Shown in pieces: positions 1-43,755 of a stretch of 43,755 nucleotides of DNA. Positions within the stretch are counted from its first letter, which is position 1, and every line of letters starts with the position of its first letter. The DNA is taken from IMG/VR virus record IMGVR_UViG_3300029990_000014, positions 1 to 43,755 of that record, one strand, 5' to 3'. A program made the translations under genes and the position numbers. A model generated the notes under the pieces. It made no database searches. It saw only the letters and a program-made list of their open reading frames with translations, and was not told the origin of the DNA. This DNA is from a virus.

Positions 1-127
1 TGAAGTTGGGGATACGTTAGTACATCTCAGTCAGGGATTACTTACTCATGAACTAGCACGTGAAGATATCATGAGTAAGATCCTTAAGAATAGGGGCAAC
101 CAGCTCTCTAATCTTAGCAACACGACT
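1..127. repeat. Terminal overlap of a circular assembly (left copy)
   Basis: The first 127 bases are identical to bases 43629-43755. An exact 127-base end overlap is the usual signature of a circular contig closed by an assembler k-mer, so the genome is best read as a 43,628 bp circle. It could instead reflect a circularly permuted virion genome or a real short direct terminal repeat. The overlap falls inside one continuous reading frame, which supports the circular join over a natural end. Confidence 0.9.
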
Positions 128-2629
128 GAGCGTCTTAATCTCGCTACAAAGCTTACAGATGCTTTCATTGAAGCTGCGCCTTCGGTACACCAGAAACTTG
201 AAATTAACTACGCCGAAGCTGCTGCTAAGATGGGCAAGCCTGTTAAGTCTATGTCTTCTAAGGTAATCAGCGATGTAATCCATGCATTCGCCGACCCCAC
301 TGTTTCAATGGAAGACACGATTAACGAGCTTGCAATGCGAGCTAGGTCTGTAGCGAAGGCTGGCAGTGATATCGGTGCACCCGCCGGGGCTTCTAAACTT
401 GCTAATGGAATTGTAGATAATCAGATTGCCCAGGTATTTACGGCGGGCGATCTGGCAGAAGCTCAGGCAGTTAAAGACTTCGCTACAGCTTCGGCTAGTG
501 ATGTTAATAAGGTTGGACTTAAGCAGACTGCATCTCGTGTAGCTGAAGCTATGGATAACAGTCCTACTACGGATCTCGGTGAGCGTTACAGTATCATGTT
601 CACCAATGGGATTGTACGTGGGAATGTTCCAGTACAGGACAAGGCAGTTGCTTTCGTTGATTGGCTGGGCCGCTCCTTTGTGTCTGACTTTGGGCACAAG
701 AATCTTCACGAGCTTTACCGTACTACGAATAGTGTATTCCAGGACTTCATGCGTATGCACAATACCTTGATGTCTAATCTGCACGATGTAATTGTTAAGG
801 CCGCCGAGAATGAGCGACAGCCCGCTCTTGATTACGCGGCGGAAGCTATGCGTTACTTACAGCGGGGAACCCAGCCTGCTGAACCCATTATGCAGGGAGT
901 TGTTAACCAGCTTAAGCAGTCGGTGGAACTTACCTTCGGCACTGGCATTGACAACTTCGGTGATTTCGCTACACGTAATGGTTTAGTACCTGGGCATCTT
1001 AATCACATTCTTGATTTCTATAACGCCCCCAAGGCATTCCGATTTGATGTCACTAAGACTATGGCATCTCAGAGAAATCTTTGGAAGACGTGGGATATTA
1101 AGGACCCCCTGGTGACTCTCAATCTTATGCACGCTGCGGTCCAACGGGCTAATATTGAGGCTACTCTTGGTCGTCATTTCACCCTGGAGTTTGGGGAGAA
1201 TACGGCTAAGGCAGGGTATGTTCAGATCACGGATAAGTACGGTAAGAGCATCTTGGGTAAGTTCCTAGATGACAAAAAATTCTATCCTCGTGAGATTGCT
1301 GAACAGTTCAAGTATCTTGACGAGGCTATTCAGGGGCGCTTCAAGGGATTTGATAACAAGAGCGTAGCTGCTACTGTTAAGTTCTATGACAAGGTAATTC
1401 ACATGTGGAAGTCTGGGGTTACGATTATTCGTCCCGGTCACCACATTAATAACCTTATCGGAGATGTAGCGCTTGCTTGGTTTGATGGGGTAAATAACCC
1501 TGACGTTTACCGTAAGGCTATCAAGGTAATGTCTTCCCACTCTAAGGCGTACAAGGGTTGGGATGGGCTTAGGGCGCTGTCAGAGGGTGTAGTTCCTCAG
1601 GAGTTAATTGATACCTCGGTAAAGATTAAGACGCGTGTTGGCGGAAAGATGGTATCCGTTGATGGCGCTCACCTTTATCAGGAGGCATTCAAGGCTGGTA
1701 TTATTCCTGACTATACTACACTTGAATCTCTGTCATTCAACACTGGTCAGGAAATGGGTGCTTCTGTAACTAAGAAGGGCATCACCCGTATGCTTGACAA
1801 GGGCGCTCATATTGCTGGTGGAATTAGCCAGGCTCGTGACCACATGGTTCGAATTGGTCACTTCATTAATATCCTGGAAAAGGGTGAGTTTAAGACTCTT
1901 GATGAGGCTTACGCTCACGCCGGAGCTAGGGTTCGTAAGTGGCACCCCGATGGTTCGGACTTAACTAACTTCGAAAACAAGGTGCTTCGCCGTACCTCCA
2001 TGTTCTATAGTTGGATGCGTAAGGCGTTGCCGCTTGTTGTAGAGGCAGTGGTTATGCATCCTGGCAAGGCTTTAATGTTCCCCAAGGCAATGTATGTAAC
2101 TGCTCAGCAAATGGGTGTAGATCCTGAATCCCTAGCTAATCCATTTCCAGCCGATTCGCTGTTCCCGTCATTCATCCAGGATAACATCACTGGTCCTCTG
2201 TGGCATGATCCTGGAACTGGGCACTTAATGGCACCTAATCCAGGTGAGCCTGTAAGCCAGATGATGGGGCAGTACGGTAGCTTAGGTTCAGCCGCCGAGC
2301 AGATAAAGGGTAGCCTTACCCCTGTAGCGAGAATCCCGCTTGAGTTAATGATGGGCTCAAGTATCGCTACAGGAGTTCCTATTAAGGATAAGACAGACTA
2401 TCTTGATCAGAACACCCCTGTAGCGGGTATCGTAGCAGGAATTACAGGCCGTTCACCTTGGTCTGGAATGACTCAGAATACCCGTAACGTTGACAAGGGT
2501 AATACAGCATCTGGTCTTAATATGACCAAGCTTATTAACCTACTTATAGGAGCGGGTATTATTGATACCCAGCAGCCTAACTATCAGAAGCTCGCTCAGT
2601 ATGACGCTAACAAGAAGAACGGAGGTTAG
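1..2629 (+). CDS. Giant virion (ejection-type) protein, C-terminal part
   Basis: This is the downstream part of a gene that starts at 41074 and crosses the cut; the frame is open from base 2. The whole product is about 1,727 residues. This half is largely helical, with a conserved-looking block PGHHINNLIGDVALAWF near the middle and a Gly/Pro-rich stretch with PGTGHL about 200 residues before the end. Very large proteins placed between tail genes and a virion transglycosylase in podoviruses are usually internal virion proteins ejected with the DNA. The neighbouring transglycosylase gene starts three bases after the stop, which supports that role. No enzymatic motif is recognised. The ATG at 71 is internal and not the true start. 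Confidence 0.7.
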   Translation, partial: EVGDTLVHLSQGLLTHELAREDIMSKILKNRGNQLSNLSNTTERLNLATKLTDAFIEAAPSVHQKLEINYAEAAAKMGKPVKSMSSKVISDVIHAFADPTVSMEDTINELAMRARSVAKAGSDIGAPAGASKLANGIVDNQIAQVFTAGDLAEAQAVKDFATASASDVNKVGLKQTASRVAEAMDNSPTTDLGERYSIMFTNGIVRGNVPVQDKAVAFVDWLGRSFVSDFGHKNLHELYRTTNSVFQDFMRMHNTLMSNLHDVIVKAAENERQPALDYAAEAMRYLQRGTQPAEPIMQGVVNQLKQSVELTFGTGIDNFGDFATRNGLVPGHLNHILDFYNAPKAFRFDVTKTMASQRNLWKTWDIKDPLVTLNLMHAAVQRANIEATLGRHFTLEFGENTAKAGYVQITDKYGKSILGKFLDDKKFYPREIAEQFKYLDEAIQGRFKGFDNKSVAATVKFYDKVIHMWKSGVTIIRPGHHINNLIGDVALAWFDGVNNPDVYRKAIKVMSSHSKAYKGWDGLRALSEGVVPQELIDTSVKIKTRVGGKMVSVDGAHLYQEAFKAGIIPDYTTLESLSFNTGQEMGASVTKKGITRMLDKGAHIAGGISQARDHMVRIGHFINILEKGEFKTLDEAYAHAGARVRKWHPDGSDLTNFENKVLRRTSMFYSWMRKALPLVVEAVVMHPGKALMFPKAMYVTAQQMGVDPESLANPFPADSLFPSFIQDNITGPLWHDPGTGHLMAPNPGEPVSQMMGQYGSLGSAAEQIKGSLTPVARIPLELMMGSSIATGVPIKDKTDYLDQNTPVAGIVAGITGRSPWSGMTQNTRNVDKGNTASGLNMTKLINLLIGAGIIDTQQPNYQKLAQYDANKKNGG

Positions 2630-2631
2630 TA

Positions 2632-3261
2632 ATGGCCGCTGTAGACCCGTCCACGTTGTTTGATTACAATACGTCTGCAAATAACCAGTTGCAGCAAATC
2701 AATGCAATGGGAACTGTCGCTACACAAAGGGCTCAGCAAATTGCTGCGGCTCGTGCGGCAGCCATTGCGGCCGCTGCTCAAAACGTTAACCCTAATAATG
2801 CCACTGGTAATTACAACACTAAGTCTACCTTGACTGGTGCTGTACCTAATTACAAGAGTGGACAGAATACGTTCGCTAACTTCCTTCATGCTATCTCAGG
2901 ACGCGAATCTGGTGGAAATTACAACGCCGTTAACCGTGATTCTGGAGCACTCGGGAAATACCAGGTTATGCCTGGGAACGTTGCATCCTGGTCAAAGGAA
3001 GCTCTCGGGCACAGTGTTAGCACCAGCACTTATTTACACAGCCCAAAGATCCAAGAGCAGGTTGCACAATACCAACTTAAGAAATATTACAACAAGTGGG
3101 GTCCTGGTGGAGCTGCGGTTGCTTGGTATGCAGGCCCAGGTGCTGCCCCTAACTGGATGAAAAGTCATGGTCAAGGTAGTCACTGGAATGCTCCGCAAGG
3201 TCACTACTCATCTATTTCAGCGTATGCTTACGGCATCCTGAAAGCTATGGGGCTGATGTGA
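2632..3261 (+). CDS. Virion-associated lytic transglycosylase (SLT/lysozyme-like)
   Basis: A 209-residue protein. The first 80 residues are Ala/Gln/Asn-rich and low-complexity. The catalytic-type domain follows, with GRESGGNYNAVNRDSGALGKYQ: a probable catalytic Glu in the RESGG block, then the G-K-Y-Q motif of SLT and resuscitation-factor-like transglycosylases. It should cut peptidoglycan glycan strands, either during DNA entry or as part of lysis. It starts right after the giant virion protein and its stop overlaps the holin-like GTG start, so it sits between structural and lysis genes. The long disordered N-terminus suggests virion association rather than a free endolysin; this is inferred. 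Confidence 0.8.
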   Translation: MAAVDPSTLFDYNTSANNQLQQINAMGTVATQRAQQIAAARAAAIAAAAQNVNPNNATGNYNTKSTLTGAVPNYKSGQNTFANFLHAISGRESGGNYNAVNRDSGALGKYQVMPGNVASWSKEALGHSVSTSTYLHSPKIQEQVAQYQLKKYYNKWGPGGAAVAWYAGPGAAPNWMKSHGQGSHWNAPQGHYSSISAYAYGILKAMGLM

Positions 3262-3524
3262 GTAAATACTTAAAGGATGCCGCCGAGCGGTTATCCTGGA
3301 CTCTATTATATGCAATGATCGCATGGGGAGTTACGGAAGCTACTAATAGTAGCGATAAGTACGCTCCTCTGATTCTCGTTCTTTTACAGGTAATTAAGCT
3401 GGCTGTAGCTAAGTTTGTTGGTAACCCCAACACAGCGGCTATCGGTGGTGACTCTGTAGAGGCAACGACTGCGGTGCTCGCAGAAGGGCCCACAGACGTT
3501 CCTGAGGGCACTCTGGACAGCTAG
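3258..3524 (+). CDS. Holin-like small membrane protein
   Basis: 88 residues starting at GTG (3258), overlapping the TGA of the transglycosylase gene by four bases. It has two hydrophobic segments: residues about 13-27 (WTLLYAMIAWGV) and 37-54 (APLILVLLQVIKLAVAKFV), followed by a hydrophilic acidic tail. Size, topology and position after a peptidoglycan-degrading enzyme fit a holin that permeabilises the host membrane at lysis. No family signature is firmly recognised. It is the last gene of the late plus-strand run before a separate promoter. Confidence 0.65.
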   Translation: MSKYLKDAAERLSWTLLYAMIAWGVTEATNSSDKYAPLILVLLQVIKLAVAKFVGNPNTAAIGGDSVEATTAVLAEGPTDVPEGTLDS

Positions 3525-3530
3525 GTTAGC

Positions 3531-3559
3531 TTGACAACGCAGTGAGGGCCCGTCACAAT
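3531..3559 (+). promoter_or_regulatory. Sigma70-type promoter for the WhiB gene
   Basis: TTGACA at 3531-3536, a 17-base spacer, and CACAAT at 3554-3559. Transcription starting about seven bases after the -10 box would begin on the A of the ATG at 3566, giving a leaderless mRNA, which is common in actinobacteria. There is no ribosome binding site before that ATG, which agrees. Confidence 0.75.
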
Positions 3560-3565
3560 GTAGCC

Positions 3566-4093
3566 ATGGGATACCCCAATGACTACGCGTGGCGGGCCCT
3601 CAGTGTTTGCGGAGCGTCCTTCAGTACAGCGCTAGCGATCAAAGATCGCGATGAGCGACGTAAAGAGCTTGAGCGTCTTGACTCAATATTTGATCCTAAA
3701 GGCAGGCCAAGACGAAAAGAACATTTCAGTCAGTTCTGTGACAACTGCCCTGTGTCTCAGAATTGCTTAGTTGATGGATTTGTTCATGATGAGGAGGGAA
3801 TCTGGGGAGGAACTAGAGACGCTACAAGAAAGTCTCTTCTTACTATTCAAACATGGAGAAATCGGGTAATTGAGGAATACCAAGAAGGTCGGCTTGACGT
3901 GGATCGGCTGGACTCGAAGTCTGAGATTTGGACGATTTTGAAGCCAATTCTTTCACCTCGGCCTGTTCCTCGCGATATTGATCCACAATCAACTGCGGAT
4001 CTAGACCTAATTGAATTGCGGCTTCAGTTACTTTGTATGACCACGATAGAAGAGGAGCTAGAACTTCGGGCTCAAGAATCATTGGTGGAATAG
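3566..4093 (+). CDS. WhiB-family transcriptional regulator
   Basis: From the ATG at 3566 the protein has 175 residues. It carries the WhiB arrangement: a first Cys (SVCGAS), then FCDNCPVSQNC (C-x2-C-x5-C) and the turn motif GIWGGT, followed by a basic stretch. The four Cys should hold an iron-sulfur cluster; WhiB proteins bind the main sigma factor and change transcription, and phage versions can repress host whiB genes. The upstream GTG/ATG at 3542 is unlikely because the promoter lies there. About 70 residues follow the WhiB core with no recognised domain, and the last 250 bases overlap a gene on the opposite strand. WhiB occurs in actinobacteria and their phages, so this is the best host indicator. 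Confidence 0.88.
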   Translation: MGYPNDYAWRALSVCGASFSTALAIKDRDERRKELERLDSIFDPKGRPRRKEHFSQFCDNCPVSQNCLVDGFVHDEEGIWGGTRDATRKSLLTIQTWRNRVIEEYQEGRLDVDRLDSKSEIWTILKPILSPRPVPRDIDPQSTADLDLIELRLQLLCMTTIEEELELRAQESLVE

Positions 4094-4445
4094 CTCCACC
4101 ATATCGTTCTTCCGGAGTCTTATGCGTCCAATCAAGACCTGAATGAATGCGAAGCCAGGCAGCGCGGCAAATATCGTTGCAGTATGCTACTTGCTTACTG
4201 TTGGTTAGGAACATTTCACCGCAATGCTTACAAGCTACACCAATAAACGCATGAGGGCGCTCAAGGCTGTTCAGCACCGCATCCATACTCTCGGATCGCG
4301 ATTGCAGAGCAGCCTTTTGCCTTGCCTCCTTTACCACCGCCTCAGGGTCGACGTCTCGAATAACGATTCCCTTTTTGGCAAGACCTGCCAACGCCTTAGT
4401 TAGGTTGGCAATATCTTTTCTCTCACTGCTTCGGGACACGTGCAA
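3843..4445 (-). CDS. Zinc-ribbon protein of unknown function
   Basis: 200 residues with one putative zinc ribbon in the middle: ACKHCGEMF then YCNDICRAAW, a C-x2-C...C-x3-C pattern common in small phage proteins. The N-terminus is basic and helical; the C-terminus is low-complexity (Lys/Ser/Gln-rich), ending in a hydrophobic/acidic tip DFSMFE. It is the last gene of the minus-strand replication run; its start overlaps the RuvC-like gene by 23 bases. Its last 250 bases run antisense through the WhiB gene, so the two mRNAs must converge. It may bind DNA or a replication protein; that is only a guess. Confidence 0.65.
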   Translation of the reverse strand: MHVSRSSERKDIANLTKALAGLAKKGIVIRDVDPEAVVKEARQKAALQSRSESMDAVLNSLERPHAFIGVACKHCGEMFLTNSKQVAYCNDICRAAWLRIHSGLDWTHKTPEERYGGAIPPMILEPEVLAPLLSWSYKVTEAAIQLGLDPQLIVDQYREEQAEVKELASKSSKSQTSSPADPRQADLLGIPQLPDFSMFE

Positions 4446-4902
4446 GCTCCAATGCGGTAGGTCGGAGGTTATTGCCGATCATGTAGTAATACCCGTGTAG
4501 CGCGGCGCATACCCTGTGAGATTTGCTATGATCCGAGGGCCTAAATACCTGAGCCCATTTCTCCGCCGTGGGTAGGATATCAGAGTCTTGCATTACTACA
4601 GGAATACGGTACATTGCAGCCCAGGCTGTAGCGGCTCCAATTACCTTAGAGGTTACTAGCTTAGAGCCAGCGTGTGACATTGCCTTACGTGTGAAGATCA
4701 TGTAGTCTTCAATAATTACCTTGCAAGCATCCCCGATGATACCTGGATTGTCCATCATCCATTCATTGAAGCCTTCGAGTCCGCCTTCAATATGGCCGTC
4801 GTAAAGAACACCCTCCTTATTCATTAGAGCCCATCCCGTAGTATGACCAGGATCGAAGCATAAATACTGCGCCATCTTAATTACCATTGCTACCCCAATC
4901 AT
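4423..4902 (-). CDS. RuvC-like Holliday junction resolvase
   Basis: 159 residues from the first in-frame ATG. The RNase H fold starts with CFDPGHTTGWAL (D-x-G-x-T-G, first catalytic Asp), then IIEDYMIF with the second acidic residue, and a C-terminal KSHRVCAALHGYYY block typical of this family. It would resolve branched DNA before packaging. The true start may be the ATG at 4887 or 4875; both are closer to the fold and overlap the polymerase stop less. No strong ribosome site decides this, and translational coupling to the polymerase gene is likely. Confidence 0.8.
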   Translation of the reverse strand: MIGVAMVIKMAQYLCFDPGHTTGWALMNKEGVLYDGHIEGGLEGFNEWMMDNPGIIGDACKVIIEDYMIFTRKAMSHAGSKLVTSKVIGAATAWAAMYRIPVVMQDSDILPTAEKWAQVFRPSDHSKSHRVCAALHGYYYMIGNNLRPTALELARVPKQ

Positions 4903-6667
4903 GGGTATCTACGTCGAACTTAGCCCTAAAGAATCCGTTACCAACCCCTGTCATAATGGCAGCGATTTGCTTCTTTGCGGATTCCGCTACAGAGCGCTCC
5001 GCCTCAAAGCAGAATGCATCATGAATCTGTAGCATAACCCGGACGGCGCCGTCGGAAGGAATGATAACTTCCTTCACAATCTGATTGAGGGCAACCTCAA
5101 CAATATCGGCGGCGCCGCCCTGGATACGTGAATTGAAAGCCTTGTGTGCTTCCGCCTTTACATTAGCAAAGTTACGGTAGCGACCAGACCAGATTTTGAC
5201 CCTCTTTGTAGCGAATGCTTCTCGTGTAGCGAGATCAATAGCAGACTTAAATCCAGGATACTGTCCAAAGAACCCAAGTTTACGATCAGCTGCTTGTGCT
5301 TTATTAATTCCAAATACATTCATCAGTCGCTGAAGTCCAGCACCGTACTGAATTGAATATACCATGGTCTTTACCTCATGACGAGGCATTCCAAGTTCTT
5401 TAGCCATCTCAGTGAAAACATCACGGCCGTGTTCAAATGCATCAATTAGTGCTGCGTCTTGTGCGTAATGAGTTCCAAGTCGAAGTTCAAGTTGTGAGTA
5501 GTCAATCTCAAATCCGAGCATTCCGTCGCTAGCCTTGAAGGCTTTCTTAGTATCGCCGTTCCAGGGATTTGATGAGTTACGTGGAATCTGTTGAAGATTT
5601 GGGTTACGTGAGCTTACTCGTCCTGTTACAGTTCCGCCGGCGTCTCCGCCTTCTGCCGCTTTGTGAAGCATGTAGTTAGTTCGAAGTCGCCCATCAGGGC
5701 TCATGTTGTCAAGGTAAGCCTTAAACATGGAGGAAGTGGCCTTCTCCCACCCACGATAAGCCTTAACCCATTCTGCAATTGGGTTATCTACACGTTGAAG
5801 AATGACGTCATATTCTTGCATAGCTTCTTTGTCGAATGAGGGTCTACCGTTCGGCGTTGTCTTAACTACAGGCAACCCGAGTTCGTCCAACAGGATCTTT
5901 TTAAGGTGGGCCCCTGTAGGCTTACCACCCAGCAGTTCTGTGACGTCTGCCATTACGTCCGAGCCTTCATAGAGTTTGCGCTCACAGAAGCTCTCGTCAA
6001 TTTGAACACCAGTTTGCATTAGAAGATCGAAGCTGTGAATTGTATCTGACTTGTGCTCTTCCCAGTATCGATGAAGTCCAATTTGTTCAACCTTTTGCCA
6101 TTCGTGTTCCCAGACCATATACGTAACTTCAGGGTCCCATACTGCATACTCGTACATTACATCTGCTGGAATCCATGCCCAGTCTTCATCGCGCCATGTC
6201 TTTTCAACTTTATTCAAACCTAGATAATTGAATGCAAGAGAGTCAAGAGATCGATTGAGAGGCCAGTTTTCGTTGACAAGTGAAGAGATTAACATTGTGT
6301 CATAAAGTATGGGAGAGGTGGGAATGTTGATCCCAAGAGTTCGAAGTGCCGGTAGGTCGTATAGGGCGTTGTGGAATACTGTCCGCTTTGTAGTCTTTTG
6401 TAGAATTCTACGCAGTTCTTCAAGACATCTACTGTTGTAGTTGAATCCCACACTGAATCGAAAAGGGAAAAAATGAGATGATAGTTTTCCGTTGACTTTA
6501 ATTGTCGTTCCAATACCAGTGGCATGGTCCCTAAGGTCGCGTACCTTAAGTCCCGTACCCTCGGTGTCAATGGCGATAACTTCTGCGTCTTCAAGCTGTC
6601 TAAGATACTCTCCAAGGTCAGTTCCATTTTTGGTTACCCGCCAATCAGTTTTCAGCGTCTCTGGCAC
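4877..6667 (-). CDS. polA: DNA polymerase I-type (family A) with 3'-5' exonuclease
   Basis: About 596 residues from the GTG at 6667, chosen because GGGAG lies seven bases upstream; the frame is open to 6694. Exonuclease motifs: IDTEGTG (Exo I), FHNALYDLPAL (Exo II), YAVWDPEVTY (Exo III). Polymerase motifs: DYSQLELRLGTH (motif A), a KTMVYSIQYGAGL block (O-helix/motif B) and QIHDAFCFE (motif C). There is no 5' nuclease domain, as in many phage enzymes. In motif C the usual HDE reads HDA, so the Glu after the catalytic Asp is replaced. It replicates the phage genome with the primase-helicase encoded just upstream, whose stop it overlaps by about 20 bases. Confidence 0.92.
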   Translation of the reverse strand: MPETLKTDWRVTKNGTDLGEYLRQLEDAEVIAIDTEGTGLKVRDLRDHATGIGTTIKVNGKLSSHFFPFRFSVGFNYNSRCLEELRRILQKTTKRTVFHNALYDLPALRTLGINIPTSPILYDTMLISSLVNENWPLNRSLDSLAFNYLGLNKVEKTWRDEDWAWIPADVMYEYAVWDPEVTYMVWEHEWQKVEQIGLHRYWEEHKSDTIHSFDLLMQTGVQIDESFCERKLYEGSDVMADVTELLGGKPTGAHLKKILLDELGLPVVKTTPNGRPSFDKEAMQEYDVILQRVDNPIAEWVKAYRGWEKATSSMFKAYLDNMSPDGRLRTNYMLHKAAEGGDAGGTVTGRVSSRNPNLQQIPRNSSNPWNGDTKKAFKASDGMLGFEIDYSQLELRLGTHYAQDAALIDAFEHGRDVFTEMAKELGMPRHEVKTMVYSIQYGAGLQRLMNVFGINKAQAADRKLGFFGQYPGFKSAIDLATREAFATKRVKIWSGRYRNFANVKAEAHKAFNSRIQGGAADIVEVALNQIVKEVIIPSDGAVRVMLQIHDAFCFEAERSVAESAKKQIAAIMTGVGNGFFRAKFDVDTHDWGSNGN

Positions 6668-8393
6668 GTGGAATCTCCCTACGAATGAAATCAAGATTAG
6701 ATGTTCTAATTACATGGAACGGATACTGTTCCTCAGCGAATCGATTCTTCACAGTCCTGAATTCAATAGCCTTCGTATCGGGCGCTCTCCACAGGTTAAT
6801 TACAAGTGATGCGTCAACTGTAAGATAGACGTTTCCGTAGGTATCTGAAAGCGTTGAGTTTTTACTTCCCGGCGCCGATTTACGACTGTGGTGAATGAGT
6901 ACGAAGTAGACGTCAAGTTTTGATCTAATTTTATTTAGGATTAAGTTCATCGCTCGGATAGGCAATTCCTTACTGATCTCGCCGTTGATAATCTTTCCAA
7001 CAGAATCAATATAGATGCCTTGAATTCTATGTTCTTTGATTAGGTTAACTATGTACTTTTGGGTATCAGGATGTTCGATATCCATGGGTTCATTACTAGG
7101 ATCAATGAGAAAGTTAGCGTCAATCATTGATCTCTGTAGCGGAGTATATCCGGCGAGCATTGGTGTAAGAATTCGCTTAACACTTACAGCACCCATCTCA
7201 AGTGAAAGATAGAGTACCTTGTGAGGTTCAGCAACCTTATACCCAAGCCAGTCCCTGCCTGTAGCGCAAGATAGACAGAGACGCAAAGCCATCTGAGACT
7301 TACCAACTCCAGGATCAGCGATAATGAATGCCAATCCATCTGAAGTAATAAGATCAGTGACTTTCCAGTCGAACTTGAGGTCTGCCGCCATGAGTTCAGA
7401 CATTGTGTACAACGTCTTAACATTGACTTCAGTTGTCTCTTTAAGAAGACCACCAACTTCAAGTGGATCATTTGCCTTTGGAACTTTGGACTTAGCGCGA
7501 GAGATAATTGAAATCAATCGCCGCTTACGATCTGCCCTGGTCTTATACTTCCCCCACTTATCATCCACATGGAGAAGCATTGAGTACATTTCTTCGGGCT
7601 GCATTCCAAGTTCAGCACACTCATAAGCAAGCCGAAGCATTGCCTTAGCACGCTGACCATCAGGAACGATCTTATTCAACAGATCGCGAGTATCTGGGAG
7701 CAGATCGTATTTCGCTACAAGGTCAATAACGCTCGGGATACTAGTAGTATCAATCTCAATATCATAAGCGTCATTGATCTGTGTTCTATCAACTACGATT
7801 GAATTCTCAGCGTAGATAGCCGATGCATTATCGTGGAAGATTGTTACGGGTTGACCTTCATCGCCTCGCTTGAAGTTCCTAGTTCCTGGAACCCTGAGGA
7901 GTTGATTAGCATCCCAGCCTGTCTTGTCAGCATTCGCTACAAAGGTGAAATACTTATTGAGCGACTCAAGACGAATTAGGTCATCAACGAAAACGTCCAG
8001 CTTCCAATAGGCATGCTGGTTACTCTCTGCGGATGTACGAACTCTTACACTTGGAACTGGAATAGATGGAAGATCCCACTCATCAGGAGCATTGCCATCG
8101 AAATCAGCCCAGATAACAGATGCGCCGAGAACGTTAATCTTGTCACTCGACCTACTGCCGCGCCTGAATACGGCAGGGTGGAACCATACATCGTACTGCT
8201 TACCTACCTGGGCTTTAACGTATTCGATAATCTCAGGCTTCTTTTCAGGCCAATTGAAGAAAGCCTTACCCCAAGCTCCGCTCTGAGATTTGACAGCAAG
8301 TCCTACCGAACACGTCGGAGCGTCGCCCCAAATGTAATCAAAGAAGGCTTCAAGCTTCTTGATACTTGGGGCGACGCCAGACGTATTGCTCAT
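6645..8393 (-). CDS. Primase-polymerase/RepA-like helicase fusion
   Basis: 582 residues. The N-terminal half resembles archaeo-eukaryotic-type primases of the RepB/prim-pol group: VIWADFDGNAPDEW supplies paired Asp residues and SNQHAYWKLD the conserved His region. The C-terminal half is a RecA-fold ATPase of the RepA hexameric helicase type: Walker A ADPGVGKS, Walker B GIYIDSVGK, and a sensor-like VLIHHSRK. The protein would prime and unwind DNA for the polymerase gene that follows. The start ATG at 8393 is followed by a disordered SNTSGVAP stretch. Order primase-helicase, polymerase, resolvase suggests one replication operon. Confidence 0.82.
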   Translation of the reverse strand: MSNTSGVAPSIKKLEAFFDYIWGDAPTCSVGLAVKSQSGAWGKAFFNWPEKKPEIIEYVKAQVGKQYDVWFHPAVFRRGSRSSDKINVLGASVIWADFDGNAPDEWDLPSIPVPSVRVRTSAESNQHAYWKLDVFVDDLIRLESLNKYFTFVANADKTGWDANQLLRVPGTRNFKRGDEGQPVTIFHDNASAIYAENSIVVDRTQINDAYDIEIDTTSIPSVIDLVAKYDLLPDTRDLLNKIVPDGQRAKAMLRLAYECAELGMQPEEMYSMLLHVDDKWGKYKTRADRKRRLISIISRAKSKVPKANDPLEVGGLLKETTEVNVKTLYTMSELMAADLKFDWKVTDLITSDGLAFIIADPGVGKSQMALRLCLSCATGRDWLGYKVAEPHKVLYLSLEMGAVSVKRILTPMLAGYTPLQRSMIDANFLIDPSNEPMDIEHPDTQKYIVNLIKEHRIQGIYIDSVGKIINGEISKELPIRAMNLILNKIRSKLDVYFVLIHHSRKSAPGSKNSTLSDTYGNVYLTVDASLVINLWRAPDTKAIEFRTVKNRFAEEQYPFHVIRTSNLDFIRREIPRARDAEN

Positions 8394-8402
8394 TATTGCC
8401 CC

Positions 8403-9008
8403 TTAGAAATCCATGTTCGGAAATTCGATAGCTAGCAATGAGTCTAGCGAACTATCGACGGGCACGTCAAGGTGTTCATAGATATGCTTGAACATCGGAG
8501 GAACGACGCCATATTCAATATTACGCTCAATCATTCCTTCCGTGTAGTTCTTGCACACCTCTGTAGCGGGAACATCTTTAATACAATCCCAGCACTGTGT
8601 AGCGCAGAGATCAAATGCAGGATGCCAGAAATCAAACAAGAAATACTTGTCACAAGAAACGCATCGATGCAGAGAGAAGGTATGAAATCGGCCGCAGTTG
8701 GGGTTAGCACAAATAGGCTTGCTTGTAGCGAGATCAAAGGTATATGTAGGATTAGAGCAATGACAAAGAATCAACTTCCATCTCATGGGAACAATGCCCT
8801 TGAACATAATTCGGTGCACCCACTTAAAGTCTCTCGTTGTAGTTAGGTAATGTTGAGCCGATCCGTAATGGATTTCGCTACAGCCCAAGAGCTTGCAGTT
8901 ATGAAATCCCTTGGTAAGTAGTTCCTTGAAGTATGCTTGGTTAGGGTCGGCGGTGAATCCTGTGAACTCTCTATCCCAATACCAATGGGTATTCTGTTGA
9001 ACCATCAT
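8403..9008 (-). CDS. Cysteine-rich zinc-binding protein, unknown function
   Basis: 201 residues with at least nine Cys in the central region: LCHCSNP, ICANPNCGRFHTF, RCVSCDKYF and LCATQCWDCIKD, consistent with two zinc ribbons. Aromatic residues are frequent (HWYWDREF at the N-terminus). It begins at ATGATG, overlapping the stop of the 9005-9220 gene as TGATG. It lies directly upstream of the primase-helicase, so a replication or nucleic-acid role is plausible but not shown. No named family is recognised. Confidence 0.65.
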   Translation of the reverse strand: MMVQQNTHWYWDREFTGFTADPNQAYFKELLTKGFHNCKLLGCSEIHYGSAQHYLTTTRDFKWVHRIMFKGIVPMRWKLILCHCSNPTYTFDLATSKPICANPNCGRFHTFSLHRCVSCDKYFLFDFWHPAFDLCATQCWDCIKDVPATEVCKNYTEGMIERNIEYGVVPPMFKHIYEHLDVPVDSSLDSLLAIEFPNMDF

Positions 9009-9220
9009 CCCTTGAAATAACCCCCATCCCAGTCGTTATAGAATTCTTCAAGAGCACCTGATCGGCTTGCGTCATTCTTCATTGCTTCTTTGTCGTTCTT
9101 ACTTTGAGGACGGCCAGCCAGCTTATCCGATACACGACCCCATCTCTTAGCTTCACCTCCACGAACAAGCTTAGGGGGATCACCCTTCGGCGGCTTACCC
9201 GCGTCACCCTTCCTCGACAT
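9005..9220 (-). CDS. Small basic protein, unknown
   Basis: 71 residues, rich in Lys, Gly and Pro at the N-terminus (SRKGDAGKPPKGDPPK) and acidic/aromatic at the C-terminus. A GGAG site lies seven bases before the ATG, and both ends overlap neighbouring genes by a few bases, which supports it as real. No domain recognised. Confidence 0.6.
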   Translation of the reverse strand: MSRKGDAGKPPKGDPPKLVRGGEAKRWGRVSDKLAGRPQSKNDKEAMKNDASRSGALEEFYNDWDGGYFKG

Positions 9221-9395
9221 CTACAATCTCCGCCTTAATCTCACAGTCGAAACCGTCGAATCCTTCTTCAATGAAGAAATTCATTGTGTCGTCGGTCGCC
9301 TCCATTTCTACTGCTTCTTCAATAGTAGCTGCTTCATATGCATCTGGAAAATCCATGAGCCGTGTTGCCGTGAATGTTACCTTAATCTTCTGCAT
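9204..9395 (-). CDS. Small acidic protein, unknown
   Basis: 63 residues from the ATG at 9395, which has GGAG five bases upstream and overlaps the TGA of the previous gene; the ATG at 9431 in the same frame lacks a ribosome site. Sequence begins MQKIKVTFTATRLMDF, with many Glu and Asp later (EEAVEMEATDD). It looks like a compact alpha/beta protein. No family recognised. Confidence 0.6.
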   Translation of the reverse strand: MQKIKVTFTATRLMDFPDAYEAATIEEAVEMEATDDTMNFFIEEGFDGFDCEIKAEIVDVEEG

Positions 9396-9604
9396 CAGAA
9401 CTCCTTGTTGTTGTGATGGCATTCCTGGCACACGTATCGATTAGTTTTAGGATCTCCAAAGATAGGGACGTTAGGTCCAAATACCTTTAGACAAAGTACA
9501 CATTTATCAAGTGGACTGGGACTACAACCTTCTGCTGTTTGACACCTACCCTTGAACTTACAATTGAATGAATGAGTTAATCCTTGAGCCCACCTAGTAG
9601 GCAT
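9395..9604 (-). CDS. Small zinc-ribbon protein
   Basis: 69 residues from the ATG at 9604. The frame extends upstream to 9676, but that part is the tRNA-Leu gene read through, so the later start is used. Cys arrangement: FNCKFKGRC, EGCSPSPLDKCVLC and YVCQECHH, enough for one or two zinc sites. Its TGA overlaps the next ATG. Function unknown. Confidence 0.55.
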   Translation of the reverse strand: MPTRWAQGLTHSFNCKFKGRCQTAEGCSPSPLDKCVLCLKVFGPNVPIFGDPKTNRYVCQECHHNNKEF

Positions 9605-9617
9605 TGTCTTATCCACG

Positions 9618-9690
9618 TGCCCGTCGTGGGATTCGAACCCACACTGTACTGATTTTAAGTCAGCTTTCTCTGCCATTGGAATACACGGGC
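9618..9690 (-). tRNA. tRNA-Leu (anticodon UAA), short variable arm
   Basis: Cloverleaf on the minus strand: acceptor GCCCGTG/GACGGGC (six pairs plus a G-G at position 7), D-loop with GG, anticodon stem GCTGA/TCAGT with loop CTTAAAA (anticodon UAA), five-base variable region, T-arm GTGGG-TTCGAAT-CCCAC, discriminator A, no encoded CCA. It reads UUA, a codon used freely in this genome but rare in typical actinobacteria. The short variable arm is class I, whereas cellular bacterial tRNA-Leu is class II. Confidence 0.85.
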
Positions 9691-9796
9691 CTTACTGCAT
9701 GTGGGGTACCGCTCCCACTCCAGGGCTCTAATATCTCTATGCCTTTTTCAGCCCGCTTTTTACACGCGCTTACTTAACCCCTGCCCGGTCTTATTA

Positions 9797-10030
9797 TTAG
9801 TCGCCGTTGTGAACCCAGATCAGGTGATGCTTATGCTGGCTACGGGGACCGTAAGGAACTGAACTACAAGTAAGACTTTCCTGCGTATGAACGTCAGTAG
9901 ATGACGCCCCTTCTTCTGTACACCGACCGCCGCGAATCGGAATCGGATCATTCGAAGACTTAGGACAAGCACCGGCAGTAAGAAATACAAAGCCCAGAAC
10001 TACGGCTCCTGTAATAAGCCTGCGTCGCAT
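9797..10030 (-). CDS. Small secreted or membrane-anchored protein
   Basis: 77 residues from the ATG at 10030, preceded by GGTGG at six bases and placed just after the TGA of the Acb2-like gene. The N-terminus is a signal-like segment: MRRRLITGAVVLGFVFLTAGAC, with charged residues, a hydrophobic core and a Cys that may be a weak lipobox (TAGAC). The rest is hydrophilic with two more Cys. It may be an exported lipoprotein acting at the cell surface, such as superinfection exclusion; that is speculation. The longer frame upstream of 10030 is a shadow of the overlapping gene. Confidence 0.6.
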   Translation of the reverse strand: MRRRLITGAVVLGFVFLTAGACPKSSNDPIPIRGGRCTEEGASSTDVHTQESLTCSSVPYGPRSQHKHHLIWVHNGD

Positions 10031-10031
10031 A

Positions 10032-10292
10032 TCAGTCCACCTTCTGATCAGTAGTCTCGACGGGCTCGGGATTACGGGCAATAGCTGCATTAGCCCACAG
10101 CATAGCCTCTTCAATCTTGGTAATAGCAAGAGACTGTTCACGGCTAGGGGGCGTTGATGCAAGAGTGAACAAAGCAATCGCGCCAAACCGATTACGCAAC
10201 TCTGCGTGGATATTTACCTTATTGCCTGTAGGTGCATGGTATGCGAACCGATTCTGCATATCGGCGACAACAGCTTCACTAGGGTACTTCAT
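10032..10292 (-). CDS. Acb2/Tad1-domain protein (anti-CBASS/anti-Thoeris candidate)
   Basis: 86 residues from the ATG at 10292, chosen because GGAG lies six bases upstream; ATG at 10304 is an alternative. The sequence has the layout I know from the Acb2/Tad1 (DUF7681-type) group: RFAYHAPTG, a helix HAELRNRFG, then PSREQSLAITKIEEAM followed by WANAAIAR. Characterised members bind cyclic oligonucleotide or cyclic ADP-ribose signals and so silence CBASS or Thoeris defence. The role here is inferred from this signature. It sits between two tRNA genes and a small exported protein, in an accessory part of the early region. Confidence 0.75.
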   Translation of the reverse strand: MKYPSEAVVADMQNRFAYHAPTGNKVNIHAELRNRFGAIALFTLASTPPSREQSLAITKIEEAMLWANAAIARNPEPVETTDQKVD

Positions 10293-10322
10293 TATAGCCT
10301 CCATGTAGCGAATTAAGTTACG

Positions 10323-10394
10323 TAGTCCCTGAGGGATTCGAACCCCCGACATGTTGCGTGTAAGGCAGCCGCTCTACCACTGAGCTAAGAGACC
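10323..10394 (-). tRNA. tRNA-Val (anticodon UAC)
   Basis: Minus-strand cloverleaf: acceptor GGTCTCT/AGGGACT, D-arm GCTC-AGTGGTA-GAGC, anticodon loop CTTACAC (anticodon UAC), T-arm CGGGG-TTCGAAT-CCCTC (four Watson-Crick pairs plus G-T), discriminator A, no encoded CCA. One C-A mismatch lies in the anticodon stem. It reads GUA, the codon most often used where the genome-wide TGTAGCG motif falls in sense-strand genes as GTA-GCG (Val-Ala). Confidence 0.9.
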
Positions 10395-10466
10395 GGGCAG
10401 GCACTAACAGCAGACCCTCCATTAGTGCCCTATCAGATATACTTATATAGTAAGCAATCTGAATTG

Positions 10467-10564
10467 TAGAGTAGGCAGGACTCGAACCTGCTTCTGTCAA
10501 GGCGACTCGCGGAATATTCCGCTATCCACGACCTGACCGCTCTCGCCTACTGAGCTACTACTCT
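10467..10564 (-). tRNA. tRNA-like gene with a 32-base anticodon loop region
   Basis: 98 bases. Acceptor AGAGTAG/CTACTCT pairs perfectly; D-arm GCTC...GAGC and T-arm GCAGG-TTCGAGT-CCTGC are standard. The anticodon stem is GTCAG/TTGAC, but instead of seven bases it encloses 32, including the palindrome GCGGAATATTCCGC. No long-variable-arm fold fits, so the amino acid cannot be assigned. It may be a tRNA with an inserted hairpin, an intron-like insertion or a decayed tRNA. Intact outer stems argue that the RNA is still maintained. Confidence 0.55.
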
Positions 10565-10568
10565 TACC

Positions 10569-10592
10569 GATTACAGCACCTCTACTGTAATC
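10569..10592. other. Perfect 8-bp hairpin in the tRNA cluster
   Basis: GATTACAG (10569-10576), eight-base loop, CTGTAATC (10585-10592). It directly follows the 5' end of the tRNA-like gene at 10564 and may be a processing or spacing element in the tRNA precursor. No T-run on either side, so not an intrinsic terminator. Confidence 0.5.
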
Positions 10593-10595
10593 TAT

Positions 10596-10671
10596 TCAAT
10601 ACCCGCACCTCTAAGGGATGGAGTCCCGACAGCTGTTTCAGGAGTGCACTCCATGTAATATTGGGTATTGA
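10596..10671 (-). ncRNA. tRNA-sized structured element closed by a 9-bp stem
   Basis: 76 bases closed by TCAATACCC/GGGTATTGA. Inside is a second stem ATGGAGT/ACTCCAT, and a self-complementary GGAGTGCACTCC that could compete with it. Length and closing stem resemble a tRNA, but the T-loop TTCRA is missing, so it is not called a tRNA. Candidates are a decayed tRNA or a separate small structured RNA. Confidence 0.4.
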
Positions 10672-10675
10672 GTTG

Positions 10676-10819
10676 TGGAATGGGAGGGGTTCGAACCCTC
10701 AACTTGCGACTCGGTGGATAAGACCCTTATCAATCCGTTTAGTCTCATGTATTCCCGATGAGTAGCCTGGGCAACCAACCCTATCTGGATCTTTTGGCTA
10801 CATCTTATACTACCATCCC
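10676..10819 (-). tRNA. tRNA-like gene expanded to 144 bases
   Basis: The 3' end is clearly tRNA-like: GAGGG-TTCGAAC-CCCTC, then CCATTCC and discriminator A. GGGATGG followed by TA at 10819-10811 pairs with CCATTCC (one G-T). One possible fold has D-stem GTAT/ATAC, with a large hairpin GATG-TAGCC/GGCTA-CATC inserted in the D-loop, and an anticodon stem TGAGA/TCTTA around about 19 bases. It shares CGAGTCGC, upstream of the T-arm, with the tRNA-like gene at 10467. The anticodon is not assignable. It could be a decayed or insertion-bearing tRNA. Confidence 0.4.
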
Positions 10820-10822
10820 GTG

Positions 10823-10903
10823 CTAACTGGCGGTGGACCCACCACCCATTCCGCGCAGCACCACCCGTTTAGGATATGAACGGAGTAGCCCACCGCCAGT
10901 TAG
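10823..10903 (-). other. 14-bp perfect inverted repeat between the SSB-like gene and tRNA cluster
   Basis: CTAACTGGCGGTGG (10823-10836) pairs with CCACCGCCAGTTAG (10890-10903) around a 53-base loop. It lies six bases after the stop of the minus-strand gene at 10910 and just before the tRNA-like genes. No T-run follows, so it is more likely an RNA processing or stability structure than a terminator. Together with 10564-10822 this fills the roughly 340-base stretch without a protein gene. Confidence 0.6.
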
Positions 10904-10909
10904 AGTCTA

Positions 10910-11488
10910 TCAGAGGAAGTCGTCAGTATCCGCAGTTACAGGCTTAGCAGCCGCACGGGCAGCCATTGAAGCAGCCAAAGGAGATGCCTGACGAACAACA
11001 CCAGCGGAGCTTGCAAGAACGCCGCTAGATCCTGCGGGCTTACGGAGCTTCACCTCGTAATTTGTGAACTCCTGATCGTCCTTGCCCTTATTGTAGCGAA
11101 CCGTAATCATGACCTCGATACCAATGAGGTCTTCCTCATCGCTCTTGAGGATGTTATTAGCCGGAAGCCCCAGAGAAACCCAGCGACCCTTAAGCCGTCC
11201 GATTTTCTTCTGATCCTTCTCGTCCATGTCCCGAAGATTCATCGGAATGCCCAGGTACTCCCACAGCTTACGGTTGGGAGAATTCTCGGAATCCTCGTCA
11301 ATCGTGAACTCAATGGTGTATCCCCGAGTCGCTTCCTTATCAGGGAGAGCTTCCTTAGAGTTAACCTTGAATCTAGAGACAGTTGCAAGATACGTACCCG
11401 CCGGAACTCGGTCAGTAGTAATTACGCCAATAGCTGCAATTGCGTCATCATCGAAGTCATCTTCGAATGCGGCGTCAAAGAGGCCCAT
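10910..11488 (-). CDS. SSB-like recombination protein (DUF669-type candidate)
   Basis: 192 residues. Acidic N-terminus (EDDFDDD), a beta-rich core with GTYLATVSRFKV, IEFTIDEDSENSPNRKLWEYL and GRWVSLGL, an Ala-rich linker, and an acidic tip ending DTDDFL. The linker plus acidic tip ending near Phe is the layout of single-strand-binding proteins, whose tail recruits partners. It follows a Sak4-like ATPase and a Cas4/RecB-like nuclease in one operon; Sak4-type recombinases work with an SSB. The fold assignment is by layout and context, not by a sure signature. Confidence 0.6.
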   Translation of the reverse strand: MGLFDAAFEDDFDDDAIAAIGVITTDRVPAGTYLATVSRFKVNSKEALPDKEATRGYTIEFTIDEDSENSPNRKLWEYLGIPMNLRDMDEKDQKKIGRLKGRWVSLGLPANNILKSDEEDLIGIEVMITVRYNKGKDDQEFTNYEVKLRKPAGSSGVLASSAGVVRQASPLAASMAARAAAKPVTADTDDFL

Positions 11489-11502
11489 GTCAGTTATCCT
11501 TT

Positions 11503-12390
11503 TCAGTGTTCGTCAGGGTCGATTACAAATTGGTCATCAACTGGAATCATTGGTGCAGCCGCTACAGGAGCTGATCCATTAGCATACCAAGCCTTAATGG
11601 TAGCCAACATATCCATAACGGACATTTTGTATCCCAGGTCGCCGATCCTAGACTTAGCTATAACAGCCTTAGTCGGCCAACACTGAGCAATTCTATCATA
11701 CACTGGGGCCTGATCTACCATCTTAATATCATTGGTGAATCTCGCTACAAGGTGTAGCGGGCCCCTAAGTTCAGGACCAAGCTCAGGTGCAAATGCCGGC
11801 TGAACCTGGTAGAGTCCCGACTTAAGCTTTCGATCCTGTTCGTGAGCAACCAGGATAATACTCAGTCCCGGAATCTCACTGAATCTCGCTACAGAGCGAC
11901 GGAATCGGTTGTTGCTAGCATTGTAGATCGGCCAATCCGCCGAATCAGGATTATCTTGATACTTTTCGGGATTATTCGCGACCGAACGATCCAGCACAAA
12001 GTCTTGATCCCTACGCGCCATAGTCGATGCTTCATCGAAGATGACACAATCAACATCTGCGTAGTCTCCATACCTGCTAGCAATAAGCCGATACGTCTTT
12101 TCGAACTGTACCAGCTCACTAAACTGATTAACAGTTACTGCCTCACGTGCCCACGAGTAAAGCGTAGGGTGATTGATAACTGAGATCCAGTTCTCGGCAG
12201 ATTCGAAATACTGAACATTCCTGAATCCAAGCATCTTGCAAAGCTGGAGAGCAGCAACAGTCTTACCCGTACCACTTATTCCGTAGAACATTGCTCGAAT
12301 GCTAGGAGTTACCTCAGAAAGGCGGCTCCGCGATGTCTGAATCTCCGCTGCCCACTGTTTGAGATCGGAAGGGGTATAAGATGATGGCAT
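11503..12390 (-). CDS. Sak4-like RecA-fold ATPase (phage recombinase)
   Basis: About 295 residues from the ATG at 12390, preceded by AAGGA at five bases; the frame is open to 12435. Walker A GISGTGKT, Walker B CVIFDEAS, and a sensor-like IILVAHEQDRK match the AAA_24/Sak4 group of short RecA-like proteins. These bind single-stranded DNA and promote annealing or exchange in phage recombination. The start overlaps the end of the nuclease gene by about 77 bases in another frame, implying tight coupling. Two copies of the genome-wide motif (11743, 11753) lie here as an inverted pair. Confidence 0.78.
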   Translation of the reverse strand: MPSSYTPSDLKQWAAEIQTSRSRLSEVTPSIRAMFYGISGTGKTVAALQLCKMLGFRNVQYFESAENWISVINHPTLYSWAREAVTVNQFSELVQFEKTYRLIASRYGDYADVDCVIFDEASTMARRDQDFVLDRSVANNPEKYQDNPDSADWPIYNASNNRFRRSVARFSEIPGLSIILVAHEQDRKLKSGLYQVQPAFAPELGPELRGPLHLVARFTNDIKMVDQAPVYDRIAQCWPTKAVIAKSRIGDLGYKMSVMDMLATIKAWYANGSAPVAAAPMIPVDDQFVIDPDEH

Positions 12391-13234
12391 TTTCATCCTT
12401 AGGTCGCGTCGTTTTAGGTTCGTATGTTGAGTCAAGAATCATCTGCTGAGTTTTTATATCTTCGCCATTAAGCTGTGAAATACAAATCGCCGAGAAGTTA
12501 CAGTAGCCACAGTTCTTTTCGTCAGATGATCTACCCGGACCCTTTGATGCATCAAATGAAATAGATCCTTCTGCAATATCTACAGTAGTCTCACACATTT
12601 CTTCAAATGCAACAAGTCCTCGATGATCTTTATACCCTAGTGACTCCCATGAAAACTTACCATTTACGAACAATCCGTAAAGACAATCCTCAATCTTGAT
12701 GCCACTCAAGAGCAGTGCATGTGAGTACAGAGGCATTTGATTTGCTGTAGCGATTCGAGTTGCACTGTACTTCTTACCTACAAACTTCCAGTCGATCAGG
12801 TAGTACAATCCAGTGTCTCGCTCACGAACAATCAAATCCACGATGAATTCAAGCTCATGCGTCATCTGATACGCCTTGAATTCCATGAAGAAAGATTGCT
12901 CAACGTAAACAATCTCGTACTTCTCAAAGAATCCTGTAGCGAACATCTCTTCAAGTGCAGTTACTACGTCATCAATGGGGACCATTCCGTTCCACTGTTT
13001 GGAAGTGAAATGAGCCATCATTGCTTCAATTGATAGCAGGTATCTATCTGCGTAACTGAGATTAGGATCAGCGGCCTTAAACGCCTTGAAGAATATCTCA
13101 AGAAGTTCGTGGCCGTTGGAACCTTTCTTCAGGGCTTCGGACTTATTTGGATTTATCAGTTTCAAGTAGTATGAATACCAGTGTGCGCGCTTGCATGTCA
13201 AATACATTGTCATTTGCGAATATGATATCTTCAT
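12314..13234 (-). CDS. Cas4/RecB-like PD-(D/E)XK nuclease with Fe-S cysteines
   Basis: 306 residues from the ATG at 13234, chosen for the GGAGG four bases upstream. N-terminus SYSQMTMYLTCKRAHWYSYY has the first Cys; the nuclease core has FIVDLIV then YYLIDWKFVG (D...DWK); the C-terminus CGYCNFSAIC gives three more Cys, together a probable 4Fe-4S site as in Cas4 and AddB-type enzymes. It would act as an exonuclease making single-stranded DNA for the Sak4-like recombinase downstream. It is the first gene after a near-consensus promoter. Confidence 0.8.
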   Translation of the reverse strand: MKISYSQMTMYLTCKRAHWYSYYLKLINPNKSEALKKGSNGHELLEIFFKAFKAADPNLSYADRYLLSIEAMMAHFTSKQWNGMVPIDDVVTALEEMFATGFFEKYEIVYVEQSFFMEFKAYQMTHELEFIVDLIVRERDTGLYYLIDWKFVGKKYSATRIATANQMPLYSHALLLSGIKIEDCLYGLFVNGKFSWESLGYKDHRGLVAFEEMCETTVDIAEGSISFDASKGPGRSSDEKNCGYCNFSAICISQLNGEDIKTQQMILDSTYEPKTTRPKDENAIILYPFRSQTVGSGDSDIAEPPF

Positions 13235-13254
13235 CTGTCCTCCTTGATATTTCA

Positions 13255-13283
13255 AGTATACCACAGTGAAATATGCATGTCAA
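13255..13283 (-). promoter_or_regulatory. Sigma70-type promoter of the recombination operon
   Basis: On the minus strand TTGACA (13283-13278), a 17-base spacer, TATACT (13260-13255). The start would be near 13248, giving a short leader with GGAGG before the nuclease ATG at 13234. This is the clearest vegetative promoter in the window and suggests early transcription by host RNA polymerase. Confidence 0.82.
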
Positions 13284-13312
13284 GTCCAGAAAATTACATC
13301 TAAATGTTTAGA

Positions 13313-13537
13313 TTACACGCCAATCATGAACTTGTGCAGGGTACTTGCCGCCGAGACCAGATCGTCCGGTGTAGCGAATGTAATATTAGAGCGTAGAGCG
13401 AAATCAATAGCCATCGTTCGCTGAACAATAGCGTCTTCCTCGGTAGCAATCTTCTTCATATCGCCTACAAACGGAAAAGTCTCATCCTCTACCATAAAAC
13501 TAGCGGAGGAACCTTCACTCGGAAACTGCTCGTCCAT
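13313..13537 (-). CDS. Small acidic protein, unknown
   Basis: 74 residues. Acidic first half (MDEQFPSEGSSASFMVEDE) and a helical second half. It overlaps the end of the HNH gene by 23 bases and ends just upstream of the recombination promoter. No domain recognised; the ribosome site is weak, so translation may depend on coupling to the HNH gene. Confidence 0.5.
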   Translation of the reverse strand: MDEQFPSEGSSASFMVEDETFPFVGDMKKIATEEDAIVQRTMAIDFALRSNITFATPDDLVSAASTLHKFMIGV

Positions 13538-14078
13538 TAGAATTCTTTCTCTTAGATGCAGCGAGAATCAACTCGCCGATATCAGCCTGTGTTACATTAT
13601 CATGTGCGAGACACTCTAACCCCTCACGCACAAGTCTGGTGGTGTCGTCATAGAACTCATCATTATCCGCGTGCCACCTGTTGTGGCAGAATGAGCAGAT
13701 CCTATGAACGTTTCCCTTTTGATTGCTGGTCGTATTCTTATCTGGACCGTGATGCCTATCGGATGCAAAGTTACCCATGCATCCAACGATAGGCTTAATG
13801 CCGCCGCCGGCCTTAGCTAAGCTTGCCCACTCGCACCTAGTAACTCCGGCTTCAATTGGGTATAAGGCAGCAGCTTCCTTACGCCCAGTCGAAAGTGGAT
13901 CTCTAAGCAATGCACGATCTTTCTTCTTACGGATTCGCGCGGCAGTTGACTTGACTACTGTAATAATAGGAGACTCTGTTTCCTTTTCGCTACAGCAACA
14001 GATCAAGTGCGTCTTTTCGCGGCGAGCTTTCTTGCATAAGCCATGGTAGGAATATTGGCACATCGTGCATGTGGGCAT
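13515..14078 (-). CDS. HNH endonuclease-like protein with extra zinc cysteines
   Basis: About 187 residues from the ATG at 14078; the frame is open to 14144 but the hairpin at 14098-14166 lies there. The C-terminal half has an HNH/zinc motif: CEWASL...GCMGNFASDRHHGPDKN, then NVHRICSFCHNRWH. The N-terminus carries another Cys cluster (CTMCQYSYHGLC, ICCC). It could be a free-standing homing-type nuclease or a packaging nuclease; its place beside recombination genes rather than terminase favours the first. A terminator-like hairpin lies just before the start. Confidence 0.7.
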   Translation of the reverse strand: MPTCTMCQYSYHGLCKKARREKTHLICCCSEKETESPIITVVKSTAARIRKKKDRALLRDPLSTGRKEAAALYPIEAGVTRCEWASLAKAGGGIKPIVGCMGNFASDRHHGPDKNTTSNQKGNVHRICSFCHNRWHADNDEFYDDTTRLVREGLECLAHDNVTQADIGELILAASKRKNSNGRAVSE

Positions 14079-14097
14079 TGTAGGTCCAAATAAAAAG

Positions 14098-14166
14098 AGG
14101 GCCGGATATGGAGAAACACTGAGCGGTGTGAGGGATGCGCTCAAGTCTCAATCCATATCCGGCCCT
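14098..14166 (-). terminator. Intrinsic terminator (minus strand), 15-bp stem
   Basis: AGGGCCGGATATGGA (14098-14112) pairs perfectly with its complement at 14152-14166 around a 39-base loop. On the minus transcript the stem is followed by CTTTTTATTT, as in an intrinsic terminator. It lies only about 20 bases before the HNH start, so it either ends the CHAP transcript or acts as an attenuator ahead of the HNH gene. Confidence 0.6.
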
Positions 14167-14167
14167 T

Positions 14168-14220
14168 CCCTTACAGCATGGCCTGTAAGGGTGAGCGGAC
14201 GCCTCAACGGGTGACGTCCG
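14168..14220. other. Two further perfect hairpins in the HNH/CHAP spacer
   Basis: CCCTTACAG/CTGTAAGGG (14168-14176 with 14183-14191, six-base loop) and CGGACG/CGTCCG (14196-14201 with 14215-14220). With their neighbours they make the 237-base spacer 14079-14315 a row of four stems. No open frame of interest lies here. Confidence 0.55.
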
Positions 14221-14260
14221 AAGTTTAAGCTGGATACGGATTACTATGTTGCGCGGCTTC

Positions 14261-14305
14261 ATCCTGTCCAGCTAGCTACCACACTACACCATAGCTGGAC
14301 AGGAT
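14261..14305 (-). other. 14-bp perfect hairpin after the CHAP gene
   Basis: ATCCTGTCCAGCTA (14261-14274) pairs with TAGCTGGACAGGAT (14292-14305), 17-base loop, starting ten bases after the stop of the minus-strand CHAP gene. No T-run follows. It may protect the 3' end of the transcript or help terminate it. Confidence 0.55.
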
Positions 14306-14315
14306 ACAACTCAAC

Positions 14316-15338
14316 TTACCTAACGATTACTCGGATATTTACCCGATGATGCGTGAAGACATAGTACCGATGGGCAGAGACGGGGCCCCAGACACCGTCT
14401 GAGAGGGCACCAGCGGCCTTCTGAGCGTGTCGGATGCGGTGCCCTAGCTCAGAGCCATAGCAACGGGCCTGCCGGATACCGAAATACTTCTCAAGCTTGA
14501 TTACATTATTTCCGCAACTGCCAGGACCAGTAAGACCATGAAGCGAAATAACCACCAGATGAGGAACAGGCTTAGGAGTTGGCTTAGTAACAGGCTTACT
14601 AGGAGTAGGCTTTGGAGTAGGCGAGCTTGAAGGTGTAGCCGTAACCGAGACCGAGGGCTTTGGTGAGGGGGTAATTGATGTGTGAGTGACAACCTTAGCA
14701 CCTCCAGTAATAACAGTGAAGGCGATAGCACCAGCAGCAGCGTACCGCGTAATGGTCTTGTGTAGCGGAAGCCCGTAAGCGGGTCGAGCAATGTTATCCA
14801 CCAGACTGGCCCTACGCCGCTTAAGTCCAACCATCCCATTATTATTGTATCCAGGGATCTGGACATTACCGTCAATGGTAATTACTTCATGAGTATCTGG
14901 CAGATACCGAACAAGCAACGCAACGTGAGAAAAACTGAAATGAAGATAATCCCCCGGCTTAGCGTCCTGGATATTTCCAATGTGCTTCCACTTCTCTGCC
15001 ATCCTATGAACAATAACAGAAGAACTTGCCAAGACATTTGAGTTATCCGGAATGTCCAACAGCTCTCGAAGAGTAAACTCAACAGTCCCGTAGTTATACT
15101 TTGACAGAAGCTTATTGACATTGAAGTGAGCAAAGTCTGCGCACCATTTTTCCGCTACCACCTTAACTACCTTGTTAACGGCGCGACTGAACTTATTAGA
15201 GTTCTTAGCACCCTCAACATATCCCGTGTAGCTACGAGACTGCCTAATCAACTGACGCGCCGTGAACCCGAGTCGCTTATTACTGGGGTGGAAATGGATA
15301 CCGTCCTTGTACCCAAGAGCAATAAGCATCTTCTTCAT
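14316..15338 (-). CDS. CHAP-domain peptidase/amidase with internal membrane segment and peptidoglycan-binding end
   Basis: About 340 residues from the ATG at 15338, one base after the stop of the previous gene; a GTG at 15371 is the longer alternative. The N-terminal CHAP-like domain has KWCADFAHF (nucleophile Cys about 66) and FSFSHVALLV (His about 138). A hydrophobic segment at about 199-217 follows an Arg-rich stretch, then a Pro/Ser/Thr/Lys linker and a C-terminal PG_binding_1-like repeat (HAQKAAGALSDGVWGP). It should cleave peptidoglycan peptides. A membrane segment between the two domains is odd for an endolysin and may mean anchored or signal-anchor-release export. It lies in the early arm, away from the holin-like gene. 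Confidence 0.75.
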   Translation of the reverse strand: MKKMLIALGYKDGIHFHPSNKRLGFTARQLIRQSRSYTGYVEGAKNSNKFSRAVNKVVKVVAEKWCADFAHFNVNKLLSKYNYGTVEFTLRELLDIPDNSNVLASSSVIVHRMAEKWKHIGNIQDAKPGDYLHFSFSHVALLVRYLPDTHEVITIDGNVQIPGYNNNGMVGLKRRRASLVDNIARPAYGLPLHKTITRYAAAGAIAFTVITGGAKVVTHTSITPSPKPSVSVTATPSSSPTPKPTPSKPVTKPTPKPVPHLVVISLHGLTGPGSCGNNVIKLEKYFGIRQARCYGSELGHRIRHAQKAAGALSDGVWGPVSAHRYYVFTHHRVNIRVIVR

Positions 15339-15339
15339 C

Positions 15340-15537
15340 TTACTTGCTGTAACCGTAACCACTCTTAACACCCCAATCCTTTTCGATTCGGCGACGGCAC
15401 TGGTCGCTACAGTATTTCATGCCCTTGAAGATCATTGGTTTATTTGAATCTGTGCACATACAGATTTCCTTGTTCTGGAAATCAATTACATGCAGTCCGT
15501 CAGGATACTGATACTGCCAAAGCTGGGCCTTTTGCAT
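15340..15537 (-). CDS. Small zinc-binding protein
   Basis: 65 residues from the ATG at 15537 (GGAG five bases upstream), overlapping the TGA of the SNF2-like gene as TGATG. Cys pattern CMC...YCSDQCRRR with a basic end resembles other single zinc ribbons in this genome. Function unknown; expression is probably coupled to the helicase gene. Confidence 0.6.
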   Translation of the reverse strand: MQKAQLWQYQYPDGLHVIDFQNKEICMCTDSNKPMIFKGMKYCSDQCRRRIEKDWGVKSGYGYSK

Positions 15538-17585
15538 CACGACTCCATGAGTGACTGAATGTAAGCCGCGCTAATGTCGCTGGCTTCTGACTCAAAACCT
15601 TGAACAACAAGAGCCTTCTCTTTGATGATCTCTTCAAGCCACTCATCAATGCCGGGGGTAATAATGATGGGATGGACGAATGTAGGCTCAGTCTGACCAA
15701 TTCGCTTAGTACGGAAGTAAGCCTGATCACGCATTCCAGGATTCCATTCGGAATCCATAGTGTAGGTACGAACCGCCGCATTGAGGTTTAGCCCTTGACC
15801 TCCTGTAGCGTAATTGCACAGGACGACATCAAACTTAACCTCATAACCTTCTGCCTCACAGAACATTCGATCGAAATCAACCTCAATGATTTCACGAACA
15901 TTCTTAGAGGTTGCACCGTTATAGATAGCTGCACGAATACCAAGTGCCTCTAGCTTATCACGGGTATACTCCAGCGGTCCAGTAAATTGAGAGAAGACAA
16001 CGATGCGCTCGCCATTTGCAACGTTTTTTTGGATATGATCAACAACAACGTCAACCTTTGCAGACTCTGTTACATCATCCGCTACAGAGAATACAACACT
16101 GCCGAACTGATCCTTGAGCTTAATACCGGCAGGACAAACAGATGCCTGACGCTCACGAGTAATAGCTGCAAGCACACCATCCATTCTCATGCTCTCGCCA
16201 CTATTAAGAATGATCTGAGCGTTCTTTCGAACCTCTTCCATCACCCGGAACTGATCAGGATACTGGAACTTAACAACATCCCTGGGGATATAGATCGGCT
16301 CAACAACCTGAGGTGGCAGAGTAATATCAACCTGAGGGTCATCAATTGTGCGGCTGACATAACGTCCGCGCAACTGACCCATCAGCAGGACCAATGCGCC
16401 ATTCTTCCAAGTCCAGCGCCCCGGCCTGTAAAGATCCTGCAAGCAATAGTCACGCTGGAAATCACGAACACTATCGAATACACCTGGCAGCATGAAGTGC
16501 AGGAGAGGCCAAAGATCCTGCGGCTTATTAAGAACGGTTGTGCCACTCATGCACAGGACATTCTTAATAGAGTTACGATCACCAAAGTCATAGTCACGAT
16601 CGCCACTTACGGAGTTCCAACCACAGACAGTGCAGACATCGAGAGCACCAGTGGTAATAGTCTCGGCACTACATAGCGGGCAGCAATTCTCAGCGAACAT
16701 AACCTTGTTGAGGCCCTTGAATAGCGCAGTCCTAACTTCCTTGAATGAGTGAGCCTCATCCATAATAATGCTGTCAAAGCCGCAAGCAATAATCTTATCA
16801 ACAACACCTTCCTCATCAATCAGATCGTAGTTCATCACGATAGTGAGAGGCTGATCTTTGATGCCGATGATGATGTCGAACAGATGATTACGAACGGCCT
16901 TGAGATGCCCCTGAATTGAGTAGCATTTTCTATGGGATGCAAACTTCTCAACCTGACGAATGTAGCTATTGGTAAGGTTCGCCGGTGCCAGAATCAGCAA
17001 CTTCTTCGAACCAACCATGTCGGCCCACATCATGCTAGTGAATGTCTTACCAAGACCAGGGCCGTCAGCAAGAATTCCCCGCTTAGCAGCAGCCAATCCC
17101 TTAGCAGCAAGAAGCTGATGAGAATATGCAGACTTATTCCAAGCATATCCAGCTGTAGCGGATTCAATCTCTGCAAGCTTACCCTTAGTCTCAAGGATCA
17201 TAAGCAAGCGATCATATTCAAGCGCAAGCGCCCGCCGAAGCTGTTCAATCTCTTTCTCTGTAGCGGCGATGTTAGCAACAATATTCTTGCGAAGCTGACG
17301 CTTATCAAACAACTTGTTGGCAATCTCAGTAAGCATTGCCTGGATTCGAGCCCTCTCCTTTTCGATTGTCTTGATCTCAGACTCAACAGCTCCTAGCGTT
17401 GATTCACCCCTACCAAGATCCTCAGTAAGGACTGCAATCTCTGCAAGAATTCGTCGGGTCTCATCTGATTCGGGAAGCTCGGGCTCAATAACAACAGGCT
17501 CCGACTTTGGGGATTCCGCTACAGCAACGTCAAAGTCAAAGTCAGGAAGCTCCGGCAGATCCCCAAAATCAAAGTCCATCGTCAT
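15537..17585 (-). CDS. SNF2-family DEAD/DEAH-like ATPase (helicase/translocase)
   Basis: 682 residues. Residues about 40-150 form a long coiled coil (TEDLGRGESTLGAVESEIKT onwards). The SF2 core follows: motif I ADGPGLGKT, motif II IIMDEAHSF, motif III CMSGTTVLN, then the C-terminal lobe with VVFSQFTGP, NYATGGQGLNL and FRTKRIGQT (motif VI). Between lobes lies a probable zinc site, CCPLCSAET...CTVCGW. SNF2 proteins move on double-stranded DNA and remodel bound proteins; phage copies may aid replication, recombination or anti-defence. It overlaps the following small zinc protein. Confidence 0.85.
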   Translation of the reverse strand: MTMDFDFGDLPELPDFDFDVAVAESPKSEPVVIEPELPESDETRRILAEIAVLTEDLGRGESTLGAVESEIKTIEKERARIQAMLTEIANKLFDKRQLRKNIVANIAATEKEIEQLRRALALEYDRLLMILETKGKLAEIESATAGYAWNKSAYSHQLLAAKGLAAAKRGILADGPGLGKTFTSMMWADMVGSKKLLILAPANLTNSYIRQVEKFASHRKCYSIQGHLKAVRNHLFDIIIGIKDQPLTIVMNYDLIDEEGVVDKIIACGFDSIIMDEAHSFKEVRTALFKGLNKVMFAENCCPLCSAETITTGALDVCTVCGWNSVSGDRDYDFGDRNSIKNVLCMSGTTVLNKPQDLWPLLHFMLPGVFDSVRDFQRDYCLQDLYRPGRWTWKNGALVLLMGQLRGRYVSRTIDDPQVDITLPPQVVEPIYIPRDVVKFQYPDQFRVMEEVRKNAQIILNSGESMRMDGVLAAITRERQASVCPAGIKLKDQFGSVVFSVADDVTESAKVDVVVDHIQKNVANGERIVVFSQFTGPLEYTRDKLEALGIRAAIYNGATSKNVREIIEVDFDRMFCEAEGYEVKFDVVLCNYATGGQGLNLNAAVRTYTMDSEWNPGMRDQAYFRTKRIGQTEPTFVHPIIITPGIDEWLEEIIKEKALVVQGFESEASDISAAYIQSLMES

Positions 17586-18046
17586 TACCTCTTTCTTAGC
17601 TCATCCAAGATGTCGTTGAGAATCTGAGTAGTTGCACTATTGATCTGAGCCGCATCGACGGCCAATGCTTCGGCGCGAGTCAATAGCTCTATAATAGTTC
17701 CGAGCTGATCCCCCATAGGAATAACATCTTCCTTTTCAGGGATTACATACGGCTCACAAATCCTACAGCTGACGTCAACGATCCTGCTTTCAGGGATTCC
17801 CATACCTCGGAGAATCCCCGCAACGTTAGCATCCGTAATATTAAGCCTGACATGATGCTCAGGCCCAATAATAGTATCCCCTAGGTAGCAGTAGATGAAT
17901 GCTGATCCATTGGTAGCCTCATGCACCTCTGTATATACAGAAAGGAATCTTTTCATAATGCTATTAGTTTGAAATAGATCCTCCCTAATAGCTCCCTTGG
18001 TAAGCATAACACCAAAAAGCTTTTCAATCTCTCTGCGATCAGCCAA
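17585..18046 (-). CDS. Unknown protein upstream of the SNF2-like gene
   Basis: 153 residues from a TTG at 18046 with GGGAG nine bases upstream; it overlaps the upstream stop by eight bases and its own stop touches the SNF2-like start. Mixed alpha/beta, with a predicted coiled C-terminal helix (LGTIIELLTRAEALAVDAAQ). Two Cys (SCRIC) are not enough for a ribbon. No family recognised. Overlaps on both sides suggest a co-translated unit with the helicase. Confidence 0.6.
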   Translation of the reverse strand: MADRREIEKLFGVMLTKGAIREDLFQTNSIMKRFLSVYTEVHEATNGSAFIYCYLGDTIIGPEHHVRLNITDANVAGILRGMGIPESRIVDVSCRICEPYVIPEKEDVIPMGDQLGTIIELLTRAEALAVDAAQINSATTQILNDILDELRKR

Positions 18047-18536
18047 TAAACTCAGCTCCCGTGTAAGTTTCCCAATTTCCAGTTGAACCTTCTTCTGGCT
18101 TAACTCCCGCTACAGGATCGGCAATCCAGAATTGATTCACCTGGGGATACATATAGCGAATCGACCCGCCTGCATCCAAATGATCTCGAACGATTCCGAT
18201 ATCCTGGCGAACCATATCCAGGAAATCAACTTCCTCAAATATCTTTGAGAAGAACATAATCTGTGATCGCAGTCCACTTTCACATGATTCTGTTCTCAGA
18301 AGAATGCCAAACTCACTCATGGGGTAGACGCCAGATCCCATAACCATATCAATGATATAGCACGCATACATCATGGTTTCGTAGCGAGCCTGGGTGACGT
18401 CACGCCCGGAAGCAACCAATGCTCCGATTGCCAGCTCGATATTAGCCAGCGACTTAATCTTAGGCGCCGCCGAGAACCCAGCGTCAATTACAGCCTTGTC
18501 CTCTTTTGTAGCGAGACCTTCTTCGAATACTCCCAT
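18039..18536 (-). CDS. Unknown alpha-helical protein
   Basis: 165 residues from the ATG at 18536. N-terminal half helical (LANIELAIGALVASGRDVT), middle with YACYIIDMVMGSGVYPM, C-terminal part with many aromatic residues (YMYPQVNQFWI). No motif identified. It precedes and overlaps the 17585 gene by eight bases. The ribosome site is weak and its ATG overlaps the stop of a 15-codon frame MFTCSGICGYCEVSD. Confidence 0.6.
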   Translation of the reverse strand: MGVFEEGLATKEDKAVIDAGFSAAPKIKSLANIELAIGALVASGRDVTQARYETMMYACYIIDMVMGSGVYPMSEFGILLRTESCESGLRSQIMFFSKIFEEVDFLDMVRQDIGIVRDHLDAGGSIRYMYPQVNQFWIADPVAGVKPEEGSTGNWETYTGAEFIG

Positions 18537-18590
18537 TAGTCACTCACTTCGCAATAGCCACAGATTCCGCTACAGGTAAACATGTATCGC

Positions 18591-18908
18591 TTACGGGATA
18601 TCTTTGTAACCTTCAATCTCCCACGGCACCCCGATCTCTGGCATTTGTCTAGTTGACCATACGTGATTGTCGAGGACCGCTTGAAGACCTGCACAGTCGT
18701 CACCTAGCTTTCTATCTAGGAATATCGTAAATAGACACCCTGTCGAATCACACGTGACCATTAGTTCAGCCCAGTTATATACCAGAGTCTTACGGCTGCA
18801 TCTTGGACAGAAGTAATCGATATATTTATCGTTATCGTTAACGAGAAAGAATTCGATTACCCTGTCAATGTAATCAGTGAATCGTGCAAAGATATAGGTG
18901 ATATAGAA
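18591..18908 (-). pseudogene. Zinc-ribbon reading frame without a start codon (frame-shifted or broken)
   Basis: This frame is open from 18908 to a TAA at 18591 and reads like a real protein (FTDYIDRVIEFFLVNDNDKY, CPRCSRKTLVYNW, VTCDSTGC), with a zinc-ribbon Cys pattern. There is no usable start before an ATG at 18761, which would lose half of the ribbon. A 22-codon hydrophobic frame begins at the ATG at about 18941 (MIFWCIFWGAVILYHLY) and ends inside it, one frame away, so a +1 shift would join the two. It may be programmed frameshifting, a sequence error or decay. The rest of 18540-18943 holds nothing else I can support. Confidence 0.4.
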
Positions 18909-18943
18909 TCACAGCTCCCCAGAAGATACACCAGAAGATCATA

Positions 18944-19165
18944 TTACGCACTGAAATCCTCCAAGAGAGGCGCCGGGTAAAGCGAACGCTTGAGATCCAG
19001 AATTCCAGTCAATTCGTGAATCAGATCACGAATATCTTCTCCCTCACTTGCAATCTCGAAAAGCTTTGATACCTTGGGCTCTGCCTTTCGGTAGTCATCA
19101 ATAACAGTGGTGATCTCCTCAATCACAACACGGGCACGCAGGGCCTTAGTAACCTTGATAGCCAT
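18944..19165 (-). CDS. Small helical protein, unknown
   Basis: 73 residues, Lys/Arg-rich N-terminus (AIKVTKALRARVVIEEI) and helical body. GGAG lies six bases before the ATG. No domain recognised. It follows a short spacer carrying a hairpin made of two copies of the genome-wide motif. Confidence 0.6.
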   Translation of the reverse strand: MAIKVTKALRARVVIEEITTVIDDYRKAEPKVSKLFEIASEGEDIRDLIHELTGILDLKRSLYPAPLLEDFSA

Positions 19166-19191
19166 TTCATTCTCCTTCTAATTGGGATGAC

Positions 19192-19220
19192 TCGCTACAG
19201 AGCCAAAGACCCTGTAGCGA
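19192..19220. repeat. Inverted pair of the genome-wide motif in a spacer
   Basis: TCGCTACAG and CTGTAGCGA form a perfect nine-base inverted repeat with an 11-base gap, in the 65-base non-coding spacer between two minus-strand genes. It could form a hairpin in RNA or bind a dimeric protein. Confidence 0.8.
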
Positions 19221-19230
19221 ATCAACACGA

Positions 19231-20232
19231 TTAGAAGCCGCTGATCACCTGGTACCGCTTGCCGGAGGAGATTAGGTAAGAGATGGGAATGTCCTCACGA
19301 TTCGTAACGAAAGTCAGGCGATCGGTGCCGGTCTTAATGAGTCGGGCATTCCCATTAGCACCACAGTCAACCTCAACCAAAGCACCAATGCCAGCCACAA
19401 TCAATCGGCTATCGCCACCGGCTGCATTGATAAGCGCATCCGTCCACTCACCATTGATTGCACCGTGCTTAAGGCAGATGTCAGAGTGCTTAGGCATATT
19501 CCGAACGTAATCGAATACGTCCTTAACCTTCACCCTCTCAATGCCAGGGCGCATACCAAGGAACTCTTCGAGCAGATCCTTAAGCTCGTCAAGGTCAGTC
19601 TTCTCAGGCATTTCCTTCTCCTCTTCGATTTCGATCTTGTTGACGGTCACCTGGATTGCGTCCTTCATGAATTCTAGGTACTCGCTACTGGTGAGTTCAG
19701 CACTAATGAAGTGGTGAAGATTAGGGTCGGTAAGAACAAACTCACCATCTCGCAGGACTGAGGTATCAACTCCAGCGGCAATCATCTTCCCATTGAGAAT
19801 TCCAATGAACGTCTTACCCTTCTGAGCCTTCACGTTCAAAACGCCACCGATGAGGGCGTAAGGCAGGGGCGTAATCTTACGCCCAGGAATCAATCCATCA
19901 AAATCAACAATCAATCGCAGACGCTTGGGATCAGAGATGTACACGGGAGAAGGGCCTCTGTTGAGAGTAATAACGATATCCTTACTACCGTTACTGTTCT
20001 TTTCGAATCGGACAATGGTTCCGATGATTTCGTTACACGAAACCGTATCAACAGCTACCCGATGGCCAATCTTCCATTCGAACTTATTCATAACCGGAAG
20101 GGACCCAGCAGGCCCATAAATCCTACCCGATTCACGATCAATAACCTTATCGCCGCTAACCGCTACCTTAGCAATGCGACCATTAGGCAGAACCATCTCA
20201 CCGAACTTCTTAGATATCTTAGCTCCAGTCAT
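19231..20232 (-). CDS. Unknown early protein
   Basis: About 333 residues from the ATG at 20232, which overlaps the TGA of a 20-codon upstream gene (ATGA); the same frame is open back to 20346 but would cross that small gene. Begins MTGAKISKKFGEMVLPNGRIAK, beta-rich in the first half, with an acidic helical middle (EIEEEKEMPEKTDLDELKDL) and a C-terminal half rich in Gly/Ala. No catalytic motif or family is recognised. Its lack of a ribosome site suggests translation depends on the small gene. Confidence 0.6.
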   Translation of the reverse strand: MTGAKISKKFGEMVLPNGRIAKVAVSGDKVIDRESGRIYGPAGSLPVMNKFEWKIGHRVAVDTVSCNEIIGTIVRFEKNSNGSKDIVITLNRGPSPVYISDPKRLRLIVDFDGLIPGRKITPLPYALIGGVLNVKAQKGKTFIGILNGKMIAAGVDTSVLRDGEFVLTDPNLHHFISAELTSSEYLEFMKDAIQVTVNKIEIEEEKEMPEKTDLDELKDLLEEFLGMRPGIERVKVKDVFDYVRNMPKHSDICLKHGAINGEWTDALINAAGGDSRLIVAGIGALVEVDCGANGNARLIKTGTDRLTFVTNREDIPISYLISSGKRYQVISGF

Positions 20233-20291
20233 GGGATTATATACTCTATACCCTTCGCTACAGAAAGGGGGTATGCAATCTCGTTGTACAT
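20229..20291 (-). CDS. 20-residue leader-type gene
   Basis: ATG at 20291 has a strong GGGAGG seven bases upstream. Product MYNEIAYPLSVAKGIEYIIP. Its ATG overlaps the TAA of the previous gene (TAATG) and its TGA overlaps the next ATG (ATGA), so it bridges two genes. It may serve mainly to carry ribosomes to the large gene. Confidence 0.5.
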   Translation of the reverse strand: MYNEIAYPLSVAKGIEYIIP

Positions 20292-20461
20292 TACTTAGCC
20301 TCCCTACTATGTCCACACAAAACACAGGCTTCCAACTTAATTTCATCTGCCGGGTCCAGTGATTCCGCTACACGCAACCCAGAACTAACCCTTTTGAATG
20401 TCAGGTGATCGGCGCGATGCTCTTTCCCGGCAAAGCAGAAGTAGCAATTGCATTTATCCAT
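20291..20461 (-). CDS. Small zinc-ribbon protein
   Basis: 56 residues from the ATG at 20461 (GGAG five bases upstream). Cys pairs DKCNCYFCF near the start and EACVLCGH near the end form a likely zinc ribbon. Overlaps the end of the small membrane-protein gene by eight bases. Function unknown. Confidence 0.6.
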   Translation of the reverse strand: MDKCNCYFCFAGKEHRADHLTFKRVSSGLRVAESLDPADEIKLEACVLCGHSREAK

Positions 20462-20609
20462 TTCCGCTCCAATGCCTAGCAACATGAGCCTGCCTAATTC
20501 CCTCAGACGTAATAACAACAGGCTCGGTCATCTTACCAACGCAACAGGCTCCAATAATCAACCATCCTCCCATCATAGCAACTGCCAGCCCGGCCATAAT
20601 CAGATTCAT
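20454..20609 (-). CDS. Small single-pass membrane protein
   Basis: 51 residues: MNLIMAGLAVAMMGGWLIIG, then ACCVGK and a hydrophilic tail. GAGG lies a few bases before the ATG. One membrane helix with a Cys pair at its end could be an inner-membrane early effector. It overlaps the next gene and its ATG overlaps the TAA of an upstream 25-codon frame. Confidence 0.55.
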   Translation of the reverse strand: MNLIMAGLAVAMMGGWLIIGACCVGKMTEPVVITSEGIRQAHVARHWSGNG

Positions 20610-20686
20610 TAGTCCTCAACCTCTTTCTCATAGTCCTTCTTTGCCTTGTAAATATCTTTCGCTCTCTTTTCAGTTAAAGCAGCAAT

Positions 20687-20887
20687 CTATAGTATCCTCT
20701 CAATCTCAGCCCAATGCTCAGAGCAAACATATTCCTCAGCCAATCCCCATTTGCATCCTGCCCTCTCAGACAACATAATCAACCGCCGGAATTCCTTATC
20801 AAATAACTTATACTCCGCTACAGAGCAACAGTGATCCTTCCCTCTCCACCACTGACAAGCAATCCCCCGCCTAATCCTGTTAGCCAT
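20687..20887 (-). CDS. Small Cys/Trp-rich protein
   Basis: 66 residues, basic N-terminus (MANRIRRGIACQWWRGKDHCC), five Cys and His spread along the chain. AGGA lies seven bases before the ATG and the start overlaps the previous stop by eight bases. After its TAG the same frame continues for 25 sense codons (IAALTEKRAKDIYKAKKDY onwards) to the TAA at 20610, where the membrane-protein ATG begins. Readthrough or an ATT start would use that tail. Confidence 0.55.
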   Translation of the reverse strand: MANRIRRGIACQWWRGKDHCCSVAEYKLFDKEFRRLIMLSERAGCKWGLAEEYVCSEHWAEIERIL

Positions 20888-21329
20888 TCAATATCCTTTC
20901 CGCGAATAAAGCAATCCTTCGCCCCCACCCCGGAGCCGCATAGATTTCTCTCAATGCATCAATCTCTTCCCAGAATTCAATCCCCAATTTCGGCATATCA
21001 ACTACTTCGCTACACAACTCCTCCCAGCTCATCCCTACTAACATAATTACTTGTTCCGAATTTCCTTTCAATCCGACAGGGATCATTCCAAGGGCACGGC
21101 GACAAAGTAGCTCCTGCTGATTATCTATGGGCACAATAGCTGGTTTGCCTACTACCCCCAACGCCGCAGCAACTTCATTGGAGGGGGAATAGAGCCCTTC
21201 CTTCAATATGAATTCTCCAGTCGAAACCCAAGATGCAAGAGTTGAGCGGGACACAAATTCATCCATCTCACTTACTCGCAAGGGAAATACTGCACCCCTT
21301 AATTTCTCAATACTACGCACGGATAGCAT
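20880..21329 (-). CDS. Unknown protein
   Basis: 149 residues from the ATG at 21329. It starts LSVRSIEKLRGAVFPLRVSE and has helical stretches; the VSEMDEFVSRSTLASWVS part could be a short helix-turn-helix but this is weak. No other motif. The only ribosome-site candidate (GGGAG) is about 13 bases upstream. Confidence 0.55.
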   Translation of the reverse strand: MLSVRSIEKLRGAVFPLRVSEMDEFVSRSTLASWVSTGEFILKEGLYSPSNEVAAALGVVGKPAIVPIDNQQELLCRRALGMIPVGLKGNSEQVIMLVGMSWEELCSEVVDMPKLGIEFWEEIDALREIYAAPGWGRRIALFAERILNG

Positions 21330-21333
21330 TTCG

Positions 21334-21522
21334 CTACACCAACTCCCTTCGGCGACTGATTACAAGACTACTACATGATGCCATATATGGCAAGCAGTTG
21401 TAACCTAAAGTGACAACTGTAATGTTCTGTAGCTGGTCCACAACCATACCAAAACGGACATCCCGGACATCTGATAAATTAGGATTTAAGGCATTGTAGG
21501 GTGTAATGCTGCTTGGTTCCAT
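21334..21522 (-). CDS. Possible small protein, unknown
   Basis: 62 residues from the ATG at 21522 (EPSSITPYNALNPNLSDVRD onwards). No ribosome site or family supports it; it is kept because it ends five bases before the next gene and fills an otherwise empty stretch. A TTGACA lies about nine bases upstream but no -10 box follows at a normal distance. Confidence 0.3.
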   Translation of the reverse strand: MEPSSITPYNALNPNLSDVRDVRFGMVVDQLQNITVVTLGYNCLPYMASCSSLVISRRRELV

Positions 21523-21640
21523 AATTGCATTGTCAAGCAATCCAATTGAGGTTTAGCGTAAAGTAGCTTCTGACCAGCAACGATTACGCTCCGTATTTGC
21601 TTGGTTACAGTACAATTTTTAGCATTTCGACTAATTTTCA

Positions 21641-21724
21641 GGGTGGGGGAACTTCAAGATCCAAGATCCTAGGTCCTGGACTCCGTCCTTGACCTTGGAT
21701 CTCGGATCTCGAAGTTCCCCACCC
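21641..21724 (-). other. 84-base near-perfect long hairpin
   Basis: The arms pair almost fully: 21641-21675 with 21690-21724, continuing through GGAC/GTCC to a three-base loop. There is one extra base in an arm and one A-A type mismatch. Two remaining mismatches are A-C on the plus strand but G-U on the minus transcript, so the minus RNA folds best. No T-run follows. It may be a transcript-end structure or a regulatory RNA. Confidence 0.7.
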
Positions 21725-21806
21725 AGCGGGGGTATTACAAATTATATTTGCTAATTTTTCGAGCAAATGATGGGAGCAAATCTTTCGATTCGAGTACTTT
21801 GCTTCA

Positions 21807-22064
21807 CTACGCTCCGTTACATGAAATACATGGATCGCCGTGGTTTTGACCTTGATCTGTGGCTGTAGCGGAATCAACTAGGTACAGCCTATCACATGAA
21901 GACTGACAACTTTCCTTTTCGGCGATGATCATTTGTAGCAGCATCGACGTTTGTTTCCATTCAGGCTTTGATCTATTAGCTAATTGGATAAGGTCAAAAC
22001 ATTGAATGGGCCCAAATTGTAAATGGGCAGCAAAATACCCCCCGCCTCGAAAGACAGGGGGCAT
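21807..22064 (-). CDS. Doubtful small Cys-containing frame
   Basis: 85 codons starting 14 bases after the stop of the 22078 gene. The later part has KESCQSSCD and GDPCISCNG, a four-Cys pattern like other small zinc proteins here. Its first codons coincide with the terminator-like stem, and no ribosome site is seen, so either the stem or the gene may be accidental. An internal ATG at 21944 is an alternative start. Confidence 0.3.
   Translation of the reverse strand: MPPVFRGGGYFAAHLQFGPIQCFDLIQLANRSKPEWKQTSMLLQMIIAEKESCQSSCDRLYLVDSATATDQGQNHGDPCISCNGA
22026..22062 (-). terminator. Terminator-like hairpin after the 22078 gene
   Basis: On the minus strand AAATGCCCCC pairs with GGGGG-G-TATTT, ending in TATTTT, 16 bases after the stop of the upstream gene. 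Short A/T flank plus a GC stem is typical of intrinsic terminators. Confidence 0.5.
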
Positions 22065-22077
22065 TTGCTTATTGCTG

Positions 22078-22824
22078 TCAGGCGTTGACTCGCGCCCGAA
22101 CCTTTGCAGTCACCGTGACGTTGATCGAAACATTCGCGTCTGCGTCGGAAGCAACCGACACGGGAACATTCAGCTCAGTACCGGCAGGCAATGCCTTTAG
22201 GGCCTCAACACCACCGGCCGACTCAATGAAAGCCGCACGCACGCCATCCGAGGTGAAGTTCTTCCCAAACTTCACGAGCTTACTCGAAAGGTCGGTGATG
22301 TTCTTCGCGGTGTCGATGATGACCTCTCCCGAAGAATTGGTCACCTTGAAACCCTCAAAGCTGAACTTAGGCGTACCCGTGCCCGCGCCGGATGTACTGC
22401 CTGTAGCGGAAGCCTTACGGCTACCCTTCAATCCAGTTAGGTCGGGAAGCTCAGTGACATCAACCTCGCCCGCACCGAACTTCTCAATGAGGGCAACCAT
22501 CTGCTTAATGGTCGCGTGCTTTGCAGCGTAATCCTTACGCGCTGCGTCAGGATCACCAACATTCTCGAAAGCACCAACAGATTCGAGGTGGTCATGCGCC
22601 TTGGCAAGCATGTCCTGACGACGCGCCTCGAACTCCGCCATGCGCTCACGCCAAAGGTTCATCCACTCGTCATCCCACGTCTGACGCAGGTTTTCGGCCA
22701 ACGAGTCAGGATCGGTGGCGGAATTGACAGTGGCGGCAAGAGAGTTGCAGGCGGCAATCTCGGCGGTGACAGTCTCAACCAGACCGCGAATCATTCCATT
22801 GTCGATCTTCGAAACGTCGATCAT
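22078..22824 (-). CDS. Unknown early protein, GC-rich codon use
   Basis: 248 residues from the ATG at 22824 (GGAG five bases upstream). N-terminal two thirds helical with Trp-rich part (TWDDEWMNLWRERMAEFEAR), a Ser/Thr/Gly linker, then a beta-rich C-terminal domain (KFSFEGFKVTNSSGEVIID). Codon choice is visibly richer in G/C than its neighbours, which may mean high early expression with host-like codons or recent gain. It follows a good promoter. No family recognised. Confidence 0.7.
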   Translation of the reverse strand: MIDVSKIDNGMIRGLVETVTAEIAACNSLAATVNSATDPDSLAENLRQTWDDEWMNLWRERMAEFEARRQDMLAKAHDHLESVGAFENVGDPDAARKDYAAKHATIKQMVALIEKFGAGEVDVTELPDLTGLKGSRKASATGSTSGAGTGTPKFSFEGFKVTNSSGEVIIDTAKNITDLSSKLVKFGKNFTSDGVRAAFIESAGGVEALKALPAGTELNVPVSVASDADANVSINVTVTAKVRARVNA

Positions 22825-22871
22825 TTCAACTCCATGTGTGAAGGGCTCAGACCCGATGTCCGAACACTCAT

Positions 22872-22900
22872 AATCTATCGCACTTGGGTAGCGGAGTCAA
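22872..22900 (-). promoter_or_regulatory. Sigma70-type promoter of the 22078 gene
   Basis: Minus strand TTGACT (22900-22895), 17-base spacer, TAGATT (22877-22872). The start near 22865 leaves a leader of about 40 bases with GGAG before the ATG at 22824. Confidence 0.65.
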
Positions 22901-22976
22901 ATGCAACTGCATGATTTGGGGAAGCAATCGTGAGTTGTTGGCCGCGCAGTTTGTTTCCATTGGGCCTCACCCTGGC

Positions 22977-23029
22977 AGCGCGATAGGCCCCCAGCGGCCA
23001 CAGGAGCCGATCTGAGGGCCTATCGCGCT
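22977..23029 (-). other. 14-bp perfect hairpin after the first early gene
   Basis: AGCGCGATAGGCCC (22977-22990) pairs with GGGCCTATCGCGCT (23016-23029), 25-base loop, 20 bases after the stop of the minus gene at 23049. No T-run follows. Like the other 14-15 bp stems here it separates transcription units. Confidence 0.6.
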
Positions 23030-23048
23030 TACCCCTAGTGAGAGTGCT

Positions 23049-23369
23049 TCACCACATCACCTTCGTGAGCAAAAGCTTCTCAGTTTCATCGGCGAGATTG
23101 GAGAAGTGGATTGATGTGATCTCGTTCCTTTCTGACCAGTGCTCTGCCATGTGCAGGTAATGCATGCGGTCGGTTATCAGAGTTGTGATCTCGTCTTCTT
23201 TGACATACTCATTGTGAATCGCAATTTCACGGTTCACCATCTCCTGATACAGCTCATTGAAGTCATCGACGCTGATCTCATATTCGATGTTTGCGTACTC
23301 CATGTGCAGCAAGTGGACGCGACGGTTGCGGGTTGCGGTGTTCAGTTCATACTCAGTGATGTGCATCAT
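23049..23369 (-). CDS. Unknown early protein (first main gene of the minus arm)
   Basis: 106 residues, helical, rich in Glu, His and Met (VDDFNELYQEMVNREIAIHN, DRMHYLHMAEHWSERN). No motif. It starts at ATGATG directly after a possible 27-codon frame and heads the minus arm opposite the XRE-type regulator, so it is probably among the first genes expressed. Confidence 0.6.
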   Translation of the reverse strand: MMHITEYELNTATRNRRVHLLHMEYANIEYEISVDDFNELYQEMVNREIAIHNEYVKEDEITTLITDRMHYLHMAEHWSERNEITSIHFSNLADETEKLLLTKVMW

Positions 23370-23371
23370 TG

Positions 23372-23455
23372 TCAGAGTCCCATCTCATTGTTTGACGCGA
23401 TTGCAATCAGGTCGGCATTGCTGAGGGATCGCAGGAGCTTCATGAACCAACGCAT
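23372..23455 (-). CDS. Possible 27-residue leaderless gene
   Basis: MRWFMKLLRSLSNADLIAIA, then SNNEMGL. A TATGCT -10-like box ends six bases before the ATG, the same geometry as the WhiB and XRE genes, but no -35 is seen. Its TGA lies two bases before the ATG at 23369, suggesting coupling. Confidence 0.35.
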   Translation of the reverse strand: MRWFMKLLRSLSNADLIAIASNNEMGL

Positions 23456-23582
23456 TTGCAAAGCATACCATGGTCATATGATGTTGCGCGACTTTCGCGG
23501 CATTCGTTTCCATTGCAGTAATTCAATGTGTATTTATTAGCTTGAGAAACTGTGATATACCTAAGTAATGGCTTGAACTCCC

Positions 23583-23591
23583 TGATACACT
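23583..23591 (+). promoter_or_regulatory. Extended -10 promoter of the XRE-type gene
   Basis: TG-A-TACACT ends six bases before the ATG at 23598, so transcription would start on the ATG (leaderless). No clear -35; the extended -10 may compensate. The divergent spacer 23456-23597 holds no other clear element. Confidence 0.5.
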
Positions 23592-23597
23592 AGTACC

Positions 23598-24089
23598 ATG
23601 AATCCAATCGCCTCATTCCGCCGTACCCATGGCCTCCTTCAATCCCATCTATCTCGCATCTGCCGTGTATCAGTATTAACCATCAAGAACTATGAGCGGG
23701 GTGTAGCGACGATTAACCAGTTGGCCGCCCTTAATTATTCTGTAGCGAGAGCAATGCCGGATACAACTTTTCCCATAGTCTCATTAGAAGACTATGCTGC
23801 TTGGGTTTCTGAGAAGCGCCGTGGCAATGCGTTGTATATTATGAAGTTATTATCGAAGGGCTCTGTAGCGAGTGCTGGAGAAGGAATTGATAGGTTATTA
23901 GCTCTAGAGGCTGCATTTGGAACTAGGTATGCTTGGTGTAATGCTTTATGTGTTGTGGATCGCATTTGGGAGCATTTCGTTGGGCGGGAACGGGAAGGCT
24001 TTTCCGATGGAAGCGGATTTATGGAATTTGTTATGAAAGATATGTTAGGAGATGATTACGATGGCTTTGTTCGGCGAATTTGGGGTTGA
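23598..24089 (+). CDS. XRE-type helix-turn-helix regulator
   Basis: 163 residues. N-terminal domain FRRTHGLLQSHLSRICRVSV followed by LTIKNYERGVATINQLAAL matches the XRE/Cro fold (helices around residues 8-45). The C-terminal part is helical and unassigned (WVSEKRRGNALYIMKLL, IWEHFVGRERE). Its place at the divergent start of both arms suggests it controls the switch between them, or late transcription. Three motif copies lie inside. It overlaps the next gene by about 30 bases. Confidence 0.7.
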   Translation: MNPIASFRRTHGLLQSHLSRICRVSVLTIKNYERGVATINQLAALNYSVARAMPDTTFPIVSLEDYAAWVSEKRRGNALYIMKLLSKGSVASAGEGIDRLLALEAAFGTRYAWCNALCVVDRIWEHFVGREREGFSDGSGFMEFVMKDMLGDDYDGFVRRIWG

Positions 24090-25326
24090 CGCTGTTAGGA
24101 GGGAATATGCGGGGGTTGGGATTGTTGAATCGGCGGGGGATGCATATGTTGCGGCGGTTGTTGGGAGGGGGCCTAAGTTTGATGGGGTTTTCTCTGTAGC
24201 GAAGTATATGATGAATGGGCCTTGTTATTATCCTGGGAATTTGCCTGATGAGGTTATTATCTCGGATGATAATATTGCTAAGATTCTCATGCATAAGAGA
24301 TGGTTGACGCAGGAGGAGCATTTATTTCTGGTTGGGAAGATTGCTAATGGGGATTTGGCTCCTTCGGCGATTGTTGAAATGCCCGTTTTCAGTGGAATAA
24401 CGGAGGCAACGGTTGCGGGATTCGGAAAAGATATTGCTAATCGAGTTATGATTCTCAGAGATGAGAGGGTTGAAATGCTTGAGAATAACAGAGCTGCTAA
24501 GAAGAAGATGCTAACTGCGAGGCAGCAAATGGCTATTAGGATGGCAACTGAGGATTCTACGGGCATTATCGGGCAGGTTAATGTTATCGGCTTGAGTTCT
24601 CTCTATGCAGAGAGGATACTGGTTATGACGAAGATGCTCTGGACCCTCTATGGAAGAATGCCAACGGGGCCCGAAGTTTCGGCTTGCTTACCCGGATCTG
24701 GAATTCAGGCGGCAACTGTTGAAGAATTATTCCGGGATAAGGTTGCTTTGAGGTTCTTCCGAGAGAATGATATGCCTCAGAATCCTCAGATTGGGCTTTC
24801 GGCGAAGCAGGCATTGCTTATTGCGATCCTGACTAATCCGAATGATACCCGAACCATTAACGCCAAGCTTAAGGATGTTGGCGTTACGGATGGGGAATAT
24901 CAGCAATGGTTAATGCTTCCCATCTTTAAGACGATGTTGGGGCAATTCTCTGAGGAAATGCTGATGGCAGCGGTTCCGATGGCGCATTCTTCGTTGCTTA
25001 AGCAGGTTGCTAGAGGCAATATGACCGCTATTGGCCTTCTTTATCAGATTACCGGCCGTTACAATCCGGCGGATCGCTCCGCTACGGATGTTAAGGCTCT
25101 AATGGGCCAGGTTATTGACATCATTTCCCGCAATGTTAGCAACCCTCAGCAGCTTTTGGCCATCGCCGAGCAGCTTGAATCCGTTACTTCGGGACGCCCT
25201 GCTGTAGCGAAATCAACGCAGCCGCTTGTTATTGACTCCACGATTGACGGATTTACCCCTGCTACTTACTCTATTACCGAGTTAGAGGAGCACATTCCGA
25301 ATGGGAACTCAGACTTCAAGGCTTAA
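24061..25326 (+). CDS. Small-terminase candidate with HTH-like region
   Basis: 421 residues from the ATG at 24061 (AGGAG nine bases upstream; an ATG at 24052 is too close to that site). The C-terminal half has KQALLIAILTNPNDTRTINA and DVGVTDGEYQQWLMLPIFKT, a pattern like phBC6A51-type HTH domains of small terminases. Small terminases bind the packaging site and regulate TerL. It is long for a TerS, and two fibre-like genes separate it from TerL, so the call is moderate. Confidence 0.5.
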   Translation: MALFGEFGVDAVRREYAGVGIVESAGDAYVAAVVGRGPKFDGVFSVAKYMMNGPCYYPGNLPDEVIISDDNIAKILMHKRWLTQEEHLFLVGKIANGDLAPSAIVEMPVFSGITEATVAGFGKDIANRVMILRDERVEMLENNRAAKKKMLTARQQMAIRMATEDSTGIIGQVNVIGLSSLYAERILVMTKMLWTLYGRMPTGPEVSACLPGSGIQAATVEELFRDKVALRFFRENDMPQNPQIGLSAKQALLIAILTNPNDTRTINAKLKDVGVTDGEYQQWLMLPIFKTMLGQFSEEMLMAAVPMAHSSLLKQVARGNMTAIGLLYQITGRYNPADRSATDVKALMGQVIDIISRNVSNPQQLLAIAEQLESVTSGRPAVAKSTQPLVIDSTIDGFTPATYSITELEEHIPNGNSDFKA

Positions 25327-25999
25327 GCTGCTGAAGCCGGACGTTACAGATAACGTTAACGTTCTTTCGCAGCTTAATGCTAATTATGACTCTATTGACG
25401 CTGCAATCGGGACGTTCATCTGCACTTCTACCACCCACCCGACTGGGACTAATAGGTTCCAGGGCCAGATTATCTTCGAGACGGATACTCTTCGTTCCTA
25501 CATTTGGACCGGCGGGGGATGGACTCGAATTCAGACGGATCAGGACTTCGGAACCGTTAAGCGGGATACTGATGATCTGACCACCTTTACTAATACTACT
25601 ACTATGACCAATGATACTCAGCTTTTCGTTGTTCTGGGAGCTGGCAATATCTACACGGTTGACACCACTATTCACGTTAGTGGGCCCACCGCCGCTGACT
25701 TTAAGATGAACTGGACTTTCTCCGGAACTCTTAACTACTCAGCTCGTTCTGTTTTCGGGCCTCACGCTTCTGTAGCGGATGATACCAATATGACGGCTAT
25801 TATCAATTATGCTTCGGCTCTCGCTACAGCAATTCCTTATGGAACTGACGGTGGCCATGTTTCTGTTATTAGAGAGAGCCTCTATTTAGACGTTAATACA
25901 GCCGGAGTCCTACAGCTTATGGGGGCTCAGGTTACTGCTAACGTCTCTACTACGGCTATGACTAAGTCTTCCAGGTTCAACTGGAATAGGGTCCAGTGA
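25301..25999 (+). CDS. Structural/fibre-like protein
   Basis: 232 residues, GGAG about ten bases before the ATG. N-terminus MGTQTSRLKLLKPDVTDNVN resembles short attachment domains of actinophage tail proteins; the rest is beta-rich with many Thr and Gly (FTNTTTMTNDTQLFVVLGAG). Likely a tail or head decoration/receptor-binding protein. Frame overlaps the previous gene by 26 bases. Confidence 0.55.
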   Translation: MGTQTSRLKLLKPDVTDNVNVLSQLNANYDSIDAAIGTFICTSTTHPTGTNRFQGQIIFETDTLRSYIWTGGGWTRIQTDQDFGTVKRDTDDLTTFTNTTTMTNDTQLFVVLGAGNIYTVDTTIHVSGPTAADFKMNWTFSGTLNYSARSVFGPHASVADDTNMTAIINYASALATAIPYGTDGGHVSVIRESLYLDVNTAGVLQLMGAQVTANVSTTAMTKSSRFNWNRVQ

Positions 26000-26000
26000 T

Positions 26001-26717
26001 ATGACGGATGAAGTTTCTAGAGCGGCCCACATTAACTGTGACGTTGATACAAGTAAATTTGCCCAGCACCATACCCTCGGAGGTAATAGGCACCAGGCAT
26101 CTCCAGGTGACCATACCCACGATGGAAACAGGAGCCGGCCTCTCACTTACGTCCGGGGTCCTATTAATTCTGTAGTTCAGACTACAGAGACTCTTTTATT
26201 TGAGGTTCCAATCTTCGACTCTGGGACCTATAAAATTAAAGTTATTGGGAGGTTTATTGATGACGTTAGCGATGGTACTGATACTGGTGGGAGCACTCTC
26301 GATACTCGCTATGGGCTTGTCAATTGTTCTAGCGCTAATCCTGGACTTGAATATCGAACCGGACAAGGCTGGCGATACTTTGGGTCAGGAATCGCTGCTG
26401 TAGCGACAGGATTGAAATGGAGTGGAACAACCGGTGGAGCTATTCGACCAATGCTTTACGGAACTAACCAGGGCCTCACATTCTCATATGGGTTGGGATA
26501 CAGCTACAACCCTGCTCACGGGGCTACCGAAAACTCCGAGATCATCGACGAATGCGTTGTCAATATTACGTCCGTCCAGCCCGGAGCCAAAATCCAATAT
26601 TTCGCCATTGCAGCGAGTGATCCTAAGACAGGCGCTTTCACGCGGTCTGTGTTCGGCCGAGAAAGTTCGGACCCCTCTGCTGGGACCTATATCGAAGTAA
26701 CAAGAATTAGTGGATAG
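26001..26717 (+). CDS. Structural/fibre-like protein with His-rich neck
   Basis: 238 residues. Near the start is AQHHTLGGNRHQASPGDHTH, a His/Gly neck seen in trimeric fibres, then a beta-rich domain (ETLLFEVPIFDSGTYKIKVI). Pairs with the preceding gene as a probable two-part fibre. The ribosome site is weak. Receptor binding is inferred. Confidence 0.55.
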   Translation: MTDEVSRAAHINCDVDTSKFAQHHTLGGNRHQASPGDHTHDGNRSRPLTYVRGPINSVVQTTETLLFEVPIFDSGTYKIKVIGRFIDDVSDGTDTGGSTLDTRYGLVNCSSANPGLEYRTGQGWRYFGSGIAAVATGLKWSGTTGGAIRPMLYGTNQGLTFSYGLGYSYNPAHGATENSEIIDECVVNITSVQPGAKIQYFAIAASDPKTGAFTRSVFGRESSDPSAGTYIEVTRISG

Positions 26718-26725
26718 GAGATGAA

Positions 26726-28261
26726 ATGGCCCGCCCTGTAGCGAAAGCTGTAAGCACCAAGGACCTAGTGGGACAGCTAGCTTCTGGGCTTAGGCAGCAG
26801 GCTCGAAACACTAATATTTACGGTTACGTTCCTCACGCTAAGCAGAATAAGTTCCATGTTTCAATGGCTCATATGCGACTCTATATTGGAGGTAACCGAG
26901 CGGGTAAGACTACTGCTGGAGTTATCGAAGATATTTGGTGGGCAACTGGAACTCATCCATTTAGGGAAACTCCGCCACCTCCGGTTCAGGGTCGAGTTGT
27001 TGGAGTTGACTTTGCACGCGGTGTTGAGTTAATTCTGCTCCCTGAGTTCAAGCGGTGGTGCCCAGCAATCTACCTAAGAGGGGGTTCCTGGGCCTCTGCA
27101 TACCACTCCGGTACCCGCATTCTGCATTTCGCTAATGGCTCAACAATTGAGTTTATGAGCTATGAGCAGGATGTAGAGAAGTTCGCGGGTACTTCCAGGC
27201 ACTGGACACATTACGATGAGGAGCCTCCTTCTTACATCTTCATTGAATGTGAAGCCCGACTCATTGATACTAACGGTTATAGCTGGATGACTATGTCTCC
27301 CGTCGAGGGTATGACATGGGTATACCAAGACCTCTATATGAAAAGTAATGAGGACGAAGGTGACATTTTCGCTATCACGGTTAACATGCTCGACAATCCT
27401 TACATTAACAAAGACTCAGCTAACCGCTTCTTCAATAAGCTTGGCGATGAGGAACGGGAAGCTCGTGAGCAGGGTAATTTCGTACAATTTGGTGGCTTGA
27501 TTTTCAAGGACTTCGGCAAGTTCGCCAATACTAAGTATAAGATCCCTCAGATGATCCCGCCAATGGAGTGGGATTGGTACATGAGCATGGATCACGGGTT
27601 CAATAATGCTACGTGCTGGTTGTGGCATGCTCGTAACCCGTTGACTAATGAGGTCATCACATTCGCCGAGCACTATGAGCGGCAAATGATTGTTGATGAC
27701 CACGCCAAGGTTGTTAATAAGATGGCAGCCGAGTTCAAGAAGGCCAAGAATGACTACGCTCTTATTGTGGGAGATCCTGCAATTGAACAGCGCAATGGAG
27801 TTACTGGTAATAGTATTAGAGCGGAATACGCTAAAAGCGGACTCTATATTATGCCAGGCAACAACGACGTCTTAGCCAGCATCAATAAGATTAACTCTTA
27901 CTTGAAAGCACCTAGCTGGAGAGTTACAGAGAACTGTACTAACTTGATTCGAGAGATGACCCATCTTAGGTGGGCAACTCTTACGTCAAAGAAGGCGCAA
28001 GCTAATCATAATGTTCAAGAGAGCATCCATAAGAAGGATGACCACTCTGTTGATGCATTACGTTATTTCATGATGCAGCTACCTGCTCTTCCTGATTCGG
28101 GTCAAGAAGTTAAAGAAATGCTTGTGCCAACGCCGGGCATGTCATATGATTTCAATGTAGCAACAAAGCCCATCGCCCCGTTATGGGACACCCGAGGAAC
28201 TAGCTGGGATGTCACTTCGGTATTAGCGGACAGTGAATTGACAGGATTGGAGTACGACTAA
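26726..28261 (+). CDS. terL: Terminase large subunit
   Basis: 511 residues, GGAG five bases before the ATG. ATPase: Walker A GGNRAGKT (residues 55-62) and Walker B-type WTHYDEEPPS. Nuclease domain: MSMDHGFNNATCWLW with the first Asp, LIVGDPAIEQRNG, and KKDDHSVDALRY with the last Asp. It drives DNA into the capsid and cuts it. Family branch (headful or cos) cannot be told from sequence here; the circular assembly is compatible with headful packaging. Confidence 0.93.
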   Translation: MARPVAKAVSTKDLVGQLASGLRQQARNTNIYGYVPHAKQNKFHVSMAHMRLYIGGNRAGKTTAGVIEDIWWATGTHPFRETPPPPVQGRVVGVDFARGVELILLPEFKRWCPAIYLRGGSWASAYHSGTRILHFANGSTIEFMSYEQDVEKFAGTSRHWTHYDEEPPSYIFIECEARLIDTNGYSWMTMSPVEGMTWVYQDLYMKSNEDEGDIFAITVNMLDNPYINKDSANRFFNKLGDEEREAREQGNFVQFGGLIFKDFGKFANTKYKIPQMIPPMEWDWYMSMDHGFNNATCWLWHARNPLTNEVITFAEHYERQMIVDDHAKVVNKMAAEFKKAKNDYALIVGDPAIEQRNGVTGNSIRAEYAKSGLYIMPGNNDVLASINKINSYLKAPSWRVTENCTNLIREMTHLRWATLTSKKAQANHNVQESIHKKDDHSVDALRYFMMQLPALPDSGQEVKEMLVPTPGMSYDFNVATKPIAPLWDTRGTSWDVTSVLADSELTGLEYD

Positions 28262-28626
28262 TGCGTATTGGCGAATATGGCGATCTTCTGATCGCATTCG
28301 AGCAGGAGCGAGCGGCGGCTGATGCCGAGGGCCGTAAGCCTGATTTCTCGCGTACGGGTTATGTTCCTGTAGCGATTATGGACGAGTACGTTAATGAAAA
28401 TGCTCCCGTAACTTTCCCGATTGACTACGCCGATCTTCTGGCGTTCTGGGAGACTAAGGAGCCCGAGGTATTTGCTGCCAAGGATAAGCCCCTTCCCACT
28501 GCGGAAGAGAACAAGGTAGCTGACGCCGAGCTTATTGATACCATTAACTCTGGCGGAGAACTCCCTGTAGCGGAGGGTACCAACATCCTTCCCGACAGCG
28601 ATGAGCTTCCTAAGTTTGATTTCTGA
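28261..28626 (+). CDS. Acidic protein between terminase and portal, unknown
   Basis: 121 residues, strongly acidic, ending DSDELPKFDF. ATG overlaps the TerL TAA (TAATG) with GGAG eight bases upstream. Low complexity Glu/Asp/Ala. Perhaps a scaffold-like or packaging helper; no family known. Confidence 0.6.
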   Translation: MRIGEYGDLLIAFEQERAAADAEGRKPDFSRTGYVPVAIMDEYVNENAPVTFPIDYADLLAFWETKEPEVFAAKDKPLPTAEENKVADAELIDTINSGGELPVAEGTNILPDSDELPKFDF

Positions 28627-28634
28627 GGTTTAAC

Positions 28635-29057
28635 ATGGAACAGATCAATAGCAGGTTTAAGATTACGGAGCGACCGTTTAATGCTCCAGGTAAGTGCTTA
28701 ATCTGCGGCTCCGTAGACCGTCCTGTTGTTGATTTCGGTCTCGAAGGTGAATTCTCTACTTTGGAGAATACGGAGCTGGGAGAGACTAAGTTCCAGCGCT
28801 TTACGGACTTTGTGGGTGTCGCCTATTGGTGCCGAGACTGCGTTCGGGAAGCGGCTCTTGTATTTGATATTGCCAGTAAAGAAGATTATTTGAAGCTTGC
28901 CCTTAAGTGTGAGCAGCTTGAAGTAGACCTGAAGGAGGCGTACGCACGTGTCACAGCAAAGCTTATTGATTTTGCTGGGAGCCTCACTCCTCCTCCTAGT
29001 TTTGATCTGCTTGATGTTGATCATCTTATTGAAGGCGCTAAGCTCTCAAAAGGATAG
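28635..29057 (+). CDS. Zinc-ribbon protein near portal
   Basis: 140 residues, GAGG before the ATG. KCLICGSVDRPVVD and YWCRDCVREAA give C-x2-C...C-x2-C, a zinc ribbon, followed by a coiled-coil helix (KLALKCEQLEVDLKEAYARV). Function unknown; the last 110 bases overlap the next gene. Confidence 0.65.
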   Translation: MEQINSRFKITERPFNAPGKCLICGSVDRPVVDFGLEGEFSTLENTELGETKFQRFTDFVGVAYWCRDCVREAALVFDIASKEDYLKLALKCEQLEVDLKEAYARVTAKLIDFAGSLTPPPSFDLLDVDHLIEGAKLSKG

Positions 29058-29352
29058 TAACGAACAGCTTACTCAGATTACTATTACCACTGTAGAGTGG
29101 CAGCGGGAACAAATGGAGCAGCAGCAGAGATTGCTCGCCGCTAAGGGCCCGATGGAGTTGCAGGTAATTCAGTCAGCAATGGCTGCCCCTGTAGCGAGTA
29201 ATCCTGAGAGTTTCAATCCAACTATTGATCCCTCAGATGCTGCTTACATGCAGATGATGGCACGCCTGGAAGGAGGACTGAGTGGCGATCCAAATGCCGG
29301 AATTGCTTTCTTCGATCACCTCCCTGATGGATTTACAGACGTTCAAACGTAA
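28948..29352 (+). CDS. Single-pass membrane protein overlapping both neighbours
   Basis: 134 residues from a GTG at 28948 with GGAGG nine bases upstream. N-terminal membrane helix SLLILLGASLLLLVLICLML, then a Gln/Glu coiled coil (EQLTQITITTVEWQREQMEQ). It overlaps the zinc-ribbon gene by 110 bases and the portal by 71. May be a membrane-anchored assembly or lysis helper. Confidence 0.55.
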   Translation: MSQQSLLILLGASLLLLVLICLMLIILLKALSSQKDSNEQLTQITITTVEWQREQMEQQQRLLAAKGPMELQVIQSAMAAPVASNPESFNPTIDPSDAAYMQMMARLEGGLSGDPNAGIAFFDHLPDGFTDVQT

Positions 29353-31411
29353 TAAGGAACTAGCAACTTGGGTACGTGAGCAATATACCAAGATGCACAG
29401 CGATCAGCTCAGGGCACGGCAAACCTGGTACATGAATATGGCTTTCTATGATAGCCAGCAGTGGTCGGAATTAAACCCGACTACTAATAAGCTGTACCAG
29501 CGTAAGGTTCCTCCTTTCCGGGTTCGACACACTGCTAATATTGTTGAGCCTATCGTACGTACTGAGATTGCTAGAATTACTGCTCAGAAGCCTAGCGCTT
29601 CTGTAGTTCCTGCTAGCTCTGACGACGATGACTTGATGGCAGCTCATGCAGCAGAGCAGCTTTGGGAGTCCTTATGTTCGACCAGAAAGTTGAAGAAGAA
29701 GTTCAACTCCGCCGCATATTGGACTGTAATTACAGGTAATGGCTTCATTAAGACGTTCTGGGATACTACTACAGCAGATATGGCGTCTACGTACGCTAGT
29801 ACGAACCCTATGTTTGGTCCGGGCAACCCCATTATGGGAGACATCTGTTACCGAGTAATTAGTCCCTTCCATCTTTTTGTGCCGGATCTAACTACCGAAG
29901 ATATTCAGGATCAGGGTTTCGTCTTCACTGTCTACACGTACCCTGTAGAGACAGTGAAGATGTTATTCCCTGGTCAGGATATTACCCCTGACACGCTCGC
30001 TGCTAATCAGGTGATGGATGAAGCGTTCACGGTCTCCAATAGAGGTGGCAAGCAGGCGAAGCCAGATTGTGTCCTGGTTATCGAAGCTTGGGTCAAGCCT
30101 GGTCAGACTAGCTTGTTACCTACTGGCGGACAGGTAATTGTTGCAAATGACAAGGTCCTTTACACAGGTGATATGTACGAGCATGGCCAATTTCCATTTG
30201 CGCATTTTAAGCATATCCCTACGGGAAAGTTCTATGCTAAGAGTGTAGTCTCCACCATTATTCCGCTACAGCGTGAATATAACCGTACTCGGTCTCAGAT
30301 TATTGAGGCTAAGAATCGGATGGCGCGGCCTCAGTTGCTTGCGGCTAAGGGTTCAATTGATGCTAGCAGGCTTACTAACGCTCCCGGTCTGGTGATTGAG
30401 TACGTTCCGGGGCTCCCGGCACCTACTCCTCTTCCGCTACAGCCCTTACCTGCTTATGTAATTAATGAATTGCAGCAGGTTCGTGCCGACATGGAAGATA
30501 TTTCAGGCCAGCACCAGGTATCTAGCGGCGGCGCTCCTCCTGGAGTTACTGCCGCTACAGCTATTTCCTTCTTGCAGGAGAAGGATGATAGCCTTCTGAC
30601 GACTGTCTATCAGTCGGTGGAAGATGGGTTCGAGGATATTGCCAAGCAGTCTATTGGCCTGGCTATTCAGTATTACGATGTGCCACGACTGATTAAGACT
30701 AACGGAAGTGATTACTCCTTTGACACGCTCATGCTTAAGGGTTCGGATATTAAGTCAGGAACTGACATTCGAATGGAAGGCGGGTCAGCCCTGCCGACTT
30801 CAAAGGCGGCGCGTCAAGCGTTCATCCTGGACTTAATGTCCCGAGGGTTTATTGACCCTCAAAACGGGCTTAAGTTGCTTGATATGGGTGGCACTGCAAA
30901 GCTTTGGGAAGACCTTAAGATTGACGAATCTCAGGCGCAGCGTGAAAACATGCGCATGAAGGTTCTAACTGCTGAAGATGTAGCGGCTCACCAGGATCAA
31001 TGGGGCCAGTATCAGCAGCAAGCAGATGCACAAATGCAGCAGACAGGATCGTTGGATTCTTCCAATCCTGTAGCAGATCCAAATAGCCAAATGATGATGG
31101 CTCCCGGCCCAATCGTGCCTGTCAATACTTGGGATAATCACGATGTCCACATCACTGAGCACAACAAGTTCCGCAAGACTCAGGCGTTTGAGGGCCTTTC
31201 AAACACCGTTAAGCAGGAATTTGAGCTTCACGTTAATACTCACTTGCAGGCAGTCCAGGCTGCAATGCAAGAAGTACAGGGCGTAATGGCTCAGCAGGCA
31301 ATGTCAGGTGGCGGAATGCCGCCGGGAATGCCTGGAACTCCCGGAACTACTAGTAGTTCTGTAGCGACAGGACAGACTGATCCCGGAATCGGAGGACCTC
31401 CCAATGGTTAA
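29282..31411 (+). CDS. Portal protein, P22-like
   Basis: 709 residues from the GTG at 29282, which has GGAGG five bases upstream. Length and the pattern WYMNMAFYDSQQWSE, ANIVEPIVRTEIARI and QREYNRTRSQIIEAKNRM match large podovirus portals. The C-terminus is Gln/Met-rich, as in portals with a long barrel. It forms the dodecameric ring for DNA entry and tail attachment. It ends overlapping the 31404 gene. Confidence 0.9.
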   Translation: MAIQMPELLSSITSLMDLQTFKRNKELATWVREQYTKMHSDQLRARQTWYMNMAFYDSQQWSELNPTTNKLYQRKVPPFRVRHTANIVEPIVRTEIARITAQKPSASVVPASSDDDDLMAAHAAEQLWESLCSTRKLKKKFNSAAYWTVITGNGFIKTFWDTTTADMASTYASTNPMFGPGNPIMGDICYRVISPFHLFVPDLTTEDIQDQGFVFTVYTYPVETVKMLFPGQDITPDTLAANQVMDEAFTVSNRGGKQAKPDCVLVIEAWVKPGQTSLLPTGGQVIVANDKVLYTGDMYEHGQFPFAHFKHIPTGKFYAKSVVSTIIPLQREYNRTRSQIIEAKNRMARPQLLAAKGSIDASRLTNAPGLVIEYVPGLPAPTPLPLQPLPAYVINELQQVRADMEDISGQHQVSSGGAPPGVTAATAISFLQEKDDSLLTTVYQSVEDGFEDIAKQSIGLAIQYYDVPRLIKTNGSDYSFDTLMLKGSDIKSGTDIRMEGGSALPTSKAARQAFILDLMSRGFIDPQNGLKLLDMGGTAKLWEDLKIDESQAQRENMRMKVLTAEDVAAHQDQWGQYQQQADAQMQQTGSLDSSNPVADPNSQMMMAPGPIVPVNTWDNHDVHITEHNKFRKTQAFEGLSNTVKQEFELHVNTHLQAVQAAMQEVQGVMAQQAMSGGGMPPGMPGTPGTTSSSVATGQTDPGIGGPPNG

Positions 31412-31655
31412 TAACGACCCAAATGTATCTCAGGGTTTTGTTGATAAGCGTCTTAACCGTGGAAGTGCAACTACTACAGTTGCTACTCCTGCTAACTATG
31501 ACAACGTTGGTGCCCTTAGGGCCCGTTGCCTTGTTCTTAATGCGGCTTATTGGAACACTGCTATTGCCTCTGGCGGTGCTTCTCGCCTTGATGTAGCGAC
31601 GATTAATGATTTAATAATGTTCGTTCGCGCTGCGGATGATGCAGGTAGCATCTAA
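31404..31655 (+). CDS. Small structural protein, unknown
   Basis: 83 residues, GGAGG eight bases before the ATG, overlapping the portal end by eight bases. Ser/Thr/Asn-rich N-terminus and a helical C-terminus (INDLIMFVRAADDAGSI). Likely a head-completion or assembly factor by location. Confidence 0.55.
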   Translation: MVNNDPNVSQGFVDKRLNRGSATTTVATPANYDNVGALRARCLVLNAAYWNTAIASGGASRLDVATINDLIMFVRAADDAGSI

Positions 31656-31660
31656 ACTGT

Positions 31661-31690
31661 TTGACCGTTCTATGTAAGTGTCAATATACT
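31661..31690 (+). promoter_or_regulatory. Promoter upstream of scaffold and capsid genes
   Basis: TTGACC (31661-31666), 18-base spacer, TATACT (31685-31690), about 50 bases before the scaffold ATG. It would give extra transcription of scaffold and major capsid genes, which are needed in large amounts. Confidence 0.72.
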
Positions 31691-31739
31691 TGTTGCAGAG
31701 GCCAGGGCCGCTAGACGGTACAGCCCGGAAGGATTTAAA

Positions 31740-32645
31740 ATGCCTGATGAAAATGGTATGAGTACAGCAGATCGTATTGCGGCTGCATTAGCTGGGAGCG
31801 GAGCTGCTATTACTCCTCCTGAGACGCCAGTAACTACTCCTCCTGTAGCGGAATCAGATCCTGTTGCTACTGGCGGACATCCGGCATGGCAGGAAGTTCT
31901 GGGATTAATCCCAGAATCTCTTCACGAATCAATCATTCCCGCTCTTAAGAAGTGGGATGATGGTGTTGCCCATAAGCTTAGTACGGTACACTCCGAGTTT
32001 GAGCCTTATAAGGACATTCTTGCTGGTATGGACCCCGAGTCTGTAGCGAGCGCTATTCAGATTGCTAATCTGATGGAGAATGACCCTTACTCCATTTACT
32101 CTAAGCTTCCCGAGGTATATGGGGAAAGCGAAGCGTGGAAAAAGGCTCTTATCTTGCAGCAGGGCCAAGCAGCAACTGGTGGCAACGTTGATGATTCAGT
32201 TGATCTTAGCGATGAAAACCCTGTTATTGCTCAGCTACAGGCTCAGCAGCAGCAGATTCTCTCTACGTTAGAGAAGAATGAAGCGCTTAAGGCTGAAAAC
32301 GAAGCGAATCAGTGGTTAGAGGGTCGCCTTACTGCTATGCAGGAGGAATTTAAGGCGGCTGAAATCCCGTATAGCGATCGTGCGCGAGACATGATTCTTG
32401 CACAGGCGTCTGCTATTGGGCCCAACGTAGGTAATGACGGCGATAAGGCTCTTACTATGGCTATCGATGCCTATAAGGAGCTTGTTGGTGGGTTTATTCC
32501 TGCTAAGACTCCCGGAAATGCGCCTATGACTCTTCCCGCTGGCGGAAAGATGCCATCTACTCAATTTGACCCGGCTAAGATGAGTCCGGCAGACACGCGT
32601 AAGCTTGTAGCACAGATGATTCAGTCGGCGTCAGGCTCTCAATAG
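31740..32645 (+). CDS. Scaffolding protein
   Basis: 301 residues, GGAAGGA before the ATG. Acidic, Pro/Thr-rich N-terminus, a Gln-rich coiled coil (IAQLQAQQQQILSTLEKNEA), and a polar end with ADTRKLVAQMIQSASG. Layout and place between portal and capsid are typical of podovirus scaffolds that template head assembly and then leave. Confidence 0.8.
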   Translation: MPDENGMSTADRIAAALAGSGAAITPPETPVTTPPVAESDPVATGGHPAWQEVLGLIPESLHESIIPALKKWDDGVAHKLSTVHSEFEPYKDILAGMDPESVASAIQIANLMENDPYSIYSKLPEVYGESEAWKKALILQQGQAATGGNVDDSVDLSDENPVIAQLQAQQQQILSTLEKNEALKAENEANQWLEGRLTAMQEEFKAAEIPYSDRARDMILAQASAIGPNVGNDGDKALTMAIDAYKELVGGFIPAKTPGNAPMTLPAGGKMPSTQFDPAKMSPADTRKLVAQMIQSASGSQ

Positions 32646-32653
32646 GAGTTCAA

Positions 32654-33865
32654 ATGCCAACTACTATGGCAACCCTTACCTCTATTCTTAAAGAAGTTTA
32701 CGAGCCCCAGATTCGGGAGCAGCTCAATAACGACGTAGTTGGTTTACGTCGTATTGAGAAGACTTCCGAGGGTGTCTACCACGACAATGGTGGACGTGGT
32801 GTATTCTTCCCAGTTCACACTAAGCGTAACCCCGGTATTGGTGCCCGTACTGAGAATGAGGCCCTTCCGACCGCTGGTAGCCAGTCTGCTTCCCGTGGTC
32901 AGCTGAGTCTGAAGAACCTTTATGGTCAGCTTGATTTCTCGGGTCAGGTATTCGAGCTTGCAGCGGGCGACCCGCAGGCATTCGTTAACATGGTTGACTT
33001 TGATATCAATGGTATTAAGGTAGACCTTGTTAAGGATCTTTCGCGTCAGCTTTATGGTAATGGTGTTGGTGCTGTAGCGGTAATTAACGACGCTGCTACT
33101 GCTTCGACCCACGCTATTAAGGCTTCGCCTTGGCTCCAGGATGGTATGATTGTAGACGTCTACACTGCGGATGGTTTCACCACCCAGAAGGCGGCTTCCC
33201 GTACCATTAGCTATGACCCGACTAACCCGCTTACTGTTACTTTCTCTGGTGCCACCTTTGCTACTGTTGTTGGTGACATCATTGTTCGTACCGGTAACGG
33301 TCCTGTTTCGGGTACTGTTCGTCGTGAGATCACTGGTCTTGGTGCTATTCTTGCCAGCTCGGGTGTTCTCTACGGTATTGACCCTGCTGTGGATGTTATC
33401 TGGAAGGCTTTCATCGACAGCAACTCTGGTACTCTTCGGTCGCTGTCCGAAGGTCTTATGATTAACGCGGTTGACACCGTTCGTACCCGTGGTTCGAATG
33501 TGTCGGTCGGTCTTTGCAACCTGGGTGTACGTCGTGCTTACTTCAACCTGCTTTCGCAGCAGCGTAAGTACACCAACACCAAGGACTTTGGTGGCGGTTT
33601 CTCTGGTCTTTCGTTCACGACTGACCAGGGTGATATTCCGATTGTTGTGGATGTTGACGCCCCTTACAACACCCTCAACTTCCTGACGGAAAGCCAGCTT
33701 AAGTGGTACAAGCAGGCTGACTTTGCATTCATGGATCGCGATGGCTCAATGTTCAACCGCGTTCCTGGCTTTGATAGGTACCAGGCTACTCTGTTCAGCT
33801 ATGTTGAACTGGGTACTCACCGTCGTAACGCCCACGCTCAGATTCAGGATATCACTGAGGGCTGA
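32654..33865 (+). CDS. Major capsid protein
   Basis: 403 residues, GGAG seven bases before the ATG. MPTTMATLTSILKEVYEPQI, then KTSEGVYHDNGGRGVFFPVH and a C-terminal VPGFDRYQATLFSYVELGTH fit HK97-fold capsid proteins. Codons are biased to CGT, GGT, GTT and ACC, consistent with very high expression. One motif copy only (33073). Confidence 0.88.
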   Translation: MPTTMATLTSILKEVYEPQIREQLNNDVVGLRRIEKTSEGVYHDNGGRGVFFPVHTKRNPGIGARTENEALPTAGSQSASRGQLSLKNLYGQLDFSGQVFELAAGDPQAFVNMVDFDINGIKVDLVKDLSRQLYGNGVGAVAVINDAATASTHAIKASPWLQDGMIVDVYTADGFTTQKAASRTISYDPTNPLTVTFSGATFATVVGDIIVRTGNGPVSGTVRREITGLGAILASSGVLYGIDPAVDVIWKAFIDSNSGTLRSLSEGLMINAVDTVRTRGSNVSVGLCNLGVRRAYFNLLSQQRKYTNTKDFGGGFSGLSFTTDQGDIPIVVDVDAPYNTLNFLTESQLKWYKQADFAFMDRDGSMFNRVPGFDRYQATLFSYVELGTHRRNAHAQIQDITEG

Positions 33866-33882
33866 GTAATTGTTGTCAGCTT

Positions 33883-33922
33883 AAGAGGCTGGGTTAGGTT
33901 ATTTAACCTAGCCCAGCCTCTT
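33883..33922 (+). terminator. Strong hairpin after the capsid gene
   Basis: AAGAGGCTGGGTTAGGTT (33883-33900) and AACCTAGCCCAGCCTCTT (33905-33922) form an 18-bp stem with one U-G pair on the plus RNA and loop ATTT. It follows the capsid stop. T content after it is modest, so it may slow or partly stop transcription, or stabilise capsid mRNA. Confidence 0.7.
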
Positions 33923-33941
33923 CTGCGTCTAAGGAGGAATA

Positions 33942-34499
33942 ATGACATCGCTCACCCTTAATGACCTTGAGTATGCTTACTTTGCAGGACTTACGGGGTA
34001 TGCCGGGACGTCTAAGAGCTTAGATCAGCTCAAATTGGACTTCCTCAATAGTGGTATCCAGCTTGTTGGTGCCGTAAGCAAGTGTGTATCCGCTACAGAT
34101 CAGACGCAGCTTTCTAATGTTCTTGCTGATATTACTGGCCTGGTTCTTAACGTAACTGTAGGCACCTGGATTTTCGAGTTTGATATCCAGTATTCAGGCG
34201 CAGCAGCGGCGGCTTCCCCTATTACCTTGAACGTAACAGGTCCGGCGGCGACCGCTGTAAGCAGCAGTATTTACGTTCAGAACTCTGTAAGTGGTAAGAC
34301 AGAAGCAGGACAGACTGCCTTTGGTCAGCCATTTACAGGCGCCGCTGTAACTACTGCTAATGCAATCTACGTAGCGAAGGTACGCGGTTACGCTGTAGTT
34401 ACTGCTAATGGCCAGATTAAATTGCAGTTTGCAGGAGACAACACTAACAACAACACCGTGAAGGCTGTATCTTACGGCCGCGCCGATCGTGTAGCGTGA
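33942..34499 (+). CDS. Short spike-like protein (paralogue of the next gene)
   Basis: 185 residues, AAGGAGG before the ATG. The N-terminus (TLNDLEYAYFAG...SLDQLKLDFL) and the C-terminal domain (TWIFEFDIQYSG...AVVTANGQIKLQFA) are both similar to the ends of the 553-residue protein that follows, but the central receptor-type domain is absent. It could be a trimming or assembly partner, or a decoration protein. Confidence 0.7.
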   Translation: MTSLTLNDLEYAYFAGLTGYAGTSKSLDQLKLDFLNSGIQLVGAVSKCVSATDQTQLSNVLADITGLVLNVTVGTWIFEFDIQYSGAAAAASPITLNVTGPAATAVSSSIYVQNSVSGKTEAGQTAFGQPFTGAAVTTANAIYVAKVRGYAVVTANGQIKLQFAGDNTNNNTVKAVSYGRADRVA

Positions 34500-34503
34500 T
34501 ACA

Positions 34504-36165
34504 ATGGCTGGAGTTCTTACCCTTAACGATCAGTTCTATGCGTGGTTAAAGGCTAACGGAATTACCAAGAATATTGATGAGCTTACTCTTGATCTCATCA
34601 TGACTTGGTATTTAGCCTCTCCTGGAGGTGGCCAGAACTTCCCTGGTTATATTTACCTGGATGATTACTCCGGTACAGATGACCAGAAGTTAGCAGCAGC
34701 TATGGCCGCTGCTAATGCTGCCACAAACCCTCCTATTATTAAGTTCTCTAACAGAGATCACTCTTTCTCTGTAGCGCAGACTATGTACGATGGCTTCGCT
34801 ATTGAGGGGCTTATTCGTCCCTCTAACGCAGAGAAAACATCTAATAGTGATTATACGCCCGTAAAGTGTGATATTAACGTTGCTGCGGGGGTATGGCTTA
34901 CCTCCGCTACAGGAACCTATACCTGGGACGTTTATATTGCAGGGTTTGCATTTGAAGGCCACCAGACCGTACAGTTCATGGCCAATACTAATAGCGGCCT
35001 TAACTGCGGTGTAATTAGAGATGTATCGTTTAACTCTTTCAAGTCCGTCCTAGGATCACAGGCTACTAAGTTAGCCCTTACTGCCTGCCATTTTGATGGA
35101 TACTGGGAGGTTAATAACTCCTATAACGGCGCTATTCATATCGGTGGTTCAGATAATGATCTTTGGACTAATGGCATTCTGCTTGATTCTTCACTCGCAT
35201 TTGGTGTAGCGGGATCAGCAACAGGTCAGTATCACCTTTGGACGGACTTCCTTGAGAAGACTTCTCTAGGTATTCCGTATATTACATGTGAAGGATTATG
35301 GGGCGGCTGGCGTAACAGTGGCCCCACTTATAACCCCTCAGGCTCACCATCTAACCTGGGTGGGCCTAATACTATGATGGCCGGTGCTCGTATTGAAGGT
35401 CGTAATGCGGGATCTGGATCTAATGGTAACTTGATTCGAGTTGATGGCGGAATCGCAGTAGTAGACGGCATCTGGCTCGGATACGGCATGATTAGCCCCG
35501 CTACACAAGGGCACTCTCCTCAGGATGCAGGTATTATCCATGTAACCGATGGAATGCTTCTTGCAGATAATATCACCTATGACCGTGCAACGGGTGTAGC
35601 GGAATCCGTACCTGTAATATATGTAAGCGGTACGGGTAACGCTAAGGTTGGCGATATTATCGTTGGCTCTAAGGGCGGCCAATGGACTAGTCGTCCTGTT
35701 ATTACGGATGCTAGTACTGGAGTAGTACTCCGAAGTGGGTCTACTTTCTGTAACATTACAGGTGATATTACTACTGGATCTGCGGTACTAGCTAATGCAA
35801 CTGGATTAGCTCTTGTTGTGGAGCCAGGTACTTGGGAGTTTGAGTTCTTTATTCCCTATACGGGCTCATTATCCGCCTCTGCACCCTTTACTTTGGTTCT
35901 TAATGGCCCTACAGCTAGCTTTGTATCAAGTGAAATCTACTTCCAGAACTCTACCACAGGTAAGGCAGAACAGGTACAGACCGCATTTGGGGTTAGTTAC
36001 GTAGGTCCTAACGTTACTACCGGCGGATCTGTGTATCTTGCTAGGATCATCGGTACTGCTGTAGTTACTGCTCTTGGTACTTTACAGGTTCAATACGCTT
36101 CCGATGGTACGCATACTAATACCATTAAGGCTGGCGCCTATGGTAGAGCTACTTTAATCGGATAA
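34504..36165 (+). CDS. Tailspike-like receptor-binding protein
   Basis: 553 residues. N-terminal anchor (TLNDQFYAWLKANG) like the preceding gene; then a pectate-lyase-like region beginning YLDDYSGTDDQKLAAAM with beta-helix-type repeats and many Gly/Asn/Asp; C-terminal domain TWEFEFFIPYTG shared with the preceding gene. Probably binds or degrades a host surface polysaccharide. Ribosome site is weak; coupling to the short paralogue is likely. Confidence 0.75.
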   Translation: MAGVLTLNDQFYAWLKANGITKNIDELTLDLIMTWYLASPGGGQNFPGYIYLDDYSGTDDQKLAAAMAAANAATNPPIIKFSNRDHSFSVAQTMYDGFAIEGLIRPSNAEKTSNSDYTPVKCDINVAAGVWLTSATGTYTWDVYIAGFAFEGHQTVQFMANTNSGLNCGVIRDVSFNSFKSVLGSQATKLALTACHFDGYWEVNNSYNGAIHIGGSDNDLWTNGILLDSSLAFGVAGSATGQYHLWTDFLEKTSLGIPYITCEGLWGGWRNSGPTYNPSGSPSNLGGPNTMMAGARIEGRNAGSGSNGNLIRVDGGIAVVDGIWLGYGMISPATQGHSPQDAGIIHVTDGMLLADNITYDRATGVAESVPVIYVSGTGNAKVGDIIVGSKGGQWTSRPVITDASTGVVLRSGSTFCNITGDITTGSAVLANATGLALVVEPGTWEFEFFIPYTGSLSASAPFTLVLNGPTASFVSSEIYFQNSTTGKAEQVQTAFGVSYVGPNVTTGGSVYLARIIGTAVVTALGTLQVQYASDGTHTNTIKAGAYGRATLIG

Positions 36166-36206
36166 ATAAACGGAGCGGGGGCTCCTTATAGTTTATAAGG
36201 ATCAAT

Positions 36207-36527
36207 ATGCCGTTCATTAGTAATCTGTACTCAATCCTTATAGAGGATGATAGCCCTCTGCTAAAGGCTATATTATGGCTGCTAAGCGGAGGTTTTATAA
36301 CCTCCGTAGCATTCATCCTTAAAAGAGCATTCCCTTTCCTTCGTAAGGTTGTACGTACTTCCGATAAATGGGTGGGCGTTCCGGGAGAGATTCCCGGAGT
36401 TCTTGAACGGCTAGATCAGTCTGATGCCAATCAGGTTCAGATGAAAGCTGGTATCCAAGAGCTTAAGGAGGGCCAAGAAGAGAGTAAGAGTAAGTTAGAC
36501 GAAATCTTACGTCACTTGGGCCTTTAA
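36207..36527 (+). CDS. Membrane protein with C-terminal coiled coil
   Basis: 106 residues, AGGA five bases before the ATG. One membrane helix (AILWLLSGGFITSVAFIL), then a charged coiled coil (AGIQELKEGQEESKSKLDEI). Among tail genes such proteins are often holin- or spanin-like or tail-associated; not resolved. Confidence 0.6.
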   Translation: MPFISNLYSILIEDDSPLLKAILWLLSGGFITSVAFILKRAFPFLRKVVRTSDKWVGVPGEIPGVLERLDQSDANQVQMKAGIQELKEGQEESKSKLDEILRHLGL

Positions 36528-36536
36528 GGATTGATA

Positions 36537-36686
36537 TGCAGCGTTTATTTGTTGCACTTCTTATCATAGCAACTGCAATTAGAGAGGCTCGAAATGAGCA
36601 CCCTGGATCTGAGTTTAGCAGCAGCAAGAACGTGGAGTCCCGAACTAAATCGATTCGTATCCACGGAACATCAGAGAGTAGCTGAG
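36537..36686 (+). CDS. Small protein with hydrophobic N-terminus
   Basis: 49 residues: MQRLFVALLIIATAIREARN, then a Ser-rich polar tail. AAGGA lies five bases before the ATG. It overlaps the start of the 36594 gene by 93 bases in another frame. It has a short signal-like segment; real expression is probable from the ribosome site but unproven. Confidence 0.4.
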
Positions 36687-37031
36687 GTTATTAACGATTA
36701 CGACCCCAGCTTACGTTTGATGTACTTTCCTGATTCTGAATCTGATGAGGAATTTGGAATCTGGGATGAGCGTAATGGCGGGTATGTCATCCGTCGTTGC
36801 CGCGAGGATGAGGTTAATACTGAGCTTGTTCAGTGGCTCTTTATTAATGATATGACTAAGCATAAGGGCGATGATATCCTTGCTAGGATTGACGCCCGTC
36901 AGGCTGCAATTCAGGCTATGAACCTTAAGCGAACCATGAATGAGGCGGATGAAAAGAAGGATTTCGCCGTATCCATGCTTAAGTCTAAGCTCAATTGGTA
37001 CCGCCACGATGGGCAGGTGTATAGAGGATGA
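36594..37031 (+). CDS. Virion-region protein, unknown
   Basis: 145 residues, GAGG before the ATG. Sequence includes RVAEVINDYDPSLRLMYFPD and GIWDERNGGYVIRRC, then a helical end. ATGA overlap with the next gene (adaptor). Probably head-tail connector related by position. Confidence 0.55.
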   Translation: MSTLDLSLAAARTWSPELNRFVSTEHQRVAEVINDYDPSLRLMYFPDSESDEEFGIWDERNGGYVIRRCREDEVNTELVQWLFINDMTKHKGDDILARIDARQAAIQAMNLKRTMNEADEKKDFAVSMLKSKLNWYRHDGQVYRG

Positions 37032-37696
37032 CCTTAGTTACGCCAACTAAGACGGTCCAGAATGTTATCGATAGTGTATCTCGTACATTCGGTGACGTCT
37101 CGTTGGCCCAGATTACTATTCCAGACTTTATTAAGTGGATTAATGCAGGTCAGTTTGAGATTGCAAAGACTAATAAGTTTGTCCAGGCTACTGCCGTAAC
37201 ACCCACCGTTATAGGTCAGCAGCAATATGGTACTGGATTCTCAGCTAAGATTCTTGAGATTGTTGCGCTACAGTTCGATGGCTCGCCGTTGAACGAAACC
37301 AACTTCCAAGAAGCTATGCGCTACATCTCAGATAATGATCCACATAATACCGCCACAGGGGTTCCTGAGACCTGGTGGGAGTTCGGAGGTAACTTATTCC
37401 TCTATCCTATTCCCAGCACTGTGGCTAACCTTACTCTTTACTACGTAGGGTATCCGAATGATATCGCTGTAGCGGGCGATACTTTAACGATTCCAGACTC
37501 CTATTTCAATATTCTCTGTGAGTATTGCTTAATGAAGGCATACGAACAGGATGAGAATCTTGACGGGGTTAATCTCAAAAGTAATGCTATCGCTACACAA
37601 TTAGCCTCCCTGTCAGAAGATAGAGGTGGACACGGAAGGGCATCGTATCCTACAATTAACGTATACGATGAATTCGATGACTACTACGTAGAGTAA
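37028..37696 (+). CDS. Head-tail adaptor (tail tubular protein A-like)
   Basis: 222 residues. N-terminal helices VIDSVSRTFGD, FIKWINAGQFEIAKTNKF, then a beta part and TLTIPDSYFNILCEYCLMKAYEQDE, as in podovirus adaptor/gp11-like proteins that dock the tail to the portal. It precedes the large tail protein, as in such phages. Four-base overlap with the preceding gene. Confidence 0.75.
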   Translation: MTLVTPTKTVQNVIDSVSRTFGDVSLAQITIPDFIKWINAGQFEIAKTNKFVQATAVTPTVIGQQQYGTGFSAKILEIVALQFDGSPLNETNFQEAMRYISDNDPHNTATGVPETWWEFGGNLFLYPIPSTVANLTLYYVGYPNDIAVAGDTLTIPDSYFNILCEYCLMKAYEQDENLDGVNLKSNAIATQLASLSEDRGGHGRASYPTINVYDEFDDYYVE

Positions 37697-37703
37697 GGCA
37701 GAC

Positions 37704-39236
37704 ATGGCTACCATTAAGTTAGGGCCCTTTACAGGAGGGCTGAATAATAATACCGACCCTTCTGCTATTGCGGACAACGAGGTAGTGGTCTGCGAAAACT
37801 TCGACGTAGATAATGCGGGCATCCTTATCGGTCGCCCAGCAATTAATCAGCACTCTATCGGATTTGGAATTGCCGGCGGGGACATCTCGTCTGAGATGCT
37901 GTGCTATTACGTAACAAGTACCGGTGCTAATATCCTTATTGCATCCGCCGCACGTACACTTAATACTTCCGTCACAGGGGTATATGCGTATATTAATGGC
38001 GCTTGGTCTCTCATTGCTAATATCCCCTGTCGTGTAGCGGTTCAGTACCAGGGCAGGCTTTGGTTAGTATCCGAGATTCCGGGTACTCCAGGCGGTTATT
38101 GGGATGGAAGTACGTTCACTCCAGTACCCACAATGCCTTTTGGTGGAGCAGCCGTAATCTATAAGGATCGTCTCTTTGTAGCGGCGGGATACAGGTCAAC
38201 AGTTAATAGCAGTAGGGTGCAGTTCTCTGATCCTGGAGACCCGACTAGTTGGACTTCTACCAACTATTTCGATGTCAATAAGGGAGATGGTCAAACTGCT
38301 AATGACCTTCTTGTTCAGGGCACTAATCTTTACATCTTCAAGACTGACTCTACGTTCGTCTACACGTATGACACTGATCCGGCTAATGGAAGTCTTAGCT
38401 TACTGGATGGGCACATTGGGGTAGCAGAACCCTATCAATGCGTTGCATTTGAGAATCTGATCTATGTTTATCACGAACGATTCTTGTATGTGATTAGCAA
38501 TTATCAATATCAGATGATCAACGTAAAGGTAGACCTAGTAAGCGGCTACCAAGGCGTAGGCGCTTATTATAAGCCAATCTCTATGAGCTTAGTTGGCCGT
38601 AGGGTTATATTAACCTACTATGATACTACTTACGTGTACCAGGTAGATTTTAAAGCCTTTACTACCTGGTCATCTATTTATGTACATAGTAGGTTTATAT
38701 CTGAACCTATCAATGCTTTCGCTATTACTCCTGCTAAGTATGTAGCAGGAGGCAGAGGAATGTCAGACCCTCTAACCTACTATATGTACGATGATTACGT
38801 AGGACTGCATGAGGCAATGACGTGTAGCATGACTACTAAGTCTTTTGACTTTGGGGAGTTCACAAAGTACAAGAGGCTTAAGTGGTGGGGAATTCTATGC
38901 ACTACTAACCAAGGAGTAACAGGGGCAGTAGTTCCTATTACCTATGCTCAACGAGTAACTTGGAGTGCTCTGTCTTCCTATACCTGGTCTCAGTTATCTG
39001 CGTACACCTGGGACAGCTTACTAGCTCTTGTTCCTACCTACATATCTGGCATTTCTATCTTAGGCCAGACAACGGCTAAGAAGCTATTAAAAGTACCTGG
39101 GTCTTTAAGGTTTAAGGCCCTAAACTTTAAAGTTTCTATGACTACGGATGCCAGCTATACTCAAGGTCCTGTACGATTGTACGCACTCAATGCCGATCTT
39201 AGTGCTGGAGCTATTGTTGAAAAGGCGGTGAACTAA
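37704..39236 (+). CDS. Tail tube/needle-hub protein (tail tubular protein B/P22 gp10-like)
   Basis: 510 residues. Begins GPFTGGLNNNTDPSAIADNE, the typical start of podovirus tail-hub proteins, followed by propeller-like beta repeats (YKDRLFVAAGYRST, YLYFKTDSTF-type strands, FENLIYVYHERFLYVI). It forms the tail tube below the adaptor. Its TAA overlaps the next ATG. Confidence 0.8.
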   Translation: MATIKLGPFTGGLNNNTDPSAIADNEVVVCENFDVDNAGILIGRPAINQHSIGFGIAGGDISSEMLCYYVTSTGANILIASAARTLNTSVTGVYAYINGAWSLIANIPCRVAVQYQGRLWLVSEIPGTPGGYWDGSTFTPVPTMPFGGAAVIYKDRLFVAAGYRSTVNSSRVQFSDPGDPTSWTSTNYFDVNKGDGQTANDLLVQGTNLYIFKTDSTFVYTYDTDPANGSLSLLDGHIGVAEPYQCVAFENLIYVYHERFLYVISNYQYQMINVKVDLVSGYQGVGAYYKPISMSLVGRRVILTYYDTTYVYQVDFKAFTTWSSIYVHSRFISEPINAFAITPAKYVAGGRGMSDPLTYYMYDDYVGLHEAMTCSMTTKSFDFGEFTKYKRLKWWGILCTTNQGVTGAVVPITYAQRVTWSALSSYTWSQLSAYTWDSLLALVPTYISGISILGQTTAKKLLKVPGSLRFKALNFKVSMTTDASYTQGPVRLYALNADLSAGAIVEKAVN

Positions 39237-39400
39237 TGGTTAATAACTACGTAGCTGGTCGCCGGATCTACAAGGGCGGAGCAACTGCTCCCAATGTAGG
39301 CCCTGTAGCGAATAAGGCAGGGTATGCTAAGCGGGATGCTGAACGAAAGGCGGCTGCTCAAATGGCTGCCATGAAGAAGAAGTGCGGAGGTAAGTGCTGA
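39236..39400 (+). CDS. Small basic virion-region protein
   Basis: 54 residues: MVNNYVAGRRIYKGGATAPN, then a Lys/Ala-rich helix ending KKKCGGKC. TAATG overlap with the tail-hub gene and TGATG with the next, so it is firmly in the operon. Basic end with two Cys suggests nucleic-acid or membrane contact. Confidence 0.6.
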   Translation: MVNNYVAGRRIYKGGATAPNVGPVANKAGYAKRDAERKAAAQMAAMKKKCGGKC

Positions 39401-39936
39401 TGATTGCAACTAACAGCACAGGCCAAATCTCTTCTGGATTACAGTATACACCTCCTGGAATGCCTCCCGCTACGCCTAATAATTCTATCTCTCTTGATAA
39501 GGGTGCAGTTAAAAAGGCTACTGGTAAGAAGAAGCCTAAAGGTGACACTTTCACTGGGGACTCTACGTACCAGTCTCAGAAGGCTGCTTACTTAAAGGCA
39601 ATCCAGGATTATCAGGCTAATCTCCAGACTAATCAGAGTCTTTACGATACTGGTTACGTTAGCAGCCTCAATACTCTGGGGATTAATCAGGACCGGGCGC
39701 TAAAGGATCAGACTAATAGTTTCTCTGGTCGAGGTCTTCTGTTCTCTGGAATGTTTGGTAAGGCATATAGTAATACAGCAAATGATTACGCTCGTCAGCA
39801 GGGCGACTTATCCCAGCAGAGGACTAGTTACTACACGGGAAATCAGCAGGCTAAGTCTGCATTCCTTTCCCAGGAAAACTTAGCGCTTCTTCAGGCTAAG
39901 CAGGATGCAATTGCCCGTAAGGCTGCTAAGCAGTAA
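39400..39936 (+). CDS. Internal virion protein candidate
   Basis: 178 residues from the ATG at 39400 with GGAGG upstream. Pro/Ser/Lys-rich N-terminus then Gln-rich helices (LKAIQDYQANLQTNQSLYDT, ARQQGDLSQQRTSYYTGNQQ). Resembles small ejected proteins of podoviruses. No enzymatic motif. Confidence 0.6.
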   Translation: MIATNSTGQISSGLQYTPPGMPPATPNNSISLDKGAVKKATGKKKPKGDTFTGDSTYQSQKAAYLKAIQDYQANLQTNQSLYDTGYVSSLNTLGINQDRALKDQTNSFSGRGLLFSGMFGKAYSNTANDYARQQGDLSQQRTSYYTGNQQAKSAFLSQENLALLQAKQDAIARKAAKQ

Positions 39937-39947
39937 GGAGGTGTCTT

Positions 39948-41066
39948 GTGGCTACTAAGAAGAAGAATGCTGGCGACATGCAGTCCATGCCGCCGCTTGT
40001 ATTCCAGACTAATCAGAACTTCGCGGGGTCTAAGACATACGTCCCTCCTGCGGGTTCAATTCAGCCTACGGTTCCTACTATTGATACTTCGATCCCGACT
40101 ACGGATCAGTTATTAGCTCAGGCTAATACTGACGTAGGTGCTCAGTACGATGCACAGATCGCTGCTATTAATGCTCAGGTTGCTCAGGCTAAGAAGAACT
40201 ATGGCCTCAACGATAAGCAGACCAAGAAGATGTACAACGACTTGGTCAAGAATATCAAGGGCAATAGTGGCACTATTAAGGACAACTTTAATAGTGGAAT
40301 CAGCTCTGTAGCGAATGATACCCGGACCGGCATTGGAGATGTTAATAACATCTACGGCAGGTCTCAGTCTAATATCGCTGGTACTCTTGCTAAGTTTGGT
40401 CTTGGCCAGGGTGCGGGGGATTCGCTACAGACCGGCGCTAATCAGCAGAGCTTGATCACTAGTCTTATGGCTCACGATGGCGCAGCTATTAAGGGTCAGC
40501 TTAGCACCAATAAGGCTACCGATTTAGCGTTCAATACGGAGCAGGCTAACTCTTCTGCGCAGGCCGGGACTGAAACTCGTACTGCTTTACTCCGCCAGCT
40601 TAATGATACTATTAATGGCTATGGTAATCAGAAGATTTCAGTTATGGGTCAGCGTGCTAGCGCTGTAGCGAGTCGTGCTAGTGACCTTCAGAGTCAGGCA
40701 TTAACTCGTCAGCAGAATCTACAGAACATGCTTTACCAGGCGCAACAGGATCAAGCAGCGGCTCAGGCTAAGCAGGACTCAGCTGCACAGGCTCAGGCTC
40801 AGCAGCAGGCTACTAATGACCGAGCTAACTTCAGTCAGCAGTGGTCAACTATGGGTCCCGAGGAAAAGGCCACCTATAAGGCATCTCAATTGTTCGGCTC
40901 CGACAGGGCAAGTACGGCTGTTGGTCTTATCAATTCTGTTATGTCTAAGGGAACGTACGCTAATTATGCACAGTTTGAAGACGCTGTTCGCAAGGCTAAT
41001 AATGGTTCTCTTCCTGAAAACCAGCTTCTTAGTTTAGCCAATTACGTCTATAACAACAACCGATAG
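39948..41066 (+). CDS. Internal virion protein candidate, coiled-coil
   Basis: 372 residues from a GTG at 39948 with AAGGAGG six bases upstream. Gln/Ala/Asn-rich with long helices (YDAQIAAINAQVAQAKKNYG, QQDQAAAQAKQDSAAQAQAQ). Place after the tail hub and before the giant virion protein matches the ejection-protein group of podoviruses. Three motif copies lie inside. Confidence 0.65.
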   Translation: MATKKKNAGDMQSMPPLVFQTNQNFAGSKTYVPPAGSIQPTVPTIDTSIPTTDQLLAQANTDVGAQYDAQIAAINAQVAQAKKNYGLNDKQTKKMYNDLVKNIKGNSGTIKDNFNSGISSVANDTRTGIGDVNNIYGRSQSNIAGTLAKFGLGQGAGDSLQTGANQQSLITSLMAHDGAAIKGQLSTNKATDLAFNTEQANSSAQAGTETRTALLRQLNDTINGYGNQKISVMGQRASAVASRASDLQSQALTRQQNLQNMLYQAQQDQAAAQAKQDSAAQAQAQQQATNDRANFSQQWSTMGPEEKATYKASQLFGSDRASTAVGLINSVMSKGTYANYAQFEDAVRKANNGSLPENQLLSLANYVYNNNR

Positions 41067-41073
41067 GACGGTA

Positions 41074-43755
41074 ATGGCTACATCCTGGTATGATAAGTAT
41101 AGCAGCCAATTAGCTGCCGTTCAGGCTTATCGTACGGGTTTGTTAGCTGATCGTATCAATGCGCCGAAGCCGGCCCCAGTAGCACCTCAACTGGGGCCGG
41201 CTGATATCGCTATGGTAGCGATGAGCCAGAGCAGGCCCGATTATAATAAGCTTGCCTCTCTTGCCGGAAATAACAAGGAAAGTGCCGCTAGTTGGTGGGG
41301 TTACCAGGCTCCTAAGGGAACTGGTAATTTCTTACATGACTACTGGAATGAAGTAACTGCCAGCATCGCCTCTCCGTTTAGGTCACATCCTGGCAAGGTT
41401 GTACTGGACTTATTACAGCGTCCCGCCGCTGCGGTAGGCGCATCTGCCAATTGGTCTTCTAGTTATGTGGCTAAGCACGGTTGGGGACCTTCTGTAGCGA
41501 GTCAGGCCGAGGGTAAAGATTTCCTCAATAAGGTCGGTGCTGCACTGCAGGGAAAGACCCACACCTATCTTGGTGATGTAGTTGATGCAAATGTACTTAG
41601 TAAGATGCACAATGCAGACAGTACCCCTAACAAAATCTCTAGGGGAATTCTTAAGTTTGGATTAGACGTTGGTGGTGATCCTCTTACTTTCGTAGATCCC
41701 GCTAATGCTATCTCAGGGGTTAAGAAGTTAGCAGGAGCTGCCGCCGCTACAGAAGTAACTAAGGCTACCGCCGCTAAGTCTATTGTTGAGAATGCAGTAC
41801 AGGACGGAGCTGTTCCAACTAATGGCATCAAGACTTTGCTGGAGGGTGCTACTCCTAAGCCTAATCCTTGGGTAAAGGGTCCGAATGCGCCTGTAAACCC
41901 TTGGGTAAGAGGCCCTAACGCGGAAGTTAATCCCTGGGTAAAGGGGCCTAATGCAGCCGTTAATCCTTGGGTCAGAGGTCCTGTAGCGGATGCTGCTAAG
42001 GCTAATCCTTACATTCGTGGACCTCTTAATGAAGCTGAAAAGACTGCTCAGGCTACCCGAGTAACTCAGGTAGCTGCCCGTGTTCAGCTTGAGAAGATTA
42101 ACCAGGCTATTAGTTCCTCTTCTAGGTATGCTATTCCGAAGTCGGCAGAGCTTACTAAGACTGTTCCTACTTCGGCAATCAAAGAAGCTACTAAGACTCC
42201 TGCTCAGCTTGAGAAGCTTGCCCATGTTCGTGCTGTAAAGGTAGCTCTTCTTAACTCTCCGGAAGATAAGATCGGTGAGTTTACTGTTCGAGATTACTTA
42301 GCTACTGCTGCTAAGTCTCCTGAGCAGGCTAAGTTTGTGGATAGTATTTTCAATAAGGAAGCTATTCGCTTAAGTGGCGCTGCTAGTACTGGAAGCAGAA
42401 TTGTACGCACTTCGTACATTAATGCTGAAGGAAAGACAGTTGCAAAGAGTGGCTACACTTTAACAGTTGATCAGATTAAGCAATTAATGCACCATGGCTT
42501 GTCTTCTGATGCTGCAAGTAAAGTATTACAGGATGTCGCTACAGACCCTGATAAGATTCTTCTTCACACTAGCAGTGGAACTCAGGTATCTCTTCGTAGG
42601 TACCTGGATCATTTAGGTGTTGATGTAGGGCTTGGAGTTACTTCTTCCCGACTTGCTAAGATGGCAGAAGTTAATCTTACCTCTACCGTTCCAATGTCCA
42701 GGAATGAATCTCTTCAGTGGCTCAGTAAGCATGCTACTCTTAGTGAGCAGGATTTAGCTCACCTCCGTAACGCGCCTACTGATAAGGAATTCACTAACCG
42801 ACTTAACCAGCTCAAGCTTAAGACGGTTGCTGCCAGTTATCCTACGCTTAGGGATTTCATCTCCGCCGCCAAGTCCGGCGTAGTCCCCGCAGAAGAAGTT
42901 GCCCAGGTACTTCGAATTGCAGGGGCTAAGGATTTAACTGCTCTTGAGAAGTCTGTAGGTAATATTGCATCCAAGGCTGTAGGCAAGGAATCCAAGCTTC
43001 CTACTCTCACTAAGCCCGAGGTAGCAGTCGCCGATTCAGCTAAGGTGTCTAAGGCTAAGGCTGTAGCGGATAAGGCAGTGATTCCTGCTCACGAGTTAAT
43101 TGCAGCTGTAGCGGATGGTCCGGGTATTGTTCGTAATATTCCCCATCTTAATCCTGAACAGATTCAAAGCTTACGCAACTCTCTTAATGATGCAGCTATT
43201 ACTCAGCTTATTGACCCTCAGGATAAGCACATCTACCCCTTCGTTACTCTTATTAAGCAGGCCCGTAAGACGGCTGAGGGCATAGGCGTAGGTAAGGCTC
43301 GTAACCTTCATGGCTGGAATAAGATGTCACAGATGACTCTTATTAAGAATATCATGGAGGACTGGAGGGGAAAGTTTACTGTTCCCTCTGGCATTAAGAA
43401 TACTAAGCCCCTGTATGCGCAGCGAGCATCAAATCTGTATGAATCTGTAATGCCCGTATTTGAAGCGGCTGATGTTCTTCTTAAGTCGAAGGGCGTCAAG
43501 TTAATCTCCGGCACAGATGAAGCTGGGCTTCCCCTCAGTATATACGATGTGATGTCCTCACTTCCTCGCGCTGTTATGGAGAAGTTCTACTTCAACTACA
43601 GGTATTCAATTCTTCCTACAACGTTCTCTGAAGTTGGGGATACGTTAGTACATCTCAGTCAGGGATTACTTACTCATGAACTAGCACGTGAAGATATCAT
43701 GAGTAAGATCCTTAAGAATAGGGGCAACCAGCTCTCTAATCTTAGCAACACGACT
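41074..43755 (+). CDS. Giant virion (ejection-type) protein, N-terminal part (continues at base 1)
   Basis: ATG at 41074 after GGACGG; the frame stays open to the end and continues in frame from base 2 to 2629, about 1,727 residues in all. N-terminal part is Ala/Lys-rich with W-containing segments. From 41863 four tandem 11-residue repeats NPWV(K/R)GPNA-x-V occur, spaced 33 bases, then a variant NPYIRGPL at 42004. The rest is helical. Large size and location suggest an internal core protein or a tape-like ejected protein. No catalytic motif seen. Confidence 0.72.
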   Translation, partial: MATSWYDKYSSQLAAVQAYRTGLLADRINAPKPAPVAPQLGPADIAMVAMSQSRPDYNKLASLAGNNKESAASWWGYQAPKGTGNFLHDYWNEVTASIASPFRSHPGKVVLDLLQRPAAAVGASANWSSSYVAKHGWGPSVASQAEGKDFLNKVGAALQGKTHTYLGDVVDANVLSKMHNADSTPNKISRGILKFGLDVGGDPLTFVDPANAISGVKKLAGAAAATEVTKATAAKSIVENAVQDGAVPTNGIKTLLEGATPKPNPWVKGPNAPVNPWVRGPNAEVNPWVKGPNAAVNPWVRGPVADAAKANPYIRGPLNEAEKTAQATRVTQVAARVQLEKINQAISSSSRYAIPKSAELTKTVPTSAIKEATKTPAQLEKLAHVRAVKVALLNSPEDKIGEFTVRDYLATAAKSPEQAKFVDSIFNKEAIRLSGAASTGSRIVRTSYINAEGKTVAKSGYTLTVDQIKQLMHHGLSSDAASKVLQDVATDPDKILLHTSSGTQVSLRRYLDHLGVDVGLGVTSSRLAKMAEVNLTSTVPMSRNESLQWLSKHATLSEQDLAHLRNAPTDKEFTNRLNQLKLKTVAASYPTLRDFISAAKSGVVPAEEVAQVLRIAGAKDLTALEKSVGNIASKAVGKESKLPTLTKPEVAVADSAKVSKAKAVADKAVIPAHELIAAVADGPGIVRNIPHLNPEQIQSLRNSLNDAAITQLIDPQDKHIYPFVTLIKQARKTAEGIGVGKARNLHGWNKMSQMTLIKNIMEDWRGKFTVPSGIKNTKPLYAQRASNLYESVMPVFEAADVLLKSKGVKLISGTDEAGLPLSIYDVMSSLPRAVMEKFYFNYRYSILPTTFSEVGDTLVHLSQGLLTHELAREDIMSKILKNRGNQLSNLSNTT
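43629..43755. repeat. Terminal overlap of a circular assembly (right copy)
   Basis: Exact copy of bases 1-127. The reading frame that begins at 41074 enters this copy in the same frame as the one continuing from base 2 to 2629, so joining 43628 to 1 restores one gene. Confidence 0.9.

Follow-up and report, generated by a model that had tools for sequence, protein, structure and literature searches.

A dispersed seven-base word in a phage genome probably marks where its own RepB'-type primase begins primers

The window, by which we mean the whole 43,755-nucleotide stretch of virus record IMGVR_UViG_3300029990_000014 that was analysed, carries the same 127 bp at both ends, and its unique length is therefore 43628. 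Within it lie genes for a primase-helicase and a family A DNA polymerase, together with a short word, TGTAGCG (CGCTACA when it lies on the minus strand), that is dispersed over both strands. The features are listed here.

1..127 (= 43629-43755), plus strand: direct terminal repeat of 127 bp, a direct repeat at both record ends
4877..6694, minus strand: family A DNA polymerase with 3'-5' exonuclease, the presumed primer extender (PF00476 5.5e-59, PF01612)
6645..8393, minus strand: primase-helicase, 582 aa, ATG start, with RepB'-type AEP, helix bundle domain and RSF1010 RepA-type helicase; the proposed reader of the word (PHROG 10514 DNA primase, phrog_19/6012 helicase, PF13481, A1 profile, fold matches)
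7785..8375, minus strand: AEP catalytic domain, residues ~7-203, with D97/D99, H127, W130 and the LLRVPGT(R)N motif region (fold matches)
7485..7730, minus strand: helix bundle domain (HBD), residues ~222-303, with W280-G-K282-Y (model helices, structure matches)
6678..7424, minus strand: RepA-type helicase domain, residues ~324-572 (structure matches)
142..43113, both strands: TGTAGCG, 96 dispersed copies (word count and codon shuffles)
TGTAGCG plus-strand starts: 349, 1465, 2323, 2419, 4496, 4627, 5207, 5225, 7135, 7260, 8562, 8598, 8724, 10304, 11092, 11753, 12746, 12935, 13370, 14761, 15804, 17154, 17259, 18507, 19213, 21864, 22402, 23702, 23741, 23864, 24195, 25203, 25771, 26399, 26737, 28368, 28566, 29190, 30979, 31360, 31592, 31844, 32042, 33073, 34490, 34770, 35205, 35595, 37468, 38033, 38177, 39304, 40307, 40664, 41493, 41982, 43062, 43107
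CGCTACA starts (minus-strand copies): 142, 481, 967, 2365, 2718, 3820, 4985, 7713, 7935, 8876, 11560, 11743, 11887, 13988, 15405, 16080, 17517, 18108, 18568, 19193, 20256, 20366, 20816, 21008, 21332, 25822, 30264, 30435, 30553, 34091, 34905, 35499, 37266, 37319, 37591, 40423, 41745, 42537

An earlier note on this DNA had counted 94 copies of the word against about five expected; the recount gives 96 (58 plus, 38 minus) against a mean of 5.3 for a 7-mer in the window with both strands counted. The extent it gave, 142-43113, is reproduced by a first copy at 142 and a last at 43107-43113, and the terminal repeat holds none. The five gaps it named as exceeding 1.3 kb are indeed the largest (1910, 1671, 1631, 1428 and 1300 b). 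All 21 one-base variants occur just 0-8 times each, and TGTAGCG is thus a sharp word. The 7-mers at ranks 2-9 (68, 54, 43, 31, 30, 28, 28 and 27 copies) overlap it without exception, and those that do not overlap it reach at most 24 copies; no other 7-mer is equally enriched. An extended form, CTGTAGCG, accounts for 63 of the 96 copies, and CTGTAGCGR, which had been put at roughly two thirds, for 59 (61%). With weaker flanking preferences included, the word approximates [not A][C>G]TGTAGCG[A/G]A[A/T].

Nineteen copies lie outside the listed ORFs and 77 in coding DNA. A codon-preserving shuffle of the 38 ORFs, the check by which the earlier claim could have failed, yielded 4.5±2.1 copies with a maximum of 11 in 200 rounds against the 77 observed, and the excess was retained when the shuffle was repeated with a simple ORF caller (3.9±2.2, maximum 10 in 100 rounds, observed 68). 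Together with the background level of the one-mismatch neighbours, these shuffles rule out an artefact of codon usage or base composition.

The catalytic domain of the predicted primase-helicase fold matches the structures 6zp9 (Z 18.6), 3h20 (Z 16.7) and 3h25 (Z 16.2), and Foldseek places RepB' (3h20) best for the N-terminal part (E 1.2e-9), in an alignment that spans both domains over 316 columns with an overall rmsd of 20. The C-terminal part is closest to RSF1010 RepA (1olo/1g8y/1nlf, Z 26; Foldseek 1nlf, E 2.9e-12). Profile A1 likewise matches both 1g8y RepA and 3h20 RepB', the match to RepA having E 1.8e-15. The HBD alone gives weaker matches, to PriX (4wyh) over residues 230-305 (Z 6.8), and pRN1 (9aam) aligns over residues 7-309 with Z 9.0 and rmsd 6.5. 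D99, H127 and W130 are invariant in alignment A3; across a broader alignment, several phages with a GTGTGG word (Jamzy, Cleo, GTE2, Muddy, NoShow, among others) have another residue at the histidine position. PF16793 RepB_primase is matched by 10 of 15 A1 members, and the window protein has no match to it at E 0.01; profile A4, compared with the PDB by sequence, found no AEP chain (profile A1 did find one). By its predicted structure, then, the window protein folds like an RSF1010 RepB'-like primase joined to a RepA-like helicase. Bacterial and archaeal genomes, when scanned, yielded no relatives of the primase, nor did viral contigs scanned with the window primase alone, and neither megablast of bases 1-25000 nor tblastn of 34504-36165 matched the phage records.

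Phages that bear this primase domain have their own dispersed words, all of the form [C/G/T]TGTnn: CTGTAGCG, CTGTAGCC, CTGTCGG, CTGTGGG, CTGTAAAG, GTGTGC and GTGTGG. In a first set, an NTGTNN 6-mer ranked within the top 8 of ~2080 by sharpness in 23/23 genomes with the primase domain, each genome having its own variant, and the best NTGTNN of six controls ranked 16-175. A held-out set of 18 loci was then chosen by primase similarity; four (L112, L115, L116, L117) had already been used, and the AEP profile is present in all 14 new ones. At the held-out loci of at least 12.7 kb the word stands at rank 1-2 in 11/11. Combined, it is found in 34/34 primase-bearing genomes or loci longer than 10.4 kb versus 0/11 that lack the primase, by a pattern chosen after the data were seen (the first set had used all 64 NTGTNN), with L126, L127 and L129 left out, and with positives that are not independent, as G009, L118 and L119, whose match scores are identical, could belong to a single species, and the Gordonia and Mycobacterium phages are related. 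With the pattern widened to all 64 NTGTNN, a word in one control climbs to rank 7 (L134, TTGTTT, GC 0.34). Two positives are marginal: G027 has 19 copies in coding DNA against 10.9±3.6 in shuffles (maximum 20 in 100), and Cleo stands at its shuffle maximum (45 versus 28.4, maximum 45). Of the controls, G005 (41,441 bases) and G022 (42,286 bases) were each covered over 40,000 bases.

The three loci left out of that count are short or cut. L126 (5.4 kb, primase present) has no clear word, with CTGTAG at rank 12; L127 (4.6 kb, primase present) has none either, its best rank being 38; and L129, 10.3 kb long with its primase truncated at the end of the contig, shows only ATGTAT at rank 7, its best fitting word standing at rank 114. 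Among pieces cut from 14 word-bearing phages, the word had a rank above 30, and so was missed, in 45/136 at 4.5 kb and in 9/56 at 10 kb; since pieces of word-bearing genomes can miss it too, L129 is a possible rather than a firm counterexample. The controls were checked with the AEP profile. One, G007, has a weak 39-residue match (17 bits) in an ORF that reaches the contig end and has no Pfam match; L131-L134, of 13.5-20.6 kb, each surround a RepA-type helicase and lack the AEP profile; and five are the longest without a full primase among 30 candidate records (8 with a full primase, 3 with the helicase part only, 19 with neither), of which 15 were read further. Many of the 19 with neither are shorter fragments that carry a family word, as are G002 and G003. 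Twenty loci of such fragments have no primase, RepA, PolA, Sak4 or exonuclease; because all five early genes are absent together, what these fragments lack is the early region, which does not amount to a demonstrated lack of primase, and they stand outside the combined count.

Two exchanges of parts separate the primase from its neighbours. G022 keeps the RepA helicase, PolA (588 bits), Sak4, exonuclease, SNF2, TerL, portal and MCP, carries a PF09250 Prim-Pol where the others have the RepB'-type domain, and has no word; its best-placed TGT 6-mer is CTGTGC at rank 33. Molivia joins the RepB'-type domain to DUF3987 and carries 109 GTGTGC in 49 kb; no RepA-type helicase is detectable in its whole record, and nothing matches the exonuclease profile of the word-bearing phages (the record annotates a Cas4-family exonuclease). 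As judged from gene content, this double swap isolates the primase domain as the putative partner of the word. G004 and G006 have the RepA helicase, Sak4, exonuclease and SNF2, with neither AEP nor word.

Within the HBD, the motif [WL]NK occurs in 10/11 phages with a TGTG word versus 0/12 with TGTA or TGTC; it is also absent from the 11 held-out loci in which the helix-bundle site is seen, none of which has a TGTG word. Such correlations between helix bundle and word may reflect shared descent. TGTG lies within the word in 11/23 genomes, and that of the window has GTA.

Orientation of the word is independent of gene direction in 22/23 genomes. Copies on one strand are spaced more evenly than uniform placement would give in 9/23 (Fisher 5e-12) and than strand-permuted copies in 6/23 (1e-5); in the window the spacing is no more even than random (p 0.41, 0.81). 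The terminase strand is favoured in 19 genomes versus 3, with a pooled z of 3.8 over anagrams. We considered an orientation switch at about 21.4-21.9 kb, next to an inverted repeat, as the mark of an origin, and rejected it (p 0.31 in the window); the switch is not significant in four named relatives either, and is significant in 1/23 genomes (G025, p 0.003).

We conclude that TGTAGCG is probably the site that this phage's RepB'-type AEP primase, fused to a RepA-type helicase, recognises and where it starts. The analysis establishes the enrichment, its independence of codons, its tie to this primase domain and not to the host or to helicase, recombination or virion genes, and the predicted fold; from characterised relatives we infer that the primase domain reads the word and that primers start there with a particular first base. 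The helicase would move along the single-stranded template while the HBD reads 5'-GTAGCG(A/G)-3', and the catalytic domain would pair the first dinucleotide with the two adjoining 5' bases, (C)T, so that the primer would begin with A opposite T, followed usually by G, and be extended by the family A polymerase. A site of 7-8 letters, expected about 5 times by chance, would be too rare for lagging-strand synthesis, and selection would therefore maintain about one per 450 bp. Every phage lineage would have its own version of the word, paired to its own primase domain. In the pRN1 primase the HBD binds the recognition motif. The pRN1 enzyme reads GTG and makes its dinucleotide opposite the pair of bases on the 5' side of that motif (PMC8076596); the NrS-1 primase reads GTGG/GTGA and TTTGGTTA and initiates opposite the base(s) immediately 5' of the motif (PMC8718748); and RSF1010 ssiA has a conserved GTG at the RepB' start site (PMC4434180). 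Initiation opposite the base(s) 5' of GTG, as these accounts describe it, agrees with a start at the CT that precedes GTAGCG. The window word differs from these relatives in having GTA instead of GTG, and it looks strict, whereas the NrS-1 primase is reported to be flexible in its sites (PMC8718748).

The same protein might instead use the word at another step, as a site for loading or restarting the helicase-primase (primosome-assembly or ssi-like), with primers made elsewhere or at few copies. The RSF1010 ssi sites read by RepB' are single origin sites, one per strand, with a leading-strand mode (PMC4434180, PMC4234260), and no origin-linked orientation switch is present in the window; repeated priming is better suited by some 100 copies spread over the two strands, evenly spaced along a strand in 9/23 genomes, and we consider a loading site unlikely. 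Another co-travelling phage protein (polymerase, nucleoid, packaging or transcription factor) could also bind the word. Replication modules are co-inherited, with Mantel correlations to word distance of r 0.49-0.55 over primase, PolA, Sak4 and exonuclease; the primase is not separated from PolA by this tree comparison (r 0.55 for both), and PolA is present in 23/23 word-bearing genomes and, without the word, only in G022, T7 and gh-1. Against this, every module protein tested except the primase domain occurs in at least one wordless control, and portal and capsid profiles match just 13/23 carriers, which makes such a partner quite improbable.

That the word is Chi-like, or serves recombination through the phage's Sak4/exonuclease system, seems very improbable to us. 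These genes lie near the primase, each in 22/23 word-bearing genomes, and polarity towards the terminase strand would be expected of Chi as well; however, G004, G006 and G022 have both genes and no word, Molivia has a word and no match to the exonuclease profile, and AEP relatives read GTG in vitro (PMC8718748, PMC8076596). The chance that the host imposes the word (as Chi, uptake, methylation or nucleoid site), or that codon usage or composition produces it, is practically nil. Hosts are able to shape phage words, but two phages of Arthrobacter sp. ATCC 21022 use different ones, Jasmine with 101 CTGTGG and 9 GTGTGC and Molivia with 109 GTGTGC and 41 CTGTGG (49 kb counted), whereas GTGTGG is common to phages of Gordonia, Mycobacterium, Microbacterium, Serratia and Pseudomonas. 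This phage-to-phage comparison leads us to reject a host word, including a Chi-type word set by the host, and the shuffles and the one-mismatch neighbours speak against the artefact. Of the earlier note's proposals, a dispersed recognition word, perhaps a new phage one, is upheld, and selection seems to keep it; the Chi-like, DNA-uptake, HIP1-type and host-modification versions are not supported. The actinobacterial host it guessed fits, on sequence grounds, the WhiB gene at 3542-4093 (PF02467) and the named relatives.

Chi, DUS/USS and HIP1 are short, dispersed host words found far above chance. TGTAGCG resembles them in these respects and differs in being phage-specific, with different words among phages of one host. 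Mycobacteriophage stoperators are ~20-30 phage-specific dispersed sites in one orientation relative to transcription; the window shares with them phage-specific dispersed sites and departs from them in having 96 copies oriented independently of genes. Phage T7 gp4 has a DnaG-type primase with a trinucleotide site and so needs no extra copies, and the T7 genome has no TGT word. As is proposed for the window protein, gp4 is a single protein that unwinds DNA and primes the lagging strand (PMC4234260). The pRN1 ORF904 and NrS-1 prim-pols share with our protein an AEP with a helix bundle and, on the proposed reading, a short template motif and a start just 5' of it; they differ in a GTG motif (or TTTGGTTA for NrS-1), and genome-wide enrichment is not described in the available parts of their reports (PMC8718748, PMC8076596), and the pRN1 helicase belongs to superfamily 3 (PMC4234260). 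RSF1010 RepB'/RepA with ssiA/ssiB is alike in the predicted fold of both halves and, on the proposed reading, in a sequence-specific start site, which in RSF1010 has a conserved GTG; it has two proteins and a 40-nt hairpin-bearing site, one per strand, with a leading-strand mode (PMC4434180), compared with one fused protein, 96 short sites and GTA in the window.

None of the matches listed in the PMC open literature describes, as far as titles and abstract openings reveal, a primase word dispersed through the genomes of phages. The phage primases of this class seem to recognise long words, and the genomes display them. Primase start sites are usually thought to be 2-3 letters long, too common to mark a genome. 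If the reading proposed for TGTAGCG is true, the recognition sequence of an uncharacterised primase could be read straight from genome sequence, and these phages would offer a natural series of primase-word pairs for studying how the HBD reads DNA. It also raises the question of how a genome alters ~100 sites when its primase changes. We tentatively suggest a private priming code, in which the primase of each lineage reads a strict word of 6-8 letters that is dense in its own genome and in little else in the cell; word and HBD would change together, with about 100 sites rewritten at each switch. Such a code, if true, would direct replication towards the DNA of the phage itself and put a cost on swapping primases from one lineage to another, which would act as a barrier to recombination between phages.

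The record of the window phage (43,755 bases, with a direct terminal repeat of 127 bp) encodes capsid and portal proteins whose relatives occur in Arthrobacter, Microbacterium and Cellulosimicrobium phages. An earlier note had claimed that the word TGTAGCG is over-represented in this genome, and the claim holds: we count 96 copies (58 plus, 38 minus) against a mean 7-mer count of 5.3. Two checks that the note had proposed leave it standing. Synonymous-codon shuffling over 200 rounds gave 4.5±2.1 copies and never more than 11, against 77 observed in coding DNA, and equal enrichment was seen neither in the average 7-mer nor in the single-base variants of the word. Because all 21 of those variants are present at only 0-8 copies each, the word lacks a halo of near-matches. 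TGTAGCG is a real, selected, phage-specific word.

A search for the same word in related phages had a mixed outcome. Among relatives gathered by portal, capsid or terminase, TGTAGCG is common to only a part, while others carry a related spelling (including CTGTAGCC, CTGTAGGA, CCTGTAGG, CTGTCGG and CTGTGGGT) and some carry none. The dispersed word is CTGTGG in Arthrobacter phage Jasmine (101 copies), CTGTCG in DS1 (116 copies) and CTGTAG(G) in ctEqG8 (98 copies); in Microbacterium phage Shocker, with a genome GC of 63%, it is CTGTAAAG, with 45 copies and one-mismatch neighbours averaging 0.2. Word sites turn over between related phages: the window (35 sites in aligned genes) and G023 (20) have 2 at homologous bases, and G023 (20) and G030 (10) have 5. 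Another sharp word in Shocker (L057) is TAGGGTA (25 copies, neighbours averaging 1.1); it is in part clustered close to both genome ends, and the primase word does not account for it.

Phages of other virion types also encode relatives of the window primase-helicase (6645-8393, minus strand, 582 aa), and in nine of the ten examined the dispersed word is GTGTGG or GTGTGC, across phages of Gordonia, Mycobacterium, Microbacterium, Arthrobacter, Serratia and Pseudomonas; in the tenth, a Desulfofustis phage, it is CTGTGG. When the 64 NTGTNN words were ranked by sharpness among about 2080 6-mers, the best was in the top 8 in each of the 23 genomes that encode the primase domain, and at ranks 16-175 in six controls given the same test. 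For a held-out test, viral contigs were searched with the primase, yielding 14 new loci, and every one of the 11 spanning at least 12.7 kb had an NTGTNN word at rank 1 or 2. Three shorter loci had no clear word: L126 (5.4 kb, rank 12), L127 (4.6 kb, rank 38) and L129 (10.3 kb, only ATGTAT at rank 7). When 14 word-bearing phages were cut into pieces of like size, the word was often missed too (rank above 30 in 45/136 pieces of 4.5 kb and 9/56 of 10 kb), and therefore these three decide little. L129 carries, at 9827-10309, a primase of the window kind truncated at the contig end, and is a possible exception to the pairing. With these three left out, a narrower pattern, picked after the data were seen, occurs in 34/34 with the primase domain and 0/11 controls; with all 64 NTGTNN words allowed, one control of 11, the AT-rich contig L134, comes to rank 7 with TTGTTT.

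Mantel correlation is 0.55 for the primase and likewise for the polymerase; trees cannot separate the replication genes, because these travel together. Natural swaps can tell the parts of the module apart, and two primase arrangements are relevant here:

L088 1722-3542, minus strand: PF09250 Prim-Pol joined to the same RepA-type helicase (phage G022)
L059 26685-28925, minus strand: RepB'-type primase domain joined to DUF3987 in place of the RepA helicase (Arthrobacter phage Molivia)

G022 has homologues of the window helicase, polymerase, Sak4, exonuclease, SNF2 helicase, terminase, portal and capsid, and has no dispersed TGT word (best CTGTGC, rank 33). G004 and G006 keep helicase, Sak4, exonuclease and SNF2, and have neither AEP nor word. 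In Molivia, a search of the whole record found no RepA-type helicase, and the window-type exonuclease profile had no match (a Cas4-family exonuclease is annotated); GTGTGC was counted 109 times in 49 kb. The polymerase is present in every word-bearing genome, yet also in word-less G022, T7 and gh-1. The part of the module that goes with the word is the primase half.

The protein itself is modelled as, in effect, RepB' and RepA in a single chain. In an AlphaFold model of the whole (mean pLDDT 78.7) the C-terminal end matches RSF1010 RepA helicase (Z 26), and the N-terminal 311 residues folded alone (mean pLDDT 82.3) match RSF1010 RepB' (3h20, E 1.2e-9; 3h25) and cyanophage S-2L PrimPol, with weaker matches to other archaeo-eukaryotic primases. 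The Pfam RepB_primase model is matched by 10/15 aligned members; the window protein has no match at E 0.01. A helix-bundle motif, [WL]NK, occurs in 10/11 phages with TGTG words and 0/12 with TGTA or TGTC words, and in 0/11 held-out loci in which the motif region is seen, none of them bearing a TGTG word; shared descent may be the cause of this association.

Word orientation is independent of gene direction in 22/23 genomes, the exception being ctEqG8 (Fisher p 0.047). Copies on one strand are spaced more evenly than under a uniform distribution in 9/23 genomes (combined p 5e-12) and more evenly than after strand permutation in 6/23 (combined p 1e-5), both combined values treating genomes as independent; the window is more even by neither measure. 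In 19 genomes the terminase-gene strand is the richer in copies, in three it is the poorer and in one the strands are equal, an excess beyond composition (pooled z 3.8). G025 (L103, L104) is the sole record of the 23 with a significant one-orientation block (7.9-20.9 kb, p 0.003).

Other features of the window are:

21646-21720: inverted repeat with 36-nt arms, 86% complementary, and a 3-nt loop, between minus-strand ORFs 20880-21329 and 22078-22824; possibly an origin or terminator
41862-41990: imperfect tandem repeat, 33-nt unit
9617-9690, minus strand: tRNA-Leu (taa)
10322-10394, minus strand: tRNA-Val (tac)
3542-4093: WhiB-family regulator (PF02467, 1e-8)

The WhiB gene overlaps the convergent ORF 3843-4445, an arrangement also found in Jasmine.

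Sequence-specific primase sites are already a known kind of thing. RSF1010 ssiA has a conserved GTG as a proposed primer start (PMC4434180), and the sites given for the NrS-1 primase are GTGG, GTGA and TTTGGTTA, with most synthesis starting at the base immediately 5' of the site (PMC8718748). A like division fits the phage words: [C/G]T, or in rare cases TT, and then GTGG, GTGC, GTAG, GTCG or GTAA. In the window word a strict T precedes GT (the variants with A, C or G in its place have 2, 4 and 5 copies), which would suit a primer beginning with A. The three bases 5' of the word are seldom A (12, 3 and 5 of 96), which might mirror the first bases of the primer. By analogy with these characterised primases, we infer that the word may map onto a primer start. 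Among the open-access papers listed in a literature search (PMC), none described a long primase word that recurs genome-wide, roughly once every 450 bp, with lineage-specific spelling. The best reading is that the dispersed word would be where the primase of the phage itself starts, its spelling differing by lineage.

Follow-up and report, generated by a model that had tools for sequence, protein, structure and literature searches.

A probable Acb2-type counter-defence sponge encoded between tRNA genes of a virus with a likely actinobacterial host

A short phage protein, P0001, is supported as an Acb2-type protein by its family, its predicted fold and its pocket residues. It is encoded on the minus strand at 10032-10292 of the window, by which we mean the whole stretch of DNA that was analysed, a linear virus contig of 43,755 bases from IMG/VR. 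We consider it very probable that P0001 serves the phage as a counter-defence sponge, a hexamer binding host nucleotide second messengers and thereby blocking CBASS and/or Thoeris. An earlier note, made from the DNA letters without database searches, had placed the protein in the Acb2/Tad1 group, and the family match, the predicted fold and the pocket residues now agree on that identity.

RESULTS

The acb2-type gene

An ORF encoding 86 aa plus stop occupies exactly 10032-10292 (minus strand) and contains the REQSLAITKIEEAM...WANAAIAR signature that the earlier note had quoted. Its ATG (10290-10292, minus strand) lies about 30 bases past the end of tRNA-Val, and a GGAGG ribosome-binding site, read from the minus-strand sequence, stands 5 nt before it (10298-10302, minus strand). 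An alternative in-frame ORF of 106 aa starts at 10352; since that start falls inside the tRNA gene, the start at 10292 is preferred. The TGA of the acb2-type gene is separated by one base from the ATG of the next gene (9797-10030, minus strand), which encodes 77 aa with a hydrophobic N-terminus and for which no family was matched in Pfam or PHROGs. The two genes probably belong to the same operon. Promoter and terminator scans around the acb2-type gene gave results at or below chance.

Family membership

PF24729 (Acb2/Tad1 hairpin) is the sole Pfam family matched by P0001. The match, which the earlier note had proposed as a check on its reading, scores 53.6 bits (E 2.6e-14), twice the curated cut-off of 27 bits, and its alignment spans the entire profile (positions 1-58 of 58). 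It is the only PF24729 match in the record (E 1e-15), and the family had no match in 14 control genomes. Each of 74 aligned relatives likewise matches PF24729 and no other family. Among PHROGs, P0001 matches phrog_1454 (80.8 bits), whose function is listed as unknown; no dedicated NCBIfam model matches it.

Relatives are widespread. By tblastn they are encoded in 323 phage records, mostly of Mycobacterium, Paenibacillus and Gordonia phages, and all annotated ones among the matches listed are called hypothetical proteins; at least 373 IMG/VR stretches also encode relatives. The phrog_1454 members and 'hypothetical proteins' of Mycobacterium, Gordonia and Arthrobacter phages are of the same family as P0001, at about 40-55% identity.

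Predicted fold

The single-chain AlphaFold model (pLDDT 87, pTM 0.65) has helices at residues 6-16, 24-46 and 51-73, that is, a short N-terminal helix followed by a two-helix hairpin, the architecture described for Acb2 (PMC12043709). When the model was searched against the PDB with Foldseek, Acb2-type sponges took ranks 1-3 and 5; structure prediction was among the checks that the earlier note had proposed. Rank 1 was 9ptq, Acb2 homolog 43 with 3'cADPR (rmsd 1.2 over 57 columns, probability 1.00), ranks 2 and 3 were T4 Vs.4 with cGAMP, and rank 5 was the Acb2 structure 8h2j with cGAMP; rank 4 was an unrelated helical protein. The Foldseek E-values are poor (0.28), which is to be expected of a short, all-helical protein. 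Direct phmmer comparison of P0001 with the PDB was also weak (best E 0.28); a profile built from ten relatives matched 9ptq with an E-value of 3.6e-10 and chains of Tad1 with values of about 4e-5.

Comparison with known sponges

P0001 and the Acb2 proteins (T4 Vs.4, PDB 7uq2; Pseudomonas phage Acb2, PDB 8h2j) are all phage-encoded and hairpin-only, with a short N-terminal helix. Identity to T4 Vs.4 is only about 24%, yet the Vs.4 pocket residues Y8 and T68 are conserved; Vs.4 differs in a turn about 20 residues longer between its two long helices, which P0001 lacks. The closest solved relative by both profile and fold is Acb2 homolog 43 (9ptq), which has the same short hairpin turn and 28% identity.

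Tad1 (PDB 7uav, 8kbe and others) has in common with P0001 a C-terminal hairpin bearing the motif SRE..A.T..EEA.MW, but it also has an N-terminal beta-sheet domain that P0001 is without. Membership of Tad1 itself was rejected on this ground: the model shows no strand and the 86 aa include no N-terminal domain, so the antiparallel beta-sheet that precedes the Tad1 hairpin is absent. P0001 is therefore Acb2-type, not Tad1.

Pocket residues

Data on ligand residues were drawn from PMC12657230 and reviews. In T4 Acb2, Y8A is binding-deficient and T68M reduces affinity (PMC12657230). These two positions align with Y18 and T58 of P0001, so the pocket residues, whose loss the earlier note had named as evidence against its reading, are kept. 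Across the 74 aligned relatives R33, R51, N68 and A72 are invariant, and F16, H19, P48, E52, T58, E61 and W66 are conserved in at least 95%. Opposite Y18, T58, W66 and N68 of P0001, 9ptq has T, T, F and T; with T for Y18 and F for W66, the pockets evidently vary within the family.

tRNA surroundings

Both ARAGORN and Rfam call tRNA-Val(tac) (10322-10394, minus strand) directly upstream of the acb2-type gene and tRNA-Leu(taa) (9617-9690, minus strand) downstream of it, which bears out the placement between tRNA genes given in the earlier note. A family-wide tie to tRNA genes was considered and rejected, since across 83 IMG/VR loci tRNA genes are no denser in the first kilobase around the family gene (about 0.04 per kb) than farther out, and just two of these loci have one that close. 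The tRNA neighbourhood looks incidental. The same arrangement is found in Gordonia phage Sephiroth, where an acb2-type gene sits in a tRNA cluster; genes for a phage nicotinamide phosphoribosyltransferase and a nucleotidyltransferase lie near it.

Two further elements were observed upstream in the window. At 10467-10564 (minus strand) Rfam reports a tRNA (48.8 bits) whose anticodon arm encloses 34 positions where 9 are expected, and ARAGORN, with introns allowed, reads tRNA-Thr(cgt) carrying an insert of 25 bases close to the palindrome GCGGAATATTCCGC. An insert this short would be unusual in a phage tRNA, and the gene may be decayed or misread. At 10678-10910 (minus strand) there is a tRNA-like 3' end, with a T-arm GAGGGTTCGAACCCCTC followed by CCATTCCA and, about 170 bases upstream, GGAATGG; it adjoins a 14-base inverted repeat (CTAACTGGCGGTGG/CCACCGCCAGTTAG), and Rfam makes no tRNA call in this element.

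Phage relationships and distribution of the gene

Among named phages, the major capsid protein and DNA polymerase of the record are nearest to those of Cellulosimicrobium phage DS1, Arthrobacter phage Jasmine and its relatives, and Microbacterium phage Shocker. These relatives, together with a WhiB-like regulator encoded in the record, indicate that the host is probably actinobacterial. Megablast of window positions 1-24000 found no near-identical phage.

The acb2-type gene is absent from phage DS1 and was not found in the closest capsid relative, the contig G001, which may be a fragment. Jasmine has a copy just upstream of its terminase large-subunit gene; the window copy is in the replication arm. 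In a tree of only 78 columns, which is weak, P0001 groups with two other contigs (L002 and L048, support 95/82), apart from the copies of Jasmine and its kin contig G002. This distribution fits repeated gain and loss of the gene.

Additional hairpin genes occur in some related phages. In Jasmine (L008:3219-3419) and G002 (L097:1683-1862) a second, shorter hairpin gene directly follows acb2. Both are degenerate, at 22.3 and 27.4 Pfam bits, with part of the pocket motif missing; such a gene is possibly a partner subunit or a decayed duplicate. Another contig encodes a divergent hairpin protein of 29 bits with the motif KIREARMDCNSAIT (L087:1421-1861) and has a typical acb2 gene some 3 kb away.

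DISCUSSION

Proposed function

By analogy with Acb2, P0001 would assemble as a hexamer with pockets between neighbouring subunits, and these would take up the nucleotide second messengers that the host produces on infection. Acb2 sequesters cyclic di- and trinucleotides, and the ligands of Tad1 include CDNs, CTNs and gcADPR (PMC12043709); those of P0001 may be cyclic di-/trinucleotides and/or cADPR isomers. The signals would be sequestered, not degraded, leaving CBASS and/or Thoeris effectors off, and the cell would survive until phage progeny are made. The defence blocked could possibly be CBASS, Thoeris or both, as judged from sequence, and the signalling-based defence in the host suggested by the earlier note is plausible. 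Sponges can themselves trip defences such as Panoptes, which monitor the loss of a decoy signal (PMC12657230).

Alternative explanations

The same fold and family would also accommodate a chiefly anti-Thoeris rather than anti-CBASS protein, one that mainly binds cADPR isomers, which are signals made by TIR proteins. The top match by both sequence profile and fold is an Acb2 homolog crystallized with 3'cADPR, which is a Thoeris signal (PMC13232231), and the next profile matches are chains of Tad1, a binder of gcADPR. Against this, the binding tyrosine of T4 Acb2 is kept in P0001 (Y18) where 9ptq has T, and both readings can hold at once, since CDNs and CTNs are ligands of Tad1 as well. We hold this narrower specificity to be a serious but tentative option, somewhat short of an even chance.

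It is improbable that P0001 keeps the hairpin fold but has lost the sponge function and taken another phage role, such as regulator or scaffold. It does score below other copies (53.7 versus 67-79 bits), and the degenerate second hairpin genes of related phages mean that decay occurs in the family; however, P0001 retains all four invariant residues and the two whose T4 counterparts have been tested functionally, and the gene has a good ribosome site and a full-length ORF. A spurious ORF or chance similarity can be practically dismissed, given that the match in the record has an E-value of 1e-15, that the 14 control genomes have none, and that phage homologues number in the hundreds. A last possibility concerns the family rather than this gene: the short hairpin-only clade, encoded by hundreds of phages, those of actinobacteria among them, might be specialised for a signal unreported for Acb2-family sponges. 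We regard this as speculative and unlikely; if true, it would suggest that actinobacteria have a signalling defence yet to be characterised.

Significance

The preferred reading of P0001 remains that of a sponge against CBASS and/or Thoeris. Genes of the acb2 type have already been named in actinophages Xandras and BigBubba (PMC11953737) and in actinophage Statler (PMC13348362). The label 'anti-CBASS', used in recent actinophage genome reports, may be too narrow, because the nearest solved relative carries a Thoeris-type signal. That P0001 adds one sponge to a known, widespread family is well supported, and it provides a useful correction to annotation, since the phage records listed call its relatives 'hypothetical protein' and PHROGs still gives the family as 'unknown function'.
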